From an uncultured Chloroflexota bacterium (GTDB lineage Bacteria > Chloroflexota > Anaerolineae > UBA4142 > SHND01), in contig CALMZO010000343.1 in assembly GCA_937870825.1 (NCBI GenBank), positions 1 through 37,032 of the forward strand: 37,032 nt of DNA, read 5' to 3'. The translations under genes and the position numbers were made by a program. This document shows, one piece after another, positions 1 to 37,032 of this stretch. The notes beneath the pieces were generated by a model. The model worked only from the letters and a program-made list of their open reading frames with translations. It did not search any database and was not told the origin of the DNA. Within the stretch, counting starts at the first letter, position 1; each line of letters begins with the position of its first letter.

Positions 1-2
1 CC

Positions 3-344
3 GAAAAACTTTCGCACGGTGAGCCGACTTGGTTCGTTCGCAACAAAGTGTACGTGATGTTCGCGAATAATCATCACGATGACGGACACATCGCAATATG
101 GCTGCCTGTGCCGTCGGGGATGCAAGATGTTTTAATTGCAAACCATCCCGAAATGTATTTCAAGCCGCCGTACGTTGGCGTGCGCGGTTGGGTTGGTATC
201 GAACTGGAAAATATCGGCGATGCGGATTTGAGATTTCACATTCAAACCGCATGGAGTTTGATTGCGCCGAAACGACTCACCGCGCGAGGGGCAAAGACCA
301 TTGTTTCCACGAAATCTTTGCGCAACAAGAAAGTGGAATCGTGA
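3..344 (+). CDS. YjbR/MmcQ-like protein, 5'-truncated
   Basis: The reading frame is open from the first bases of the window, so the gene begins upstream; 113 codons are present. The visible part has the hallmarks of the YjbR/MmcQ (CyaY-like fold) family: an HGEPTWFVR start, an [14 protein letters not shown] strand, then [14 protein letters not shown] and a final SLIAPKRL. These proteins are small, cytoplasmic and often annotated as DNA-binding, but their biochemical role is not settled. An internal GTG at 48 is an unlikely start because the conserved HGEPTWF block lies before it. The next gene on the same strand, an AlkC-type glycosylase, starts 175 bp downstream, so co-transcription is possible but not shown. 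Family call is fairly secure; function is open. Confidence 0.85.
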
Positions 345-519
345 ACCAGACGTGACAGGTTTTGCGATGTCGAGTGGTTGGATGCAGCGCATCCAATCCC
401 TCGCAGCATTGAGAAACTGGTCGCGTTATGAAACGAGTATCATCAAATTTTTTTTGACGCAGCGCGGCAGCGCGCCAGACGCATTGGGTGCGCATGTTCC
501 CGTCAAGGCATTGTAAAGT

Positions 520-1602
520 ATGTCAGAACGACTCAAAGATTTATTTTTCACCAGCGCGTCCATCGCCAAACTCGCCCAAGCAATCGAACGCGCCTATCCT
601 GCATTTGATGTGGCGCAGTTTCGTGCGCTGTTGTACGATGACGCGTGGGAGTCGAAAGAATTGATGGCGCGAATGCATCATACCGCCTATTGTCTCGGAC
701 AGACTTTGCCCGCGTACCCAAAAGCGCTGCAAATTTTGAAACGCGTCGCGCCGCACGTCTCAGGATTTGAAGGAATTATGTTCGCGGATTTCATTCAACA
801 ATTTGGACAAAACGATTGGAAGCGTTCGTTGCCCGCGCTCAAATTTTTTACGCGCTTTGGCAGCGCGGAATTTGCGATTCGTGCGTTCCTCGCGCAAGAC
901 TCCCAACGCGCGCTGGCATATTTGTACGCATGGGCGGAGGACAAAAACCATCACGTTCGGCGATTGGCGAGCGAAGGATGCCGCCCCCGTTTGCCGTGGG
1001 CGATGGCGCTGCCACAATTCAAGCACGACCCGCGCCCCCTCCTGCCCATTTTGGAACGGCTCAAGGACGATGAATCGGAATACGTTCGCAAGAGCGTGTC
1101 GAACAATTTGAATGATATTTCCAAAGACCATCCCGAACTTGTTTTGGAAATCGCGGAACGCTGGTACGGCAAAGCGGAGCGAACGGATTGGGTTGTGCGC
1201 CACGCGCTGCGCGGTCTTTTGAAAGCGCGCAACGCACGCGCGCTGGCATTGTTTGGCGTGAGCGACGCGAAACACATCGCGGTGAAAAATTTCGCGCTGG
1301 ACAAAACGCGCGTGCAGATTGGCGCGGGTTTTACATTTTCCTTCGCGCTGCGCGTGGGTGGCAAACAAGCCCGTTCCGCGCGTCTTGAATACGCGATTGA
1401 TTTTGTGCGCGGCAACGGCGGGTCTCACAAAAAGGTTTTTCAAATTGCCGAACGCGCATTCGCGCCGGGGCTGCACATGTTTCGCAAAAACCATTCCATG
1501 GTAAACCGCACCACGCGCAAACATTTTGCAGGCACACATCACATCGTGATTGTCGTCAACGGCAAAGAACGCGCGGGCGCAACGTTTGAGGTGGTGCCCT
1601 GA
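520..1602 (+). CDS. DNA alkylation repair protein, AlkC-type HEAT-like glycosylase
   Basis: A 360-aa protein matching the AlkC branch of the HEAT-like-repeat DNA glycosylases, which excise positively charged N-alkylated bases such as 3-methyladenine and 3-methylcytosine. The N-terminal two thirds are helical repeats; the segment ASEGCRPRLPWAMAL followed by ESEYVRKSVSNNLNDISKDHP is typical of AlkC. The last ~110 residues look like a beta-rich Ig-like domain (VQIGAGFTFSFALRV to the end), as in the longer AlkC variants. The ATG at 520 has only a weak purine stretch upstream (aaag). The gene converges with the glycosyltransferase at 1643; a hairpin at 1617-1641 separates them. The family call rests on motif recall; substrate range is inferred. 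Confidence 0.88.
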   Translation: MSERLKDLFFTSASIAKLAQAIERAYPAFDVAQFRALLYDDAWESKELMARMHHTAYCLGQTLPAYPKALQILKRVAPHVSGFEGIMFADFIQQFGQNDWKRSLPALKFFTRFGSAEFAIRAFLAQDSQRALAYLYAWAEDKNHHVRRLASEGCRPRLPWAMALPQFKHDPRPLLPILERLKDDESEYVRKSVSNNLNDISKDHPELVLEIAERWYGKAERTDWVVRHALRGLLKARNARALALFGVSDAKHIAVKNFALDKTRVQIGAGFTFSFALRVGGKQARSARLEYAIDFVRGNGGSHKKVFQIAERAFAPGLHMFRKNHSMVNRTTRKHFAGTHHIVIVVNGKERAGATFEVVP

Positions 1603-1616
1603 GGGTTGCCAAACAA

Positions 1617-1641
1617 AATCGCTGGCGAAACGCCGGCGATT
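1617..1641. terminator. Bidirectional hairpin between convergent genes
   Basis: An 11-bp stem (aatcgctggcg / cgccggcgatt, one G-T pair) with an AAA loop lies between the convergent AlkC and glycosyltransferase genes. Flanking T-rich tracts are short on both sides, so it would be a moderate terminator. It overlaps no reading frame. Confidence 0.55.
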
Positions 1642-1642
1642 C

Positions 1643-2896
1643 TTATTTCAACACATCCTGATACAACTCGACCATTCGCTCCCCGATATTCCACCACGAA
1701 TACTCTTGCGCTTCTTCGATGCCTTTTTGGCCCATCGCGTTTCGCAATTTCGGATTTCGCAAAAGCAACGAAATTTTTTCGGCGAATAATTTTTCATCGC
1801 CTTCGGGTATGAGGAAACCGGTCTCGCCATCGCGTATCAAGTACGACAATCCGCCAACGTCCGAGGCAACAACCGGCGTGCCGCACGCCATCGCTTCGAG
1901 CGCGGCGAGTCCGAAGGACTCGTAACGCGACGGCATCACCACCGCGTCGGCGGCGGAATAATAAAACGGCAGTGATGCTTGCGCGCGTCCGCCGAGAAAC
2001 GTCACAATGTCGCCGATGCCCAGTTCTTGTTTCAATGTTTGCAAACGTTTGAGTTCGGAATCGGGGTCAAGGTCGTCGTCCAAGTCGCCGCCGATGAGAC
2101 ACACGCACATGCGCGTTCGCAAAGTTGGGTCTTGCTCTACGACGCGTTTCATCGCGCGGAACCAGGTATCCAAACCTTTCACCGGGTCAATGCGTCCGAC
2201 AAACAAGACTGTTTTGTCATCGTACGAACCAATCCATTCACGCGCGCGCGCGTTGGGAATCGGATGAAATAAATTTGTATCCACGCCGGGCGGAATGACC
2301 ACGATGCGCGGTGACGGAGCGTGACACAAGTCCAACATCTGTGCGCGGTCATGCGGTGTGGACGCGACTACACGCGCCACGCTTTGCATGAGATTGCATT
2401 CCGAAAGGATGCGCGCGTCCGTTTCCGCTTCGCTCGCAGTGCGCGCCACGCGATTTTTCATTGCGCCGAGCGTGTGAAACATTTGCACAATCGGCGCGCG
2501 CAATCCCATCGTCTGCAAACATTGTGCCGTAATTCCGCTCAACCAATAGTGCGCGTGGAAAATGTCGTACGCGATATTTTCGCGCGCGGCAAATTCGCGA
2601 ATGCCCTCCGCGAACGGCGCGGTGTATTCAATGAGTTTGTGTTTGGAGACCGGCGCGCGCGGTCCGGCAGTGATATTGACGACGCGCGCATTTTCGACGC
2701 CGATGGACCGGGTGTCCAGATACGGCGCGTTCGCATCGCTCGCACGCGTAAAAATATCAATCGCAATCCCGCGCACCGCGAGCGCGCGCGTCAATTCGCG
2801 GACATACACATTCATCCCGCCGGTCTCTTTACCGCCAAGACGCGCGACGGGCGATGTGTGCATCGAAAGCATGGCAACACGTTTGGGTGGCATCAT
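1643..2896 (-). CDS. Glycosyltransferase family 4 (GT-B fold, MshA/sucrose-phosphate-synthase-like)
   Basis: A 417-aa GT-B retaining glycosyltransferase that would transfer a sugar from a nucleotide donor in the cytoplasm. The N-terminal glycine-rich acceptor-side loop is GGKETGGMNVYVREL (residues 21-35). The central linker has the PPGVDTNLFHP motif and VLFVGRIDPVKGLD. The donor-binding EX7E motif is E326-E334 in ESFGLAALEAMACGTPVV. This subset includes mycothiol MshA and sucrose-phosphate synthases; automatic pipelines often name such proteins MshA, but nothing else in the window supports mycothiol synthesis, so the acceptor is unknown. Two consecutive ATG codons occur at the start. The gene is alone, convergent with AlkC and upstream (in its direction) of nothing related. 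Confidence 0.9.
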   Translation of the reverse strand: MMPPKRVAMLSMHTSPVARLGGKETGGMNVYVRELTRALAVRGIAIDIFTRASDANAPYLDTRSIGVENARVVNITAGPRAPVSKHKLIEYTAPFAEGIREFAARENIAYDIFHAHYWLSGITAQCLQTMGLRAPIVQMFHTLGAMKNRVARTASEAETDARILSECNLMQSVARVVASTPHDRAQMLDLCHAPSPRIVVIPPGVDTNLFHPIPNARAREWIGSYDDKTVLFVGRIDPVKGLDTWFRAMKRVVEQDPTLRTRMCVCLIGGDLDDDLDPDSELKRLQTLKQELGIGDIVTFLGGRAQASLPFYYSAADAVVMPSRYESFGLAALEAMACGTPVVASDVGGLSYLIRDGETGFLIPEGDEKLFAEKISLLLRNPKLRNAMGQKGIEEAQEYSWWNIGERMVELYQDVLK

Positions 2897-2944
2897 TGCT
2901 GTTAGAAAGAATCGTACTCGTATATCTTACGTTTGTGCAGGACG

Positions 2945-3343
2945 TTAGGGCGCTTGGGTTTGCTGCAAGAATGGTGTCTCGGAGACCGACGGCGTTACAG
3001 TTACGGGCGTGCCATTCGGGTCAAAAATCGTTAACGGCGTTTCGGTTGGGGGCGCGCGTGTGGGAATGGGCGCCTGGGTTGGTGTTGCCGGCAAAGTGCT
3101 GTTCGGCAAAGCGATGGTTGGAGGAACAGTTGGTGGGGCAAAGGTGGGGCGCGGCGCCGTGGTGGGGAGAACAAATACCACCGTCGCAGCGGCAGGTCTG
3201 CTCACGAACAGGGGGCGCGTAAAATAGCTGGCGACTCCCAAACCGTACAGACAAAGTGTCACAACAAGCACAATTCCCGCGCATCCTGCCGCCCACTGCC
3301 CGCGCGGCGAGCGCGTGCTGAACCAATGTTGAAAACGCGTCAT
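2945..3343 (-). CDS. Membrane-anchored Pro/Thr-rich protein, function unknown
   Basis: A 132-aa protein with a short basic N-terminus (MTRFQHWFSTRSPRGQ), one hydrophobic segment at about residues 17-40 and then an extracellular tail of about 80 residues dominated by Pro, Thr, Ala and Val (APPTVPPTIALPNSTLPATP). There is no lipobox Cys, so the N-terminal helix is probably a permanent anchor. Such PT-rich stalks are common spacers on the surface of Chloroflexota cells. No catalytic domain is present. Stop codon and codon use look normal; the opposite strand has low-complexity open frames that are shadows. Function is not recognised. Confidence 0.6.
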   Translation of the reverse strand: MTRFQHWFSTRSPRGQWAAGCAGIVLVVTLCLYGLGVASYFTRPLFVSRPAAATVVFVLPTTAPRPTFAPPTVPPTIALPNSTLPATPTQAPIPTRAPPTETPLTIFDPNGTPVTVTPSVSETPFLQQTQAP

Positions 3344-3378
3344 GGAAAGAAACGCGCGCGATTATAGGAGCGATGGTA

Positions 3379-3420
3379 CGAAATGGCAAGCAATGAAATG
3401 CAAGCATTGCGCCATGCCAA
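3379..3420. repeat. Possible 7-nt-period element (weak)
   Basis: The heptamer gcaagca occurs twice exactly 14 nt apart (3386 and 3400), with atggc ... gccat flanking as a loose inverted repeat. It resembles, weakly, the stronger 7-nt-period arrays elsewhere in the window and lies in the intergenic space upstream of the Pro/Thr-rich protein. Confidence 0.35.
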
Positions 3421-3435
3421 CGCCGGCTTAAAATC

Positions 3436-3463
3436 AAAAAAGACCGGATCGTTCGATCCGGTC
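3436..3463 (-). terminator. Rho-independent terminator of the SRPBCC gene
   Basis: A perfect 10-bp inverted repeat (gaccggatcg / cgatccggtc, 3442-3451 and 3454-3463) is followed on the minus strand by six T residues. It lies 7 bp past the stop codon of the minus-strand gene at 3471. Confidence 0.88.
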
Positions 3464-3470
3464 TCGCAGG

Positions 3471-3944
3471 TTAGCCCTTTGCCGTGACATGTTCGTTTTC
3501 GATTTCGCCGCGCCACGCGCCGGTTTCTTGCCCGCGCGCTTCGATAAATTCTTTAAAGCGCGTGAGGTCGCCTTCGACGCGTCCGCCGACAATTCCGAGC
3601 CACGCACCCACATTTTCCACAAGGCCCTCCGGATTGTATCCCATCTTGACATTCACGCGAGTGCGATTTGCTCTGAGGGGTTGAAACGTAATCTCTCCGC
3701 TGTTTTCAGAGCCGCTTGTGCTGCGCCAGCTGATTCGTTTGTCCGGTTCTTGCTCTTGAATCACCGCATTCCATTCTTCCACTTTGCCATAGATGTTGGC
3801 GCGCCAGTGCAAATCTTTGTCGCCCATCTGTTTGACCAATTCGACGCCCTCCATAAAGCGCGGGAACTCTTCGAATTGTGTCCACTGGTTATACGCAGTT
3901 TGAACAGGAACATTCACTTCGACTGATTTTTCTACATATTTCAT
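3471..3944 (-). CDS. SRPBCC family protein (polyketide cyclase/dehydrase type)
   Basis: A 157-aa START/Bet v1-like protein. The N-terminus KYVEKSVEVNVPVQTAYNQWTQ and the following FPRFMEGVELVKQ are characteristic of bacterial cyclase/dehydrase-type SRPBCC proteins, which form a hydrophobic pocket for lipids or other small ligands. The middle has the expected RISWRSTSGSENSGEITF strand pair. The C-terminal helix carries GRVEGDLTRFKEFIEARG, then a charged tail. Stress-related proteins of this type are common in environmental bacteria; the ligand is unknown. A strong Shine-Dalgarno sequence (ggaggt) precedes the ATG at 3944. The gene is monocistronic, with its own terminator at 3436-3463, and is divergent from the HD-GYP gene at 4121. 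Confidence 0.9.
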   Translation of the reverse strand: MKYVEKSVEVNVPVQTAYNQWTQFEEFPRFMEGVELVKQMGDKDLHWRANIYGKVEEWNAVIQEQEPDKRISWRSTSGSENSGEITFQPLRANRTRVNVKMGYNPEGLVENVGAWLGIVGGRVEGDLTRFKEFIEARGQETGAWRGEIENEHVTAKG

Positions 3945-4063
3945 AGTACCTCCGATACCTTTCCAAGGGTCAACGTTGTAAATTCAAAATACCGTGTTTC
4001 GTGTGGCATGTACTAAAAAACGATTTGGACCGAGTCGCGTTACGCTGAAAATCCGGTTCCATC

Positions 4064-4093
4064 TTGTCATGTGTTCCGAAATCGTAGTATCAT
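4064..4093 (+). promoter_or_regulatory. Sigma70-type promoter of the HD-GYP gene
   Basis: TTGTCA (4064-4069) and TATCAT (4088-4093) are separated by 18 nt and end 27 nt before the ATG at 4121. Assigned by eye. Confidence 0.5.
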
Positions 4094-4120
4094 TACAGAC
4101 ACAGCCAACGAGCGACTAGA

Positions 4121-5218
4121 ATGTCAATCCTCCACCGCACTACCGCGCTTCAGGATTTCGACCCCCTCGCCCATCTGCGCGCAGTTCCATTTTTTGCGAA
4201 ATTGCCTGATGGCACGTTGACGCGGCTCGTCGCGCGCTGTCCCATCCAAAATGTTCCGCCGGAACGGGTCCTGTTCCGGGAGGGGCAGGCGGGCGATGCA
4301 CTGTATGTAATCTTGCGCGGGCAGGTCGAAATTGTGCAAACGCTTGAGGGCACGCCGGTGCATTTGTCCACCTTTCACGAGGGCGAATACTTTGGCGAAA
4401 TGGCGCTGCTCGACGATGCGACGCGCAGCGCGACGGCGCGCACGTTGACGGATACCGTTCTGCTTCAGGTTCGCAAACCCGATTTTCTTGACCTCTTGCG
4501 CGAGCATCCATCGCTCTTTACCGACGCGGCGCGCGTTTTGAGTTTGCGTTTGCGCGAGACAAATCATCAGCGTCTTGCGGACCTGACGCGCGAAAAACAC
4601 GAACTCGAAGAATCCAACCGGCGTTTGCGCGCGAATTATGAAACGACCTTGGAAGGATTGTCCGCTGCGCTCGACTTGCGCGACCAAGCCACCCAAGGAC
4701 ATTCCAAACGCGTCAGCCTCTATACGCTGTTGATTGCGAAAGCGTTCGACGTACCGCCCGCCCAACATGACGCACTGCGTCATGGCGCGTTGCTGCATGA
4801 CATTGGCAAAATTGGCGTGTCCGATGCAATTCTCCGCAAGACGGACACGCTCACGCTGACCGAATGGGCAGAAATGAAAAAGCACCCCGAATGGGGCGCG
4901 GCGATTATTGAAAAAATAGAATTTCTGCGCGACGCGCGCGATATCGTCATCGCGCACCACGAAAAATTTGACGGCACCGGTTATCCGCGCGGTCTGCGCG
5001 GCGCAGTGATTCCGCTGGGCGCGCGCATCTTTGCCATTGCGGATGTCTTTGACGCGCTCACCACGTTTCGTCCGTATCGAATGCCGTCATCGCCGCAAGA
5101 TGCCTTGACAGTCATCCGCGCGGGTGCCGGCATTCATTTCGACCCCGCGCTTGTTCCCGCGTTTGAACAGGCGCTGCCGGAAATGATTCAAATCCTCCGC
5201 GAATCATTCGTCGAATAG
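4121..5218 (+). CDS. Cyclic-nucleotide-binding domain / HD-GYP phosphodiesterase
   Basis: A 365-aa two-domain signalling protein. Residues ~20-140 form a cNMP-binding beta-barrel of the CRP type (FREGQAGDALYVILRGQVEI; phosphate-binding-cassette-like GEMALLDDATRSATA at 92-106). A short coiled linker (~145-175) leads to an HD-GYP domain: HD at 226-227 in GALLHDIGKIGV, then HH at 279-280 and the GYP motif at 287-289 (HHEKFDGTGYPRGL). HD-GYP domains hydrolyse cyclic di-GMP to pGpG or GMP. The layout suggests cAMP- or cGMP-controlled turnover of c-di-GMP in the cytoplasm; this coupling is an inference. All metal ligands expected for an active enzyme appear present. A 17-bp dispersed palindrome encodes residues 216-221. 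Confidence 0.93.
   Translation: MSILHRTTALQDFDPLAHLRAVPFFAKLPDGTLTRLVARCPIQNVPPERVLFREGQAGDALYVILRGQVEIVQTLEGTPVHLSTFHEGEYFGEMALLDDATRSATARTLTDTVLLQVRKPDFLDLLREHPSLFTDAARVLSLRLRETNHQRLADLTREKHELEESNRRLRANYETTLEGLSAALDLRDQATQGHSKRVSLYTLLIAKAFDVPPAQHDALRHGALLHDIGKIGVSDAILRKTDTLTLTEWAEMKKHPEWGAAIIEKIEFLRDARDIVIAHHEKFDGTGYPRGLRGAVIPLGARIFAIADVFDALTTFRPYRMPSSPQDALTVIRAGAGIHFDPALVPAFEQALPEMIQILRESFVE
4767..4783. repeat. 17-bp palindrome ATGACGCAcTGCGTCAT, copy 1
   Basis: A perfect palindrome with a one-base centre, inside the HD-GYP gene and read as His-Asp-Ala-Leu-Arg-His. Identical copies occur at 13102 and 13457 in another gene, in different translation contexts. Confidence 0.8.
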
Positions 5219-5609
5219 GAATTTTGCAAGACATGACCTTTGCCATGCCGAGTTGGTACGCGTATGCCCTTGCTGCGTGGGCAAAAGAGCGTATTTTGGG
5301 CGGGGCGGCGCAAAGCTTGCGTGTAGGCGAAACACTGACACGGCGTAGGTCAAAATTTGACAAGATGCTCCCAATCGGTAAAATCGCCTGCGGTTGTTCC
5401 CAAGCACGTCCCACTTTTGCAGCCCCGTTGTTCGCCCACAGTTCTCCCCAATGCTTTTTCGGAACGCTTGACCTCTTTTAGGTAAACTTTCCCTATATCA
5501 GCAAGGTTAGACCCAAGCAATGTCACCGCATTGGTGCGGCAAGTGGTTTTACTTGGTCGCGCTTGGCAGGGTCTTGCTTTGCTGAAAGAGTTGGAGATAG
5601 TGTCCCGCA
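5219..5609. other. 391-bp stretch without a credible gene
   Basis: No frame on either strand shows a recognisable domain, and there is no clear ribosome site. The longest frame is on the minus strand (5350-5811) but it runs into the LysM/M23 gene and reads as low-complexity basic sequence. The text is less rich in gcgcgc strings than its surroundings. It may be a dispersed repeat, a decayed gene or an RNA leader; nothing decisive is visible. Confidence 0.4.
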
Positions 5610-7352
5610 ATGCAAGTCCGCCCGTTTCGTTTGTGCGCGTTCTTTCTCTTCCTGACGTTGATTTCTTGCAGCCAGATTTCATTGCCGTCCATTTCGATTG
5701 CGCCCAATCAAGAACCTTCGCGTGTCTCGAAAAAATCAACCCCTTTGCCCAACCCCGCGAACGAATTGCCATCTGATATTTCCGGCGATGGCCAAGCCGC
5801 GCTTGGTCCACTAAACCCTGAGGGCAACGAGCTTCCGCCCGAAAGCACGCAGCCGTCCGCCGAACAAGTGACTGTCGAATCGAAAACGGTCACGGTCACT
5901 TATGTTGTGCGCCGTGGTGATACCCTGCAACTCATTGCGAGTCGCGCAGGGATGACCGTTCAACAGCTTGCGCGGCTGAACGGTATCAAAAACATCAACC
6001 GCATTTCGGCGGGCCAGGTTCTCAAACTTGGAAGCAAGGTCGAATCGCGGCGCATCGTCACGCATCCGGGACCTTCTGAATTTCTATTGCCTGACAGCGA
6101 AATTTTGTACAGCCCCGCGTACAAAGATTTCAATGTGCAAAGCATCGCGGAAAATTCCGGCGGCTACCTGTTGCAATATCGTGAGAATGTGGAAGGGCGC
6201 ATGTTGACGGGACCGCAAATCGTTCAGTTGATTTCGGAACGTTTCAGTGTCGGTCCGCGCGTACTGCTGACGATTCTCGAGTTGCGAAGTGGCTGGCTCA
6301 CCGGAAATGCGCCCGATGCCGCGCGCAATGCCTATCCGATGGGGTATCGGCAAGCCGGTTGGGAAGGCTTGTATCGCCAACTCTTTTGGGCCGCCGAACG
6401 CTTGAACGCAGCATACTATCTCTATCAGCGGGACGAACTGCAAACGCTATTGCTGTTCGATGGCGACCGGATTCGGCTCGCGCCGGGTCTGAACGCCGGC
6501 ACGGTAGCCGTGCAGAATTTATTTTCGCGTTCGAGTTCCTGGGGCACGTTCAACGAACAAATTACCAACGGCGATTTTTTGGCGACCTACAAATGGCTCT
6601 TTGGCAGTCCCGAGCAGTTTGCTCTAGAGGAAATTGTTCCCGCGAATTTGCAGCAGCCTGCGTTTCGTCTGCCGTGGCAGGATGGGCAAACGTGGTGGTT
6701 CACCGGTGGTCCGCACAACGCGTGGGCGCCGGGCAGTGAATGGGCAGCAGTTGACTTTGCGCCGAGTTCGACGCGCGGCACCTGTCGCGTCGCAAGCGAA
6801 TGGGTCGTCGCCGTTGCGCCCGGGCGAGTGATTGCGTCAGACATCGGGCGCGTCATTGTGGACATGGACGGCGATGGTTTTCAAGGGACGGGATGGGGGT
6901 TGATGTACATGCACGTCGCCGCCAAAGACCGCGTACCGGTCGGAACCATTTTGAACACCGGTGACCGTATCGGGCATCCTTCATGCGAAGGCGGCTATTC
7001 AACCGGCACGCATCTCCACTTTGCGCGGATGTATAATGGCGCATGGATTCGCACAGACGACGCGCGCGCGCCGTTGAATTTGAACGGCTGGATGTACAAG
7101 TCTACCGACGTCCATTATGACGGCTATGCGGTGAACGGAAACGAACTGCGCGAAGCGTGCGGTTGTCGCGATGAAACCAAAAATGGAATTCGCGCAGTGC
7201 CGCTGCAGTATGTTGAAAATGTACCGGCACTCGGCGTTACCGCAAACGTCAGCGCGTCCGAACAACCGAATGCGCCTGCCGCGAATCCTGCCGTCGGTGG
7301 CGCAAACCCCAAACCGAAACCAGCGCCACAACCAAGCCAGACCCAGCCATAA
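5610..7352 (+). CDS. LysM/M23 cell-wall metallopeptidase lipoprotein
   Basis: A 580-aa secreted protein. Residues 1-20 form a lipoprotein signal ending LTLISC, with C20 as the predicted acylated residue. A Pro-rich spacer follows, then one LysM domain at ~97-140 (YVVRRGDTLQLIASRAGMT), which binds peptidoglycan. Residues ~150-345 are an unassigned region. The C-terminal M23-like domain (~350-510) has the zinc-ligand pattern of LytM/lysostaphin-type endopeptidases: H369, D382 in WAAVDFAPS and HLH at 468-470. The tail is Pro/Ala-rich. The expected role is cleavage or sensing of wall cross-links outside the membrane. Unusually, WAAVDF replaces the common HxGxD arrangement with a longer H-to-D gap, so activity is likely but not certain. 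Confidence 0.88.
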   Translation: MQVRPFRLCAFFLFLTLISCSQISLPSISIAPNQEPSRVSKKSTPLPNPANELPSDISGDGQAALGPLNPEGNELPPESTQPSAEQVTVESKTVTVTYVVRRGDTLQLIASRAGMTVQQLARLNGIKNINRISAGQVLKLGSKVESRRIVTHPGPSEFLLPDSEILYSPAYKDFNVQSIAENSGGYLLQYRENVEGRMLTGPQIVQLISERFSVGPRVLLTILELRSGWLTGNAPDAARNAYPMGYRQAGWEGLYRQLFWAAERLNAAYYLYQRDELQTLLLFDGDRIRLAPGLNAGTVAVQNLFSRSSSWGTFNEQITNGDFLATYKWLFGSPEQFALEEIVPANLQQPAFRLPWQDGQTWWFTGGPHNAWAPGSEWAAVDFAPSSTRGTCRVASEWVVAVAPGRVIASDIGRVIVDMDGDGFQGTGWGLMYMHVAAKDRVPVGTILNTGDRIGHPSCEGGYSTGTHLHFARMYNGAWIRTDDARAPLNLNGWMYKSTDVHYDGYAVNGNELREACGCRDETKNGIRAVPLQYVENVPALGVTANVSASEQPNAPAANPAVGGANPKPKPAPQPSQTQP

Positions 7353-7354
7353 CC

Positions 7355-7386
7355 AAAGGGCGTGACGAAATTTCGTCACGCCCTTT
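7355..7386. terminator. Perfect palindromic bidirectional terminator
   Basis: A 16-bp perfect inverted repeat (arms 7355-7370 and 7371-7386) begins two bases after the M23 stop and ends in TTTT. The minus-strand methyltransferase stop (7376-7378) lies inside it, so one palindrome serves both convergent genes. Confidence 0.85.
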
Positions 7387-8251
7387 TCATTTCCCAAATC
7401 CCATCCCTCTGAAAAAATTCCGCGCCGCACGCACCACATTGCATCGTCGTACCCCTCACCTCTATTTTTTCTGCGCCGCATTGCACACAGCGCCACAGCT
7501 TTTCATTCAGCCGCGCGTCGCCGCGTTTCGCCGATTCAGTTAAATAAAAAATGCTCGGCGTGATTTCGAGATTCGAGATTGGAGATTGGAGAGCGGCGTC
7601 GAGAGAGCAAAGGAGCGCGGACGGGATGATGCGTTTCAATGCGCCCACGCGAAAAATGGAAACGCCGCGCGTCGCGCGAATTTCAAAATCAACGCGCTGC
7701 AAATGTTCGCGAATGTACGCGGGATGATAATCAAAATTCAATTTCACAAATTCGTACGGTTCGAGTGAATAGGGATTTATTCCGTTATTTTTGCCAAGAT
7801 GAAATTTCACCAATGCTTTCAAATGCCGCTTGTTGGCGAAATCGGTCACGTACGTTCCGTGCGGACGCACCGCGCGCGAGATTTCTGCAAACGCGTTCGG
7901 AATGTTGGCAACGTGATGGAGGACGCGCACGGTGAGCGCGGTATCGAGCGCGTTGTCTGCGAACGGCAAATTGTACAAGTCCGCCGCGACAAAAATAAAT
8001 CGCGCGTCATTCCCCAAACGTTCGCGCGCATCCTTTAACATCGAGCGCGCGTAATCCAACAAAATCACCTGCTCGTACCCGCGATACAAATCGGCAAGCC
8101 GCCCGAACCCCGCGCCGATTTCGACCAAACGTTTGCCGCGCGGCGGCAGCAGCGCGTTCAACGCGACGCGTTCCACCGCGTCTTCATATTCGCGTCCGCG
8201 CCAAAATTCCTCGCGCCAGCGCGAACCTTCGTAATCCATGATAGGCGTCAT
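7376..8251 (-). CDS. Class I SAM-dependent methyltransferase with C-terminal zinc ribbon
   Basis: A 291-aa protein if started at the ATG at 8251 (MTPIMDYEGSRW). The N-terminal Rossmann domain has motif I LVEIGAGFGR, the acidic end of strand 2 (LLDYA), motif AADLYNLPFADNALD and VLHHVANI, all typical of the Methyltransf_11 group. The last ~35 residues hold two CxxC pairs (CVQCG, CGACG), a Trm112-like or rubredoxin-like zinc ribbon that often closes such enzymes. The substrate is unknown. The frame stays open upstream to 8320, but those 23 codons are atypical and overlap the parS-like site and a repeat, so the later start is preferred. A 7-nt-period array (7567-7594) is translated within residues ~220-229, between the two domains. 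Confidence 0.85.
   Translation of the reverse strand: MTPIMDYEGSRWREEFWRGREYEDAVERVALNALLPPRGKRLVEIGAGFGRLADLYRGYEQVILLDYARSMLKDARERLGNDARFIFVAADLYNLPFADNALDTALTVRVLHHVANIPNAFAEISRAVRPHGTYVTDFANKRHLKALVKFHLGKNNGINPYSLEPYEFVKLNFDYHPAYIREHLQRVDFEIRATRGVSIFRVGALKRIIPSALLCSLDAALQSPISNLEITPSIFYLTESAKRGDARLNEKLWRCVQCGAEKIEVRGTTMQCGACGAEFFQRDGIWEMKRA
7567..7594. repeat. 7-nt-period array inside the methyltransferase gene
   Basis: Four consecutive heptamers, cgagatt twice, then ggagatt and ggagagc, occupy the linker between the methyltransferase fold and its zinc ribbon. The period is 7 nt, not a codon multiple, so the translation does not repeat. Confidence 0.75.
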
Positions 8252-8278
8252 AGAACTCTTGTTCCGAACATTTGTTGC

Positions 8279-8294
8279 AGTGTCACGTGAAACG
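8279..8294. promoter_or_regulatory. parS-like ParB-binding site
   Basis: The 16-mer agtgtcacgtgaaacg matches the bacterial parS consensus (TGTTTCACGTGAAACA) at 13 of 16 positions, with an intact TCACGTGAAAC core. It lies upstream of the methyltransferase and about 3 kb from parB, within the distance common for chromosomal parS sites. ParB binding is inferred. Confidence 0.6.
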
Positions 8295-8315
8295 TCCGGG
8301 CAGCGTTGAGTCGAA

Positions 8316-8380
8316 AGCATTGAGCATTGGGCAACGTGTATGGAATTTTACTCTATGCTCAATGCTCGTGACTCGCTACT
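8316..8380. repeat. 7-nt-period inverted-repeat element between VWA and methyltransferase genes
   Basis: Heptamers gcattga, gcattgg (8317-8330) and ctatgct, caatgct (8353-8366) form a perfect 12-bp inverted repeat (8316-8327 / 8355-8366). The VWA-gene stop codon (8376-8378) lies in its outer flank. Confidence 0.75.
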
Positions 8381-9269
8381 TTAAATTCTCCCGCACTCTG
8401 GCATACAACTCTTCCGCGCGCAATTGTTTCAGTGTGTACACATTCCCGCCCAATTTTTCTGCGAGCGTTGCGGCAAGTCCCCTGTCGAATGCTTCGTGTT
8501 CGGTGTTGATGACGACGGTGCGGATTTCCGATTTTTTGAACATGCCTGCGATGCGATGCGCTTCTTCTTGCGGCGGCAGGTCGGTCATCGAAACATTGCC
8601 CGCGCCGTCCGTCACACAAATCATCAACGGCATCACTTCGGGGTCGCGGATTTTTTCGCGGACGAGAATTTGATGCGCGAGAAGCAGTCCCGCGCTCAAA
8701 GGTGTTTTGCCCCCGACGGGAACGTCTTTTAATGCTTTTTGCGCGAGGTCAACGGAGGAGGTTGGCGGAAGCACGGTGCGCGCTTCTTCTTTTTGGAAAA
8801 CGACGAGTCCTACGCGGTCGCGTTTTTGATACGCGTCCACGAGCAGCGACATAATCGCGCCTTTGGTCGCTATCATCCGTTCGGCAGCAGCCATACTCCA
8901 AGACGCGTCGACGACGAACAGGATGCAGTTTGCCGCGCGGCGCACGCGCACTTTTTTTCGCAAATCTTGCTTTTCGACGGACAGCGCCATTTCGCTGCCT
9001 TGTTCTTTGCGTCGAAGTTGATGCGGCGCGGCGGTGCGAAACGTCGCGTCGAACGCGACATCGCTCACCTCGCCGCGCATTTCGCGCGCGCGAATATACC
9101 GTCCGCGTTTGCGTTCGGTGCGCGTGCGCGAGCGTTTGCCCGCAGTCTTGCGCGCCATTTTATCAATCGGGGTTTGAAATTTTCGGGGAGCAAACGCGTC
9201 GCCGATGGACACGGGGCGCTCGGCGGGACGGGGCGATTGTTTCGATGGGTCATGCCCCTGTCCTTGCAC
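8376..9269 (-). CDS. chlD: VWA domain of a ChlD/CobT-like chelatase subunit (frameshift-expressed)
   Basis: A 297-codon frame from GTG 9269, encoding the C-terminal half of a magnesium/cobalt-chelatase D-type subunit. Residues ~1-100 are a basic linker (RTRTERKRGRYIRAREMRGE), a hallmark of BchD/ChlD. The VWA domain follows, with MIDAS residues DASWS in LFVVDASWSM, a Thr in GGKTPLSAGL and an Asp in VTDGAGNVS. The frame is open far upstream of GTG 9269 without a stop, reaching the end of the chlI frame. A -1 shift at the A_AAA_AAG heptamer (9326-9332) would fuse both halves into a ~676-aa protein spanning 8376-10405, the usual size of the fused subunit. The GTG could be only the first available start codon. 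Its partner would be a CobN/ChlH-type subunit, not in this window. Confidence 0.85.
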   Translation of the reverse strand: MQGQGHDPSKQSPRPAERPVSIGDAFAPRKFQTPIDKMARKTAGKRSRTRTERKRGRYIRAREMRGEVSDVAFDATFRTAAPHQLRRKEQGSEMALSVEKQDLRKKVRVRRAANCILFVVDASWSMAAAERMIATKGAIMSLLVDAYQKRDRVGLVVFQKEEARTVLPPTSSVDLAQKALKDVPVGGKTPLSAGLLLAHQILVREKIRDPEVMPLMICVTDGAGNVSMTDLPPQEEAHRIAGMFKKSEIRTVVINTEHEAFDRGLAATLAEKLGGNVYTLKQLRAEELYARVRENLK

Positions 9270-9316
9270 CGATTGGTCGCTCGGCGACGGCGTATGTTCA
9301 GAGGACTCGTCAGCGG

Positions 9317-10405
9317 CTAGGGACGCTTTTTTTTTACTTCTTGTTTTTGGTCGCCTTTGGGTTGACCTTCGCTTTGCACGCCTTCCCGCGCGCGCTCGAG
9401 CTGTTTTTCCAATTGCTCGAATTTCACTTCGACATCCTGGAACGGTTTGCGTTTGAGGCGATGCGGGAGCGCGAGTTCGGCGGCGAGCAAAATATCGTGT
9501 TCGTTGATCGTCGTGCGTCCGGCGAACGCGGCATGGGCGCGCGCGGCTTTAAGAATCACGAGGTCGGCGCGGTGTCCGTCCACTTCGAGTCCCGAAGTCA
9601 ATTCTGCAATCGCGTAAATGTCCGCGTGCGAATGTTTCACGTCGGGCAATTTTTCGCGCGCGTGTTCAATTTCTTTGGACAATTTTTTCTCGGACGTTTG
9701 CCATTCGTCCACGAACGCGTTGGGGTCGCCTTCAAAGGAGAGACGGCGTTCGATAATTTCGACGCGCTGTTCCGCATCGGGAATGCCGCGAATGTCAACG
9801 GACAGACCAAAACGGTCCAAAAGTTGCGGACGCAGTTCGCCTTCTTCGGGATTCATCGTGCCGACGAGAACGAACTGCGCGGGATGTTGAAACGAGATGC
9901 CTTCGCGCTCGACATTGTTCACGCCCATCGCGGCGGAATCCAAAAGCAAGTCAACGACGTGGTCATCCAGCAAGTTTACTTCGTCCACGTACAAGATGCC
10001 GCGATTCGCGTTCGCCAAAACACCGGGCTCGAATTTTTTCTCGCCGCGTTTAATCGCGGTTTCAATGTCGAGTGTGCCAACCACGCGGTCTTCGGTCGCG
10101 CTGACAGGCAAATCCACGAGACGAACCTTGCGCCGCGCAATGGGCAGCACTTCGCCGCGCGCTTCGCGTTCCATGCACTCGTCGCACAAATGCGAATCGT
10201 GGGGATTGCAGCCGAAACGGCAATCGGCGACAACATCAATTTCGGGAAGCAGCGCGGCAAGCGCGCGCACGGCGGTAGATTTTGCCGTGCCGCGTTCGCC
10301 GCGAATCAAAACTCCACCAATGAGCGGATTGATCGCGTTGAGCACCAACGCGCGTTTCATGCGTTCTTGACTAACAATTGCGGTAAAAGGAAAAATTGCG
10401 GGCAT
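9317..10405 (-). CDS. chlI: AAA+ chelatase subunit I (zero-frame product of the chlI/chlD gene)
   Basis: A 362-aa MoxR/ChlI-type AAA+ ATPase. Walker A is GERGTAKS (residues 36-43), Walker B is LYVDEVN with D141-E142, and sensor motifs appear in [22 protein letters not shown]. Between strands 2 and 3 there is a four-Cys insertion (C62, C66, C74, C77), seen in the cobaltochelatase-like branch rather than in plant-type BchI. It would form the ATPase ring that, with the D subunit, drives Co or Mg insertion into a tetrapyrrole by a large CobN/ChlH subunit. It ends after a Gln/Lys-rich linker at a slippery A9 run. The start ATG at 10405 opens with the family-typical [15 protein letters not shown]. 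Metal specificity cannot be read from sequence. Confidence 0.9.
9326..9332 (-). promoter_or_regulatory. -1 programmed frameshift heptamer A_AAA_AAG
   Basis: On the minus strand the last codons of the chlI frame are GTA AAA AAA AAG CGT CCC TAG. The heptamer A_AAA_AAG is in register with the zero frame exactly as in dnaX. Slipping back one base enters an open frame (AAA GCG TCC CTA GCC) that continues into the VWA domain. The zero-frame stop follows after two codons. Confidence 0.75.
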
Positions 10406-10470
10406 CGAGTCACCTGAAGAAAAATAGTTTCACGTACCGTTCCAAAAAAAGATTATAGCACTGTCGTTAG

Positions 10471-10521
10471 GAAACAAGAAACAAGAAAACAGGGAAACAA
10501 ATTTTTTTTGTTTCCCTGTTT
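10471..10521 (-). terminator. Terminator hairpin within a 7-nt-period element
   Basis: Perfect 15-bp arms (10487-10501 / 10507-10521) around a T-rich 5-nt loop lie 11 bp past the lipoprotein stop. The outer flank carries heptamers gaaacaa, gaaacaa, gaaaaca (10471-10491). It can serve as a terminator, though a T-tract after the stem on the minus strand is only partial. Confidence 0.65.
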
Positions 10522-10531
10522 GCGCTGCAAA

Positions 10532-10960
10532 TTATTTTTTGACCCATGCGTTCTGCACCAACACCAACTCGCGAACGAGACATGGGTCGTCGACGCGTGT
10601 AAGCACCAATTGCTGTCCAGCATATTTATAGGTGTACACGCCGACCTCTTGCCCCTCCGTGCAGGCGAATTCGCCCGCATTGAGCTCTCCGACGAATACC
10701 ATCAGATTTTTGGTTAAAGCATACCCGCCGAGAGAGGAGCGTCCGCCAAGCACAACAATCTCAAACACGCTGTCTTTCAATCGTAATTCTGCTGGCACAG
10801 TTTTGGTGGAATTCGGTCCCACATCAATCACGACCATATTCGTATATGTTCCATTTGGAACCGGCACTGTTTGTGGCGCTTGTGTCCCGCCGCACGCTGT
10901 AATGATCGCTAACAGCAGTATTGCCAAGACGACGAACATAATTGGAGTGAATTTATACAT
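10532..10960 (-). CDS. Small lipoprotein, function unknown
   Basis: A 142-aa protein with a textbook lipoprotein signal: MYKF, a hydrophobic core, and lipobox AIITAC with C23 as the acylated residue, followed by GGTQ. The mature part (about 120 aa) is predicted beta-rich (NGTYTNMVVIDVG, AELRLKDSVFEIVVLGG, VGVYTYKYAGQQLVLTRV), a pattern seen in small META- or lipocalin-like extracytoplasmic domains, but no family is recognised with confidence. Two Cys (in EFACTEG and DDPCLV) could form a disulfide. A purine-rich Shine-Dalgarno sequence (aggaggaac) stands upstream of ATG 10960. The gene is flanked by the chelatase genes and parB and seems monocistronic. Confidence 0.75.
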   Translation of the reverse strand: MYKFTPIMFVVLAILLLAIITACGGTQAPQTVPVPNGTYTNMVVIDVGPNSTKTVPAELRLKDSVFEIVVLGGRSSLGGYALTKNLMVFVGELNAGEFACTEGQEVGVYTYKYAGQQLVLTRVDDPCLVRELVLVQNAWVKK

Positions 10961-11100
10961 GGTGTTCCTCCTGCTTCATTGAAGCGTGTCGTGCACAGCC
11001 CTTCTGCGCGTTCTATTCACCATGATACTCCGGGGATTGCTCACAGACCAGCCCAAAAAGTAATCACTTTTTGTTCAAGTTCAAAAATGTGCGGCAGAAA

Positions 11101-11129
11101 AAAAAGAGCCGGGATATTTCCCAGCTCTT
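11101..11129 (-). terminator. Terminator of the parAB operon
   Basis: An interrupted stem (aagagc / gctctt outer, ggga / tccc inner, one C-A mismatch) spans 11104-11129. On the minus strand it is followed by a run of eight T. It lies just past the parB stop at 11138. Confidence 0.85.
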
Positions 11130-11137
11130 GCACTCTG

Positions 11138-12073
11138 CTATCCGACCAACTTGTCGTAAATTGTTTCCAGCTCTTCGTCGGAATAAAACTCGATGATAAT
11201 TTTTCCGCCGCGCTGTGAGCGATAGAGTTCGACTTTTGTTCCCAACGCGCGGCGCAAGTCTTCTTCGATGGAATGGGTGTCGGGTGGAGACGAATGCCGA
11301 ACGACGGATGACGAATGACGCTTGCCGTTGGATGTTGGACTGTTCCCGTTTTTTGCGCCTTCGTCCTTTGTCTTTCGTCCTTCGTCCGATTGCAACGCAC
11401 GTCGCACCAGCTCCTCCGTCTGCCGCACCGCCAAATTTTCTGCAATCACTTTTTGCAAGAGCGCGTTCTGTTTTTTCGCGTCGGCGATTTGGGCGAGCGC
11501 GCGCGCGTGTCCCTCGCGAATCGTTTCGTTCAACACCGCGTCTTTGAGAGCGTCGGGCATTTTCAATAAACGCAGCGCGTTCGAAATCGTCGTCCGGTCT
11601 TTGCCGACTTTTTTGGCAACCTGCTCTTGCGTCAATTCAAATTCGTGAATGAGCTGCTGGTACGCTTCCGCCTCTTCTAACGCGTTCAATTCCGCGCGCT
11701 GGATATTTTCCACGAGCGCGAGTTCCAACATTTGCTGCGGCGTCGCGCCTTTGAGAATCGCGGGGACCGTGTTCATTCCCGCGCGCTGCGCCGCGCGCCA
11801 ACGCCGTTCGCCTGCGATGAGTTGATAGCGCGAACCGTACGGCGTTTGCATTTCTTTAACCACCAACGGTTGAATCAAACCGTGTTCTTTGAGTGACGCC
11901 GCGAGTTCATCCAACGCGTCGGTTGAAAATTTTTTGCGCGGCTGTTTCGGATTCGCTTCAATGTGTGTGATGGGAATTTGGCGCACAACATTCTGCAAAT
12001 TTTCGGAAACCGTTTTTTGTGGAATCAACGCGCCGAGTCCGCGTCCGAGTCCGTGTTTGGTGGCTGTGGTCAT
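11138..12073 (-). CDS. parB: Chromosome-partitioning protein ParB, with a repeat-derived linker
   Basis: A 311-aa ParB/Spo0J CTPase-clamp protein that loads at parS and spreads along DNA. The N-terminus GLGRGLGALIPQ, the CTP-binding GERRWRAAQRAG box and ALVENIQRAELN are all present. The helix-turn-helix region is LTQEQVAKKVGKDRTTISNALRLL. The C-terminal dimerisation domain is IEEDLRRALGTKVELYRSQRGGKIIIEFYSDEELETIYDKL (read in two blocks). Between HTH and C-domain, residues ~230-262 are hydrophilic and Ser/Lys/Gly-rich and are encoded by a 7-nt-period repeat array (11289-11386), an insertion within the normal flexible linker. The start codon overlaps the parA stop (ATGA), so the two are translationally coupled. 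It acts with ParA and probably with the parS-like site at 8279. Confidence 0.95.
   Translation of the reverse strand: MTTATKHGLGRGLGALIPQKTVSENLQNVVRQIPITHIEANPKQPRKKFSTDALDELAASLKEHGLIQPLVVKEMQTPYGSRYQLIAGERRWRAAQRAGMNTVPAILKGATPQQMLELALVENIQRAELNALEEAEAYQQLIHEFELTQEQVAKKVGKDRTTISNALRLLKMPDALKDAVLNETIREGHARALAQIADAKKQNALLQKVIAENLAVRQTEELVRRALQSDEGRKTKDEGAKNGNSPTSNGKRHSSSVVRHSSPPDTHSIEEDLRRALGTKVELYRSQRGGKIIIEFYSDEELETIYDKLVG
11289..11386. repeat. Intragenic 7-nt-period element in the parB linker
   Basis: Seven consecutive heptamers from 11289 (gacgaat, gccgaac, gacggat and relatives) reach 11337. A second block of four (cttcgtc, ctttgtc, tttcgtc, cttcgtc) spans 11359-11386 in the reverse sense. 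The insertion preserves the parB frame although its own period is not a multiple of three. Confidence 0.8.
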
Positions 12074-12936
12074 TGTGCCTCCGGCGTTACAGGTAGCAAG
12101 TAGGATGTAGCAGGTATCAGGGACGCTATGTTTTCACTATCCGTTGCTACTTGATACCTGCTACATCCTACCATCCGTGCTTCCCGCATCAAAAACTCGT
12201 TCGTCAATTTTTCGTACGCTTCCGCGCCGCGCGAGTGAATGTCGAATTTCACGAGCGGCTCGCCAAAACTTGGCGCTTCGGCAACGCGCACATTGCGCGG
12301 AATCCACGTTTCAAAAATTTCATTCGGAAAATGCGCGCGCACTTCTTGAATCACTTGCGTCCCCAATCGCGCGCGCGGGTCAAACATGGTCATCACCAGC
12401 CCGAACAATTCCAAACGCGGGTTCAAATTTTCGCGCACGAGCGAAATGGTTTGCATCAATTGCGCGAGTCCTTCGAGCGCGAGATATTCACACTGCACGG
12501 GAACGACGACGAAATCTGCCGCGCACAACGCGTTCACGGTGAGAATGCCGAGCGACGGCGGGCAATCAATCAAAATGTGGTCGAACTCGTCGCGCAACGT
12601 TGCCAGCGCGCCGCGCAAAATAAATTCGCGTTCGTGCGCGTTCGCCAATTCGATTTCCGCGCCTGCGAGCATCGGCGTCGAAGGAACGACGGTGAGTAAT
12701 TCCATCGCGCTCGGCGTCAAAACCTCGCGCAGTGTTGCTCCGCCGACAAACACATCATATACGGACGCGGGCAAGGTAAAACGGTCAATGCCCACACTCG
12801 CCGACGCGTTGCCCTGCGGGTCAAGGTCAATGAGCAGCACGCGGCGTCCCTGCCATGCCAGAAACGCGCCAATGTTGACTGCGGTCGTCGTTTTGCCGAC
12901 GCCGCCTTTTTGATTAGCAAACGCAAACGAGCGCAT
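12070..12936 (-). CDS. parA: Chromosome-partitioning ATPase ParA/Soj, with a repeat-derived C-terminal tail
   Basis: A 288-aa deviant-Walker ATPase. The P-loop is KGGVGKTTTAVNIG (residues 10-23), followed by LIDLDPQGNASAS and the Walker-B-like ILIDCPPSLGILTVNAL. The ATP-bound dimer binds DNA non-specifically and is cleared by ParB, moving replicated origins apart. Homologues end soon after the helix containing YEKLTNEFL. Here about 30 further residues (roughly 256-282 of 288) are encoded by a 20-bp-armed palindromic 7-nt-period element. The stop overlaps the parB start by 4 nt. The ATG at 12936 lies ~50 nt downstream of a good promoter (12993-13021). Function is secure; whether the extra tail is tolerated or useful is unknown. 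Confidence 0.95.
   Translation of the reverse strand: MRSFAFANQKGGVGKTTTAVNIGAFLAWQGRRVLLIDLDPQGNASASVGIDRFTLPASVYDVFVGGATLREVLTPSAMELLTVVPSTPMLAGAEIELANAHEREFILRGALATLRDEFDHILIDCPPSLGILTVNALCAADFVVVPVQCEYLALEGLAQLMQTISLVRENLNPRLELFGLVMTMFDPRARLGTQVIQEVRAHFPNEIFETWIPRNVRVAEAPSFGEPLVKFDIHSRGAEAYEKLTNEFLMREARMVGCSRYQVATDSENIASLIPATSYLLPVTPEAQ
12093..12172. repeat. 7-nt-period palindromic element at the parA 3' end
   Basis: Heptamers gtagcaa, gtaggat, gtagcag and gtatcag (12093-12120) face tgctact, tgatacc, tgctaca and tcctacc (12145-12172). Arms 12100-12119 and 12152-12171 are perfectly complementary over 20 bp, with a 32-nt loop. The element is translated as the tail of ParA. Confidence 0.88.
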
Positions 12937-12992
12937 ATGTTGTGCCTGACATTATGACAAACCACTAGATGGCGTAATGCCCACGTTCGCGC

Positions 12993-13021
12993 ATTATACA
13001 CCGCCGCGCGCGGGCGCGCAA
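12993..13021 (-). promoter_or_regulatory. Promoter of parAB
   Basis: On the minus strand TTGCGC (13016-13021) and TATAAT (12993-12998) are spaced by exactly 17 nt, ~57 nt upstream of the parA ATG. Confidence 0.7.
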
Positions 13022-13026
13022 CATCC

Positions 13027-16000
13027 CTATCTATCTTTCCCCAACGCTCGTTCGTATTCGCGGCGCATTGCGCGGGCGGCGGGATTGTTTTCGAGAAATT
13101 CATGACGCACTGCGTCATCACGGATGCGCGCCGCGCGGAGAGTGAGGTCGTCCATGCCGCGCTGTAAAATTTCGCGCGCGCGTGCAGAGTCATGCGCCGC
13201 GAGGATTTGATAGCAGGTGAGAAAGACCGCGGTGGCGTCAGCGCTCTCGTCAAAATTTTGTGCGGGCAACGTGACGAGTTCGTGAACGCGTTGTTGTGCG
13301 AGTTCCGCGTCGCCTTGCAACAGCGCGACACGCGCAAGCCCGGCGCGAGCGTCGAGCGCGCGATGTCCCCGCTCGGCGCGCTGGAGGAATTCCACCGCGC
13401 TGGTGTAGGCTTGCTCGGCGTGTTCCAAGTCGCGGCGCGCAAGATACAAGTCACCTATGACGCACTGCGTCATGCCCTCGCGATAGGTCGAACCGACCTC
13501 GCGCGCGACGCGCGCCGCTTCGCGCGCATACGCGAATCCTTCTTCGATTGCGCCGCGATGGAGGGCAAGGACGGCGAGGTCACGCAGCGCGATGCTTTCA
13601 CCCGAACCGTTGCCCATTTCACGAAAGAGCCGGTGCGCTTCGCGATAGTACGGCGTCGCGCGCGAATAATTTCCGAGTTCGTAATAAATCGAGCCGAGAA
13701 TCACATTTGCCGCCGCCTGGTCAAAACGTTTGCCGATTTGGGTCGAGAGCGCGAGCGCGTCTTGCGCATAACGCAGCGCGTCATCAAAAATGGTGTTGTC
13801 AACGCCGATGTCGGCGAGGTTGACGAGCGCGGAGGATTCGCCGTAGCGATTGTGGTCCACGCGGTACAATTCCAACGCACGTTCATAAAACGCGCGCGCG
13901 TTCTCGATGTCACTCGCGCTTTGTTCGATGAGACCCGCAACATATTGGGTATCGGCTTCCAGTGCAGTCTCGTGATGCGCGCGCGCCCACTCGAACGTTT
14001 CGCGCAAAACTGCGCGCCCTTGCTCCAATTTCCCCGTCCAGTAGCAGACCCACCCCACGCGCAATTGCGCGCGGGCGTACAGCAAATCGCCGGGTGTCAG
14101 CGCTTGCATCAGCGCGTCCAAAGCGAGCAGCGCCTCGTCATAACGCGCCAGCCGTTCCAGAAAGGTTGCGCGGGCAAGCTGCAAATGTAGAACGAGTTCG
14201 GGTGAGCGGGCTGCGACTCGTTCTGCGTGCGTCAGCGCATTTTCTGCGAGTGCGAGTCCTTCGCGAAACAGACCGGTCAAATAATAGAACGTGGTGACGC
14301 CTTCGACAATGTTTGAGTCTAATAATTCAAACCACTCATTTTCGACAGCGTTTTGCCATGCTACACGCAAATTATCGAGTTCACGCCATATTTCTGTTAA
14401 AATGGTTTTTGGCTCGCTATTTTGTAATTTTGCACCGCGTTGTGCTGAAAAATGCAAATAATACGCAGAATAGTCTTTTTGTACATTATTCAGCCTGTCA
14501 AATTTTTCCGACGAAAAATAGCGTAATAATTCATGAATTTCATATCTGCCCTGTTCTGTACGTTTCAAGAGCGATTTATCTATTAAAATATCTAAATCTC
14601 TTTGTTGTGCCTTGATTATCACTTCTGCTGCGTTATGGTCGAAACCGCCGCGAAAGATGCTCGTCTGCGCCAAGACCTGCTGTTCGCGTGGTCTTAGCAA
14701 GTCCCATGAACCTTGCCACACCGCGCGCAAGCTGGAATGTCGCGCGGGGACATCCCGTTGTGTGGTAGCAAGCAAATCCAGGTTCTCGTCGAGCGCGGCA
14801 AGAATTTCTTTCAGCGTGCGCGTACGCGTCCATGCGGCGGCAAGTTCGATGGCAAGCGGCAAGCCCTCGACGCGGCGGCAAATCGCGCTGACTGCGGTGA
14901 GCGATTCGGGCGTCACGGTGAATTGTCCTGCCGCCCGCGCGGCGCGTTCCACAAAGAGCTGGACCCCTTCGCTCGCGCGCAAAGTCACCTCGTCGTCTTG
15001 AGGCGGCACACTCAAACCGTCCAGACGGAAAATGGATTCGGCGCGCACATTCAACGCTTCGCGCGAGGTCACGAGAATGGTACTTTGCGGCGCGCTCGCC
15101 ACGAGTTCGACAAGCCACACCGCGCTCGGCATCAATTGTTCGAGATTGTCCAAAATCAAGAGCAATTCTTTGCTCCGCAGGAAGGTTTGTAATTGACGCG
15201 CGGGTGTTACCGAACCGCTAAAGGTGATGCCAAGGACGTCCGCGACGGCGGTGGCAATCGAGTCGTTCAGGTTCGAGAGATTGCCATCAATCCCTGCCAA
15301 TGGAACAAAAAACGCGCCGTCTTGAAAATCGTGCTGGACGCGTTCCGCTGCCGCGAGCGCGAGCCGTGTTTTGCCCATGCCGCCCGGTGCGACGATGGTG
15401 TGCAGTCGCTGCGTGGGGTCAAGCAGGCGCGCGGTGAGGATTTCGATTTCGCGCGCGCGTCCAATCAAGGGTGTGAGTGGAGACTTGAGACCGGAGACTT
15501 GGGTTTGAGGCGGGGTGAACGTTCCACTGCGGATACTTGCGTACAGGGCGCGCGTTTCGCGTTCCGGTTCGGCGTCAAAGTGTTCCGCGAGAATATTTTT
15601 GCACTGTTCGTACTGCCCGAACGCGGCGGCGCGTTGGCTTTGCGCAACGAACGCTTGCATGAGCGCGCGATGCGCGGACTCGCGCCACGGTTCCAATTCG
15701 AGCAGACGGCGCGCGTGCGTAATCAGTGCGTCCCATTCGCGGCGATGCAGAAAAAACGCGACGAGTTGTTCCAACGCGTCAAGCGCCTGTTGATGCAAGC
15801 GTTCGCGTGTAATGACTGCCCATTCCTCGAACAGGTCACTGCCCGAATGCGTAAAGCCCGCGAGAAATTCGCCGCGATAGATTCCCGCCGCGTGTTCCAA
15901 TTCTTGCGCACACCGCGCGCACGTTTCCGCGCGGCGATGTTTGTGTTGGCGCGTTCGTTCGACGCGCGCGCGAAACTCTTGAACGTCGAGCGTGTGCGGA

Positions 16001-16299
16001 CTGGCGGGATTGAATTGAACGGTCTTGGGTGTGATGAGCAGCAAACCCGCGCTGCTCTTGGCGCTTTCGCCCAATGCGGCGCGTAAACGAAACAACGTTT
16101 TTCGCAAGTTGCTTTGCGCTTGTGTCTGTGCTTGGTCAGGATACAAAAGCCCCGTGAGCGCTTCGCGGCGATGGGGACGGTCGGCTTCGACGACGAGAAA
16201 GGCAAGCAGCGCGCGTTCTTTGTCCGAGCGAAAGACTACTGTTGCACCATCGCGTGTGATGTGAAGGGGACCGAGCAAGTTGAGAGCCAGCTGCGCCAT
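13027..16299 (-). CDS. BTAD/SARP-type activator with NB-ARC ATPase and TPR domains
   Basis: A 1090-aa AfsR-like STAND regulator. Residues ~1-95 form an OmpR-like winged helix (LALNLLGPLHI, then QAQSNLRKTLFRLRAALG). A bacterial transcriptional activation domain follows (~95-255; ITRERLHQQALDALEQLVAFF). The NB-ARC ATPase has Walker A APGGMGKTRLA, Walker B LLLILDNLEQL and the GLPLAIELAAAW motif. The C-terminal ~450 residues are tetratricopeptide repeats (YGESSALVNLADIG, YYELGNYSRATPYYREAHRLF). STAND activators stay off until a ligand is sensed by the repeats. The frame opens at 16326 but the promoter overlaps that segment, so the ATG at 16299 is preferred. An AT-rich patch interrupts the gene at about 14300-14630. 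It is divergent from the 16437 operon, its likely target. Confidence 0.93.
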   Translation of the reverse strand: MAQLALNLLGPLHITRDGATVVFRSDKERALLAFLVVEADRPHRREALTGLLYPDQAQTQAQSNLRKTLFRLRAALGESAKSSAGLLLITPKTVQFNPASPHTLDVQEFRARVERTRQHKHRRAETCARCAQELEHAAGIYRGEFLAGFTHSGSDLFEEWAVITRERLHQQALDALEQLVAFFLHRREWDALITHARRLLELEPWRESAHRALMQAFVAQSQRAAAFGQYEQCKNILAEHFDAEPERETRALYASIRSGTFTPPQTQVSGLKSPLTPLIGRAREIEILTARLLDPTQRLHTIVAPGGMGKTRLALAAAERVQHDFQDGAFFVPLAGIDGNLSNLNDSIATAVADVLGITFSGSVTPARQLQTFLRSKELLLILDNLEQLMPSAVWLVELVASAPQSTILVTSREALNVRAESIFRLDGLSVPPQDDEVTLRASEGVQLFVERAARAAGQFTVTPESLTAVSAICRRVEGLPLAIELAAAWTRTRTLKEILAALDENLDLLATTQRDVPARHSSLRAVWQGSWDLLRPREQQVLAQTSIFRGGFDHNAAEVIIKAQQRDLDILIDKSLLKRTEQGRYEIHELLRYFSSEKFDRLNNVQKDYSAYYLHFSAQRGAKLQNSEPKTILTEIWRELDNLRVAWQNAVENEWFELLDSNIVEGVTTFYYLTGLFREGLALAENALTHAERVAARSPELVLHLQLARATFLERLARYDEALLALDALMQALTPGDLLYARAQLRVGWVCYWTGKLEQGRAVLRETFEWARAHHETALEADTQYVAGLIEQSASDIENARAFYERALELYRVDHNRYGESSALVNLADIGVDNTIFDDALRYAQDALALSTQIGKRFDQAAANVILGSIYYELGNYSRATPYYREAHRLFREMGNGSGESIALRDLAVLALHRGAIEEGFAYAREAARVAREVGSTYREGMTQCVIGDLYLARRDLEHAEQAYTSAVEFLQRAERGHRALDARAGLARVALLQGDAELAQQRVHELVTLPAQNFDESADATAVFLTCYQILAAHDSARAREILQRGMDDLTLRAARIRDDAVRHEFLENNPAARAMRREYERALGKDR
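13102..13118. repeat. 17-bp palindrome, copy 2
   Basis: Identical to the palindrome at 4767. Here it lies near the 3' end of the BTAD activator gene and is read on the minus strand as Asp-Asp-Ala-Val-Arg-His. Confidence 0.8.
13457..13473. repeat. 17-bp palindrome, copy 3
   Basis: Identical to copies at 4767 and 13102. In the BTAD gene it is read as Met-Thr-Gln-Cys-Val-Ile, a different codon phase from copy 2. Confidence 0.8.
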
Positions 16300-16306
16300 T
16301 CGCCGA

Positions 16307-16333
16307 ATTATAAACGCGCATTCCATCGCGCAA
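16307..16333 (-). promoter_or_regulatory. Probable leaderless promoter of the BTAD activator
   Basis: TATAAT on the minus strand (16307-16312) lies only 7 bases from the ATG at 16299, with TTGCGC at 16328-16333 (15-nt spacer, short). Transcription would start at about the A of the start codon, giving a leaderless mRNA. No Shine-Dalgarno sequence is visible. Confidence 0.45.
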
Positions 16334-16376
16334 GAATTTTTTGGTTTGCAATTTCAAAACAGTTTGGCGAGAGGCG

Positions 16377-16411
16377 TTGGGAACGTTTTGGGAACGCGGC
16401 ATTTTTATACT
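16377..16411 (+). promoter_or_regulatory. SARP-type operator and -10 box of the 16437 operon
   Basis: Two perfect copies of TTGGGAACG begin at 16377 and 16388, an 11-bp (one helical turn) spacing. A TATACT -10 box (16406-16411) begins 9 bases after the second copy, and no conventional -35 is present. SARP regulators are known to bind heptameric direct repeats at 11-bp intervals with the 3' repeat about 8 bp from the -10. The adjacent divergent gene encodes a SARP/BTAD-type protein. Confidence 0.7.
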
Positions 16412-16436
16412 GGCGGCAGAATCGAGGAGGGCGACT

Positions 16437-16646
16437 ATGCGCGCGGGCAAACAAACCGGTCAGTACGATTCGTATCTGTTGCGAATCTGGCGCGGTGGGC
16501 AAGAGGGTGAATGGCGTTGGATGCTGCAAAACATCCGCACCGGCGAACAGCGCGGGTTTCGTGACATGGACGCGCTGGTGCAATTTTTGACCAGCATCCA
16601 GAGTGAACCCCAAGTCACTTTGCCCGACCTGACGTTTCCTGAATAG
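16437..16646 (+). CDS. Small conserved-looking cytoplasmic protein, 69 aa
   Basis: A 69-aa protein started at the ATG at 16437 with a strong Shine-Dalgarno sequence (gaggaggg). The sequence LLRIWRGGQEGEWRWMLQNI followed by RTGEQRGFRDMDALVQFL has the look of a compact beta-beta-alpha fold found in many short Chloroflexota proteins, but no named family is recognised. There is no signal peptide or membrane segment. It is the first gene after the SARP-type operator, which makes it the first candidate target of the divergent BTAD activator. Its function is unknown; the position suggests either a co-regulator or ligand-related protein of the system. Confidence 0.75.
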   Translation: MRAGKQTGQYDSYLLRIWRGGQEGEWRWMLQNIRTGEQRGFRDMDALVQFLTSIQSEPQVTLPDLTFPE

Positions 16647-16712
16647 TACGGTTGCACAATGCTACACGAGTCGCTAAACGGAACAGATGGAAAAAGGGAA
16701 GGACCAGCAAAT

Positions 16713-16892
16713 ATGTTATCGCCAACGTGGGTTCAAGAACAAATCGAGTTATCGGAGCAAAGCGAGCAGAGGAGAACGCGCGAGCAAGACAAACGCGCAT
16801 GGACGCACGACCCTAAATCGGTTACGCCGCCGGGCAAAACACCCAAAGCCGCGTTGATTCGACGAATGATTGAAGCGTTAAAACAAAAATAG
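16713..16892 (+). CDS. Small charged protein, 59 aa
   Basis: A 59-aa hydrophilic protein (MLSPTWVQEQIELSEQSEQ, then a Lys/Arg-rich second half ending ALIRRMIEALKQK). The start at 16713 is chosen because a purine-rich site (gggaagga) lies about 9 nt upstream; the frame also opens at 16659 without a ribosome site. Glu/Gln/Arg content suggests one or two helices. No family is recognised. It sits 66 bp after the 69-aa gene and 9 bp before the polytopic membrane protein, so it is probably in the same operon. Confidence 0.6.
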   Translation: MLSPTWVQEQIELSEQSEQRRTREQDKRAWTHDPKSVTPPGKTPKAALIRRMIEALKQK

Positions 16893-16901
16893 GAGCGTAT
16901 C

Positions 16902-17771
16902 ATGTCTATTCAGCTTGCGGGGACAGGACAGTTTACCAAGCCGAACGGCAATTCGATTCAGCGTGTCGCCCCATTAATGCAGTGGTGGTTCTTGGTGGAC
17001 ATGCTGTTTGTGTTTATTGCGGGTGTGCAGCTCTTTGTGTTGAGTGAATTTACGAATCAATTTTTTGCGTGGACGATTGCTTCCACATTGACGGCGGCAT
17101 TTTTGGGCGCGGCATATTGGAGTACGCTGCCGATGTTGTGGCTGTCGTTTCGCGCCGAGACGTGGGCGAACGCGCGCGTAGCGGTGCCGGGCGTGTGGGT
17201 TTTTACCGCTCTCACTTTGATTTTGACGTTAGTCCATTGGTCCAGATTTCATTGGGCGAGTCCGCTTGTGACGGCGCAGCTCGCGTTTTATTCTTGGCTG
17301 GCAATTTATGTGTTGGTGCCAATCATCTTGGCGCTCGCGTGGTATTTGCAGCGACGCGTTCCGGGCGTTGAACCCGCACGCGAACATCGGTTCCCGAATT
17401 GGTTTCGCGTCCTGTTCGGCGCGCAAGCCATTGTTCTGTTGTGCGTCGGCGCGGCGTTGTATTTGATTTCAAACACGCTGATTCCTATGTGGATGTGGAC
17501 GCTCACGCCGTTCACCGCGATGGCAGTCGGCGCGTGGTGCATTGGCATCGGTGTGACGACGATGTGGGGCGTCTGGGAAAATGACGCGCGGCGATTGCGC
17601 GGCGCGATGTTGACGTATGCGCTGCTTGGCGTTTTGCAATTGGTTGTCGTGGCGCGTTACGCAACACAAATCAACTGGGGAAATGGTTTTGCGCTTGTGT
17701 ATCTCGCATTTCTGGCGAGTGTGATTGTGACGGGCGCGCTCGGCGTGTTGTTTGCGCGGCGCGCCAATTGA
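16902..17771 (+). CDS. Polytopic membrane protein, about eight helices
   Basis: A 289-aa integral membrane protein. After a short polar N-terminus, hydrophobic segments occur at about residues 27-50, 55-80, 95-112, 122-147, 170-190, 195-218, 230-250 and 262-285, with basic loops such as LQRRVPGVEPAREHRFPNWFR between the fourth and fifth. Trp content is high. There are no transporter signatures, conserved charged residues inside helices, or nucleotide-binding motifs, so no function is claimed. Shine-Dalgarno aggag precedes ATG 16902. The gene lies between the small proteins and the secreted beta-helix protein, 14 bp from the latter, which suggests a role linked to the cell-surface products of this operon. 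Confidence 0.75.
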   Translation: MSIQLAGTGQFTKPNGNSIQRVAPLMQWWFLVDMLFVFIAGVQLFVLSEFTNQFFAWTIASTLTAAFLGAAYWSTLPMLWLSFRAETWANARVAVPGVWVFTALTLILTLVHWSRFHWASPLVTAQLAFYSWLAIYVLVPIILALAWYLQRRVPGVEPAREHRFPNWFRVLFGAQAIVLLCVGAALYLISNTLIPMWMWTLTPFTAMAVGAWCIGIGVTTMWGVWENDARRLRGAMLTYALLGVLQLVVVARYATQINWGNGFALVYLAFLASVIVTGALGVLFARRAN

Positions 17772-17785
17772 GCAAGGAGTATGTG

Positions 17786-20179
17786 ATGCGATTCAAGTGG
17801 ATGGTTGCGCTCGCGATGTTGTTTTTTATCATCGCGAGCGCGCGTGCGAGCGGCGTTCTCGCCGCGCCGATGACGACGATAACCGTCAATACAACAGCGG
17901 ACGAAGTGAATAACGACGGCGATTGTTCGCTGCGCGAAGCGGTGAAAGCGGCAAACACGAACGCCGCCGTTGACGCGTGTGCCGCAGGCAGTGTGAGTGA
18001 CATTATTCAATTGCCGAGCGGCATCGCAACATCAATCGTGTATACGTTGTCCTTGACCGGCGCCGGAGACAACAGCGGCGACTTGGATTTGAAAACGAAT
18101 ATCACAGTGGTAGGAACGCAAAAGTCGCGCGCGATAATCGAAGGCGGCTCGGGCTGGGCAGACCGCGTCATCGAAATTGCGGCGAACGCCAATGCGACGC
18201 TTGACCACGTTGTAATTCGCAAAGGAAATTTCGCGCAGGCGGGAGATGGCGCGGGAATTCGCATCAATTCGGGCGCGACGGTGACGATTGACGATTCTGT
18301 AATCACCCTGAATACCAACAAAGCGTTGGGCGCGGGCATTTTTAATCAAGGCACGCTCACGATGCTTGACAGTACGATTTCCGAAAATACGGCGGACAGT
18401 GGGAGCGCCAGCGCAGCACACGGCGGCGGTCTCTATAATGAAGGCACGGTGACGCTGACGAATGTGAAGGTTCAAGACAATACAACGCAAGCGAGCGGAG
18501 CATTTGCGGAAGGCGGGAACCTTTGGAATAGCGGCACGCTCACACTGGATAGGGTGACGGTGAGTGGCGGCGCTGCATTTTCCGGCGGGGGCAGCTACAA
18601 TAATGAGACTCTCAACGTTCTCAATTCCACTTTGAATGGAAATGAGGCGCAGAATGGAGGAGGCATTTATTCCACCGGCGGCACATTGAAAATCACCAAC
18701 AGCACTTTGAGCAGCAATGCGGGTGGCGCCGGAAGCGGACTCTATTTTGCAGGCGGCGGGATTAGCACATTAAGCAACGTTACGCTTACGCTAAACCAAG
18801 CATCCGTGCGCGGAGCAATTTTCAAGGGTAACGGCACACTGCGCGTGAAAAATTCGATTCTCGCGGGGAACTCGGCGCCCGACAATCCGGATTGTTTTGG
18901 TGGGGTAAGTTCGGACGGCAACAATTTACTCGGTGTGCATGACAATTCATGCAATGCTTTCGTGAATGGTGTGAATGGCGATTTGGTGGGAATGGTGAAC
19001 GCGCCCCTTGACCCCAAACTCAACGCGCTTGCCAACAACGGCGGCAAAACACAAACGCACGCCCTACAAAGTTCAAGTCCGGCGATTGACGCAGGCAATG
19101 CGGCGGGCTGCACCGATGGCGATGGAAACGCGCTGACGACCGACCAACGCGGCACGGGCTTTGCGCGTACGCTGGATGGTTTCGGCAGTGGCACGCCGCG
19201 CTGTGACATGGGCGCGTATGAGGCATCTGCCAATAGTGGACAGACGCCAACACACACCCCAACGCGAACGCCGACAAACACACGAACACCGACAAGCATC
19301 GCCACACCAATCCTCATTACGGCGACCGGAGTCGTCTGGAACGATTTAAATTTTGACGGCATTCGCGATGCGGGCGAACCTTTTGTGCAAGGCATTACTG
19401 TCGAGATGCGGAGCGGCGACAAAGCCATCGTCCATGAAACAGCTGTGACGGACGTGAACGGCAATTACACCGTCCATGGACCGCCGGGCAATTTGCTGGT
19501 GCGTGTGCTTTTGCCGAATGGTTCTACGTTTTCACCGCAAAACGAAGGCAATGACAACTTGGTTGACAGTGATGTTGCCGCAAGCGGCGAGCATCTCGGC
19601 TATTCAAATCCAATCTTGCAAAGTGTAGGCGGAATCCGAATTGATGCCGGCATGTACAGTGGCGCAACGCCGACGCCGACATGGACGTTCACACCCTCTG
19701 CAACGAATACCCGGACGCTAACACCGACACGCACCAACACCATCCCGCCCAACTCGACGAGCACACCCTCTGCAACGAATACCCGGACACCAACACCGAC
19801 ACGCACCAATACCATCCCGCCCAACTCGACGAGCACATTCACCCCGACGCGTACGCTCACGCCAACTGCAACGGGGACAATCACCAACAGTTGCACTGCA
19901 AAACCCGCAAAGCCAACCTTAAAGAAACCAAAAAACAATTCCATCGTTTCTTCCACGCGCCCCAAATTGACATGGAACGCGGCGACCTGCGCGACAACAT
20001 ACAACGTCACCATCAAAGATGTTGCGACGAACAAAAAAGCGGACGGCAAGAAAAATTTGACGGAGTTGCAGTTCAAAACAAAAACCCTTGCCGCCAAGAA
20101 AACGTTCAAGTGGTTCGTCCACGCGTGCAACGCACACGGCTGCACGAAATCGAAAACGCGAACGTTGACGTTGGAATAG
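17786..20179 (+). CDS. Secreted CSLREA/beta-helix protein with SdrD B-like domain and shared C-terminal domain
   Basis: A 797-aa exported protein started at ATG 17786 (Shine-Dalgarno aaggag). A signal peptide covers residues 1-27. The CSLREA motif (GDCSLREAVKAANT) is at ~48-61, then right-handed parallel beta-helix repeats of ~20-25 residues (NNGTL, LTNVKVQDN, LNGNEAQNGGGIY-type rungs) to ~440, closing with the choice-of-anchor-like TQTHALQSSSPAIDAGNA segment. An SdrD B-type domain (GVVWNDLNFDGIRDAGEPF) follows. A Pro/Thr stalk contains two 72-bp DNA repeats (19691-19834). The last ~90 residues (PTLKKPKNNSIVSSTRPKL, ending KWFVHACNAHGCTKSK) form a domain also found at the end of the next protein. 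There is no LPXTG motif. Probable role: surface adhesin or carbohydrate-interacting protein. Confidence 0.88.
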   Translation: MRFKWMVALAMLFFIIASARASGVLAAPMTTITVNTTADEVNNDGDCSLREAVKAANTNAAVDACAAGSVSDIIQLPSGIATSIVYTLSLTGAGDNSGDLDLKTNITVVGTQKSRAIIEGGSGWADRVIEIAANANATLDHVVIRKGNFAQAGDGAGIRINSGATVTIDDSVITLNTNKALGAGIFNQGTLTMLDSTISENTADSGSASAAHGGGLYNEGTVTLTNVKVQDNTTQASGAFAEGGNLWNSGTLTLDRVTVSGGAAFSGGGSYNNETLNVLNSTLNGNEAQNGGGIYSTGGTLKITNSTLSSNAGGAGSGLYFAGGGISTLSNVTLTLNQASVRGAIFKGNGTLRVKNSILAGNSAPDNPDCFGGVSSDGNNLLGVHDNSCNAFVNGVNGDLVGMVNAPLDPKLNALANNGGKTQTHALQSSSPAIDAGNAAGCTDGDGNALTTDQRGTGFARTLDGFGSGTPRCDMGAYEASANSGQTPTHTPTRTPTNTRTPTSIATPILITATGVVWNDLNFDGIRDAGEPFVQGITVEMRSGDKAIVHETAVTDVNGNYTVHGPPGNLLVRVLLPNGSTFSPQNEGNDNLVDSDVAASGEHLGYSNPILQSVGGIRIDAGMYSGATPTPTWTFTPSATNTRTLTPTRTNTIPPNSTSTPSATNTRTPTPTRTNTIPPNSTSTFTPTRTLTPTATGTITNSCTAKPAKPTLKKPKNNSIVSSTRPKLTWNAATCATTYNVTIKDVATNKKADGKKNLTELQFKTKTLAAKKTFKWFVHACNAHGCTKSKTRTLTLE
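19691..19834. repeat. Two tandem 72-bp repeats coding a Pro/Thr stalk
   Basis: Two copies (19691-19762, 19763-19834) differ at only a few bases and encode a 24-residue Thr/Pro/Asn unit starting TPSATNTRT. The near identity suggests a recent duplication that adjusts stalk length. Confidence 0.85.
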
Positions 20180-20196
20180 CACAAGGAGCAAGCAAA

Positions 20197-21795
20197 ATGA
20201 CCAAGTTCTTTAGTATTTTCACAATGACAGTCGTCGGGATGATGCTGTTTTCGCTGCAAGGTCCGACACCCAAAGCAACGGCACAAACCATTGCAGTTGA
20301 ATCGCTGCTGCGCGCGGATGGCACCTTGAATCTGACAACGGGCATGAACGGCACATTCGATTTGCGCGGCTGGAATGTCGCACTCGACTCGACGCGCGGT
20401 ATCGTTCTCAGACGCAAGCAGCACGCGCCGCCGTTAACGCCAACATCGCTCGGCGCGCCGCGCGTGAACGATTGTGTGTCCGCGCTGCCGAACGACGGCT
20501 TGAACGATTATGTCTCTGCGCTCGCGGTAATGGGCGGTGCCTTGTATGTTGGCGGGAATTTCACTCAGACGGCAGATGGCGCCGTAACAAATCTGAACCA
20601 TATTGCCAAGTTCAGTGGTGGCGTATGGTCTGCGCTCCCAAACAATGGCTTGAATGGCGCAGTGAATACCCTTGCCGTAAATGGCAATGAGCTTGTCGTA
20701 GGGGGTCAATTTATACAAACCGCCGACGGCAACGTAACCAATCTAAAAAACATCGCGCGCTTTACGGGTGGCGCATGGGTGGCGCTCCCCAGCGAGGGAT
20801 TGAATCAAGTTGTGTATGCCATAACCTTTGTTGGCGGCGACATGTTTGTCGGCGGCAGCTTTTCGCAAAGTGGCGATGGCTTGGTGACCGGTTTGAATCG
20901 CATTGCCAAATTGAGTAACGGCGCGTGGTCGTCTCTGCCCGGTGCGGGCTTGAACGACTATGTGGATGCTTTTGCCCAAATTGGCGGCGACCTCTACGTT
21001 GGCGGGGGCTTTACCCAAACAGCCGATGCTTCCGTTTCAAACCTGAACAACATCGCCAGATTGAGCGGCGCGACCTGGACGGCGCTCCCGCATAACGGCT
21101 TGAATGATTACGTGAATGCGCTTGCCGTTCGTGACAATGTTCTGTATGCCGCCGGAGCATTCACAGGCACGGCGGATGGCGCGATGTCCAATTTGATTCA
21201 TGTTGCCCAGTTCAAAAACGGCACATGGTCGTCACTGCCGAAACTCGGCTTGAATGGCGAAGCATACGCGCTGGCGGTCGACGGGAAAAATGTTTTTGCG
21301 GCAGGCGAATTTACAAATAGCGCGGACGGGACAGTTTTGAATTTGAACAACATCGCGCAATTTCGCGGCAGCAATCTCAAGCCATTGCCTCACAACGGTT
21401 TCAATGCGCAAGTGTACTTTATGAAAACGTATCAAGGTGAGTTGTACGCGGGCGGCGTCTTTACGGATACGATTGTCGGCGCGGGCGGAAACTTGAACCA
21501 TATCGCAAAATTTCCCAAACCCGCGCAAGCCGCGCTGAAAAAACCGAAAAACAACGCGCCCGTTACCACCACCCAACCTGTCCTGAAATGGAATGCCGCG
21601 CCCTGTGCCGACACATATACGGTCATCATCCAAGACAATGCGACAGGTGTGACGATGGACAAACAAGCAGGGCTGACCCTTTTGAAATACAAGACCGACC
21701 CGCTGCCTGCCAACAAGACGTACAAATGGTTTGTGCAAGCGTGCAATTTCTTGCGCTGTGTCAAATCCAAAGTTCGGTTCTTTCGCGTTCCTTAA
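20197..21795 (+). CDS. Secreted seven-repeat beta-propeller protein with shared C-terminal domain
   Basis: A 532-aa exported protein started at ATG 20197 (Shine-Dalgarno aaggagc). A signal peptide covers about residues 1-29. Residues 95-444 are exactly seven repeats of 50 aa each, with the pattern S-x-LP-x-x-GLN ... LYVGG-x-FTQTADG ... NLN-x-IA-x-F. Seven equal units imply a closed seven-bladed beta-propeller. Residues ~445-532 form the same C-terminal domain as in the preceding beta-helix protein (ALKKPKNNAPVTTTQPVLKW, ending KWFVQACNFLRCVKSK). No enzyme motifs are visible. The stop codon TAA at 21793 is contributed by, or coincides with, the end of a MITE-like element. Likely role: extracellular binding scaffold co-produced with the beta-helix protein. 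Confidence 0.87.
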   Translation: MTKFFSIFTMTVVGMMLFSLQGPTPKATAQTIAVESLLRADGTLNLTTGMNGTFDLRGWNVALDSTRGIVLRRKQHAPPLTPTSLGAPRVNDCVSALPNDGLNDYVSALAVMGGALYVGGNFTQTADGAVTNLNHIAKFSGGVWSALPNNGLNGAVNTLAVNGNELVVGGQFIQTADGNVTNLKNIARFTGGAWVALPSEGLNQVVYAITFVGGDMFVGGSFSQSGDGLVTGLNRIAKLSNGAWSSLPGAGLNDYVDAFAQIGGDLYVGGGFTQTADASVSNLNNIARLSGATWTALPHNGLNDYVNALAVRDNVLYAAGAFTGTADGAMSNLIHVAQFKNGTWSSLPKLGLNGEAYALAVDGKNVFAAGEFTNSADGTVLNLNNIAQFRGSNLKPLPHNGFNAQVYFMKTYQGELYAGGVFTDTIVGAGGNLNHIAKFPKPAQAALKKPKNNAPVTTTQPVLKWNAAPCADTYTVIIQDNATGVTMDKQAGLTLLKYKTDPLPANKTYKWFVQACNFLRCVKSKVRFFRVP

Positions 21796-21896
21796 TGCAT
21801 CATTCACCAACTTGTTTTGCGTACCGATGCGTTGAAAGACGCTTTCTAAACGATTTCATTGTGCGCGACTCCAAGAGCTTGTTTAATGCTGCATTA
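21793..21896 (+). mobile_element. MITE-like element, copy 1 (104 bp)
   Basis: Terminal inverted repeats begin TAATGCA and end TGCATTA. The element is near-identical to the reverse complement of 28397-28501, differing by a few bases and one deleted C. It contains no complete gene. The TA at each end fits the TA target of IS630/Tc1-mariner-type elements. The first TA doubles as part of the stop codon of the propeller gene. Confidence 0.82.
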
Positions 21897-21989
21897 ACAC
21901 TATCGGAATCATTCCGAGAGAACAAGTCGCCCGCGCGCGTTTATCACACCCAAATGGTCAACGGGCGCGACGACAAAGGAGAACAACTC

Positions 21990-22541
21990 ATGTTGACCGA
22001 TTTACAAACCCGCAAACTCACGCGCGCGTTCCACCTCGCGGACATGAATCACGATGGCGTGTTGGAAAAAAGTGATTATGAACAATACGCCGCGCAGATG
22101 GCGCACGCGTTCGATGTCGCCGCCGATTCCGCTGCGTACCAAATGCTCAATCAAAAAATTTTGGGCGATTGGGAAATGTCGCGGCGTATGTTGTCGCGCG
22201 ACGACGACAAAATCACACTGCAAGAATTTCTTGCGCTTCACGACGGCGTCATCCATTCGCCAATGTTCGATGCGTTCGTCGCGGGCTATGTGGACAGTAC
22301 GTTGTCAATGTGGCGCGTGATTGACCCCGATGGTCCCGCGAATGCGGCAAATCCATTTCGCTTTGCGCGTTTTCTCAAAACGTTCGGCGTGAGTCAAGCC
22401 GACGCGGATGAAGCATTTCGCCATCTCGATAAAAACGGCAACGGCATCATGGAACGCGCAGAGATGATTGCGGCACAAAAAGAATTTTTCGCGTCCAACG
22501 ACCCGAACGCGGCGGGCAATTGGCTTTTGGGTGCGTATTAA
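21990..22541 (+). CDS. EF-hand calcium-binding protein
   Basis: A 183-aa calmodulin-like protein started at ATG 21990 (Shine-Dalgarno aaaggag). The first canonical 12-residue loop is D18-D29 (DMNHDGVLEKSD), and the last is DKNGNGIMERAE at about 141-152. A middle, partly degenerate loop is SRDDDKITLQEF (~69-80). The arrangement resembles bacterial calerythrin/CaSP-type four-hand proteins, with the third hand (DPDGPANAANPF) weakened. Such proteins buffer or sense cytoplasmic Ca2+. There is no signal peptide. The frame appears open further upstream only because it runs through the MITE and the propeller gene. The gene has its own terminator at 22552-22596. Family assignment is firm; partner unknown. 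Confidence 0.93.
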   Translation: MLTDLQTRKLTRAFHLADMNHDGVLEKSDYEQYAAQMAHAFDVAADSAAYQMLNQKILGDWEMSRRMLSRDDDKITLQEFLALHDGVIHSPMFDAFVAGYVDSTLSMWRVIDPDGPANAANPFRFARFLKTFGVSQADADEAFRHLDKNGNGIMERAEMIAAQKEFFASNDPNAAGNWLLGAY

Positions 22542-22551
22542 ATCAGACGGT

Positions 22552-22596
22552 AAAAAAAAGAACCGCGCATCGGAAATGCCGCGCGGTTTCTTTTTT
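22552..22596. terminator. Bidirectional terminator after the EF-hand gene
   Basis: Stem arms aaccgcgc (22561-22568) and gcgcggtt (22581-22588) are flanked by eight A upstream and six T downstream, so the hairpin works for both this gene and the convergent minus-strand lipoprotein at 22618. Confidence 0.88.
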
Positions 22597-22617
22597 ATGG
22601 GACAGGTATAAAGCCAT

Positions 22618-23610
22618 TCAGAATGTCGGAGGCGTCGCAGTTTTGGCGGGCTCGGACAAACCGGGAATGACAAATGGGTTGGGCAAGGGAATCGCGTCTT
22701 TTGGTGCTTGGAGCGGCACAATGATATTCATGTCATTGACGCGAACGGTAAAACCGATGGCGGCAATTTGGTTCGGCGCTTCGGGCGCGCGCATTTGAAT
22801 GCCCATTTCCATTTTGTGAACGTATCCATCTTCGCAGACCCATATGTGCAAAACTCCGCGTTCGAGGTTGCCTTGTCCCGTGCCGAGGTTGCGTTTGATG
22901 CTGCCGCCCTCGTTGAGACTTTGGAAAAATTGTGCCGCCTCGCGTTCGTCGGCTGAATACTTGACGCAAGATTTATTGTCCAACGATTCCGCTCCGTTTG
23001 CGCGCATCGCCGGAAGTCCATTTCCCGCGCCTGAAAGGTCTTTGAGAAATTCGTTTGGAGTCGAGTCCGCCAAATCGCGGCTCGCGGATTTCGGCGCGTA
23101 ATACCAACGGTTTTCGCGCGCGCCAAACATTGGCAGTGGTCCATGCAAATACATTCGTTGACCAATCGTCAAAAATTCCACTTGGTCGTCCGGATTCCCG
23201 GAAAGAAACATCACAATAAATCCTTTTATCTTCCACGAGGAATCTTCAAAATTCTGTCTGCCCTCCATACTCAAGACTGTAACGGAATCTCCCGCCGTCA
23301 CACCCGGAAATGATTTTGTCAAACTGCCCGACGGGTCGTTCACAATGATATCTATCGTAGCGTGAAACACGCGCACATCGCGCGTGCGTTCGAACGCTTT
23401 CAACACTTGAAGCGTCGCGGGGTCCGGCGTATGCGTCGGCGGACGCGGCGTGCCGGTGGGCGGCAGCGGTGTTGTTTCCGGCGTCCACGTCGCGGGATAA
23501 ACAATCGCGGTGGGGGAGGGAGGCGGGTCTGTTGGTGTGCGCGGCGGACGCGCGCACGCGCTGTTCAAACCAAGCACAAGCACGAACGCAAGCAAAAATA
23601 TCTTGTTCAT
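22618..23610 (-). CDS. LppX/LolA-like lipoprotein, function unknown
   Basis: A 330-aa lipoprotein. The signal ends LNSAC with C19 as the acylated residue, followed by a Pro/Thr-rich stalk (~20-65) of the kind seen in several other proteins here. The remaining ~260 residues have the curved-beta-sheet character of LolA/LppX/LprG-type lipid-binding lipoproteins: VLKAFERTRDVRVFHATIDI, GRQNFEDSSWKIKGFIVM, QRMYLHGPLPMFGARENRWYY. The assignment rests on overall pattern, not on a catalytic motif. It would act outside the membrane. The gene is separated from pfkB (upstream in its direction) by 51 bp, so the two may be co-transcribed. Confidence 0.75.
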   Translation of the reverse strand: MNKIFLLAFVLVLGLNSACARPPRTPTDPPPSPTAIVYPATWTPETTPLPPTGTPRPPTHTPDPATLQVLKAFERTRDVRVFHATIDIIVNDPSGSLTKSFPGVTAGDSVTVLSMEGRQNFEDSSWKIKGFIVMFLSGNPDDQVEFLTIGQRMYLHGPLPMFGARENRWYYAPKSASRDLADSTPNEFLKDLSGAGNGLPAMRANGAESLDNKSCVKYSADEREAAQFFQSLNEGGSIKRNLGTGQGNLERGVLHIWVCEDGYVHKMEMGIQMRAPEAPNQIAAIGFTVRVNDMNIIVPLQAPKDAIPLPNPFVIPGLSEPAKTATPPTF

Positions 23611-23661
23611 CGCGCGTTATTCTAAAAAGATTCTCGGTGTGTGGAATTGAAAGATTGGAAT

Positions 23662-24498
23662 TTAGGCGGCGTTGACAAGTTCTTGGACTTGGCCGCGCGT
23701 GGGCATCGTCGCGGCGCCGTAACTCGCAATCGCAAGCGCGGCAGTCGCATTTGCGAAACGCGCGGCTTGGAGCACATCCTTCGTTTCGTACAAACCAATG
23801 AGAAAACCTGCCGCAAAGCTATCCCCCGCGCCCGTCGGGTCAATGACGCGTACGGCAAAGGAGCGAACGTCGAGCGGGCGTTCGCCTTTGCGATAGATGG
23901 TGACACCTTCGCTGTCGCGTGTGAGCGCGACAAGCGGCGCGAGCGCGATGTACGAAGACAAACGTTCGGTGTAGGTTCCCAAATCTTCTTCGCTCAAAAT
24001 CAACGCGTCCACGTGCGGCAAAATGTCGGGGGCTTGCAGCCACGCGCGCGGTTTTACGCGGCCTGTTTCATCCCACTGGCGCATCCATCCTTGGGGCGAA
24101 ACGGCGACCAGCGTTTCTTTGGAAAACGCGTGCACGATGTCTGCGTCCAATTCGTCGGCGACAGGACCGAGCAAAACCATTTTGGGCGCGCACCATTCCG
24201 GCGGAATATCGTTCGCGGAAATGCGCGCGGCGACATCGCGGACGAATTGACGACGCTTGCCTTGGATATAGGTATTTTGAAATGTAGTTGTGGTATCGGA
24301 CGCGAGGCGCACGATTTCAATGTCGTGCAGTAATTCGCCTTGGGGAAAATGTTCTGCCGCGCGGGTGAGGATGCCCACGCGATAACCGAGATTGCGCGCG
24401 GCGATGGAGGCAAACGTCGCCGCACCGCCCAACGTGAACGAGCCATCGGGCTGCTCATCGCGCGTGATGTGACCGACGACGAGAAAATTGGGTGTCAA
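23662..24498 (-). CDS. PfkB/ribokinase-family sugar or nucleoside kinase
   Basis: A 278-aa cytoplasmic kinase. The C-terminal PfkB signature DPTGAGDSFAAGFLIGL holds the catalytic Asp in GAGD and the anion hole. The N-terminal GGAATFASIAARNLGYRVGILT is the substrate-side glycine motif. The middle has LILSEEDLGTY and LTRDSEGVTIY. It phosphorylates a hydroxymethyl group of a sugar or nucleoside with ATP; the substrate cannot be read. The best in-frame start is TTG at 24498, adjacent to a 7-nt-period element (24501-24585). No Shine-Dalgarno site is visible, so that element may have displaced the original 5' region. It follows jag in the same direction. Confidence 0.9.
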   Translation of the reverse strand: MTPNFLVVGHITRDEQPDGSFTLGGAATFASIAARNLGYRVGILTRAAEHFPQGELLHDIEIVRLASDTTTTFQNTYIQGKRRQFVRDVAARISANDIPPEWCAPKMVLLGPVADELDADIVHAFSKETLVAVSPQGWMRQWDETGRVKPRAWLQAPDILPHVDALILSEEDLGTYTERLSSYIALAPLVALTRDSEGVTIYRKGERPLDVRSFAVRVIDPTGAGDSFAAGFLIGLYETKDVLQAARFANATAALAIASYGAATMPTRGQVQELVNAA

Positions 24499-24500
24499 TC

Positions 24501-24585
24501 AAAAGCCAAAAGCGAAAAGTTAAAAGCTAAAAGTTGCGACGCTGCGTCCTCACTTTTAGCTTTTAACTTTTTACTTTTTACTTTG
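24501..24585. repeat. 7-nt-period palindromic element between jag and pfkB
   Basis: Heptamers aaaagcc, aaaagcg, aaaagtt, aaaagct (from 24501) face cttttag, cttttaa, cttttta (from 24553). Arms 24515-24534 and 24552-24571 are complementary over 20 bp without mismatch, with a 17-nt loop. The last codon and stop of jag lie inside it. Confidence 0.88.
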
Positions 24586-25300
24586 GTAATATCATCACGC
24601 GCCGACGTTCGCCCTCGCCGATAGATTGGGTTTTGACGGTGGGGTGTTCTTTCAGGGTCACGTGGACGATGCGGCGTTCGTTCGGGGGCATGGCTTCGAG
24701 CGTAATTGGCTGACGACTTTGTTTGACGCGGTCTGCCATGCGTTTCGCCAATTCGCGCAAGACGCGTTCACGGCGGGAGCGATAGCCCTCTACGTCCACC
24801 GAGAAGCGTTCGTTGCTGCGCGTCTTGCTCGCGACAATCAAACGCGCGATATATTCCAAATCGCGCAACGTTTCGCCGCGGCGCCCGATGAGGATGCCCA
24901 AATCCGCTCCCACAATGTCCAACACGAACGCGGGTCCGTCTTCGGTCTCGAGGTCGGTGTGAATCACCACCTGCGAACGGATGCCCATACCGCGCAGCAA
25001 CGTTTCCAAAACCTGTTTTGCCACAGATTGAACATCTTGCGGTTCGGCGGGCGTTTCGAGAATCGCTGTCCGCGCGCCCGGCATGGCAGCTGCGGTGCTG
25101 AGAAGCGGCGCAGCAGTTTCGTAAATCGGTTCGAGGTCTTGGCGCAAAGTCAATTGGACGAGGACCGGACGTTCGGGGTCATCGCTCACGCTGTTCAAGA
25201 GTTCGACTTCAACTTGGTCGCGCGTCGCGACGAGTTCGGCAAGTCCGGTCTGAATCGCATCTTCGACGGTGCGCCCGGCAGATTTAACGCTTTTTTCCAC
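24578..25300 (-). CDS. jag: RNA-binding protein Jag/KhpB
   Basis: A 240-aa protein with three domains in the usual order: Jag-N (MEKSVKSAGRTVEDAIQTGL, 1-50), a KH domain with the GRRGETL loop (residues ~132-150, LGILIGRRGETL), and an R3H domain near the end (MPPNERRIVHVTLKEHP). KhpB/Jag binds many RNAs with KhpA and affects cell elongation and division in Firmicutes; it is normally encoded next to yidC, as here. GTG 25300 is the start and lies inside the end of yidC, giving a 17-bp overlap and probable translational coupling. The stop codon lies in a 7-nt-period element. Confidence 0.94.
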   Translation of the reverse strand: MEKSVKSAGRTVEDAIQTGLAELVATRDQVEVELLNSVSDDPERPVLVQLTLRQDLEPIYETAAPLLSTAAAMPGARTAILETPAEPQDVQSVAKQVLETLLRGMGIRSQVVIHTDLETEDGPAFVLDIVGADLGILIGRRGETLRDLEYIARLIVASKTRSNERFSVDVEGYRSRRERVLRELAKRMADRVKQSRQPITLEAMPPNERRIVHVTLKEHPTVKTQSIGEGERRRVMILPK

Positions 25301-26249
25301 TTGATTTTTTTCCCTTTTTCATGTTCGTTGAATTGCCAGTGCCGGGGGCTTGCCCTGAGTTTGGCGCTTGCGGCGTCATCAAATTGTCGTTGCCGTTGGT
25401 CGCCGGCATGGTCGGGGCATTGGTCTGGGATGTTTCCACAACGCGTTTTCGCCGTACTGGTTCCGGCGCGGCTTTGGGCAGCAAATTCGCCAAGCTGCTC
25501 CAGCCGCCCGTAAAGCCCTGCTGCACAATTCCAATGATGCTAAAGGTAATCCAGTAGAGTGCGAGCCCGATGGGCGCATTCAAAACGAAAAAGCCAAACA
25601 TCACCGGCATCATCAATTGCATGGATTGATTCATCTGCGCTTGCTGCGGGTCGAGGGTGGCTGTCGGCATCGTCATCATTTTTGTTTGCACGTACTGCGA
25701 GCCGACGACGAGCGCAATGACAAGTGCGATGATGATGATGTTTTGCGTACTGAGAATGACGCCCAAATTGAGACCAAAGAAATTTGCGTTCACGGGAATC
25801 AAATTGCCCGCGTTGACCAAGCCCGGATAAATGTGTTGGGACAGCGCCATCACTTGTTCGGGACGTTCCGCCATGACACCGTTGATGACATTGTACATGC
25901 CGATAAAAATCGGCAGCGGGAGCAGAGTCAACAAACAACCGAGATTGAACGGATTGATCGCGCCGTTCTCCTGGTAGAGTTTCATTTGTTGGCGCTGCAG
26001 TTCTTGCGGATTGTCTTTGTATTTTTTCTTGATTTCGTCAAGTTTGGGTTTCAGCGCCGCCATCTTTTCTTGCTGCGCTTTCATCGAAGATTGCGCTTTG
26101 ATGCGCAGCGGCGCGGTAATGAGACCAAAGATGACGGTAAAGAGAATGATGGCAACGCCATAATTGGGGATGTACGAGTACAGAAAAAGCATCGCGTTCA
26201 ACATGGGGTTGTACACGAGCGTGTTAAAAATAAATCCGAGAAGATCCAT
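25284..26249 (-). CDS. yidC: Membrane protein insertase YidC
   Basis: A 321-aa insertase of the YidC/Oxa1/Alb3 family that inserts and folds membrane proteins alone or with Sec. Five hydrophobic segments are visible: an N-terminal one (LLGFIFNTLVYNPML), a second at VAIILFTVIFGLIT, and three in the C-terminal half. The cytoplasmic coiled hairpin (KAQQEKMAALKPKLDEIKKK) and the SQYVQTKMM plus GLALYWITFSI region are typical. The tail is Lys/Gly-rich, suitable for ribosome binding. It lacks the large periplasmic P1 domain of proteobacterial YidC, so it is the short Gram-positive-like type. ATG 26249 is preferred over 26282 because MDLLGF starts the conserved region. Confidence 0.94.
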   Translation of the reverse strand: MDLLGFIFNTLVYNPMLNAMLFLYSYIPNYGVAIILFTVIFGLITAPLRIKAQSSMKAQQEKMAALKPKLDEIKKKYKDNPQELQRQQMKLYQENGAINPFNLGCLLTLLPLPIFIGMYNVINGVMAERPEQVMALSQHIYPGLVNAGNLIPVNANFFGLNLGVILSTQNIIIIALVIALVVGSQYVQTKMMTMPTATLDPQQAQMNQSMQLMMPVMFGFFVLNAPIGLALYWITFSIIGIVQQGFTGGWSSLANLLPKAAPEPVRRKRVVETSQTNAPTMPATNGNDNLMTPQAPNSGQAPGTGNSTNMKKGKKSSGKKR

Positions 26250-26288
26250 AGTAAAATTTCCGATTCTCTGGTTGCGCCGCAATGATTT

Positions 26289-27437
26289 CTATTGCGAACA
26301 GGCTTGTGCGCTCAATTGGTCGAAACACCAGCGGCGGGAACCGTCTGCCGCATTCAACGCATACATATTATATCCGTTTTGTCCGTTATAGCCGCTTGTC
26401 GGAACATAGAGTGTTCCGTTCTGCAAAACAGGCGTCGCGAGAATCGGTGCGCCGACAGATTCGTTTTTCCATTTCAACTGTGCGTTGTCCAAATTGAGGG
26501 CGTACACTTTGTGGTCGCTCGCGCCAAAATATCCGACGCCATCTTGAATCACAATCGCCGAGCGAATTTGCCCGCCGGCGGTAAAGGGCTGCGCCCATTT
26601 CGCGCTGCCCGTGTTGGCATCCAGCGCGTACACTTTGCCGGAGGTTGTGCCAAAGTACAACGTGCTGTTGTGCGCGGTCGGCGTCGCCCAAATCCATTCA
26701 TTCGGCTCGAGTGCAAATTCCCATTTCTTGCTGCTGCTGCCGGCATCGAGCGCGTAAAATTTATTCAACGCGCCAAAGTACACCGTGTTGTTCAAAACGA
26801 GTGGTTTCGCCGTAATCATGCCGCCGGCGTTAAAATTCCACTTTTGAATTCCGGTTGCTGCATCCAGCGCGTACAAATTGTGGTCGAGTGAACCGAAATA
26901 GACCGTGCCATTGTCGAACGCCGCGTCGCCCCACACTTTTTGCTGTGTAGCAAATTCCCATTTCTTGACGCCCGTTTCGGCATCGAGCGCGTAAAATTTA
27001 TTGTTGTTTGCGCCGAAATACACGGTGCCTTGTTCGACGAGCGGTGTCGGCACAATCGGCGCGCCGTCGTTGAATTGCCACTTGAGGCCACCCGACGCCG
27101 CGTCGAGCGCGTAAAAAATTCCGTCGTACGCGCCAAAGTACACTTTGCCGTTCACTGCGACAGGCGTACCATACACCGCAATCAAGGGTTTGTCGGTTTC
27201 ACCGTCATATTCCCATTTCTTGGTTCCCGTTGCCGCGTCCAGGGCGTACACTTTCGGAAGGGTGGAACCAAAGTAGAGGGAACCGTTATCGAACGTCGCC
27301 GAAGACCAACCCTGCGCGGGTGCGGAACCGCACGCGACCAATGCGAGGATAGAAAAAATCCCGAGTACGAAAATGATAAATGCTTTGATACGAAAACTCC
27401 GTCCGGCAGATAGCGAATGGCATATCGCGAATCGCAA
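26289..27437 (-). CDS. PQQ-like beta-propeller lipoprotein (BamB-like)
   Basis: A protein of up to 382 aa with a signal ending LALVAC (Cys near residue 36), then about eight repeats of YFGxxxxKxYALDAATGxxKWxF, the Trp-docking motif of PQQ-type propellers such as BamB. It would form an eight-bladed wheel on the outer face of the membrane. No quinone-binding or catalytic residues are evident, so a scaffold role is more likely. It sits between yidC and yidD inside the conserved rpmH cluster, an unusual position. The reading frame begins at TTG 27437, inside a 7-nt-period palindrome. No ATG or GTG lies between there and the signal core, so the true start is uncertain. Confidence 0.85.
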   Translation of the reverse strand: MRFAICHSLSAGRSFRIKAFIIFVLGIFSILALVACGSAPAQGWSSATFDNGSLYFGSTLPKVYALDAATGTKKWEYDGETDKPLIAVYGTPVAVNGKVYFGAYDGIFYALDAASGGLKWQFNDGAPIVPTPLVEQGTVYFGANNNKFYALDAETGVKKWEFATQQKVWGDAAFDNGTVYFGSLDHNLYALDAATGIQKWNFNAGGMITAKPLVLNNTVYFGALNKFYALDAGSSSKKWEFALEPNEWIWATPTAHNSTLYFGTTSGKVYALDANTGSAKWAQPFTAGGQIRSAIVIQDGVGYFGASDHKVYALNLDNAQLKWKNESVGAPILATPVLQNGTLYVPTSGYNGQNGYNMYALNAADGSRRWCFDQLSAQACSQ

Positions 27438-27478
27438 TCACAGTTCGACGATTCGCGATATGAGATACGCGAATTATT
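27409..27478. repeat. 7-nt-period palindromic element between yidD and the PQQ lipoprotein
   Basis: Units such as gatagcg, aatggca, tatcgcg, aatcgca repeat from 27409; attcgcg, atatgag, atacgcg repeat from 27451. Arms 27421-27434 and 27449-27462 are perfectly complementary over 14 bp, with a 14-nt loop. The yidD stop at 27474 lies at its edge. Confidence 0.82.
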
Positions 27479-27692
27479 CTTGATACGGCACAGGGTCAAA
27501 GCCCGGTGCATGAAAGGGATGGCAGCGCGCAATGCGTTTAATGGCGAGCCATCCGCCGTGGATCAATCCAAAGCGGTCCACCGCTTCCGCCGCGTACTGC
27601 GAACACGTCGGTTGATAACGACACGCCGACGGCAGCGCGGGCGAAAGAAACTTTTGATAAAAACGAATCGGTACGAGAGCAATGTATTTCAT
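27474..27692 (-). CDS. yidD: Membrane protein insertion efficiency factor YidD
   Basis: A 72-aa protein with the invariant family pattern: an amphipathic N-terminus ([20 protein letters not shown]), the Cys pair region [15 protein letters not shown], and [20 protein letters not shown] near the end. YidD assists YidC at the membrane. The length (typically 70-85) and gene order rnpA-yidD agree with the family. It starts 13 bp after rnpA. Confidence 0.95.
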
Positions 27693-27705
27693 GAAATAAA
27701 ATTCA

Positions 27706-28038
27706 CTACAACAATTTCGCGCGTTTCAACACATCCTGCACCGCTTGCGTAATATCCGTGAACGCCGCATCCGTAATGTTACCCCGCGCAATGAATACGA
27801 AATCAAAGCCCTTTGGTATCTTGAGAAAAAGCGGACGAACAGCTTCACGCAAGCGACGTTTCGCGCGATTCCGCGTCACCGCATTCCCGATTTTCGTTCC
27901 CGCCACAAAAGCCACGCGCGAATGCTCCAAGCCATTCGCGCGCACTCGCAATATAACAAGCGGGTGGGCAAACGCGCGTCCTTGTTGCCACACCCGCTGT
28001 ACATCGGATTCTGCTTTCAGCCGCCACGCGCGTTTCAC
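27706..28038 (-). CDS. rnpA: Ribonuclease P protein component
   Basis: A 110-aa basic protein, the protein subunit of RNase P that helps the RNA cleave tRNA 5' leaders. The RNR motif region is complete ([19 protein letters not shown]), preceded by SRVAFVAG. The C-terminal strand DFVFIARG is followed by the final helix. The open frame extends upstream to 28242, but that part overlaps rpmH in another frame, so GTG 28038 ([12 protein letters not shown]) is chosen; it leaves an 11-bp gap after rpmH. The RNase P RNA gene is not in this window. Confidence 0.94.
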
Positions 28039-28049
28039 ACAAAATTCGA

Positions 28050-28217
28050 TTACGGCACGCGAAAGACTTTGGCGCGTTTCACGCCGACGGTCAGTCGCGC
28101 GCGTCCTTTGGCGCGGCGCGCTTTTAACACGTTGCGTCCGCCGACAGAACGCATTTTGCGACGGAAACCATGCACGCGCAGACGATGCAAACGTTTGGGT
28201 TGATACGGTCGTTTCAC
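28050..28217 (-). CDS. rpmH: 50S ribosomal protein L34
   Basis: A 55-aa basic protein of the large ribosomal subunit. The signature [17 protein letters not shown] is at the N-terminus, followed by [20 protein letters not shown] and a short family-variable tail ([14 protein letters not shown]). The GTG start at 28217 has a good Shine-Dalgarno site (gaggagc). It is the first gene of the rpmH-rnpA-yidD cluster and is preceded by its own promoter. It falls below the usual length cutoff for gene callers. Confidence 0.96.
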
Positions 28218-28318
28218 CTTGATTGCTCCTCAAAATGGGCAATGAAATGGCTGCCCCTTACGATTTCAAATTTGCAAAAAAATCGCGCGGCATACTTGCA
28301 CCACGCGGGCAAGTCGGA

Positions 28319-28346
28319 ATTATACACGCGCGCGATAGAATTACAA
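28319..28346 (-). promoter_or_regulatory. Promoter of rpmH
   Basis: On the minus strand TTGTAA (28341-28346) and TATAAT (28319-28324) are separated by 16 nt, ~100 nt upstream of the rpmH start. The -35 touches a 7-nt-period array. Confidence 0.55.
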
Positions 28347-28394
28347 AATTGCGGTTACCAGATGGTAAATTGCGAATCGCGTATCGTAAAGTAC
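28346..28394. repeat. 7-nt-period array upstream of rpmH
   Basis: Seven consecutive heptamers begin with aaattgc and include a second aaattgc three units later, then gaatcgc and gtatcgt. A small palindrome (ttacca / tggtaa) is embedded. The array abuts the MITE-like element at 28397. Confidence 0.75.
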
Positions 28395-28396
28395 CC

Positions 28397-28501
28397 TAGT
28401 GCAGCATTAAACAAGTTCTTGGGAGTCGCGCACAATGAAATCGTTTAGAAAGCGTCTTTCAACGCATCGGTACGCAAAACAAGTTGGTGAATGATGCACT
28501 A
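28397..28501 (-). mobile_element. MITE-like element, copy 2 (105 bp)
   Basis: Terminal repeats TAGTGCA and TGCACTA bracket a 105-bp sequence almost identical, in inverted orientation, to 21793-21896. It lies between the rpmH promoter region and the Nth-family gene, ending 4 bp before that gene's stop. No transposase is present in the window. Confidence 0.82.
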
Positions 28502-28505
28502 GCAC

Positions 28506-29189
28506 CTAATCTCCGACCCCTCTCTTGGCGCACATTCGATTGAGCGGACATTTCCCGCAGCTCGGCGCACGTTTCGTACACGTGTCTTTCGCGTGCAAAA
28601 CCAAGAGGGCGTGAAATTCGTTGAACAGCGCGACATTGTGCGGCAAATGCTCCATGAACAGTTGCTGCAATTCCGCGTACGGAACCGTTTCGTCCACCCA
28701 GCCCATCCGATAAAAAATGCGGCGTGTGTACGCGTCCACCACAAAAATCGGCTGCTCGGCGGCATAGAGCAAAATCGCGTCCGCCGTTTCGGGACCGATG
28801 CCGTTCAATGCCAACAATTGCGCGCGCTGGGTTGCCAAATCACCGCCGCGCATCGTTTCCACCACATCGCCGTATTCGCGTCCCAAAAATTCCGCGAGCG
28901 TTTTCAAACGTTTCGGCTTGCGCGTGGTGAATCCCGCCGAACGAATCAACTCGGTCAGTACTGGGATTTCGATTTCGCGCAGGCGTGACGGCTCCAAACA
29001 CTTTGCGCGTTTCAGGTTCGCGAGCGCCTTTTCGACATTCGTCCACGACGTATTCTGCGTCAAAATCGCGCCGACCATAATCTCCCATTTCGATTCGTGG
29101 GGCCACCAATTGGGCGCGCCATACTGCGCGCGTAATGTTTCAAACACGCGCAACAGCTGTTTCTTGACGTTTGACGCTTGACGCTTCAC
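28506..29189 (-). CDS. Nth-family DNA glycosylase lacking the catalytic Lys
   Basis: A 227-aa HhH-GPD base-excision glycosylase. The helix-hairpin-helix is LLALNGIGPETADAILLYA, the catalytic Asp is in FVVDAYTRRIFYRMG, and the C-terminal [4Fe-4S] ligands follow the C-x6-C-x2-C-x5-C pattern (CTKRAPSCGKCPLNRMC). Endonuclease III has Lys in the position occupied here by Glu (GIGPETAD), so this should be a monofunctional glycosylase without AP-lyase activity, like MagIII. Substrates might be alkylated purines, an inference. The N-terminal codons from GTG 29189 are encoded by a 7-nt-period array, so the true start may lie a few codons downstream. It is divergent from the sixA operon. Confidence 0.9.
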   Translation of the reverse strand: MKRQASNVKKQLLRVFETLRAQYGAPNWWPHESKWEIMVGAILTQNTSWTNVEKALANLKRAKCLEPSRLREIEIPVLTELIRSAGFTTRKPKRLKTLAEFLGREYGDVVETMRGGDLATQRAQLLALNGIGPETADAILLYAAEQPIFVVDAYTRRIFYRMGWVDETVPYAELQQLFMEHLPHNVALFNEFHALLVLHAKDTCTKRAPSCGKCPLNRMCAKRGVGD

Positions 29190-29191
29190 GT
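29164..29191. repeat. 7-nt-period array at the 5' end of the glycosylase gene
   Basis: Four consecutive heptamers (ttgacgt, ttgacgc twice, ttcacgt) occupy the first ten codons of the minus-strand glycosylase. No inverted partner arm is seen. Confidence 0.7.
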
Positions 29192-29207
29192 TCCTGATTC
29201 TATCACT

Positions 29208-29236
29208 TTGCGTTCGCGTACTGTCACGCGTATAAT
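29208..29236 (+). promoter_or_regulatory. Promoter of the sixA operon
   Basis: TTGCGT (29208-29213) and TATAAT (29231-29236) are spaced by exactly 17 nt, 26 nt upstream of the ATG at 29263. Confidence 0.72.
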
Positions 29237-29262
29237 CGCGCTGAAGGATGCGCGGAGGAGAA

Positions 29263-29730
29263 ATGAAACTCTATTTTTTGCGTCACGGGCAAGCGAACTG
29301 GGAACATTGGGAACGCCCTGACGACGAACGTCCGCTCACGAAAAAAGGACGCAAAGAAGTTGAAAGTATCGCGGGCGCGCTCCGGGAACTCAAAGTCCGT
29401 CCCCACGAAATTCTTACCAGCCCGCTGCCGCGCGCCTTTGAAACCGCGCAAATCGTTTGCGAAAAATTGGATGTGGAACTGGTCACGACGCCGTTGCTCG
29501 CACCGGGCTTTGGACTGCACTCTCTCCGTCAATTGTTAGGCGATTACCCGGAACGCGATTTGATGCTGGTGGGACACGAACCCGATTTTTCGCTCGCGCT
29601 CGCACAGCTCACCGGCGGCACGGTGCGAATAGCCAAAGCCGGACTCGCGCGCGTGGATATGGAAAACATCGCTGACCTGCGCGGAGAACTCGTGTGGCTC
29701 ATTCCACCCAAAGTGCTAAAGGAAATTTAA
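29263..29730 (+). CDS. sixA: Phosphohistidine phosphatase SixA-like
   Basis: A 155-aa histidine-phosphatase-superfamily protein. The N-terminal RHGQA motif carries the nucleophile His and its Arg partner; the second catalytic His is in MLVGHEPDFS. Further SixA features are RPLTKKGRKEV and ILTSPLPRAFETAQ. SixA removes phosphate from His in phosphotransfer proteins. The ATG at 29263 is chosen because of the strong Shine-Dalgarno site (ggagga) and because MKLYFLRHG is the family start; an upstream ATG at 29248 adds five atypical residues. It is followed after 1 bp by the TIM-barrel gene, implying an operon. Confidence 0.92.
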   Translation: MKLYFLRHGQANWEHWERPDDERPLTKKGRKEVESIAGALRELKVRPHEILTSPLPRAFETAQIVCEKLDVELVTTPLLAPGFGLHSLRQLLGDYPERDLMLVGHEPDFSLALAQLTGGTVRIAKAGLARVDMENIADLRGELVWLIPPKVLKEI

Positions 29731-29731
29731 C

Positions 29732-30940
29732 ATGGCAGAAATTCTCGTCGGTTGTGCCTTGTCGGATGTGAATCGCGCGGACTTGCCGCGCAATTTGCGC
29801 GTGCCGGAACGTCTCACCGATTACATGGAATTGTATCAAGCGCGTGTGGAATCGCGGTACGTCTTGTTCGAGTTGCAGCCCGAAGACTTGTGGACGGTGC
29901 CCGCGACCTTTCCCGACCAATTCATTCCGCGTAAAAACAATCGCTGGTGGCGTACCGTGCAATCCCAGCCCGACCTGTTGGTGAAACTGCGCGCGCCCAA
30001 CATGCGCGTCGGCGTCCATCAACCGATTCAAAATCGCGACGCGCTCTCGTCGAATTTTTTTCACAAGTACGAAGCGATTGAAGCGACCAAGCAAGCGATG
30101 GAATTTGCGGAATACATTGACGCCGACTATTTCGTCTTTCATCTCGCGCACGTGGACAAATGGAACTGGGACCGCCAAGACCAAATGGACAAGGCGGTCA
30201 AAGTCTTTAATGTCTTTGCCACATATTATACCGCGCGCGAAATGAGTTTTATCCCGCTCATCGAAACACTCGAATTTCCAAAATTTCCGGCAACGGGCGC
30301 GGAAGCATTTCTCTTGCTCAAAGAATGTCGCAAAGCCTTACGCAACACCAAACTCGCGTTCAATCTCGCGCACTTGTGGGGTTCGCGCAATCGAATGCTC
30401 GCCACCGGCCATTGGCCCGACGAACGCGTCTCGTTTGAAGCCTCGCTCGAATACGCGCTCGAAACCTTGGCGAACGAGATTCATGTGTTTCATTTGAGCG
30501 GCGGCTGGGAATCGGAAACGCACGCGGTACCGGGCTTGCATCCCCAGCAAGACCCCTTCCGCTATCCCATCAAACTGCGCGAGAGTCCGAGCGTGTACGC
30601 CGAATCGGGCGAGATGGATTTGAATCGTGTGTTGGAATTGCTCGTAACGGCAACGGTGCGGCGCGGCAATGAGCTCAACTTGGTGCTGCAAGTGTTTGAC
30701 CGCGACATTGAGCAAATTCTCGAAGCCGCGCGCCTGATTCGGCATGACTTGTACGCTCGCGCCAACGCGCCCGCCCAAGAATATCGCCCCATTGAAATTG
30801 CAACACCCGCGAAGCCGAAACGCAAAACAACGCGCCGTCGTTCCCTCGCGCGTGGTGTGTCCGCCGCGCGCGTCAAGGGCAACGGACACGCGACGAACGC
30901 CAAAAAGAAAAAACCGCGCAGTAAAAAATCCAAAAAATAA
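29732..30940 (+). CDS. TIM-barrel protein (sugar-phosphate-isomerase-like) with basic tail
   Basis: A 402-aa protein. Residues ~1-330 show the alternating strand/helix pattern of xylose-isomerase-like TIM barrels, with candidate active-site strands ending in FVFHLAH, PLIETLEF, FNLAHLWG, HVFHLSGGW and NLVLQVFD. His and Glu residues at strand ends (in FHLAHVDKW, IETLE, FHLSGGWESETH) resemble a metal site, but no named subfamily is recognised. The last ~60 residues are very rich in Lys and Arg (KPKRKTTRRRSLARG; end KKKKPRSKKSKK), suggesting nucleic-acid or polyanion binding. It is co-transcribed with sixA (1-bp gap) and followed by a clear terminator. Confidence 0.7.
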   Translation: MAEILVGCALSDVNRADLPRNLRVPERLTDYMELYQARVESRYVLFELQPEDLWTVPATFPDQFIPRKNNRWWRTVQSQPDLLVKLRAPNMRVGVHQPIQNRDALSSNFFHKYEAIEATKQAMEFAEYIDADYFVFHLAHVDKWNWDRQDQMDKAVKVFNVFATYYTAREMSFIPLIETLEFPKFPATGAEAFLLLKECRKALRNTKLAFNLAHLWGSRNRMLATGHWPDERVSFEASLEYALETLANEIHVFHLSGGWESETHAVPGLHPQQDPFRYPIKLRESPSVYAESGEMDLNRVLELLVTATVRRGNELNLVLQVFDRDIEQILEAARLIRHDLYARANAPAQEYRPIEIATPAKPKRKTTRRRSLARGVSAARVKGNGHATNAKKKKPRSKKSKK

Positions 30941-30947
30941 TTCGCAA

Positions 30948-30977
30948 AAAAATTCGAGCGAACCGGCTCGAATTTTT
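30948..30977. terminator. Bidirectional terminator after the TIM-barrel gene
   Basis: Perfect 12-bp arms (30948-30959 / 30966-30977) with a 6-nt loop and A/T runs on both sides lie between the convergent TIM-barrel and YbaK-type genes. Confidence 0.9.
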
Positions 30978-31008
30978 GTTTCCGTGCGTTCCCCTGTTCC
31001 CCGCAGCT

Positions 31009-31497
31009 TTATGCTTCCACACCATTCGTTATATCGGCAATTTCCGCGTTCGTTAAACGCATCAATGTCTCGCGTTCAATCGGAAAAACCGAATGCGGTG
31101 TGCCTGCCGCCGCCCACAAGATATCAAAACGCAGCAGCGATTCGTCAAACAACTTGGCTTTGATTTCATCGCTCGTGTGCGCGATGGGCGCAACGCCGCC
31201 GATGGCAAAACCCGTTCGCGCGCGGACTTCATTCGCGTTGGCAATACGCACCGTACCCGCGTGCAATGCCCGCGCGATTTTGAATGGGTCCGCGCGGCGG
31301 TCTCCCGCGACCAATGCAAGCACCGTATCGCGTTCGTCCAACACAAACACCAGCGATTTTACAATTTGTCCCAGTTCGCATCCGACAGCATCCGCCGCCT
31401 GCTGCGCGGTGCGCGTCGAATCGGACAGCTCGTGAATTTCAATGTCGAGTGAATGTGCGCGGAAAAATGCGCGCACGCGGTCAATGGATTTTGCCAT
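31009..31497 (-). CDS. YbaK/ProX-type aminoacyl-tRNA deacylase
   Basis: A 162-aa editing-domain protein. The YbaK/EbsC-family pattern is complete: ELSDSTRTAQQAADAVG, then QIVKSLVFVLDERD with the central Lys, LVAGDRRADPFKIARAL, and TGFAIGGVAPIAHT as the substrate loop. Members hydrolyse misacylated tRNAs (for example Cys-tRNAPro or Ala-tRNAPro); which one cannot be read here. The frame opens at 31611 but ATG 31497 (MAKSIDRVRAFF) matches the family start, and the upstream 38 residues look non-coding. No strong Shine-Dalgarno site is seen. It ends against the 30948-30977 terminator. Confidence 0.91.
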   Translation of the reverse strand: MAKSIDRVRAFFRAHSLDIEIHELSDSTRTAQQAADAVGCELGQIVKSLVFVLDERDTVLALVAGDRRADPFKIARALHAGTVRIANANEVRARTGFAIGGVAPIAHTSDEIKAKLFDESLLRFDILWAAAGTPHSVFPIERETLMRLTNAEIADITNGVEA

Positions 31498-31611
31498 AGG
31501 AATGAAAAAGGCGCGCCGGAAACAGAGTTTCAAGACCACGCGCCTCGTATCAAGTTGAGTTCGCTGGAGATTATAGTCAGCAACGCAAGGGCTGCAACTG
31601 TCGTTGCACAC

Positions 31612-32331
31612 CTACACGTTCAACACAAAATTGAACGCGCCGTTTTTGCTGTTGTCCGCGTTGTCTGTCACCGTCATTTCCAATTCCGGACGATAAATGC
31701 CGTCGTTCGCATTGCGCGGTTCATTTGAAAAATACAGCTGTGTTGTGAGAACCGGCTTGTTGGGCGCTTGCACTTTGACGTGAATGTGGCGCGTGCGCCC
31801 CGGATAAATTCCCGGCTGAATCGTTTCCAAATGATAGCGTCCCTGCTCATCGGTAAATTGATGCCCGCGCCATTTGAATCCCACGTTGTCGTACACCCCC
31901 GCATCGTCACAATGCCAAAAATCTACGAGCGCGCGCGCAATCGGCTCACAATTCGTATTCAAGACGAGTCCCGAAACGAGCATTTTCGTTCCCGTGACAC
32001 CCGGTTCCAAAAACGATGTGCGTTCGGGATTTCCCGGCGTGTAATAAGGACCTTCGGTTTGCGCGGGTGTCGGGTCATCGTCATCGTCGCCGCACGCGGG
32101 CGTCGGTTCGAGTTGCGCGACCGGCGTAGGTGTGGGTTGTGATGGGTTCGCCGAAGGGATTGCTGTCGGTGGCGTTGCGGGCGGCGGTACGGATGTCGGC
32201 TGCGCGGCATGGGTTGGAACAGCAGTTGGTTGCACTTGTTGCGCGCACGCGGCTAGAAACATTGCCGGCGGCATCGTCAACAAGGTATAAAGAAACGCGC
32301 GTCGTGTAACGAGCGTTTGGAGATTGTTCAT
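31612..32331 (-). CDS. Intradiol ring-cleavage dioxygenase-like lipoprotein
   Basis: A 239-aa exported protein. An N-terminal RR-containing signal (TRRAFLYTLLTMPPAMFLAAC) ends in a lipobox with C29, then a Pro/Thr stalk to about residue 80. The catalytic part begins at the family motif TEGPYYTPGNPERT. The four Fe(III) ligands of protocatechuate/catechol dioxygenases are visible: Tyr in GVYDNVG, Tyr in GIYPGRTR, and two His in RHIHVKV. Intradiol enzymes open catechols between the two hydroxyls using O2. Placement outside the membrane is unusual for classical catabolic enzymes but known for this lipoprotein-like branch; the substrate is unknown. The RR pair raises the possibility of Tat export. 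Confidence 0.87.
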   Translation of the reverse strand: MNNLQTLVTRRAFLYTLLTMPPAMFLAACAQQVQPTAVPTHAAQPTSVPPPATPPTAIPSANPSQPTPTPVAQLEPTPACGDDDDDPTPAQTEGPYYTPGNPERTSFLEPGVTGTKMLVSGLVLNTNCEPIARALVDFWHCDDAGVYDNVGFKWRGHQFTDEQGRYHLETIQPGIYPGRTRHIHVKVQAPNKPVLTTQLYFSNEPRNANDGIYRPELEMTVTDNADNSKNGAFNFVLNV

Positions 32332-32399
32332 AAATGCACCTGATTCCCGACACCCTATCGCGGCGAGATGAAGCGCGCATTAAATTTTTCAGAAAAAAC

Positions 32400-32431
32400 A
32401 AAACCTTTGCCGGAGAGTGTGCAAAGGTTTT
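32400..32431 (-). terminator. Terminator of the YceI gene
   Basis: Perfect 11-bp arms (aaaacctttgc at 32400-32410, gcaaaggtttt at 32421-32431) with a 10-nt loop are followed on the minus strand by a T-rich tract. It lies 20 bp past the YceI stop. Confidence 0.85.
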
Positions 32432-32450
32432 GAACAGGACGCGTACCCGG

Positions 32451-33161
32451 TTATCCCTCAATTAAATTGGCAACGCCTTTGATAGTCACCTTGACGGGGT
32501 CGCTCACAATTGTCGTGCCTGCAATGCTCGGCGGGTCGAATCCAAAATCCTTCATGTACAGTGTCGCCGTCCCTTCACCGCGGATGGTCTGACCTGTCAC
32601 CGTCACCGTCACCTCAAACGTCAGCGGGCGGGTGATATTGCGAATGGTCATGTCGCCCGTGACTTGGAATTTGTACGGTTGATTTTGTACCGCGTCGGCG
32701 GGCAACCCTTGCACCGCATTGGCGACAAAAATGGCTTTGGGAAATTTATCGGACTCGAGCCAATTTTTGCGAATGGCTTGGTCACGCACATTGTTGTCTG
32801 TCGTCAACGTTCGCAAGTCCACTTGAAAATTGCTCAGCGCGACAAAGACTTGGCCGTTCTGCATGTACAGTTGAAATTCGCCTTCGACGGCGTTGGTGCG
32901 CCCGCGCGTAATTTGGTTATTTCCCAAAAGCACTTCGCTCACCGCGTATTCGACAGTCGTTTGTGCGGGGTCCACCCGAAAGCGATAGACCCGGGTGGAG
33001 GTAATCTCTCTGAGCGAATTGGGCAGCGGATTTTTTATCCCGTTTGCGACAGGCGATGTTGGGGGCGGCGTGGCAGTGGGCGCGGGTTGTGCCGCACATG
33101 CCGGGAGGATGCCAAGAACATAGACAATGCTGAAAAAAATTTGCCAATGCCGCTGGGTCAT
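32451..33161 (-). CDS. YceI-like domain lipoprotein
   Basis: A 236-aa lipoprotein with signal ending ILPAC (C22) and a short Pro/Thr stalk. The YceI domain fills the rest: YRFRVDPAQTTVEYAVSEVL, then AVEGEFQLYMQNG, FQVDLRTLTTDNNVRDQAIRK, ESDKFPKAIFV and FQVTGDMTIRNITRPLTFEV. YceI proteins are lipocalin-like barrels that bind polyisoprenoid lipids and are secreted or surface-bound. The C-terminal DFGFDPPSIAG is also characteristic. The ATG at 33161 has a good Shine-Dalgarno site (gaggtgg). The terminator at 32400 follows. Confidence 0.93.
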   Translation of the reverse strand: MTQRHWQIFFSIVYVLGILPACAAQPAPTATPPPTSPVANGIKNPLPNSLREITSTRVYRFRVDPAQTTVEYAVSEVLLGNNQITRGRTNAVEGEFQLYMQNGQVFVALSNFQVDLRTLTTDNNVRDQAIRKNWLESDKFPKAIFVANAVQGLPADAVQNQPYKFQVTGDMTIRNITRPLTFEVTVTVTGQTIRGEGTATLYMKDFGFDPPSIAGTTIVSDPVKVTIKGVANLIEG

Positions 33162-33280
33162 TTTTCCACCTCTTGCAGCGGAGCAAGTTGTCGCATGGGA
33201 CTATTTAGCTTACGTGCTTCAAACCCAATTTGGATTTTGTGGCAGAATGGAAAATCGCACGAACCTTGTTCGACGCGCAA

Positions 33281-33309
33281 AGGACCGCAGAAAAATTTTC
33301 TGCGGTCCT
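33281..33309 (-). terminator. Terminator of the small membrane-protein gene
   Basis: Perfect 14-bp arms (33281-33294 / 33296-33309) with a one-base centre form an almost complete palindrome with A/T at its apex, 27 bp past the stop at 33336. Confidence 0.75.
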
Positions 33310-33335
33310 CTGCAAGCAGCACAGCGGCGATTTGA

Positions 33336-33659
33336 CTAGGATGCCGTGAGCATTCGAATGTCATTGTACAAAAAGACGAGCAAAATTCCGAGCATCACCA
33401 CACTCAACGCGAGATACCGATAGCGCCAGCTCGTATTCCATAACCGATACACGTTGTACGAAATCATGCCGAGCGCGAACAAATCAATCGCCATGCTGAT
33501 TCCCGTACCGATGGTTCCGCCCAGTCCAAAAAACGGCAGGACGAAGGGCAGCAAAATATATTGAATCGTACAGCGCACACACACAATCAACAGATACGTT
33601 CCCGTGTAGCGGTCCGTGCGGCGAATTTCTGGTTGGGTTGGAGGGGTTAATTCAGACAT
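33336..33659 (-). CDS. Small membrane protein, three helices
   Basis: A 107-aa protein with a polar N-terminus (MSELTPPTQPEIRRTDRYTG) and three hydrophobic segments (IVCVRCTIQYILLPFVLPFF, IGTGISMAIDLFALGMISYN, YLALSVVMLGILLVFLYN). The start at 33659 is chosen because the earlier open frame (to 33734) belongs to the tail region of the neighbouring ORF6N gene in another frame and lacks a ribosome site. No family is recognised. It is flanked by its own terminator. Confidence 0.7.
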   Translation of the reverse strand: MSELTPPTQPEIRRTDRYTGTYLLIVCVRCTIQYILLPFVLPFFGLGGTIGTGISMAIDLFALGMISYNVYRLWNTSWRYRYLALSVVMLGILLVFLYNDIRMLTAS

Positions 33660-33675
33660 AAAAAGGCATCCAATT

Positions 33676-34224
33676 CTACTTGCAACGAACGCGGTAACGC
33701 GCGCGCTTTTCCCGCGTACGAAATCCAATTTCACGCGGCGCGGGTTCCGGTTCTTGCATCAATTGTTCCAATGCTTGAAACACCTCTGCAAATTGCGCGT
33801 CATATTTTTCTTCCAATTCTTGCAGCCGCAGCGCGAGTTCCGCATACTACGCCGCGCTCTGCCGCAAACGGACGAACGTTCGCATGATTTCGATATTCAC
33901 TTGAACGGCGCGCTCGCTGCGGAGAACGCTCGACCGCATCGCCACGCCTTGTTCGGTGAACGCGTACGGTGTTGCGCGGCGCACTCCGCCCCAACTTGAA
34001 GTCACAATTTGTGACTTCAAGTTTTCGAATTCGGCGCGCGTCAATTGGAACATAAAATCTTTCGGAAACCGTTCGATGTTCCGCTTGACCTGTGGCACCA
34101 AAACTTTTGGCGCAACCCCATACAGCTCTGCCAGATGTGGGCTAAGCATCACGCGTTGTTCGCGGAGCAAATAAATGCGTTGCTCGATGCGTTCACTGGA
34201 AAGAACGGCGGATTTTGTTTTCAC
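33676..34224 (-). pseudogene. ORF6N-domain (KilA-N-type) gene interrupted by a TAG codon
   Basis: Residues 1-125 from GTG 34224 form the ORF6N domain of phage-type DNA-binding proteins: VKTKSAVLSSERIEQRIYLL, HLAELYGV, NIERFPKDFMFQLT and YAFTEQGVAMRSSVLRSERA. An in-frame TAG (33847-33849) stops translation inside the helix IMRTFVRLRQ. Beyond it the same frame continues for 56 sense codons with the family-typical coiled segment LQELEEKYDAQFAEVFQALE and PREIGFRT to a final TAG at 33676. Together they would give the normal ~180-aa length. So this is either a recent nonsense pseudogene or a protein truncated in the coiled coil. Such genes are usually of phage origin. A 31-bp palindrome lies in its DNA. 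Confidence 0.85.
33993..34023. repeat. 31-bp palindrome inside the ORF6N gene
   Basis: Arms 33993-34007 and 34009-34023 are perfectly complementary over 15 bp around one base. It encodes the family-conserved LKSQIVTS stretch. Confidence 0.8.
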
Positions 34225-34276
34225 GGCGACTCTGCTTGAATGCGCGCACAGATTATAACGGCAAAGCTCGGGAACA

Positions 34277-34306
34277 AAAAAAGATACTTGATCAAGTATC
34301 TTTTTT
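34277..34306. terminator. Perfect palindromic terminator
   Basis: Fifteen-bp arms (34277-34291 / 34292-34306) with A6 and T6 ends follow the 67-aa membrane-protein gene, whose stop (34305-34307) overlaps the palindrome edge. Confidence 0.88.
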
Positions 34307-34508
34307 ATCGAATCCGATTCGACAAATGCACCAGCAGCGAAATCAGTCCCGCGACGATGAGCGGAATAAACAACCGCCACACCTCAATCAACTCGTTACT
34401 CGCCAGGCGCGCGCGCGTATCCAATCCCAAAACAACGACGACGCCGAACGCGCCGAGCCACACGAGCAACAGAAACACGCGTTGAAAATCGGTGAGCGGC
34501 TTGGACAT
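34305..34508 (-). CDS. Small membrane protein, two helices
   Basis: A 67-aa protein with two hydrophobic segments (VFLLLVWLGAFGVVVVLGL and LFIPLIVAGLISLLVHL) separated by a polar turn (DTRARLASNELIEVW). It begins 4 bp after the HEAT-repeat gene on the same strand, so the two form an operon ending at the 34277 palindrome. No family is recognised. Confidence 0.75.
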   Translation of the reverse strand: MSKPLTDFQRVFLLLVWLGAFGVVVVLGLDTRARLASNELIEVWRLFIPLIVAGLISLLVHLSNRIR

Positions 34509-34512
34509 GGCT

Positions 34513-35250
34513 TTACATCGCCATCATTCGATTGCGTGAACGAATTTCTTGGAGTGAATCGTGACACGCATCGCGAATCACTTGGGCGATTTCTTCGGCT
34601 TGCAAACGAATCAATAACTTTTCAACGCGCGCAATTTGTCCAGAGCCCGCCGAAGGGTCGCCGAGTTGTCCCAACGCGACGATGCAATCCCATTTGACAA
34701 AGATGTTTTCTTCTTGTTCCAACACGCGCGCGACTTCTTCCGTCGCATCCATTCCCAAATTGCCTGGCAATCCAAGATTGCCCAAAGCAATCGCGCACGC
34801 TTGCCGCACGCTTTGGTCGCGGTCGTGATTCAACGCTTCGACGAGGGGCGCAAACACTAGCGGTGTGCCAATTTTTCCCAACGCCACCGCGCATTGTTGA
34901 CGGACAACGCGCGCGGGGTCCTGTTTCAAAACGTGCCACAGTGCGTGAATTGCTTCGGGCGCGCGGCGTTTGCGTAATACGTACGCGGACATCCAGCGCA
35001 CGATGGAATCGGGATGCGTTTGCAAATGTTCCATCACGCGCGGTGTCGGCAAATCGTTTAACCATTTCGGGACATCAAATTTTCCGCCGTCGGTGGACAC
35101 GCTGCGCCAACGCGAAAAAATTCCTCGGCGACGCGGGGCTGTGTCGGATATGCGCGCCATTTCGTTTTGATGCGCGTCGCAAAAGTAGGACGCGTCACGC
35201 GCGAAATTGGCGCAGCGTTTTTTGTCGAGAGTGAGCGCGCAGCATTGCAT
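34513..35250 (-). CDS. HEAT-repeat protein with N-terminal Cys/His zinc-finger-like motif
   Basis: A 245-aa cytoplasmic protein. The N-terminus MQCCALTLDKKRCANFARD continues with SYFCDAH, giving a C-x9-C-x~10-C-x2-H arrangement like short treble-clef fingers. Residues ~70-240 are HEAT/PBS-lyase-like repeats (VRWMSAYVLRKRRAPEAIHAL, VRQQCAVALGKIG, VRQACAIALGNLG, VKWDCIVALGQLG). These scaffolds bind proteins or phycobilins; no partner is evident. The start at 35250 is set by the strong Shine-Dalgarno sequence (ggagg) 8 nt upstream. Between the last two repeats an in-frame PSAGSGQ insertion is encoded by a short palindromic repeat (34636-34662). It is followed by the 67-aa membrane protein. Confidence 0.83.
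   Translation of the reverse strand: MQCCALTLDKKRCANFARDASYFCDAHQNEMARISDTAPRRRGIFSRWRSVSTDGGKFDVPKWLNDLPTPRVMEHLQTHPDSIVRWMSAYVLRKRRAPEAIHALWHVLKQDPARVVRQQCAVALGKIGTPLVFAPLVEALNHDRDQSVRQACAIALGNLGLPGNLGMDATEEVARVLEQEENIFVKWDCIVALGQLGDPSAGSGQIARVEKLLIRLQAEEIAQVIRDACHDSLQEIRSRNRMMAM
34636..34662. repeat. Intragenic short palindromic repeat (SAGSGQ-type)
   Basis: The DNA around ttgtccagagcccgccgaag is a variant of the dispersed palindromic repeat that many environmental bacteria carry and that, when in a gene, reads as Pro-Ser-Ala-Gly-Ser-Gly-Gln. Here it interrupts a HEAT repeat in frame (GDPSAGSGQIARVEKLL) where GDPxAVEKLL would be expected. Confidence 0.6.
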
Positions 35251-35267
35251 AGAATCAACCTCCAACA

Positions 35268-35273
35268 ATTATA
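35268..35273 (-). promoter_or_regulatory. -10 box of the HEAT-repeat gene
   Basis: TATAAT on the minus strand lies 18 nt upstream of the ATG at 35250. No clear -35 is seen; the upstream 18-bp direct repeats occupy that position. Confidence 0.4.
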
Positions 35274-35281
35274 CTACGGGC

Positions 35282-35318
35282 GCGGCGATTTGGATTCATC
35301 GCGGCGATTCGGATTCAT
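35282..35318. repeat. Tandem 18-bp direct repeat upstream of the aldolase
   Basis: GCGGCGATTtGGATTCAT (35282-35299) and the same word with C for t (35301-35318) lie in tandem with a 19-bp period. They end 19 bp upstream of a TATAAT (35338-35343) that would drive the aldolase gene, so they could be an operator. They also overlap the divergent promoter. Confidence 0.7.
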
Positions 35319-35403
35319 TTATTTTGCATAACGCGCATATAATTGTCGGGCGCGCCGCAGTGCGCGTTTGACCCCGATTCTTTTTCGCACAAGGAGATAG
35401 AAC

Positions 35404-36468
35404 ATGGCAACGGATATTCAAGCCCTCCTCGGCGCCAAGGCGGATTCGCTGCTTGGTTTCAATTCACCCAAAATTGCCAAGAGCAGACTGCATTTGCCGG
35501 GACCGGATTTTGTTGACCGCATCTTTATCAATTCGGACCGCAACAATCGCACGCTGGGAAATTTGACGTGGATGTATCAAAATGGACGGCTCGGCGGTTC
35601 GGGCTACCTTTCGATTTTGCCCGTTGACCAGGGCATCGAACATTCGGGCGGCGCGAGCTTTGCGAAAAATCCGGATTACTTTGACCCGGAAAATATCGTC
35701 AAACTTGCCATCGAAGGCGGCTGCAACGCGGTGGCTTCGACGTTCGGCGCGTTGGGAATTGTTGCGCGCAAGTACGCGCACAAAATTCCGTTCATCGTCA
35801 AAATCAATCACAATGAATTGCTGACGTATCCGAATAATTTTGAACAAATTTTATTTGGCACCATTGACCAGGCGTACGACATGGGCGCGGCGGCGGTCGG
35901 CGCGACGATTTACTTTGGTTCGGATGATTCGCACCGCGAGCTCATCGAAATTGCCGAAGCTTTCGCCCACGCGCACGAGCTTGGTATGGCGACGGTGCTG
36001 TGGTGCTATCTGCGCAACAAAGCGTTCAAGTCCGACAAGGATTATCATGTTTCATCGGACTTGACCGGACAGGCAAATCATCTCGGCGTGACAATCGAAG
36101 CGGACATTATCAAACAAAAGCTTGCGGAGAATAACGGCGGCTTTCTCGCGTTGAACAAAGATGGCGTCACGTTCGGCAAATTCGACAAACGCATGTATTC
36201 GGATTTGATGAGTGACCATCCGATTGATTTGTGTCGTTATCAAGTCGCGAATTGTTATATGGGGCGCATCGGGCTCATCAACAGCGGCGGCGCGTCAGGG
36301 GAAAATGATTTTGCCGAAGCGGCAATGACGGCGGTCATCAACAAACGCGCGGGCGGCACCGGACTGATTTCGGGACGCAAAGCATTTCAACGTCCCATGG
36401 CGGAAGGGGTCAAGCTCTTGAATACGATTCAAGATGTGTACTTGGATGAAAGTATCACAGTCGCGTAA
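35404..36468 (+). CDS. fbaB: Class I fructose-bisphosphate aldolase, FbaB/DhnA type
   Basis: A 354-aa Schiff-base aldolase that cleaves fructose 1,6-bisphosphate to DHAP and glyceraldehyde 3-phosphate or does the reverse. The DhnA-family substrate motif is [13 protein letters not shown] (69-81), the phosphate-binding loops include GGASGEN (295-301) and [15 protein letters not shown] (317-331). The Schiff-base Lys is most likely K237 in ADIIKQKL, the same ordinal position as in E. coli FbaB. No metal ligands of the class II enzyme are seen. ATG 35404 has a good Shine-Dalgarno site (aaggag). The gene stands alone with its own terminator and an upstream tandem repeat that may regulate it. Confidence 0.95.
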
Positions 36469-36473
36469 ATGAC

Positions 36474-36501
36474 GAACGGCGGAGAAAGGTCTCCGCCGTT
36501 C
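36474..36501 (+). terminator. Terminator of the aldolase gene
   Basis: Perfect 12-bp arms (gaacggcggaga / tctccgccgttc) with a 4-nt loop are followed by TTTTT, 5 bp past the stop. Confidence 0.93.
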
Positions 36502-36556
36502 TTTTTATTTGATTTGGTTCGTTATACATCGTGACAAAATTTTAGCGAGGTCACTC

Positions 36557-37032
36557 ATGGCAACACGCAGACGCATGGACGAGCGCGCGACGACGTTGGG
36601 CATTATTGGAATGTTTTGGGGCTTGCTCGGACTGGTCGCACTTTTGAAACGCGAGGAGGAACGCACGCCCAATCATTTTTTGGATTTTGTAATGCTGGGG
36701 CTTGCGACATTTCGACTGGGGCGACTCATCGCCTTTGATGCCGTTGCTGAACCTTTGCGCGCGCCGTTCACGAAAACGGTTCCGGATGAATCCGGCGCGG
36801 GCGAGACCGTTGTGGCAAAAGGACGCGGACCGCGCGAAGTGATTGGCGAATTGCTTTCGTGTCCGATTTGCGCGGGAACGTGGGTTGCAACGGGCTTGGT
36901 GTACGGTCTGCAATTTTTTCCGACGCCGACGCGTCTGCTGATTACGATTATGAGCGCGATTGGATTTGCTGAAATTACACACGCGGCAGCCGAAGCGTTG
37001 ACGTGGGCGGGAACATCGCAGCGCCATCAAGT
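36557..37032 (+). CDS. DUF1360 family membrane protein, 3'-truncated
   Basis: At least 158 codons from ATG 36557, running off the window. The protein has a basic N-terminus (MATRRRMDERATTLG), hydrophobic segments at about 13-26, 40-55, 110-130 and 135-150, and the two DUF1360 hallmarks: TFRLGRLIAFDAVAEPLRAPF and the Cys pair LLSCPICAGTWVATGLV. The family is found in Gram-positive and Chloroflexota bacteria; some members are linked to sporulation or envelope stress, but the role is unproven. A weak Shine-Dalgarno (gagg) precedes the ATG. The opposite-strand open frame here is a shadow. Confidence 0.85.
   Translation, partial: MATRRRMDERATTLGIIGMFWGLLGLVALLKREEERTPNHFLDFVMLGLATFRLGRLIAFDAVAEPLRAPFTKTVPDESGAGETVVAKGRGPREVIGELLSCPICAGTWVATGLVYGLQFFPTPTRLLITIMSAIGFAEITHAAAEALTWAGTSQRHQ

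Follow-up and report, generated by a model that had tools for sequence, protein, structure and literature searches.

Why do short arrays of seven-nucleotide units, some of them folded into inverted pairs, recur in an uncultured Chloroflexota genome, and what keeps their units alike? Heptamer repeats are a long-standing observation in bacterial genomes, and the reason for a unit of seven is without an agreed explanation. We analyzed a stretch of 37,032 nucleotides of one contig (CALMZO010000343.1; hereafter the window), in which a reading made without database searches (the sequence-only reading) had singled out nine such loci. The explanation we favor, and judge on balance probable from sequence comparison, is that these are dispersed gene-boundary hairpin elements of several co-existing families, which turn over rapidly while sequence-specific recognition of the heptad core keeps the elements in place.

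A seven-nucleotide period in the window and across the genome

Across the window, nine runs at period 7 reach 16 or more of 21 matches, against 0.2 in third-order Markov shuffles; the other periods from 2 to 15 yield at most three, at period 14, the double of 7. The nine runs fall in six of the nine loci (7567, 10471, 11289, 12093, 24501, and 29164). When total lag-7 identity, with 7-nt margins, was compared locus by locus with 1000 base-shuffled copies, all nine loci exceeded the shuffles, which upholds the strict period first read from the sequence. The observed identity was reached by 0/1000 shuffles at seven loci, including locus 2 (38/72) and locus 7 (35/77), by 7/1000 at 10471, and by 12/1000 at 28346. 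At 10471-10521 lags 4 and 8 stand slightly above lag 7 because the stretch is A-rich, and the signal at 28346-28394 is weak (22/56), with clear heptads in the corresponding G001 stretch.

The period is also present beyond the window. A sample of 457 kb of the 7.23-Mb genome, consisting of the window and up to 20 kb from the start of each of 40 contigs chosen by their number, holds 47 period-7 runs (at least 17 of 21 matches) compared with 0.0 in shuffles; the genome-wide scan that the sequence-only reading had called for thus finds its peak, and the sample supports a real class of heptamer-period palindromic elements, spread genome-wide and comprising several words. Array density is 13.3 per 100 kb in this sample and 3.6 per 100 kb in the class, while a Trichormus plasmid stretch has 2 arrays in 50 kb, too few for comparison. 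Rfam families gave no match within the window at gathering score. Stop codons in all frames were dropped as a cause of the period since GACGAAC/G/A arrays contain none on that strand, and CsrA-type GGA motifs occur in only some words.

The nine loci and their genomic setting

Table 1. Heptad arrays of the window, with position and neighboring coding sequence.
Locus	Array	Position	Setting
1	four GATTSGA-type heptads	7561..7599	within ORF 7376-8320(-)
2	GAGCATT palindrome	8308..8374	start of ORF 7376-8320(-), before ORF 8376-9269(-)
3	GAAACAA/GAAACAG array	10469..10521	between ORFs ending/starting at 10405 and 10532
4	two inverted GACGAAN arrays	11289..11388	in ParB linker coding sequence, ORF 11138-12073(-)
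5	GTAGCAN palindrome	12093..12172	3' tail of ParA-like ORF 12070-12936(-)
6	AAAAGYN palindrome, 5 + 5 heptads	24497..24588	between ORFs 24578-25300(-, jag-like) and 23662-24498(-)
7	GCGAATN palindrome	27405..27478	upstream of PQQ-repeat-like gene, reaches next gene
8	weak or decayed heptads, GCGTATC/GCGAATC type	28346..28394	upstream of rpmH-like gene
9	four TTGACGN heptads	29158..29195	5' end of endonuclease III-like ORF 28506-29189(-)

Five loci had been credited with perfect arms of 12-20 bp, and their longest perfect inverted stretches agree: 12 nt at locus 2 (8316), 15 at locus 3 (10471; 5-nt loop), 20 at locus 5 (12093; 32-nt loop), 20 at locus 6 (24501), and 14 at locus 7 (27409). Over longer spans the arms of three of these five are imperfect (78%, 83%, and 86%), with 27-nt arms, 78% complementary, around a 13-nt loop at locus 2 and 22-nt arms, 86% complementary, at locus 7, whose array is also reported by TRF. 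No perfect inverted stretch of at least 8 nt was found at 7567, 11289, 28346, or 29164. At locus 4 (11289-11386) a single word forms two inverted arrays, supported by runs and by TRF, and no perfect stem is present; the arrays of locus 1 (20/21 lag-7 matches; TRF period 7, 4.0 copies) and locus 9 (18/21) have no inverted partner.

The sequence-only reading had also asked whether relatives hold non-periodic DNA of the same length at these sites with no sign of insertion. At locus 1 they do: the array is shared with G005, and G001 and G002 have gap-free, non-periodic coding sequence. This equal length is unlike an inserted element, is not explained by an insertion model, and is a point against core recognition. 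At locus 7 the site is empty in G001 and filled in G002 by non-heptad DNA of similar length, with short stretches in G005 and G003. Taken with the genome-wide peak, the two checks named by the sequence-only reading give a mixed answer. The locus 9 array was not seen in four aligned relatives, and the GAAACAG palindrome of locus 3 recurs in the G001 stretch and is absent from those of G005, G002, and L062, where the alignment is poor.

A crude longest-ORF rule assigns 33 of the 61 array loci to gaps, 22 to the interior of predicted ORFs, and six to contig edges. Placement at gene ends and in linkers, as originally proposed, is supported (33/61 in gaps; the ParB linker is an example), and the 22 loci within predicted ORFs count against core recognition. 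Inverted scores of at least 12 occur at 21/61 array loci and 6/183 controls, so that on this measure a strong stem is missing from the majority of array loci. Transcription terminators were rejected as an identity for the elements: the gap loci comprise 25 between co-directional, four between convergent, and four between divergent genes, hence no enrichment at convergent gene ends.

Dispersed families of near full-length copies

Among 78 arrays in the genome sample, the recurring words are of GACGAAN type (17), AAACGTC (10), CAGTAAT (7), and AAAAGTT (7). Whole-genome blastn with one element from each of three families found at least 29, at least 37, and at least 28 distinct places matching over most of the element, by hand count among the best 40 of 51, 214, and 85 candidates, respectively. 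Words had been thought specific to their loci; each of the three queried genome-wide, that of locus 6 among them, is instead a dispersed family. Dispersed copies are near full-length, roughly 55-90 bp, with two convergent arms and a short loop, and 53 parsed elements have 3-6 heptads per arm, mostly 4-5. The 60 stretches of dispersed copies include many both-strand duplicates and four (L197, L201, L232, L244) that are off-center and without an element.

Replication slippage at a favored 7-nt step, as in long simple sequence repeats, with chance fold-back producing the inverted arms, is improbable in our judgment. Many bacterial genomes have an excess of heptanucleotides, and slippage has been put forward (PMC4692102, citing earlier work), and locus 6 carries an expanded AAAAGTT array in G003; slippage nevertheless does not explain why one word recurs at dozens of loci that are unlinked, and accounts for neither the convergent layout, the length of 4-5 heptads, nor the position-specific constraint.

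The dispersal of near full-length copies would suit miniature mobile elements of REPIN or MITE kind, that is, hairpins spread by a transposase acting in trans and now decayed, and Y1_Tnp matches occur in 24 of the 30 genomes searched, the own genome among them. Against this origin, which we consider unlikely, the best non-self matches among those listed for four queries reach 84-87% over most of the element, none being near-identical, and the same ceiling holds for the query element that has a different word in the sister genome. Copies in two families are star-like, with pairwise identities as for independent columns, and the own genome has only two Y1_Tnp matches. An association with RAYT (Y1) genes was looked for around 30 Y1 loci and not found: their 88.7 kb contain five arrays (5.6 per 100 kb, a density below the 13.3 of the own sample and above the 3.6 of the class), with none at L254, one of the two own Y1 matches.

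Arms are no better matched than family members

The sequence-only reading held that the arms of each element are kept matched through hairpin-templated (quasi-palindrome) copying, and several perfect arms of 15-25 nt built of unlike units speak for it. From 30 fetched loci per family we kept 20, 18, and 15 elements after removal of both-strand duplicates and unparsed loci, requiring at least three units per arm (two for CAGT) and, in the first two families, a left arm before the right, and compared own with swapped arms, a result that depends on unit parsing. Own arms agreed at 0.880 vs. 0.874 for swapped arms in GACGAAN (1414/5000 permutations reaching the own value), 0.847 vs. 0.851 in AAAAGNN (3188/5000), and 0.816 vs. 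0.820 in CAGTNNT (3115/5000). On local scores, own arms if anything fall below swapped ones: 13.5 vs. 14.8 in GACGAAN, with 4949/5000 permutations reaching the own value, and 4434 and 4471 of 5000 in the other two families. A score of 20 was reached about equally often by swapped and own arms, and no compensatory changes between arms, a REPIN/RAYT trait, appeared in these tests of three families. Arms in the three families thus show no matching beyond the family consensus. In the pair L193/L307 the left arm is identical between species and the right arm altered. Hairpin-templated copying is accordingly very improbable as the general rule.

The matched-arm pattern stands at locus 5 alone. At this parA/parB junction GTAGGAT-GTAGCAG-GTATCA is exactly common to both arms in the window, and the arms of L059, L061, and L063, which have the same word, are less well matched by reading of the alignment (L060 has a related word, L062 none). 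The arms of locus 5 may have changed together, which is a further point against core recognition.

A conserved core and freer positions

Agreement among GACGAAN units is 0.44 at position 7 and 0.74-0.98 elsewhere, although core agreement here and in the star-likeness test is inflated by the parsing, which accepted units on their match to the core (at least 4/5 or at least 5/6). In three other word classes (GACGTTT, GAGCATT, and GATTGGA) no single position stands out.

Orthologous copies were compared for 12 elements of two families between the sister species G000 and G005. Eight core positions diverge by 0-9%, three intermediate positions by 21-33%, and free positions by 30-58%. In AAAAGNN, positions 2-5 mismatch at 24/322 and position 7 at 33/78; in GACGAAN, positions 1, 2, 3, and 6 mismatch at 5/96 and position 7 at 14/24. 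The intermediate positions, AAAAG position 1 (17/80) and GACGAA positions 4-5 (8/24 each), make the core fuzzy. Loops mismatch at 86/131 (66%, gaps counted) and flanks at 323/1614 (20%), and fourfold sites in four genes differ at 186/539, a count that leaves out gene 9317-10405 (2/129 sites; apparent antisense frame) and becomes 188/668 with it. Twelve of 13 aligned pairs were used; L231/L330, a word switch, was excluded, and for L210/L311 the anchor was moved by hand by 90 nt. Finding such a pair requires that each copy still resemble its family, which favors overall conservation and not core over free position. In each heptad about 4-6 nt form a conserved core (GACGAA, AAAAG, CAGT), the remaining one to three positions being freer, and in two families the core evolves more slowly than the free positions between orthologous copies. 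Decay of former mobile elements would not by itself spare a core. The contrast turns the old puzzle into a testable question: what reads nucleic acid in seven-base steps?

Words change while sites persist

At junction L231/L330, with matching flanks, the GACGAAN element of this genome is replaced by AAAAG in the sister. The locus 4 site has TCAAACG/CCCCGTC in L059 and GTCACCC in L060, with no clear array in L061 or L062; locus 6 has the same word in G005, G003, and G002, GATGAAG in G001, and a non-heptad palindrome in G004. Counts of GACGAAN x3 across the genus genomes, the own included, are 145, 0, 0, 0, 34, and 29. Sites persist, then, while words change, and since families look interchangeable at a site, its benefit or tolerance is presumably independent of the word. 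Word switching at fixed gene boundaries in this way separates site function from site sequence. The whole-word replacement at L231/L330, and the site of locus 7, which is occupied in the window and vacant in G001, would also be expected of mobile elements.

Uptake sequences are thought to spread by molecular drive, and short words could similarly accumulate via biased recombination, pair at gene ends, and diverge into species dialects. The turnover of dialects within the genus, the star-like copies, and the paired, convergent arrangement at gene boundaries are consistent with this; uptake sequences are not known to come as several words in one genome, to form tandem arrays of 4-5 units, or to be phased in heptads, and we give molecular drive hardly any probability.

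Under recognition of the core, which we favor, an element comprises two convergent arms, mostly of 4-5 heptads, around a short loop, and the core would be kept because a putative reader recognizes heptads in 7-nt steps, the free position being a base that this reader leaves untouched. The convergent layout of copies suggests recognition on a fold-back of DNA or RNA; candidate readers are a protein that binds DNA or RNA, or else a nuclease or transposase whose substrate is the single strand or the hairpin. The abundance of a family may follow that of whatever reads or spreads it, which would produce species-specific dialects. In its fullest form, which is speculative and rather doubtful, a reader stepping by seven (about six bases read, one skipped) on fold-back arms would exist in several co-existing specificities, with drift rewriting words at the same sites into the dialects of related species, in Chloroflexota and perhaps Bacteroidota and Patescibacteria.

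Comparison with known heptamer repeats

The sequence-only reading knew of no described class with this shape, but close precedents are found in Xanthomonas (PMC4692102) and Geobacter metallireducens (PMC2700814). Among the papers found, judged by title and abstract opening and including few subscription papers, none appeared to deal with heptads in Chloroflexota.

Xanthomonas GGGAATC repeats are degenerate heptads, (GGGANTN)n, with position-specific conservation and mostly four units, forming convergent pairs in 70 cases among 186 repeat patterns in Xcc, and 89% are intergenic, near the end of the 5' gene (PMC4692102). Degenerate heptads, position-specific conservation, convergent pairs, and gene-boundary placement are common to both systems, with a lower intergenic share here (33/61 loci in gaps). 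The Xanthomonas repeat is one G-rich word, studied for G-quadruplexes, whereas the present words are many and few are G-rich: no quadruplex-capable G-rich word was found among the main ones (GACGAAN, AAACGTC, CAGTAAT, AAAAGTT), some minor words being G-rich. A further difference is that arm independence and core constraint between species are measured here.

In G. metallireducens, multicopy families of four or five tandem heptanucleotides (GGACCGG; MTYCTGA) have 49 and 16 copies, with one class drawn as a fold-back, and were proposed to be RNA elements or regulator-binding sites (PMC2700814). Several multicopy families per genome, the unit number, and the fold-back are shared with our elements; arm matching, orthologous constraint, and word switching, tested here, are not treated in the accessible part of that work.

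Other systems are more distant. TAACTGA repeats of Beggiatoaceae, Cyanobacteria, and Bacteroidetes are dispersed intergenic heptamers, patchy across phyla, for which a binding-protein model was proposed (PMC4679880); they resemble the present elements in being dispersed, intergenic, and heptameric, and differ in being nearly all direct (169 direct-repeat sets and one inverted case in the main genome) and mostly just upstream of start codons. Calothrix STRRs comprise three different tandem heptanucleotides in one genome (as cited in PMC4692102), likewise several words per genome, with no palindromic layout described for Calothrix in that source. REPINs and REPs are intergenic inverted doublets that form hairpins in many copies, with GTAG-tagged REPs reported in several phyla including Chloroflexi, and for REPINs both a link to RAYT transposases and compensatory changes are described (PMC3116915, PMC3733652); neither that link nor such changes were found here, and the consulted parts of those papers mention no heptads for REPs. 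The elements described here thus share with the Xanthomonas and Geobacter kinds strict 7-nt tandem degenerate units, dispersed multicopy families, and convergent inverted pairs, and what they add is the many-word set, the measurement of core and free bases, and the switching of words at fixed sites.

Heptad Families and Persisting Sites

In a self-similarity scan of the 37,032-base window across each lag, period 7 stands alone, with 9 runs where Markov-3 shuffles give 0.2. All nine loci named as periodic in the sequence-only reading are enriched in lag-7 identity, weakly at locus 8, and measurement of perfect stretches confirmed inverted arms of 12-20 nt at five of them. The genome-wide peak over shuffled DNA that had been proposed as a check is likewise present in the 7.23-Mb assembly, where a 457-kb sample gave 47 period-7 runs (runner-up periods: 14, 19 runs; 8, 10 runs; 21, 8 runs) and a smaller sample of 236 kb gave 25, with 0.0 expected. 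The 457 kb hold 61 merged array loci, of which 25 lie between co-directional, 4 between convergent and 4 between divergent genes, 22 within predicted ORFs and 6 at contig edges; by extrapolation, the whole genome may hold roughly 1000.

The words were previously read as locus-specific, but both an array census of the 457 kb and whole-genome blastn show them recurring as dispersed families. The 78 arrays of the census fall into a small set of recurring words, including the GACGAAN type (17), AAACGTC (10), CAGTAAT (7), AAAAGTT (7) and the GATGAGG type (6), with 11 word classes met once. With 40 candidates scored per blastn query and distinct places counted by hand from the listings, the window's AAAAG element gave at least 54 matches (at least 29 distinct places over most of the element), one GACGAAN element at least 69 (at least 37) and one CAGT element at least 70 (at least 28); many matches fall on both strands because the elements are palindromic. 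Similarly, GACGAAN x3 occurs 145 times (68 + 77) in this genome, overlapping places within longer arrays being counted separately, versus once for the reversed control. The inspected copies that show the element have a common layout of left heptad arm, loop and right arm with the same word inverted, and by eye often occupy the whole gap from the end of one gene to the start of the next. The 53 parsed elements have 3-6 units per arm (mostly 4 in GACGAAN, 4-5 in AAAAG and CAGT) and loops of at most 18 nt, and CAGT arms touch or overlap in 11 of 15 elements.

Words also switch at fixed sites. The jag junction carries an AAAAG word in the window, the sister species G005 and two other genomes (G003, G002), and GATGAAG in G001, while the ParB linker carries GACGAAN in the window, TCAAACG/CCCCGTC in L059 and GTCACCC in L060; the closest ParB proteins among named loci are from Chloroflexota/Anaerolineae MAGs (L059, 89% identity; L060-L063, 74-76%). 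At L231/L330, GACGAAN is fully exchanged for AAAAG in the sister species, with aligning flanks. The heptad-free palindrome found at the jag junction of G004 implies that this site seems to accept hairpins generally. By eye, an odd unit, GGCGGAA or GGCAGAA, stands in an arm of the GATGAAG elements of G001, G008 and G009, which suggests an element shared across genera.

Features of the window and of related genomes
Position	Feature	Observation
Window 7355-7386	16-bp perfect palindrome, no loop, without heptads	Between two convergent ORFs
Window 7561-7599	Locus 1, four-unit array in coding region	Gap-free, without length change, against non-periodic coding DNA of G001 and G002
Window 13021-23682	About 10.7 kb between parA-like ORF and jag/yidC/rpmH-like cluster	About 1.2 kb in G001, hence insertion or rearrangement
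Window 13027-16326	1099-aa ORF	Within 13021-23682
Window 19690-19866	72-nt tandem repeat, 2.1-2.5 copies	Threonine/proline-rich coding stretch
Window 27405-27478	Locus 7	
Window 28268-28353	Non-coding block upstream of rpmH-like gene	About 83-88% identity in four sister genomes; more conserved than most neighbouring genes
Window 28346-28394	Locus 8	
Window 29158-29195	Locus 9	Array not seen in the four aligned relatives
L160:11455-11530 (G001)	GATGAAG element	
L164:7816-7900 (G008)	GATGAAG element	
L169:9871-9941 (G009)	GATGAAG element	
L162:11461-11546 (G004)	Long palindrome without heptads	Jag junction

Arm Matching and Core Constraint

Templated copying, earlier invoked to explain how arms stay matched, predicts that an element's own arms should beat arms from other copies. 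They do not: own versus swapped match is 0.880 versus 0.874 in GACGAAN (20 elements; 1414 of 5000 permutations reach the own value), 0.847 versus 0.851 in AAAAGNN (18; 3188) and 0.816 versus 0.820 in CAGTNNT (15; 3115), and in these three families matching does not go beyond the consensus. The longest local match is lower for own than for swapped arms throughout (L218-L247, L188-L217, L336-L365; by family, the own value is equalled or surpassed in 4949, 4434 and 4471 of 5000 permutations), a hint that long perfect stems are selected against. Of the swapped pairs, 9%, 41% and 13% reach a local score of 20, compared with 5%, 39% and 13% of own pairs; the shared core yields perfect arms often enough. 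Between species, the L193/L307 pair has a changed right arm and loop and an unchanged left arm. At the parA/parB junction, the window's arms have three units exactly in common and those of L059, L061 and L063 are by eye less well matched, so that a coordinated arm event, counter to arm independence, is possible there.

In sampled arrays, where agreement is inflated because units were recognised by their likeness to the word, GACGAAN position 7 is near random (commonest base 0.44) and positions 1-3 and 6 agree at 0.89-0.98; the last base is also loose in AAAAGTN, GTTGGAN and GTAGCAN, and no single loose position was seen in GACGTTT, GAGCATT and GATTGGA. Thirteen junctions at which both this genome and the sister species have an element were identified by flank matching and alignment; 12 of them keep the same family. 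Across these 12, mismatches at positions 1-7 are 17/80, 3/80, 7/81, 7/80, 7/81, 24/79 and 33/78 in AAAAGNN and 1/24, 0/24, 2/24, 8/24, 8/24, 2/24 and 14/24 in GACGAAN, compared with 86/131 in loops (gaps included), 323/1614 in flanking DNA and 186/539 at fourfold-degenerate sites of four genes. Core positions thus change at about one-fifth of the rate of fourfold sites and the last position at least as fast as fourfold sites, and in both families this pattern indicates ongoing sequence constraint in heptad register. Absolute rates are biased low, since pairs were found because both copies are still family-like; the contrast between heptad positions is free of that bias.

We infer that a putative factor recognises the heptad core in seven-base steps, probably on a fold-back of DNA or RNA, since the copies inspected have a convergent layout. 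The main rival, enzyme-driven mobility of the elements, could co-exist with core recognition. Locus 7 is filled in the window and empty in G001. None of four blastn queries found near-identical copies, the best non-self identity over most of the element being 84-87% among the matches listed (up to 97% for shorter, single-arm matches), and these queries thus show no sign of recent faithful copying; in two families, pairwise identities of copies are those of independent columns, i.e., star-like. A Y1/RAYT link as mobility enzyme was tested and is unsupported.

Distribution and Known Relatives

Strong inverted partners (inverted score 12 or more) accompany a minority of array loci, yet are enriched over controls in every group examined: 21/61 versus 6/183 in this genome, 6/13 versus 1/39 in the genus, 13/28 versus 5/84 in the order, 6/14 versus 0/42 in the class and 9/32 versus 2/96 in other phyla, where 8 of 43 stretches have any array (for example Falkowbacteria L096, Chitinophaga L125 and L129). 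GACGAAN x3 counts are 145 (this genome), 0, 0, 0, 34 and 29 across the genus and 0 to 185 per genome in the rest of the order; the pattern is present in 13 of 40 genomes and in 9 of 400 in an even phylum sample, this genome included in both. Four stretches of IMG/VR viral contigs (L393-L396) carry the GACGAAN pattern followed by TTCGTC.

Related repeats have been described elsewhere. Xanthomonas GGGAATC repeats are arrays, mostly of four units, whose (GGGANTN)n units are heterogeneous, with 70 convergent pairs among 186 patterns and 89% intergenic (PMC4692102). In Geobacter metallireducens, 49 elements comprise four heptanucleotides each, and a second class, depicted as a fold-back, counts 16 sites, 15 of them with five heptanucleotides (PMC2700814). 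TAACTGA repeats range over Beggiatoaceae, Cyanobacteria and Bacteroidetes (PMC4679880). REP super-families with a GTAG or CGTC tag are reported from several phyla, GTAG also from Chloroflexi, but unlike the present elements they are described, in the relevant passages of that source, with no mention of heptads (PMC3733652). To these systems the present analysis adds the many-word set, the orthologous measurement of core and free positions, the test that swaps arms between copies, and the switching of words at fixed sites.
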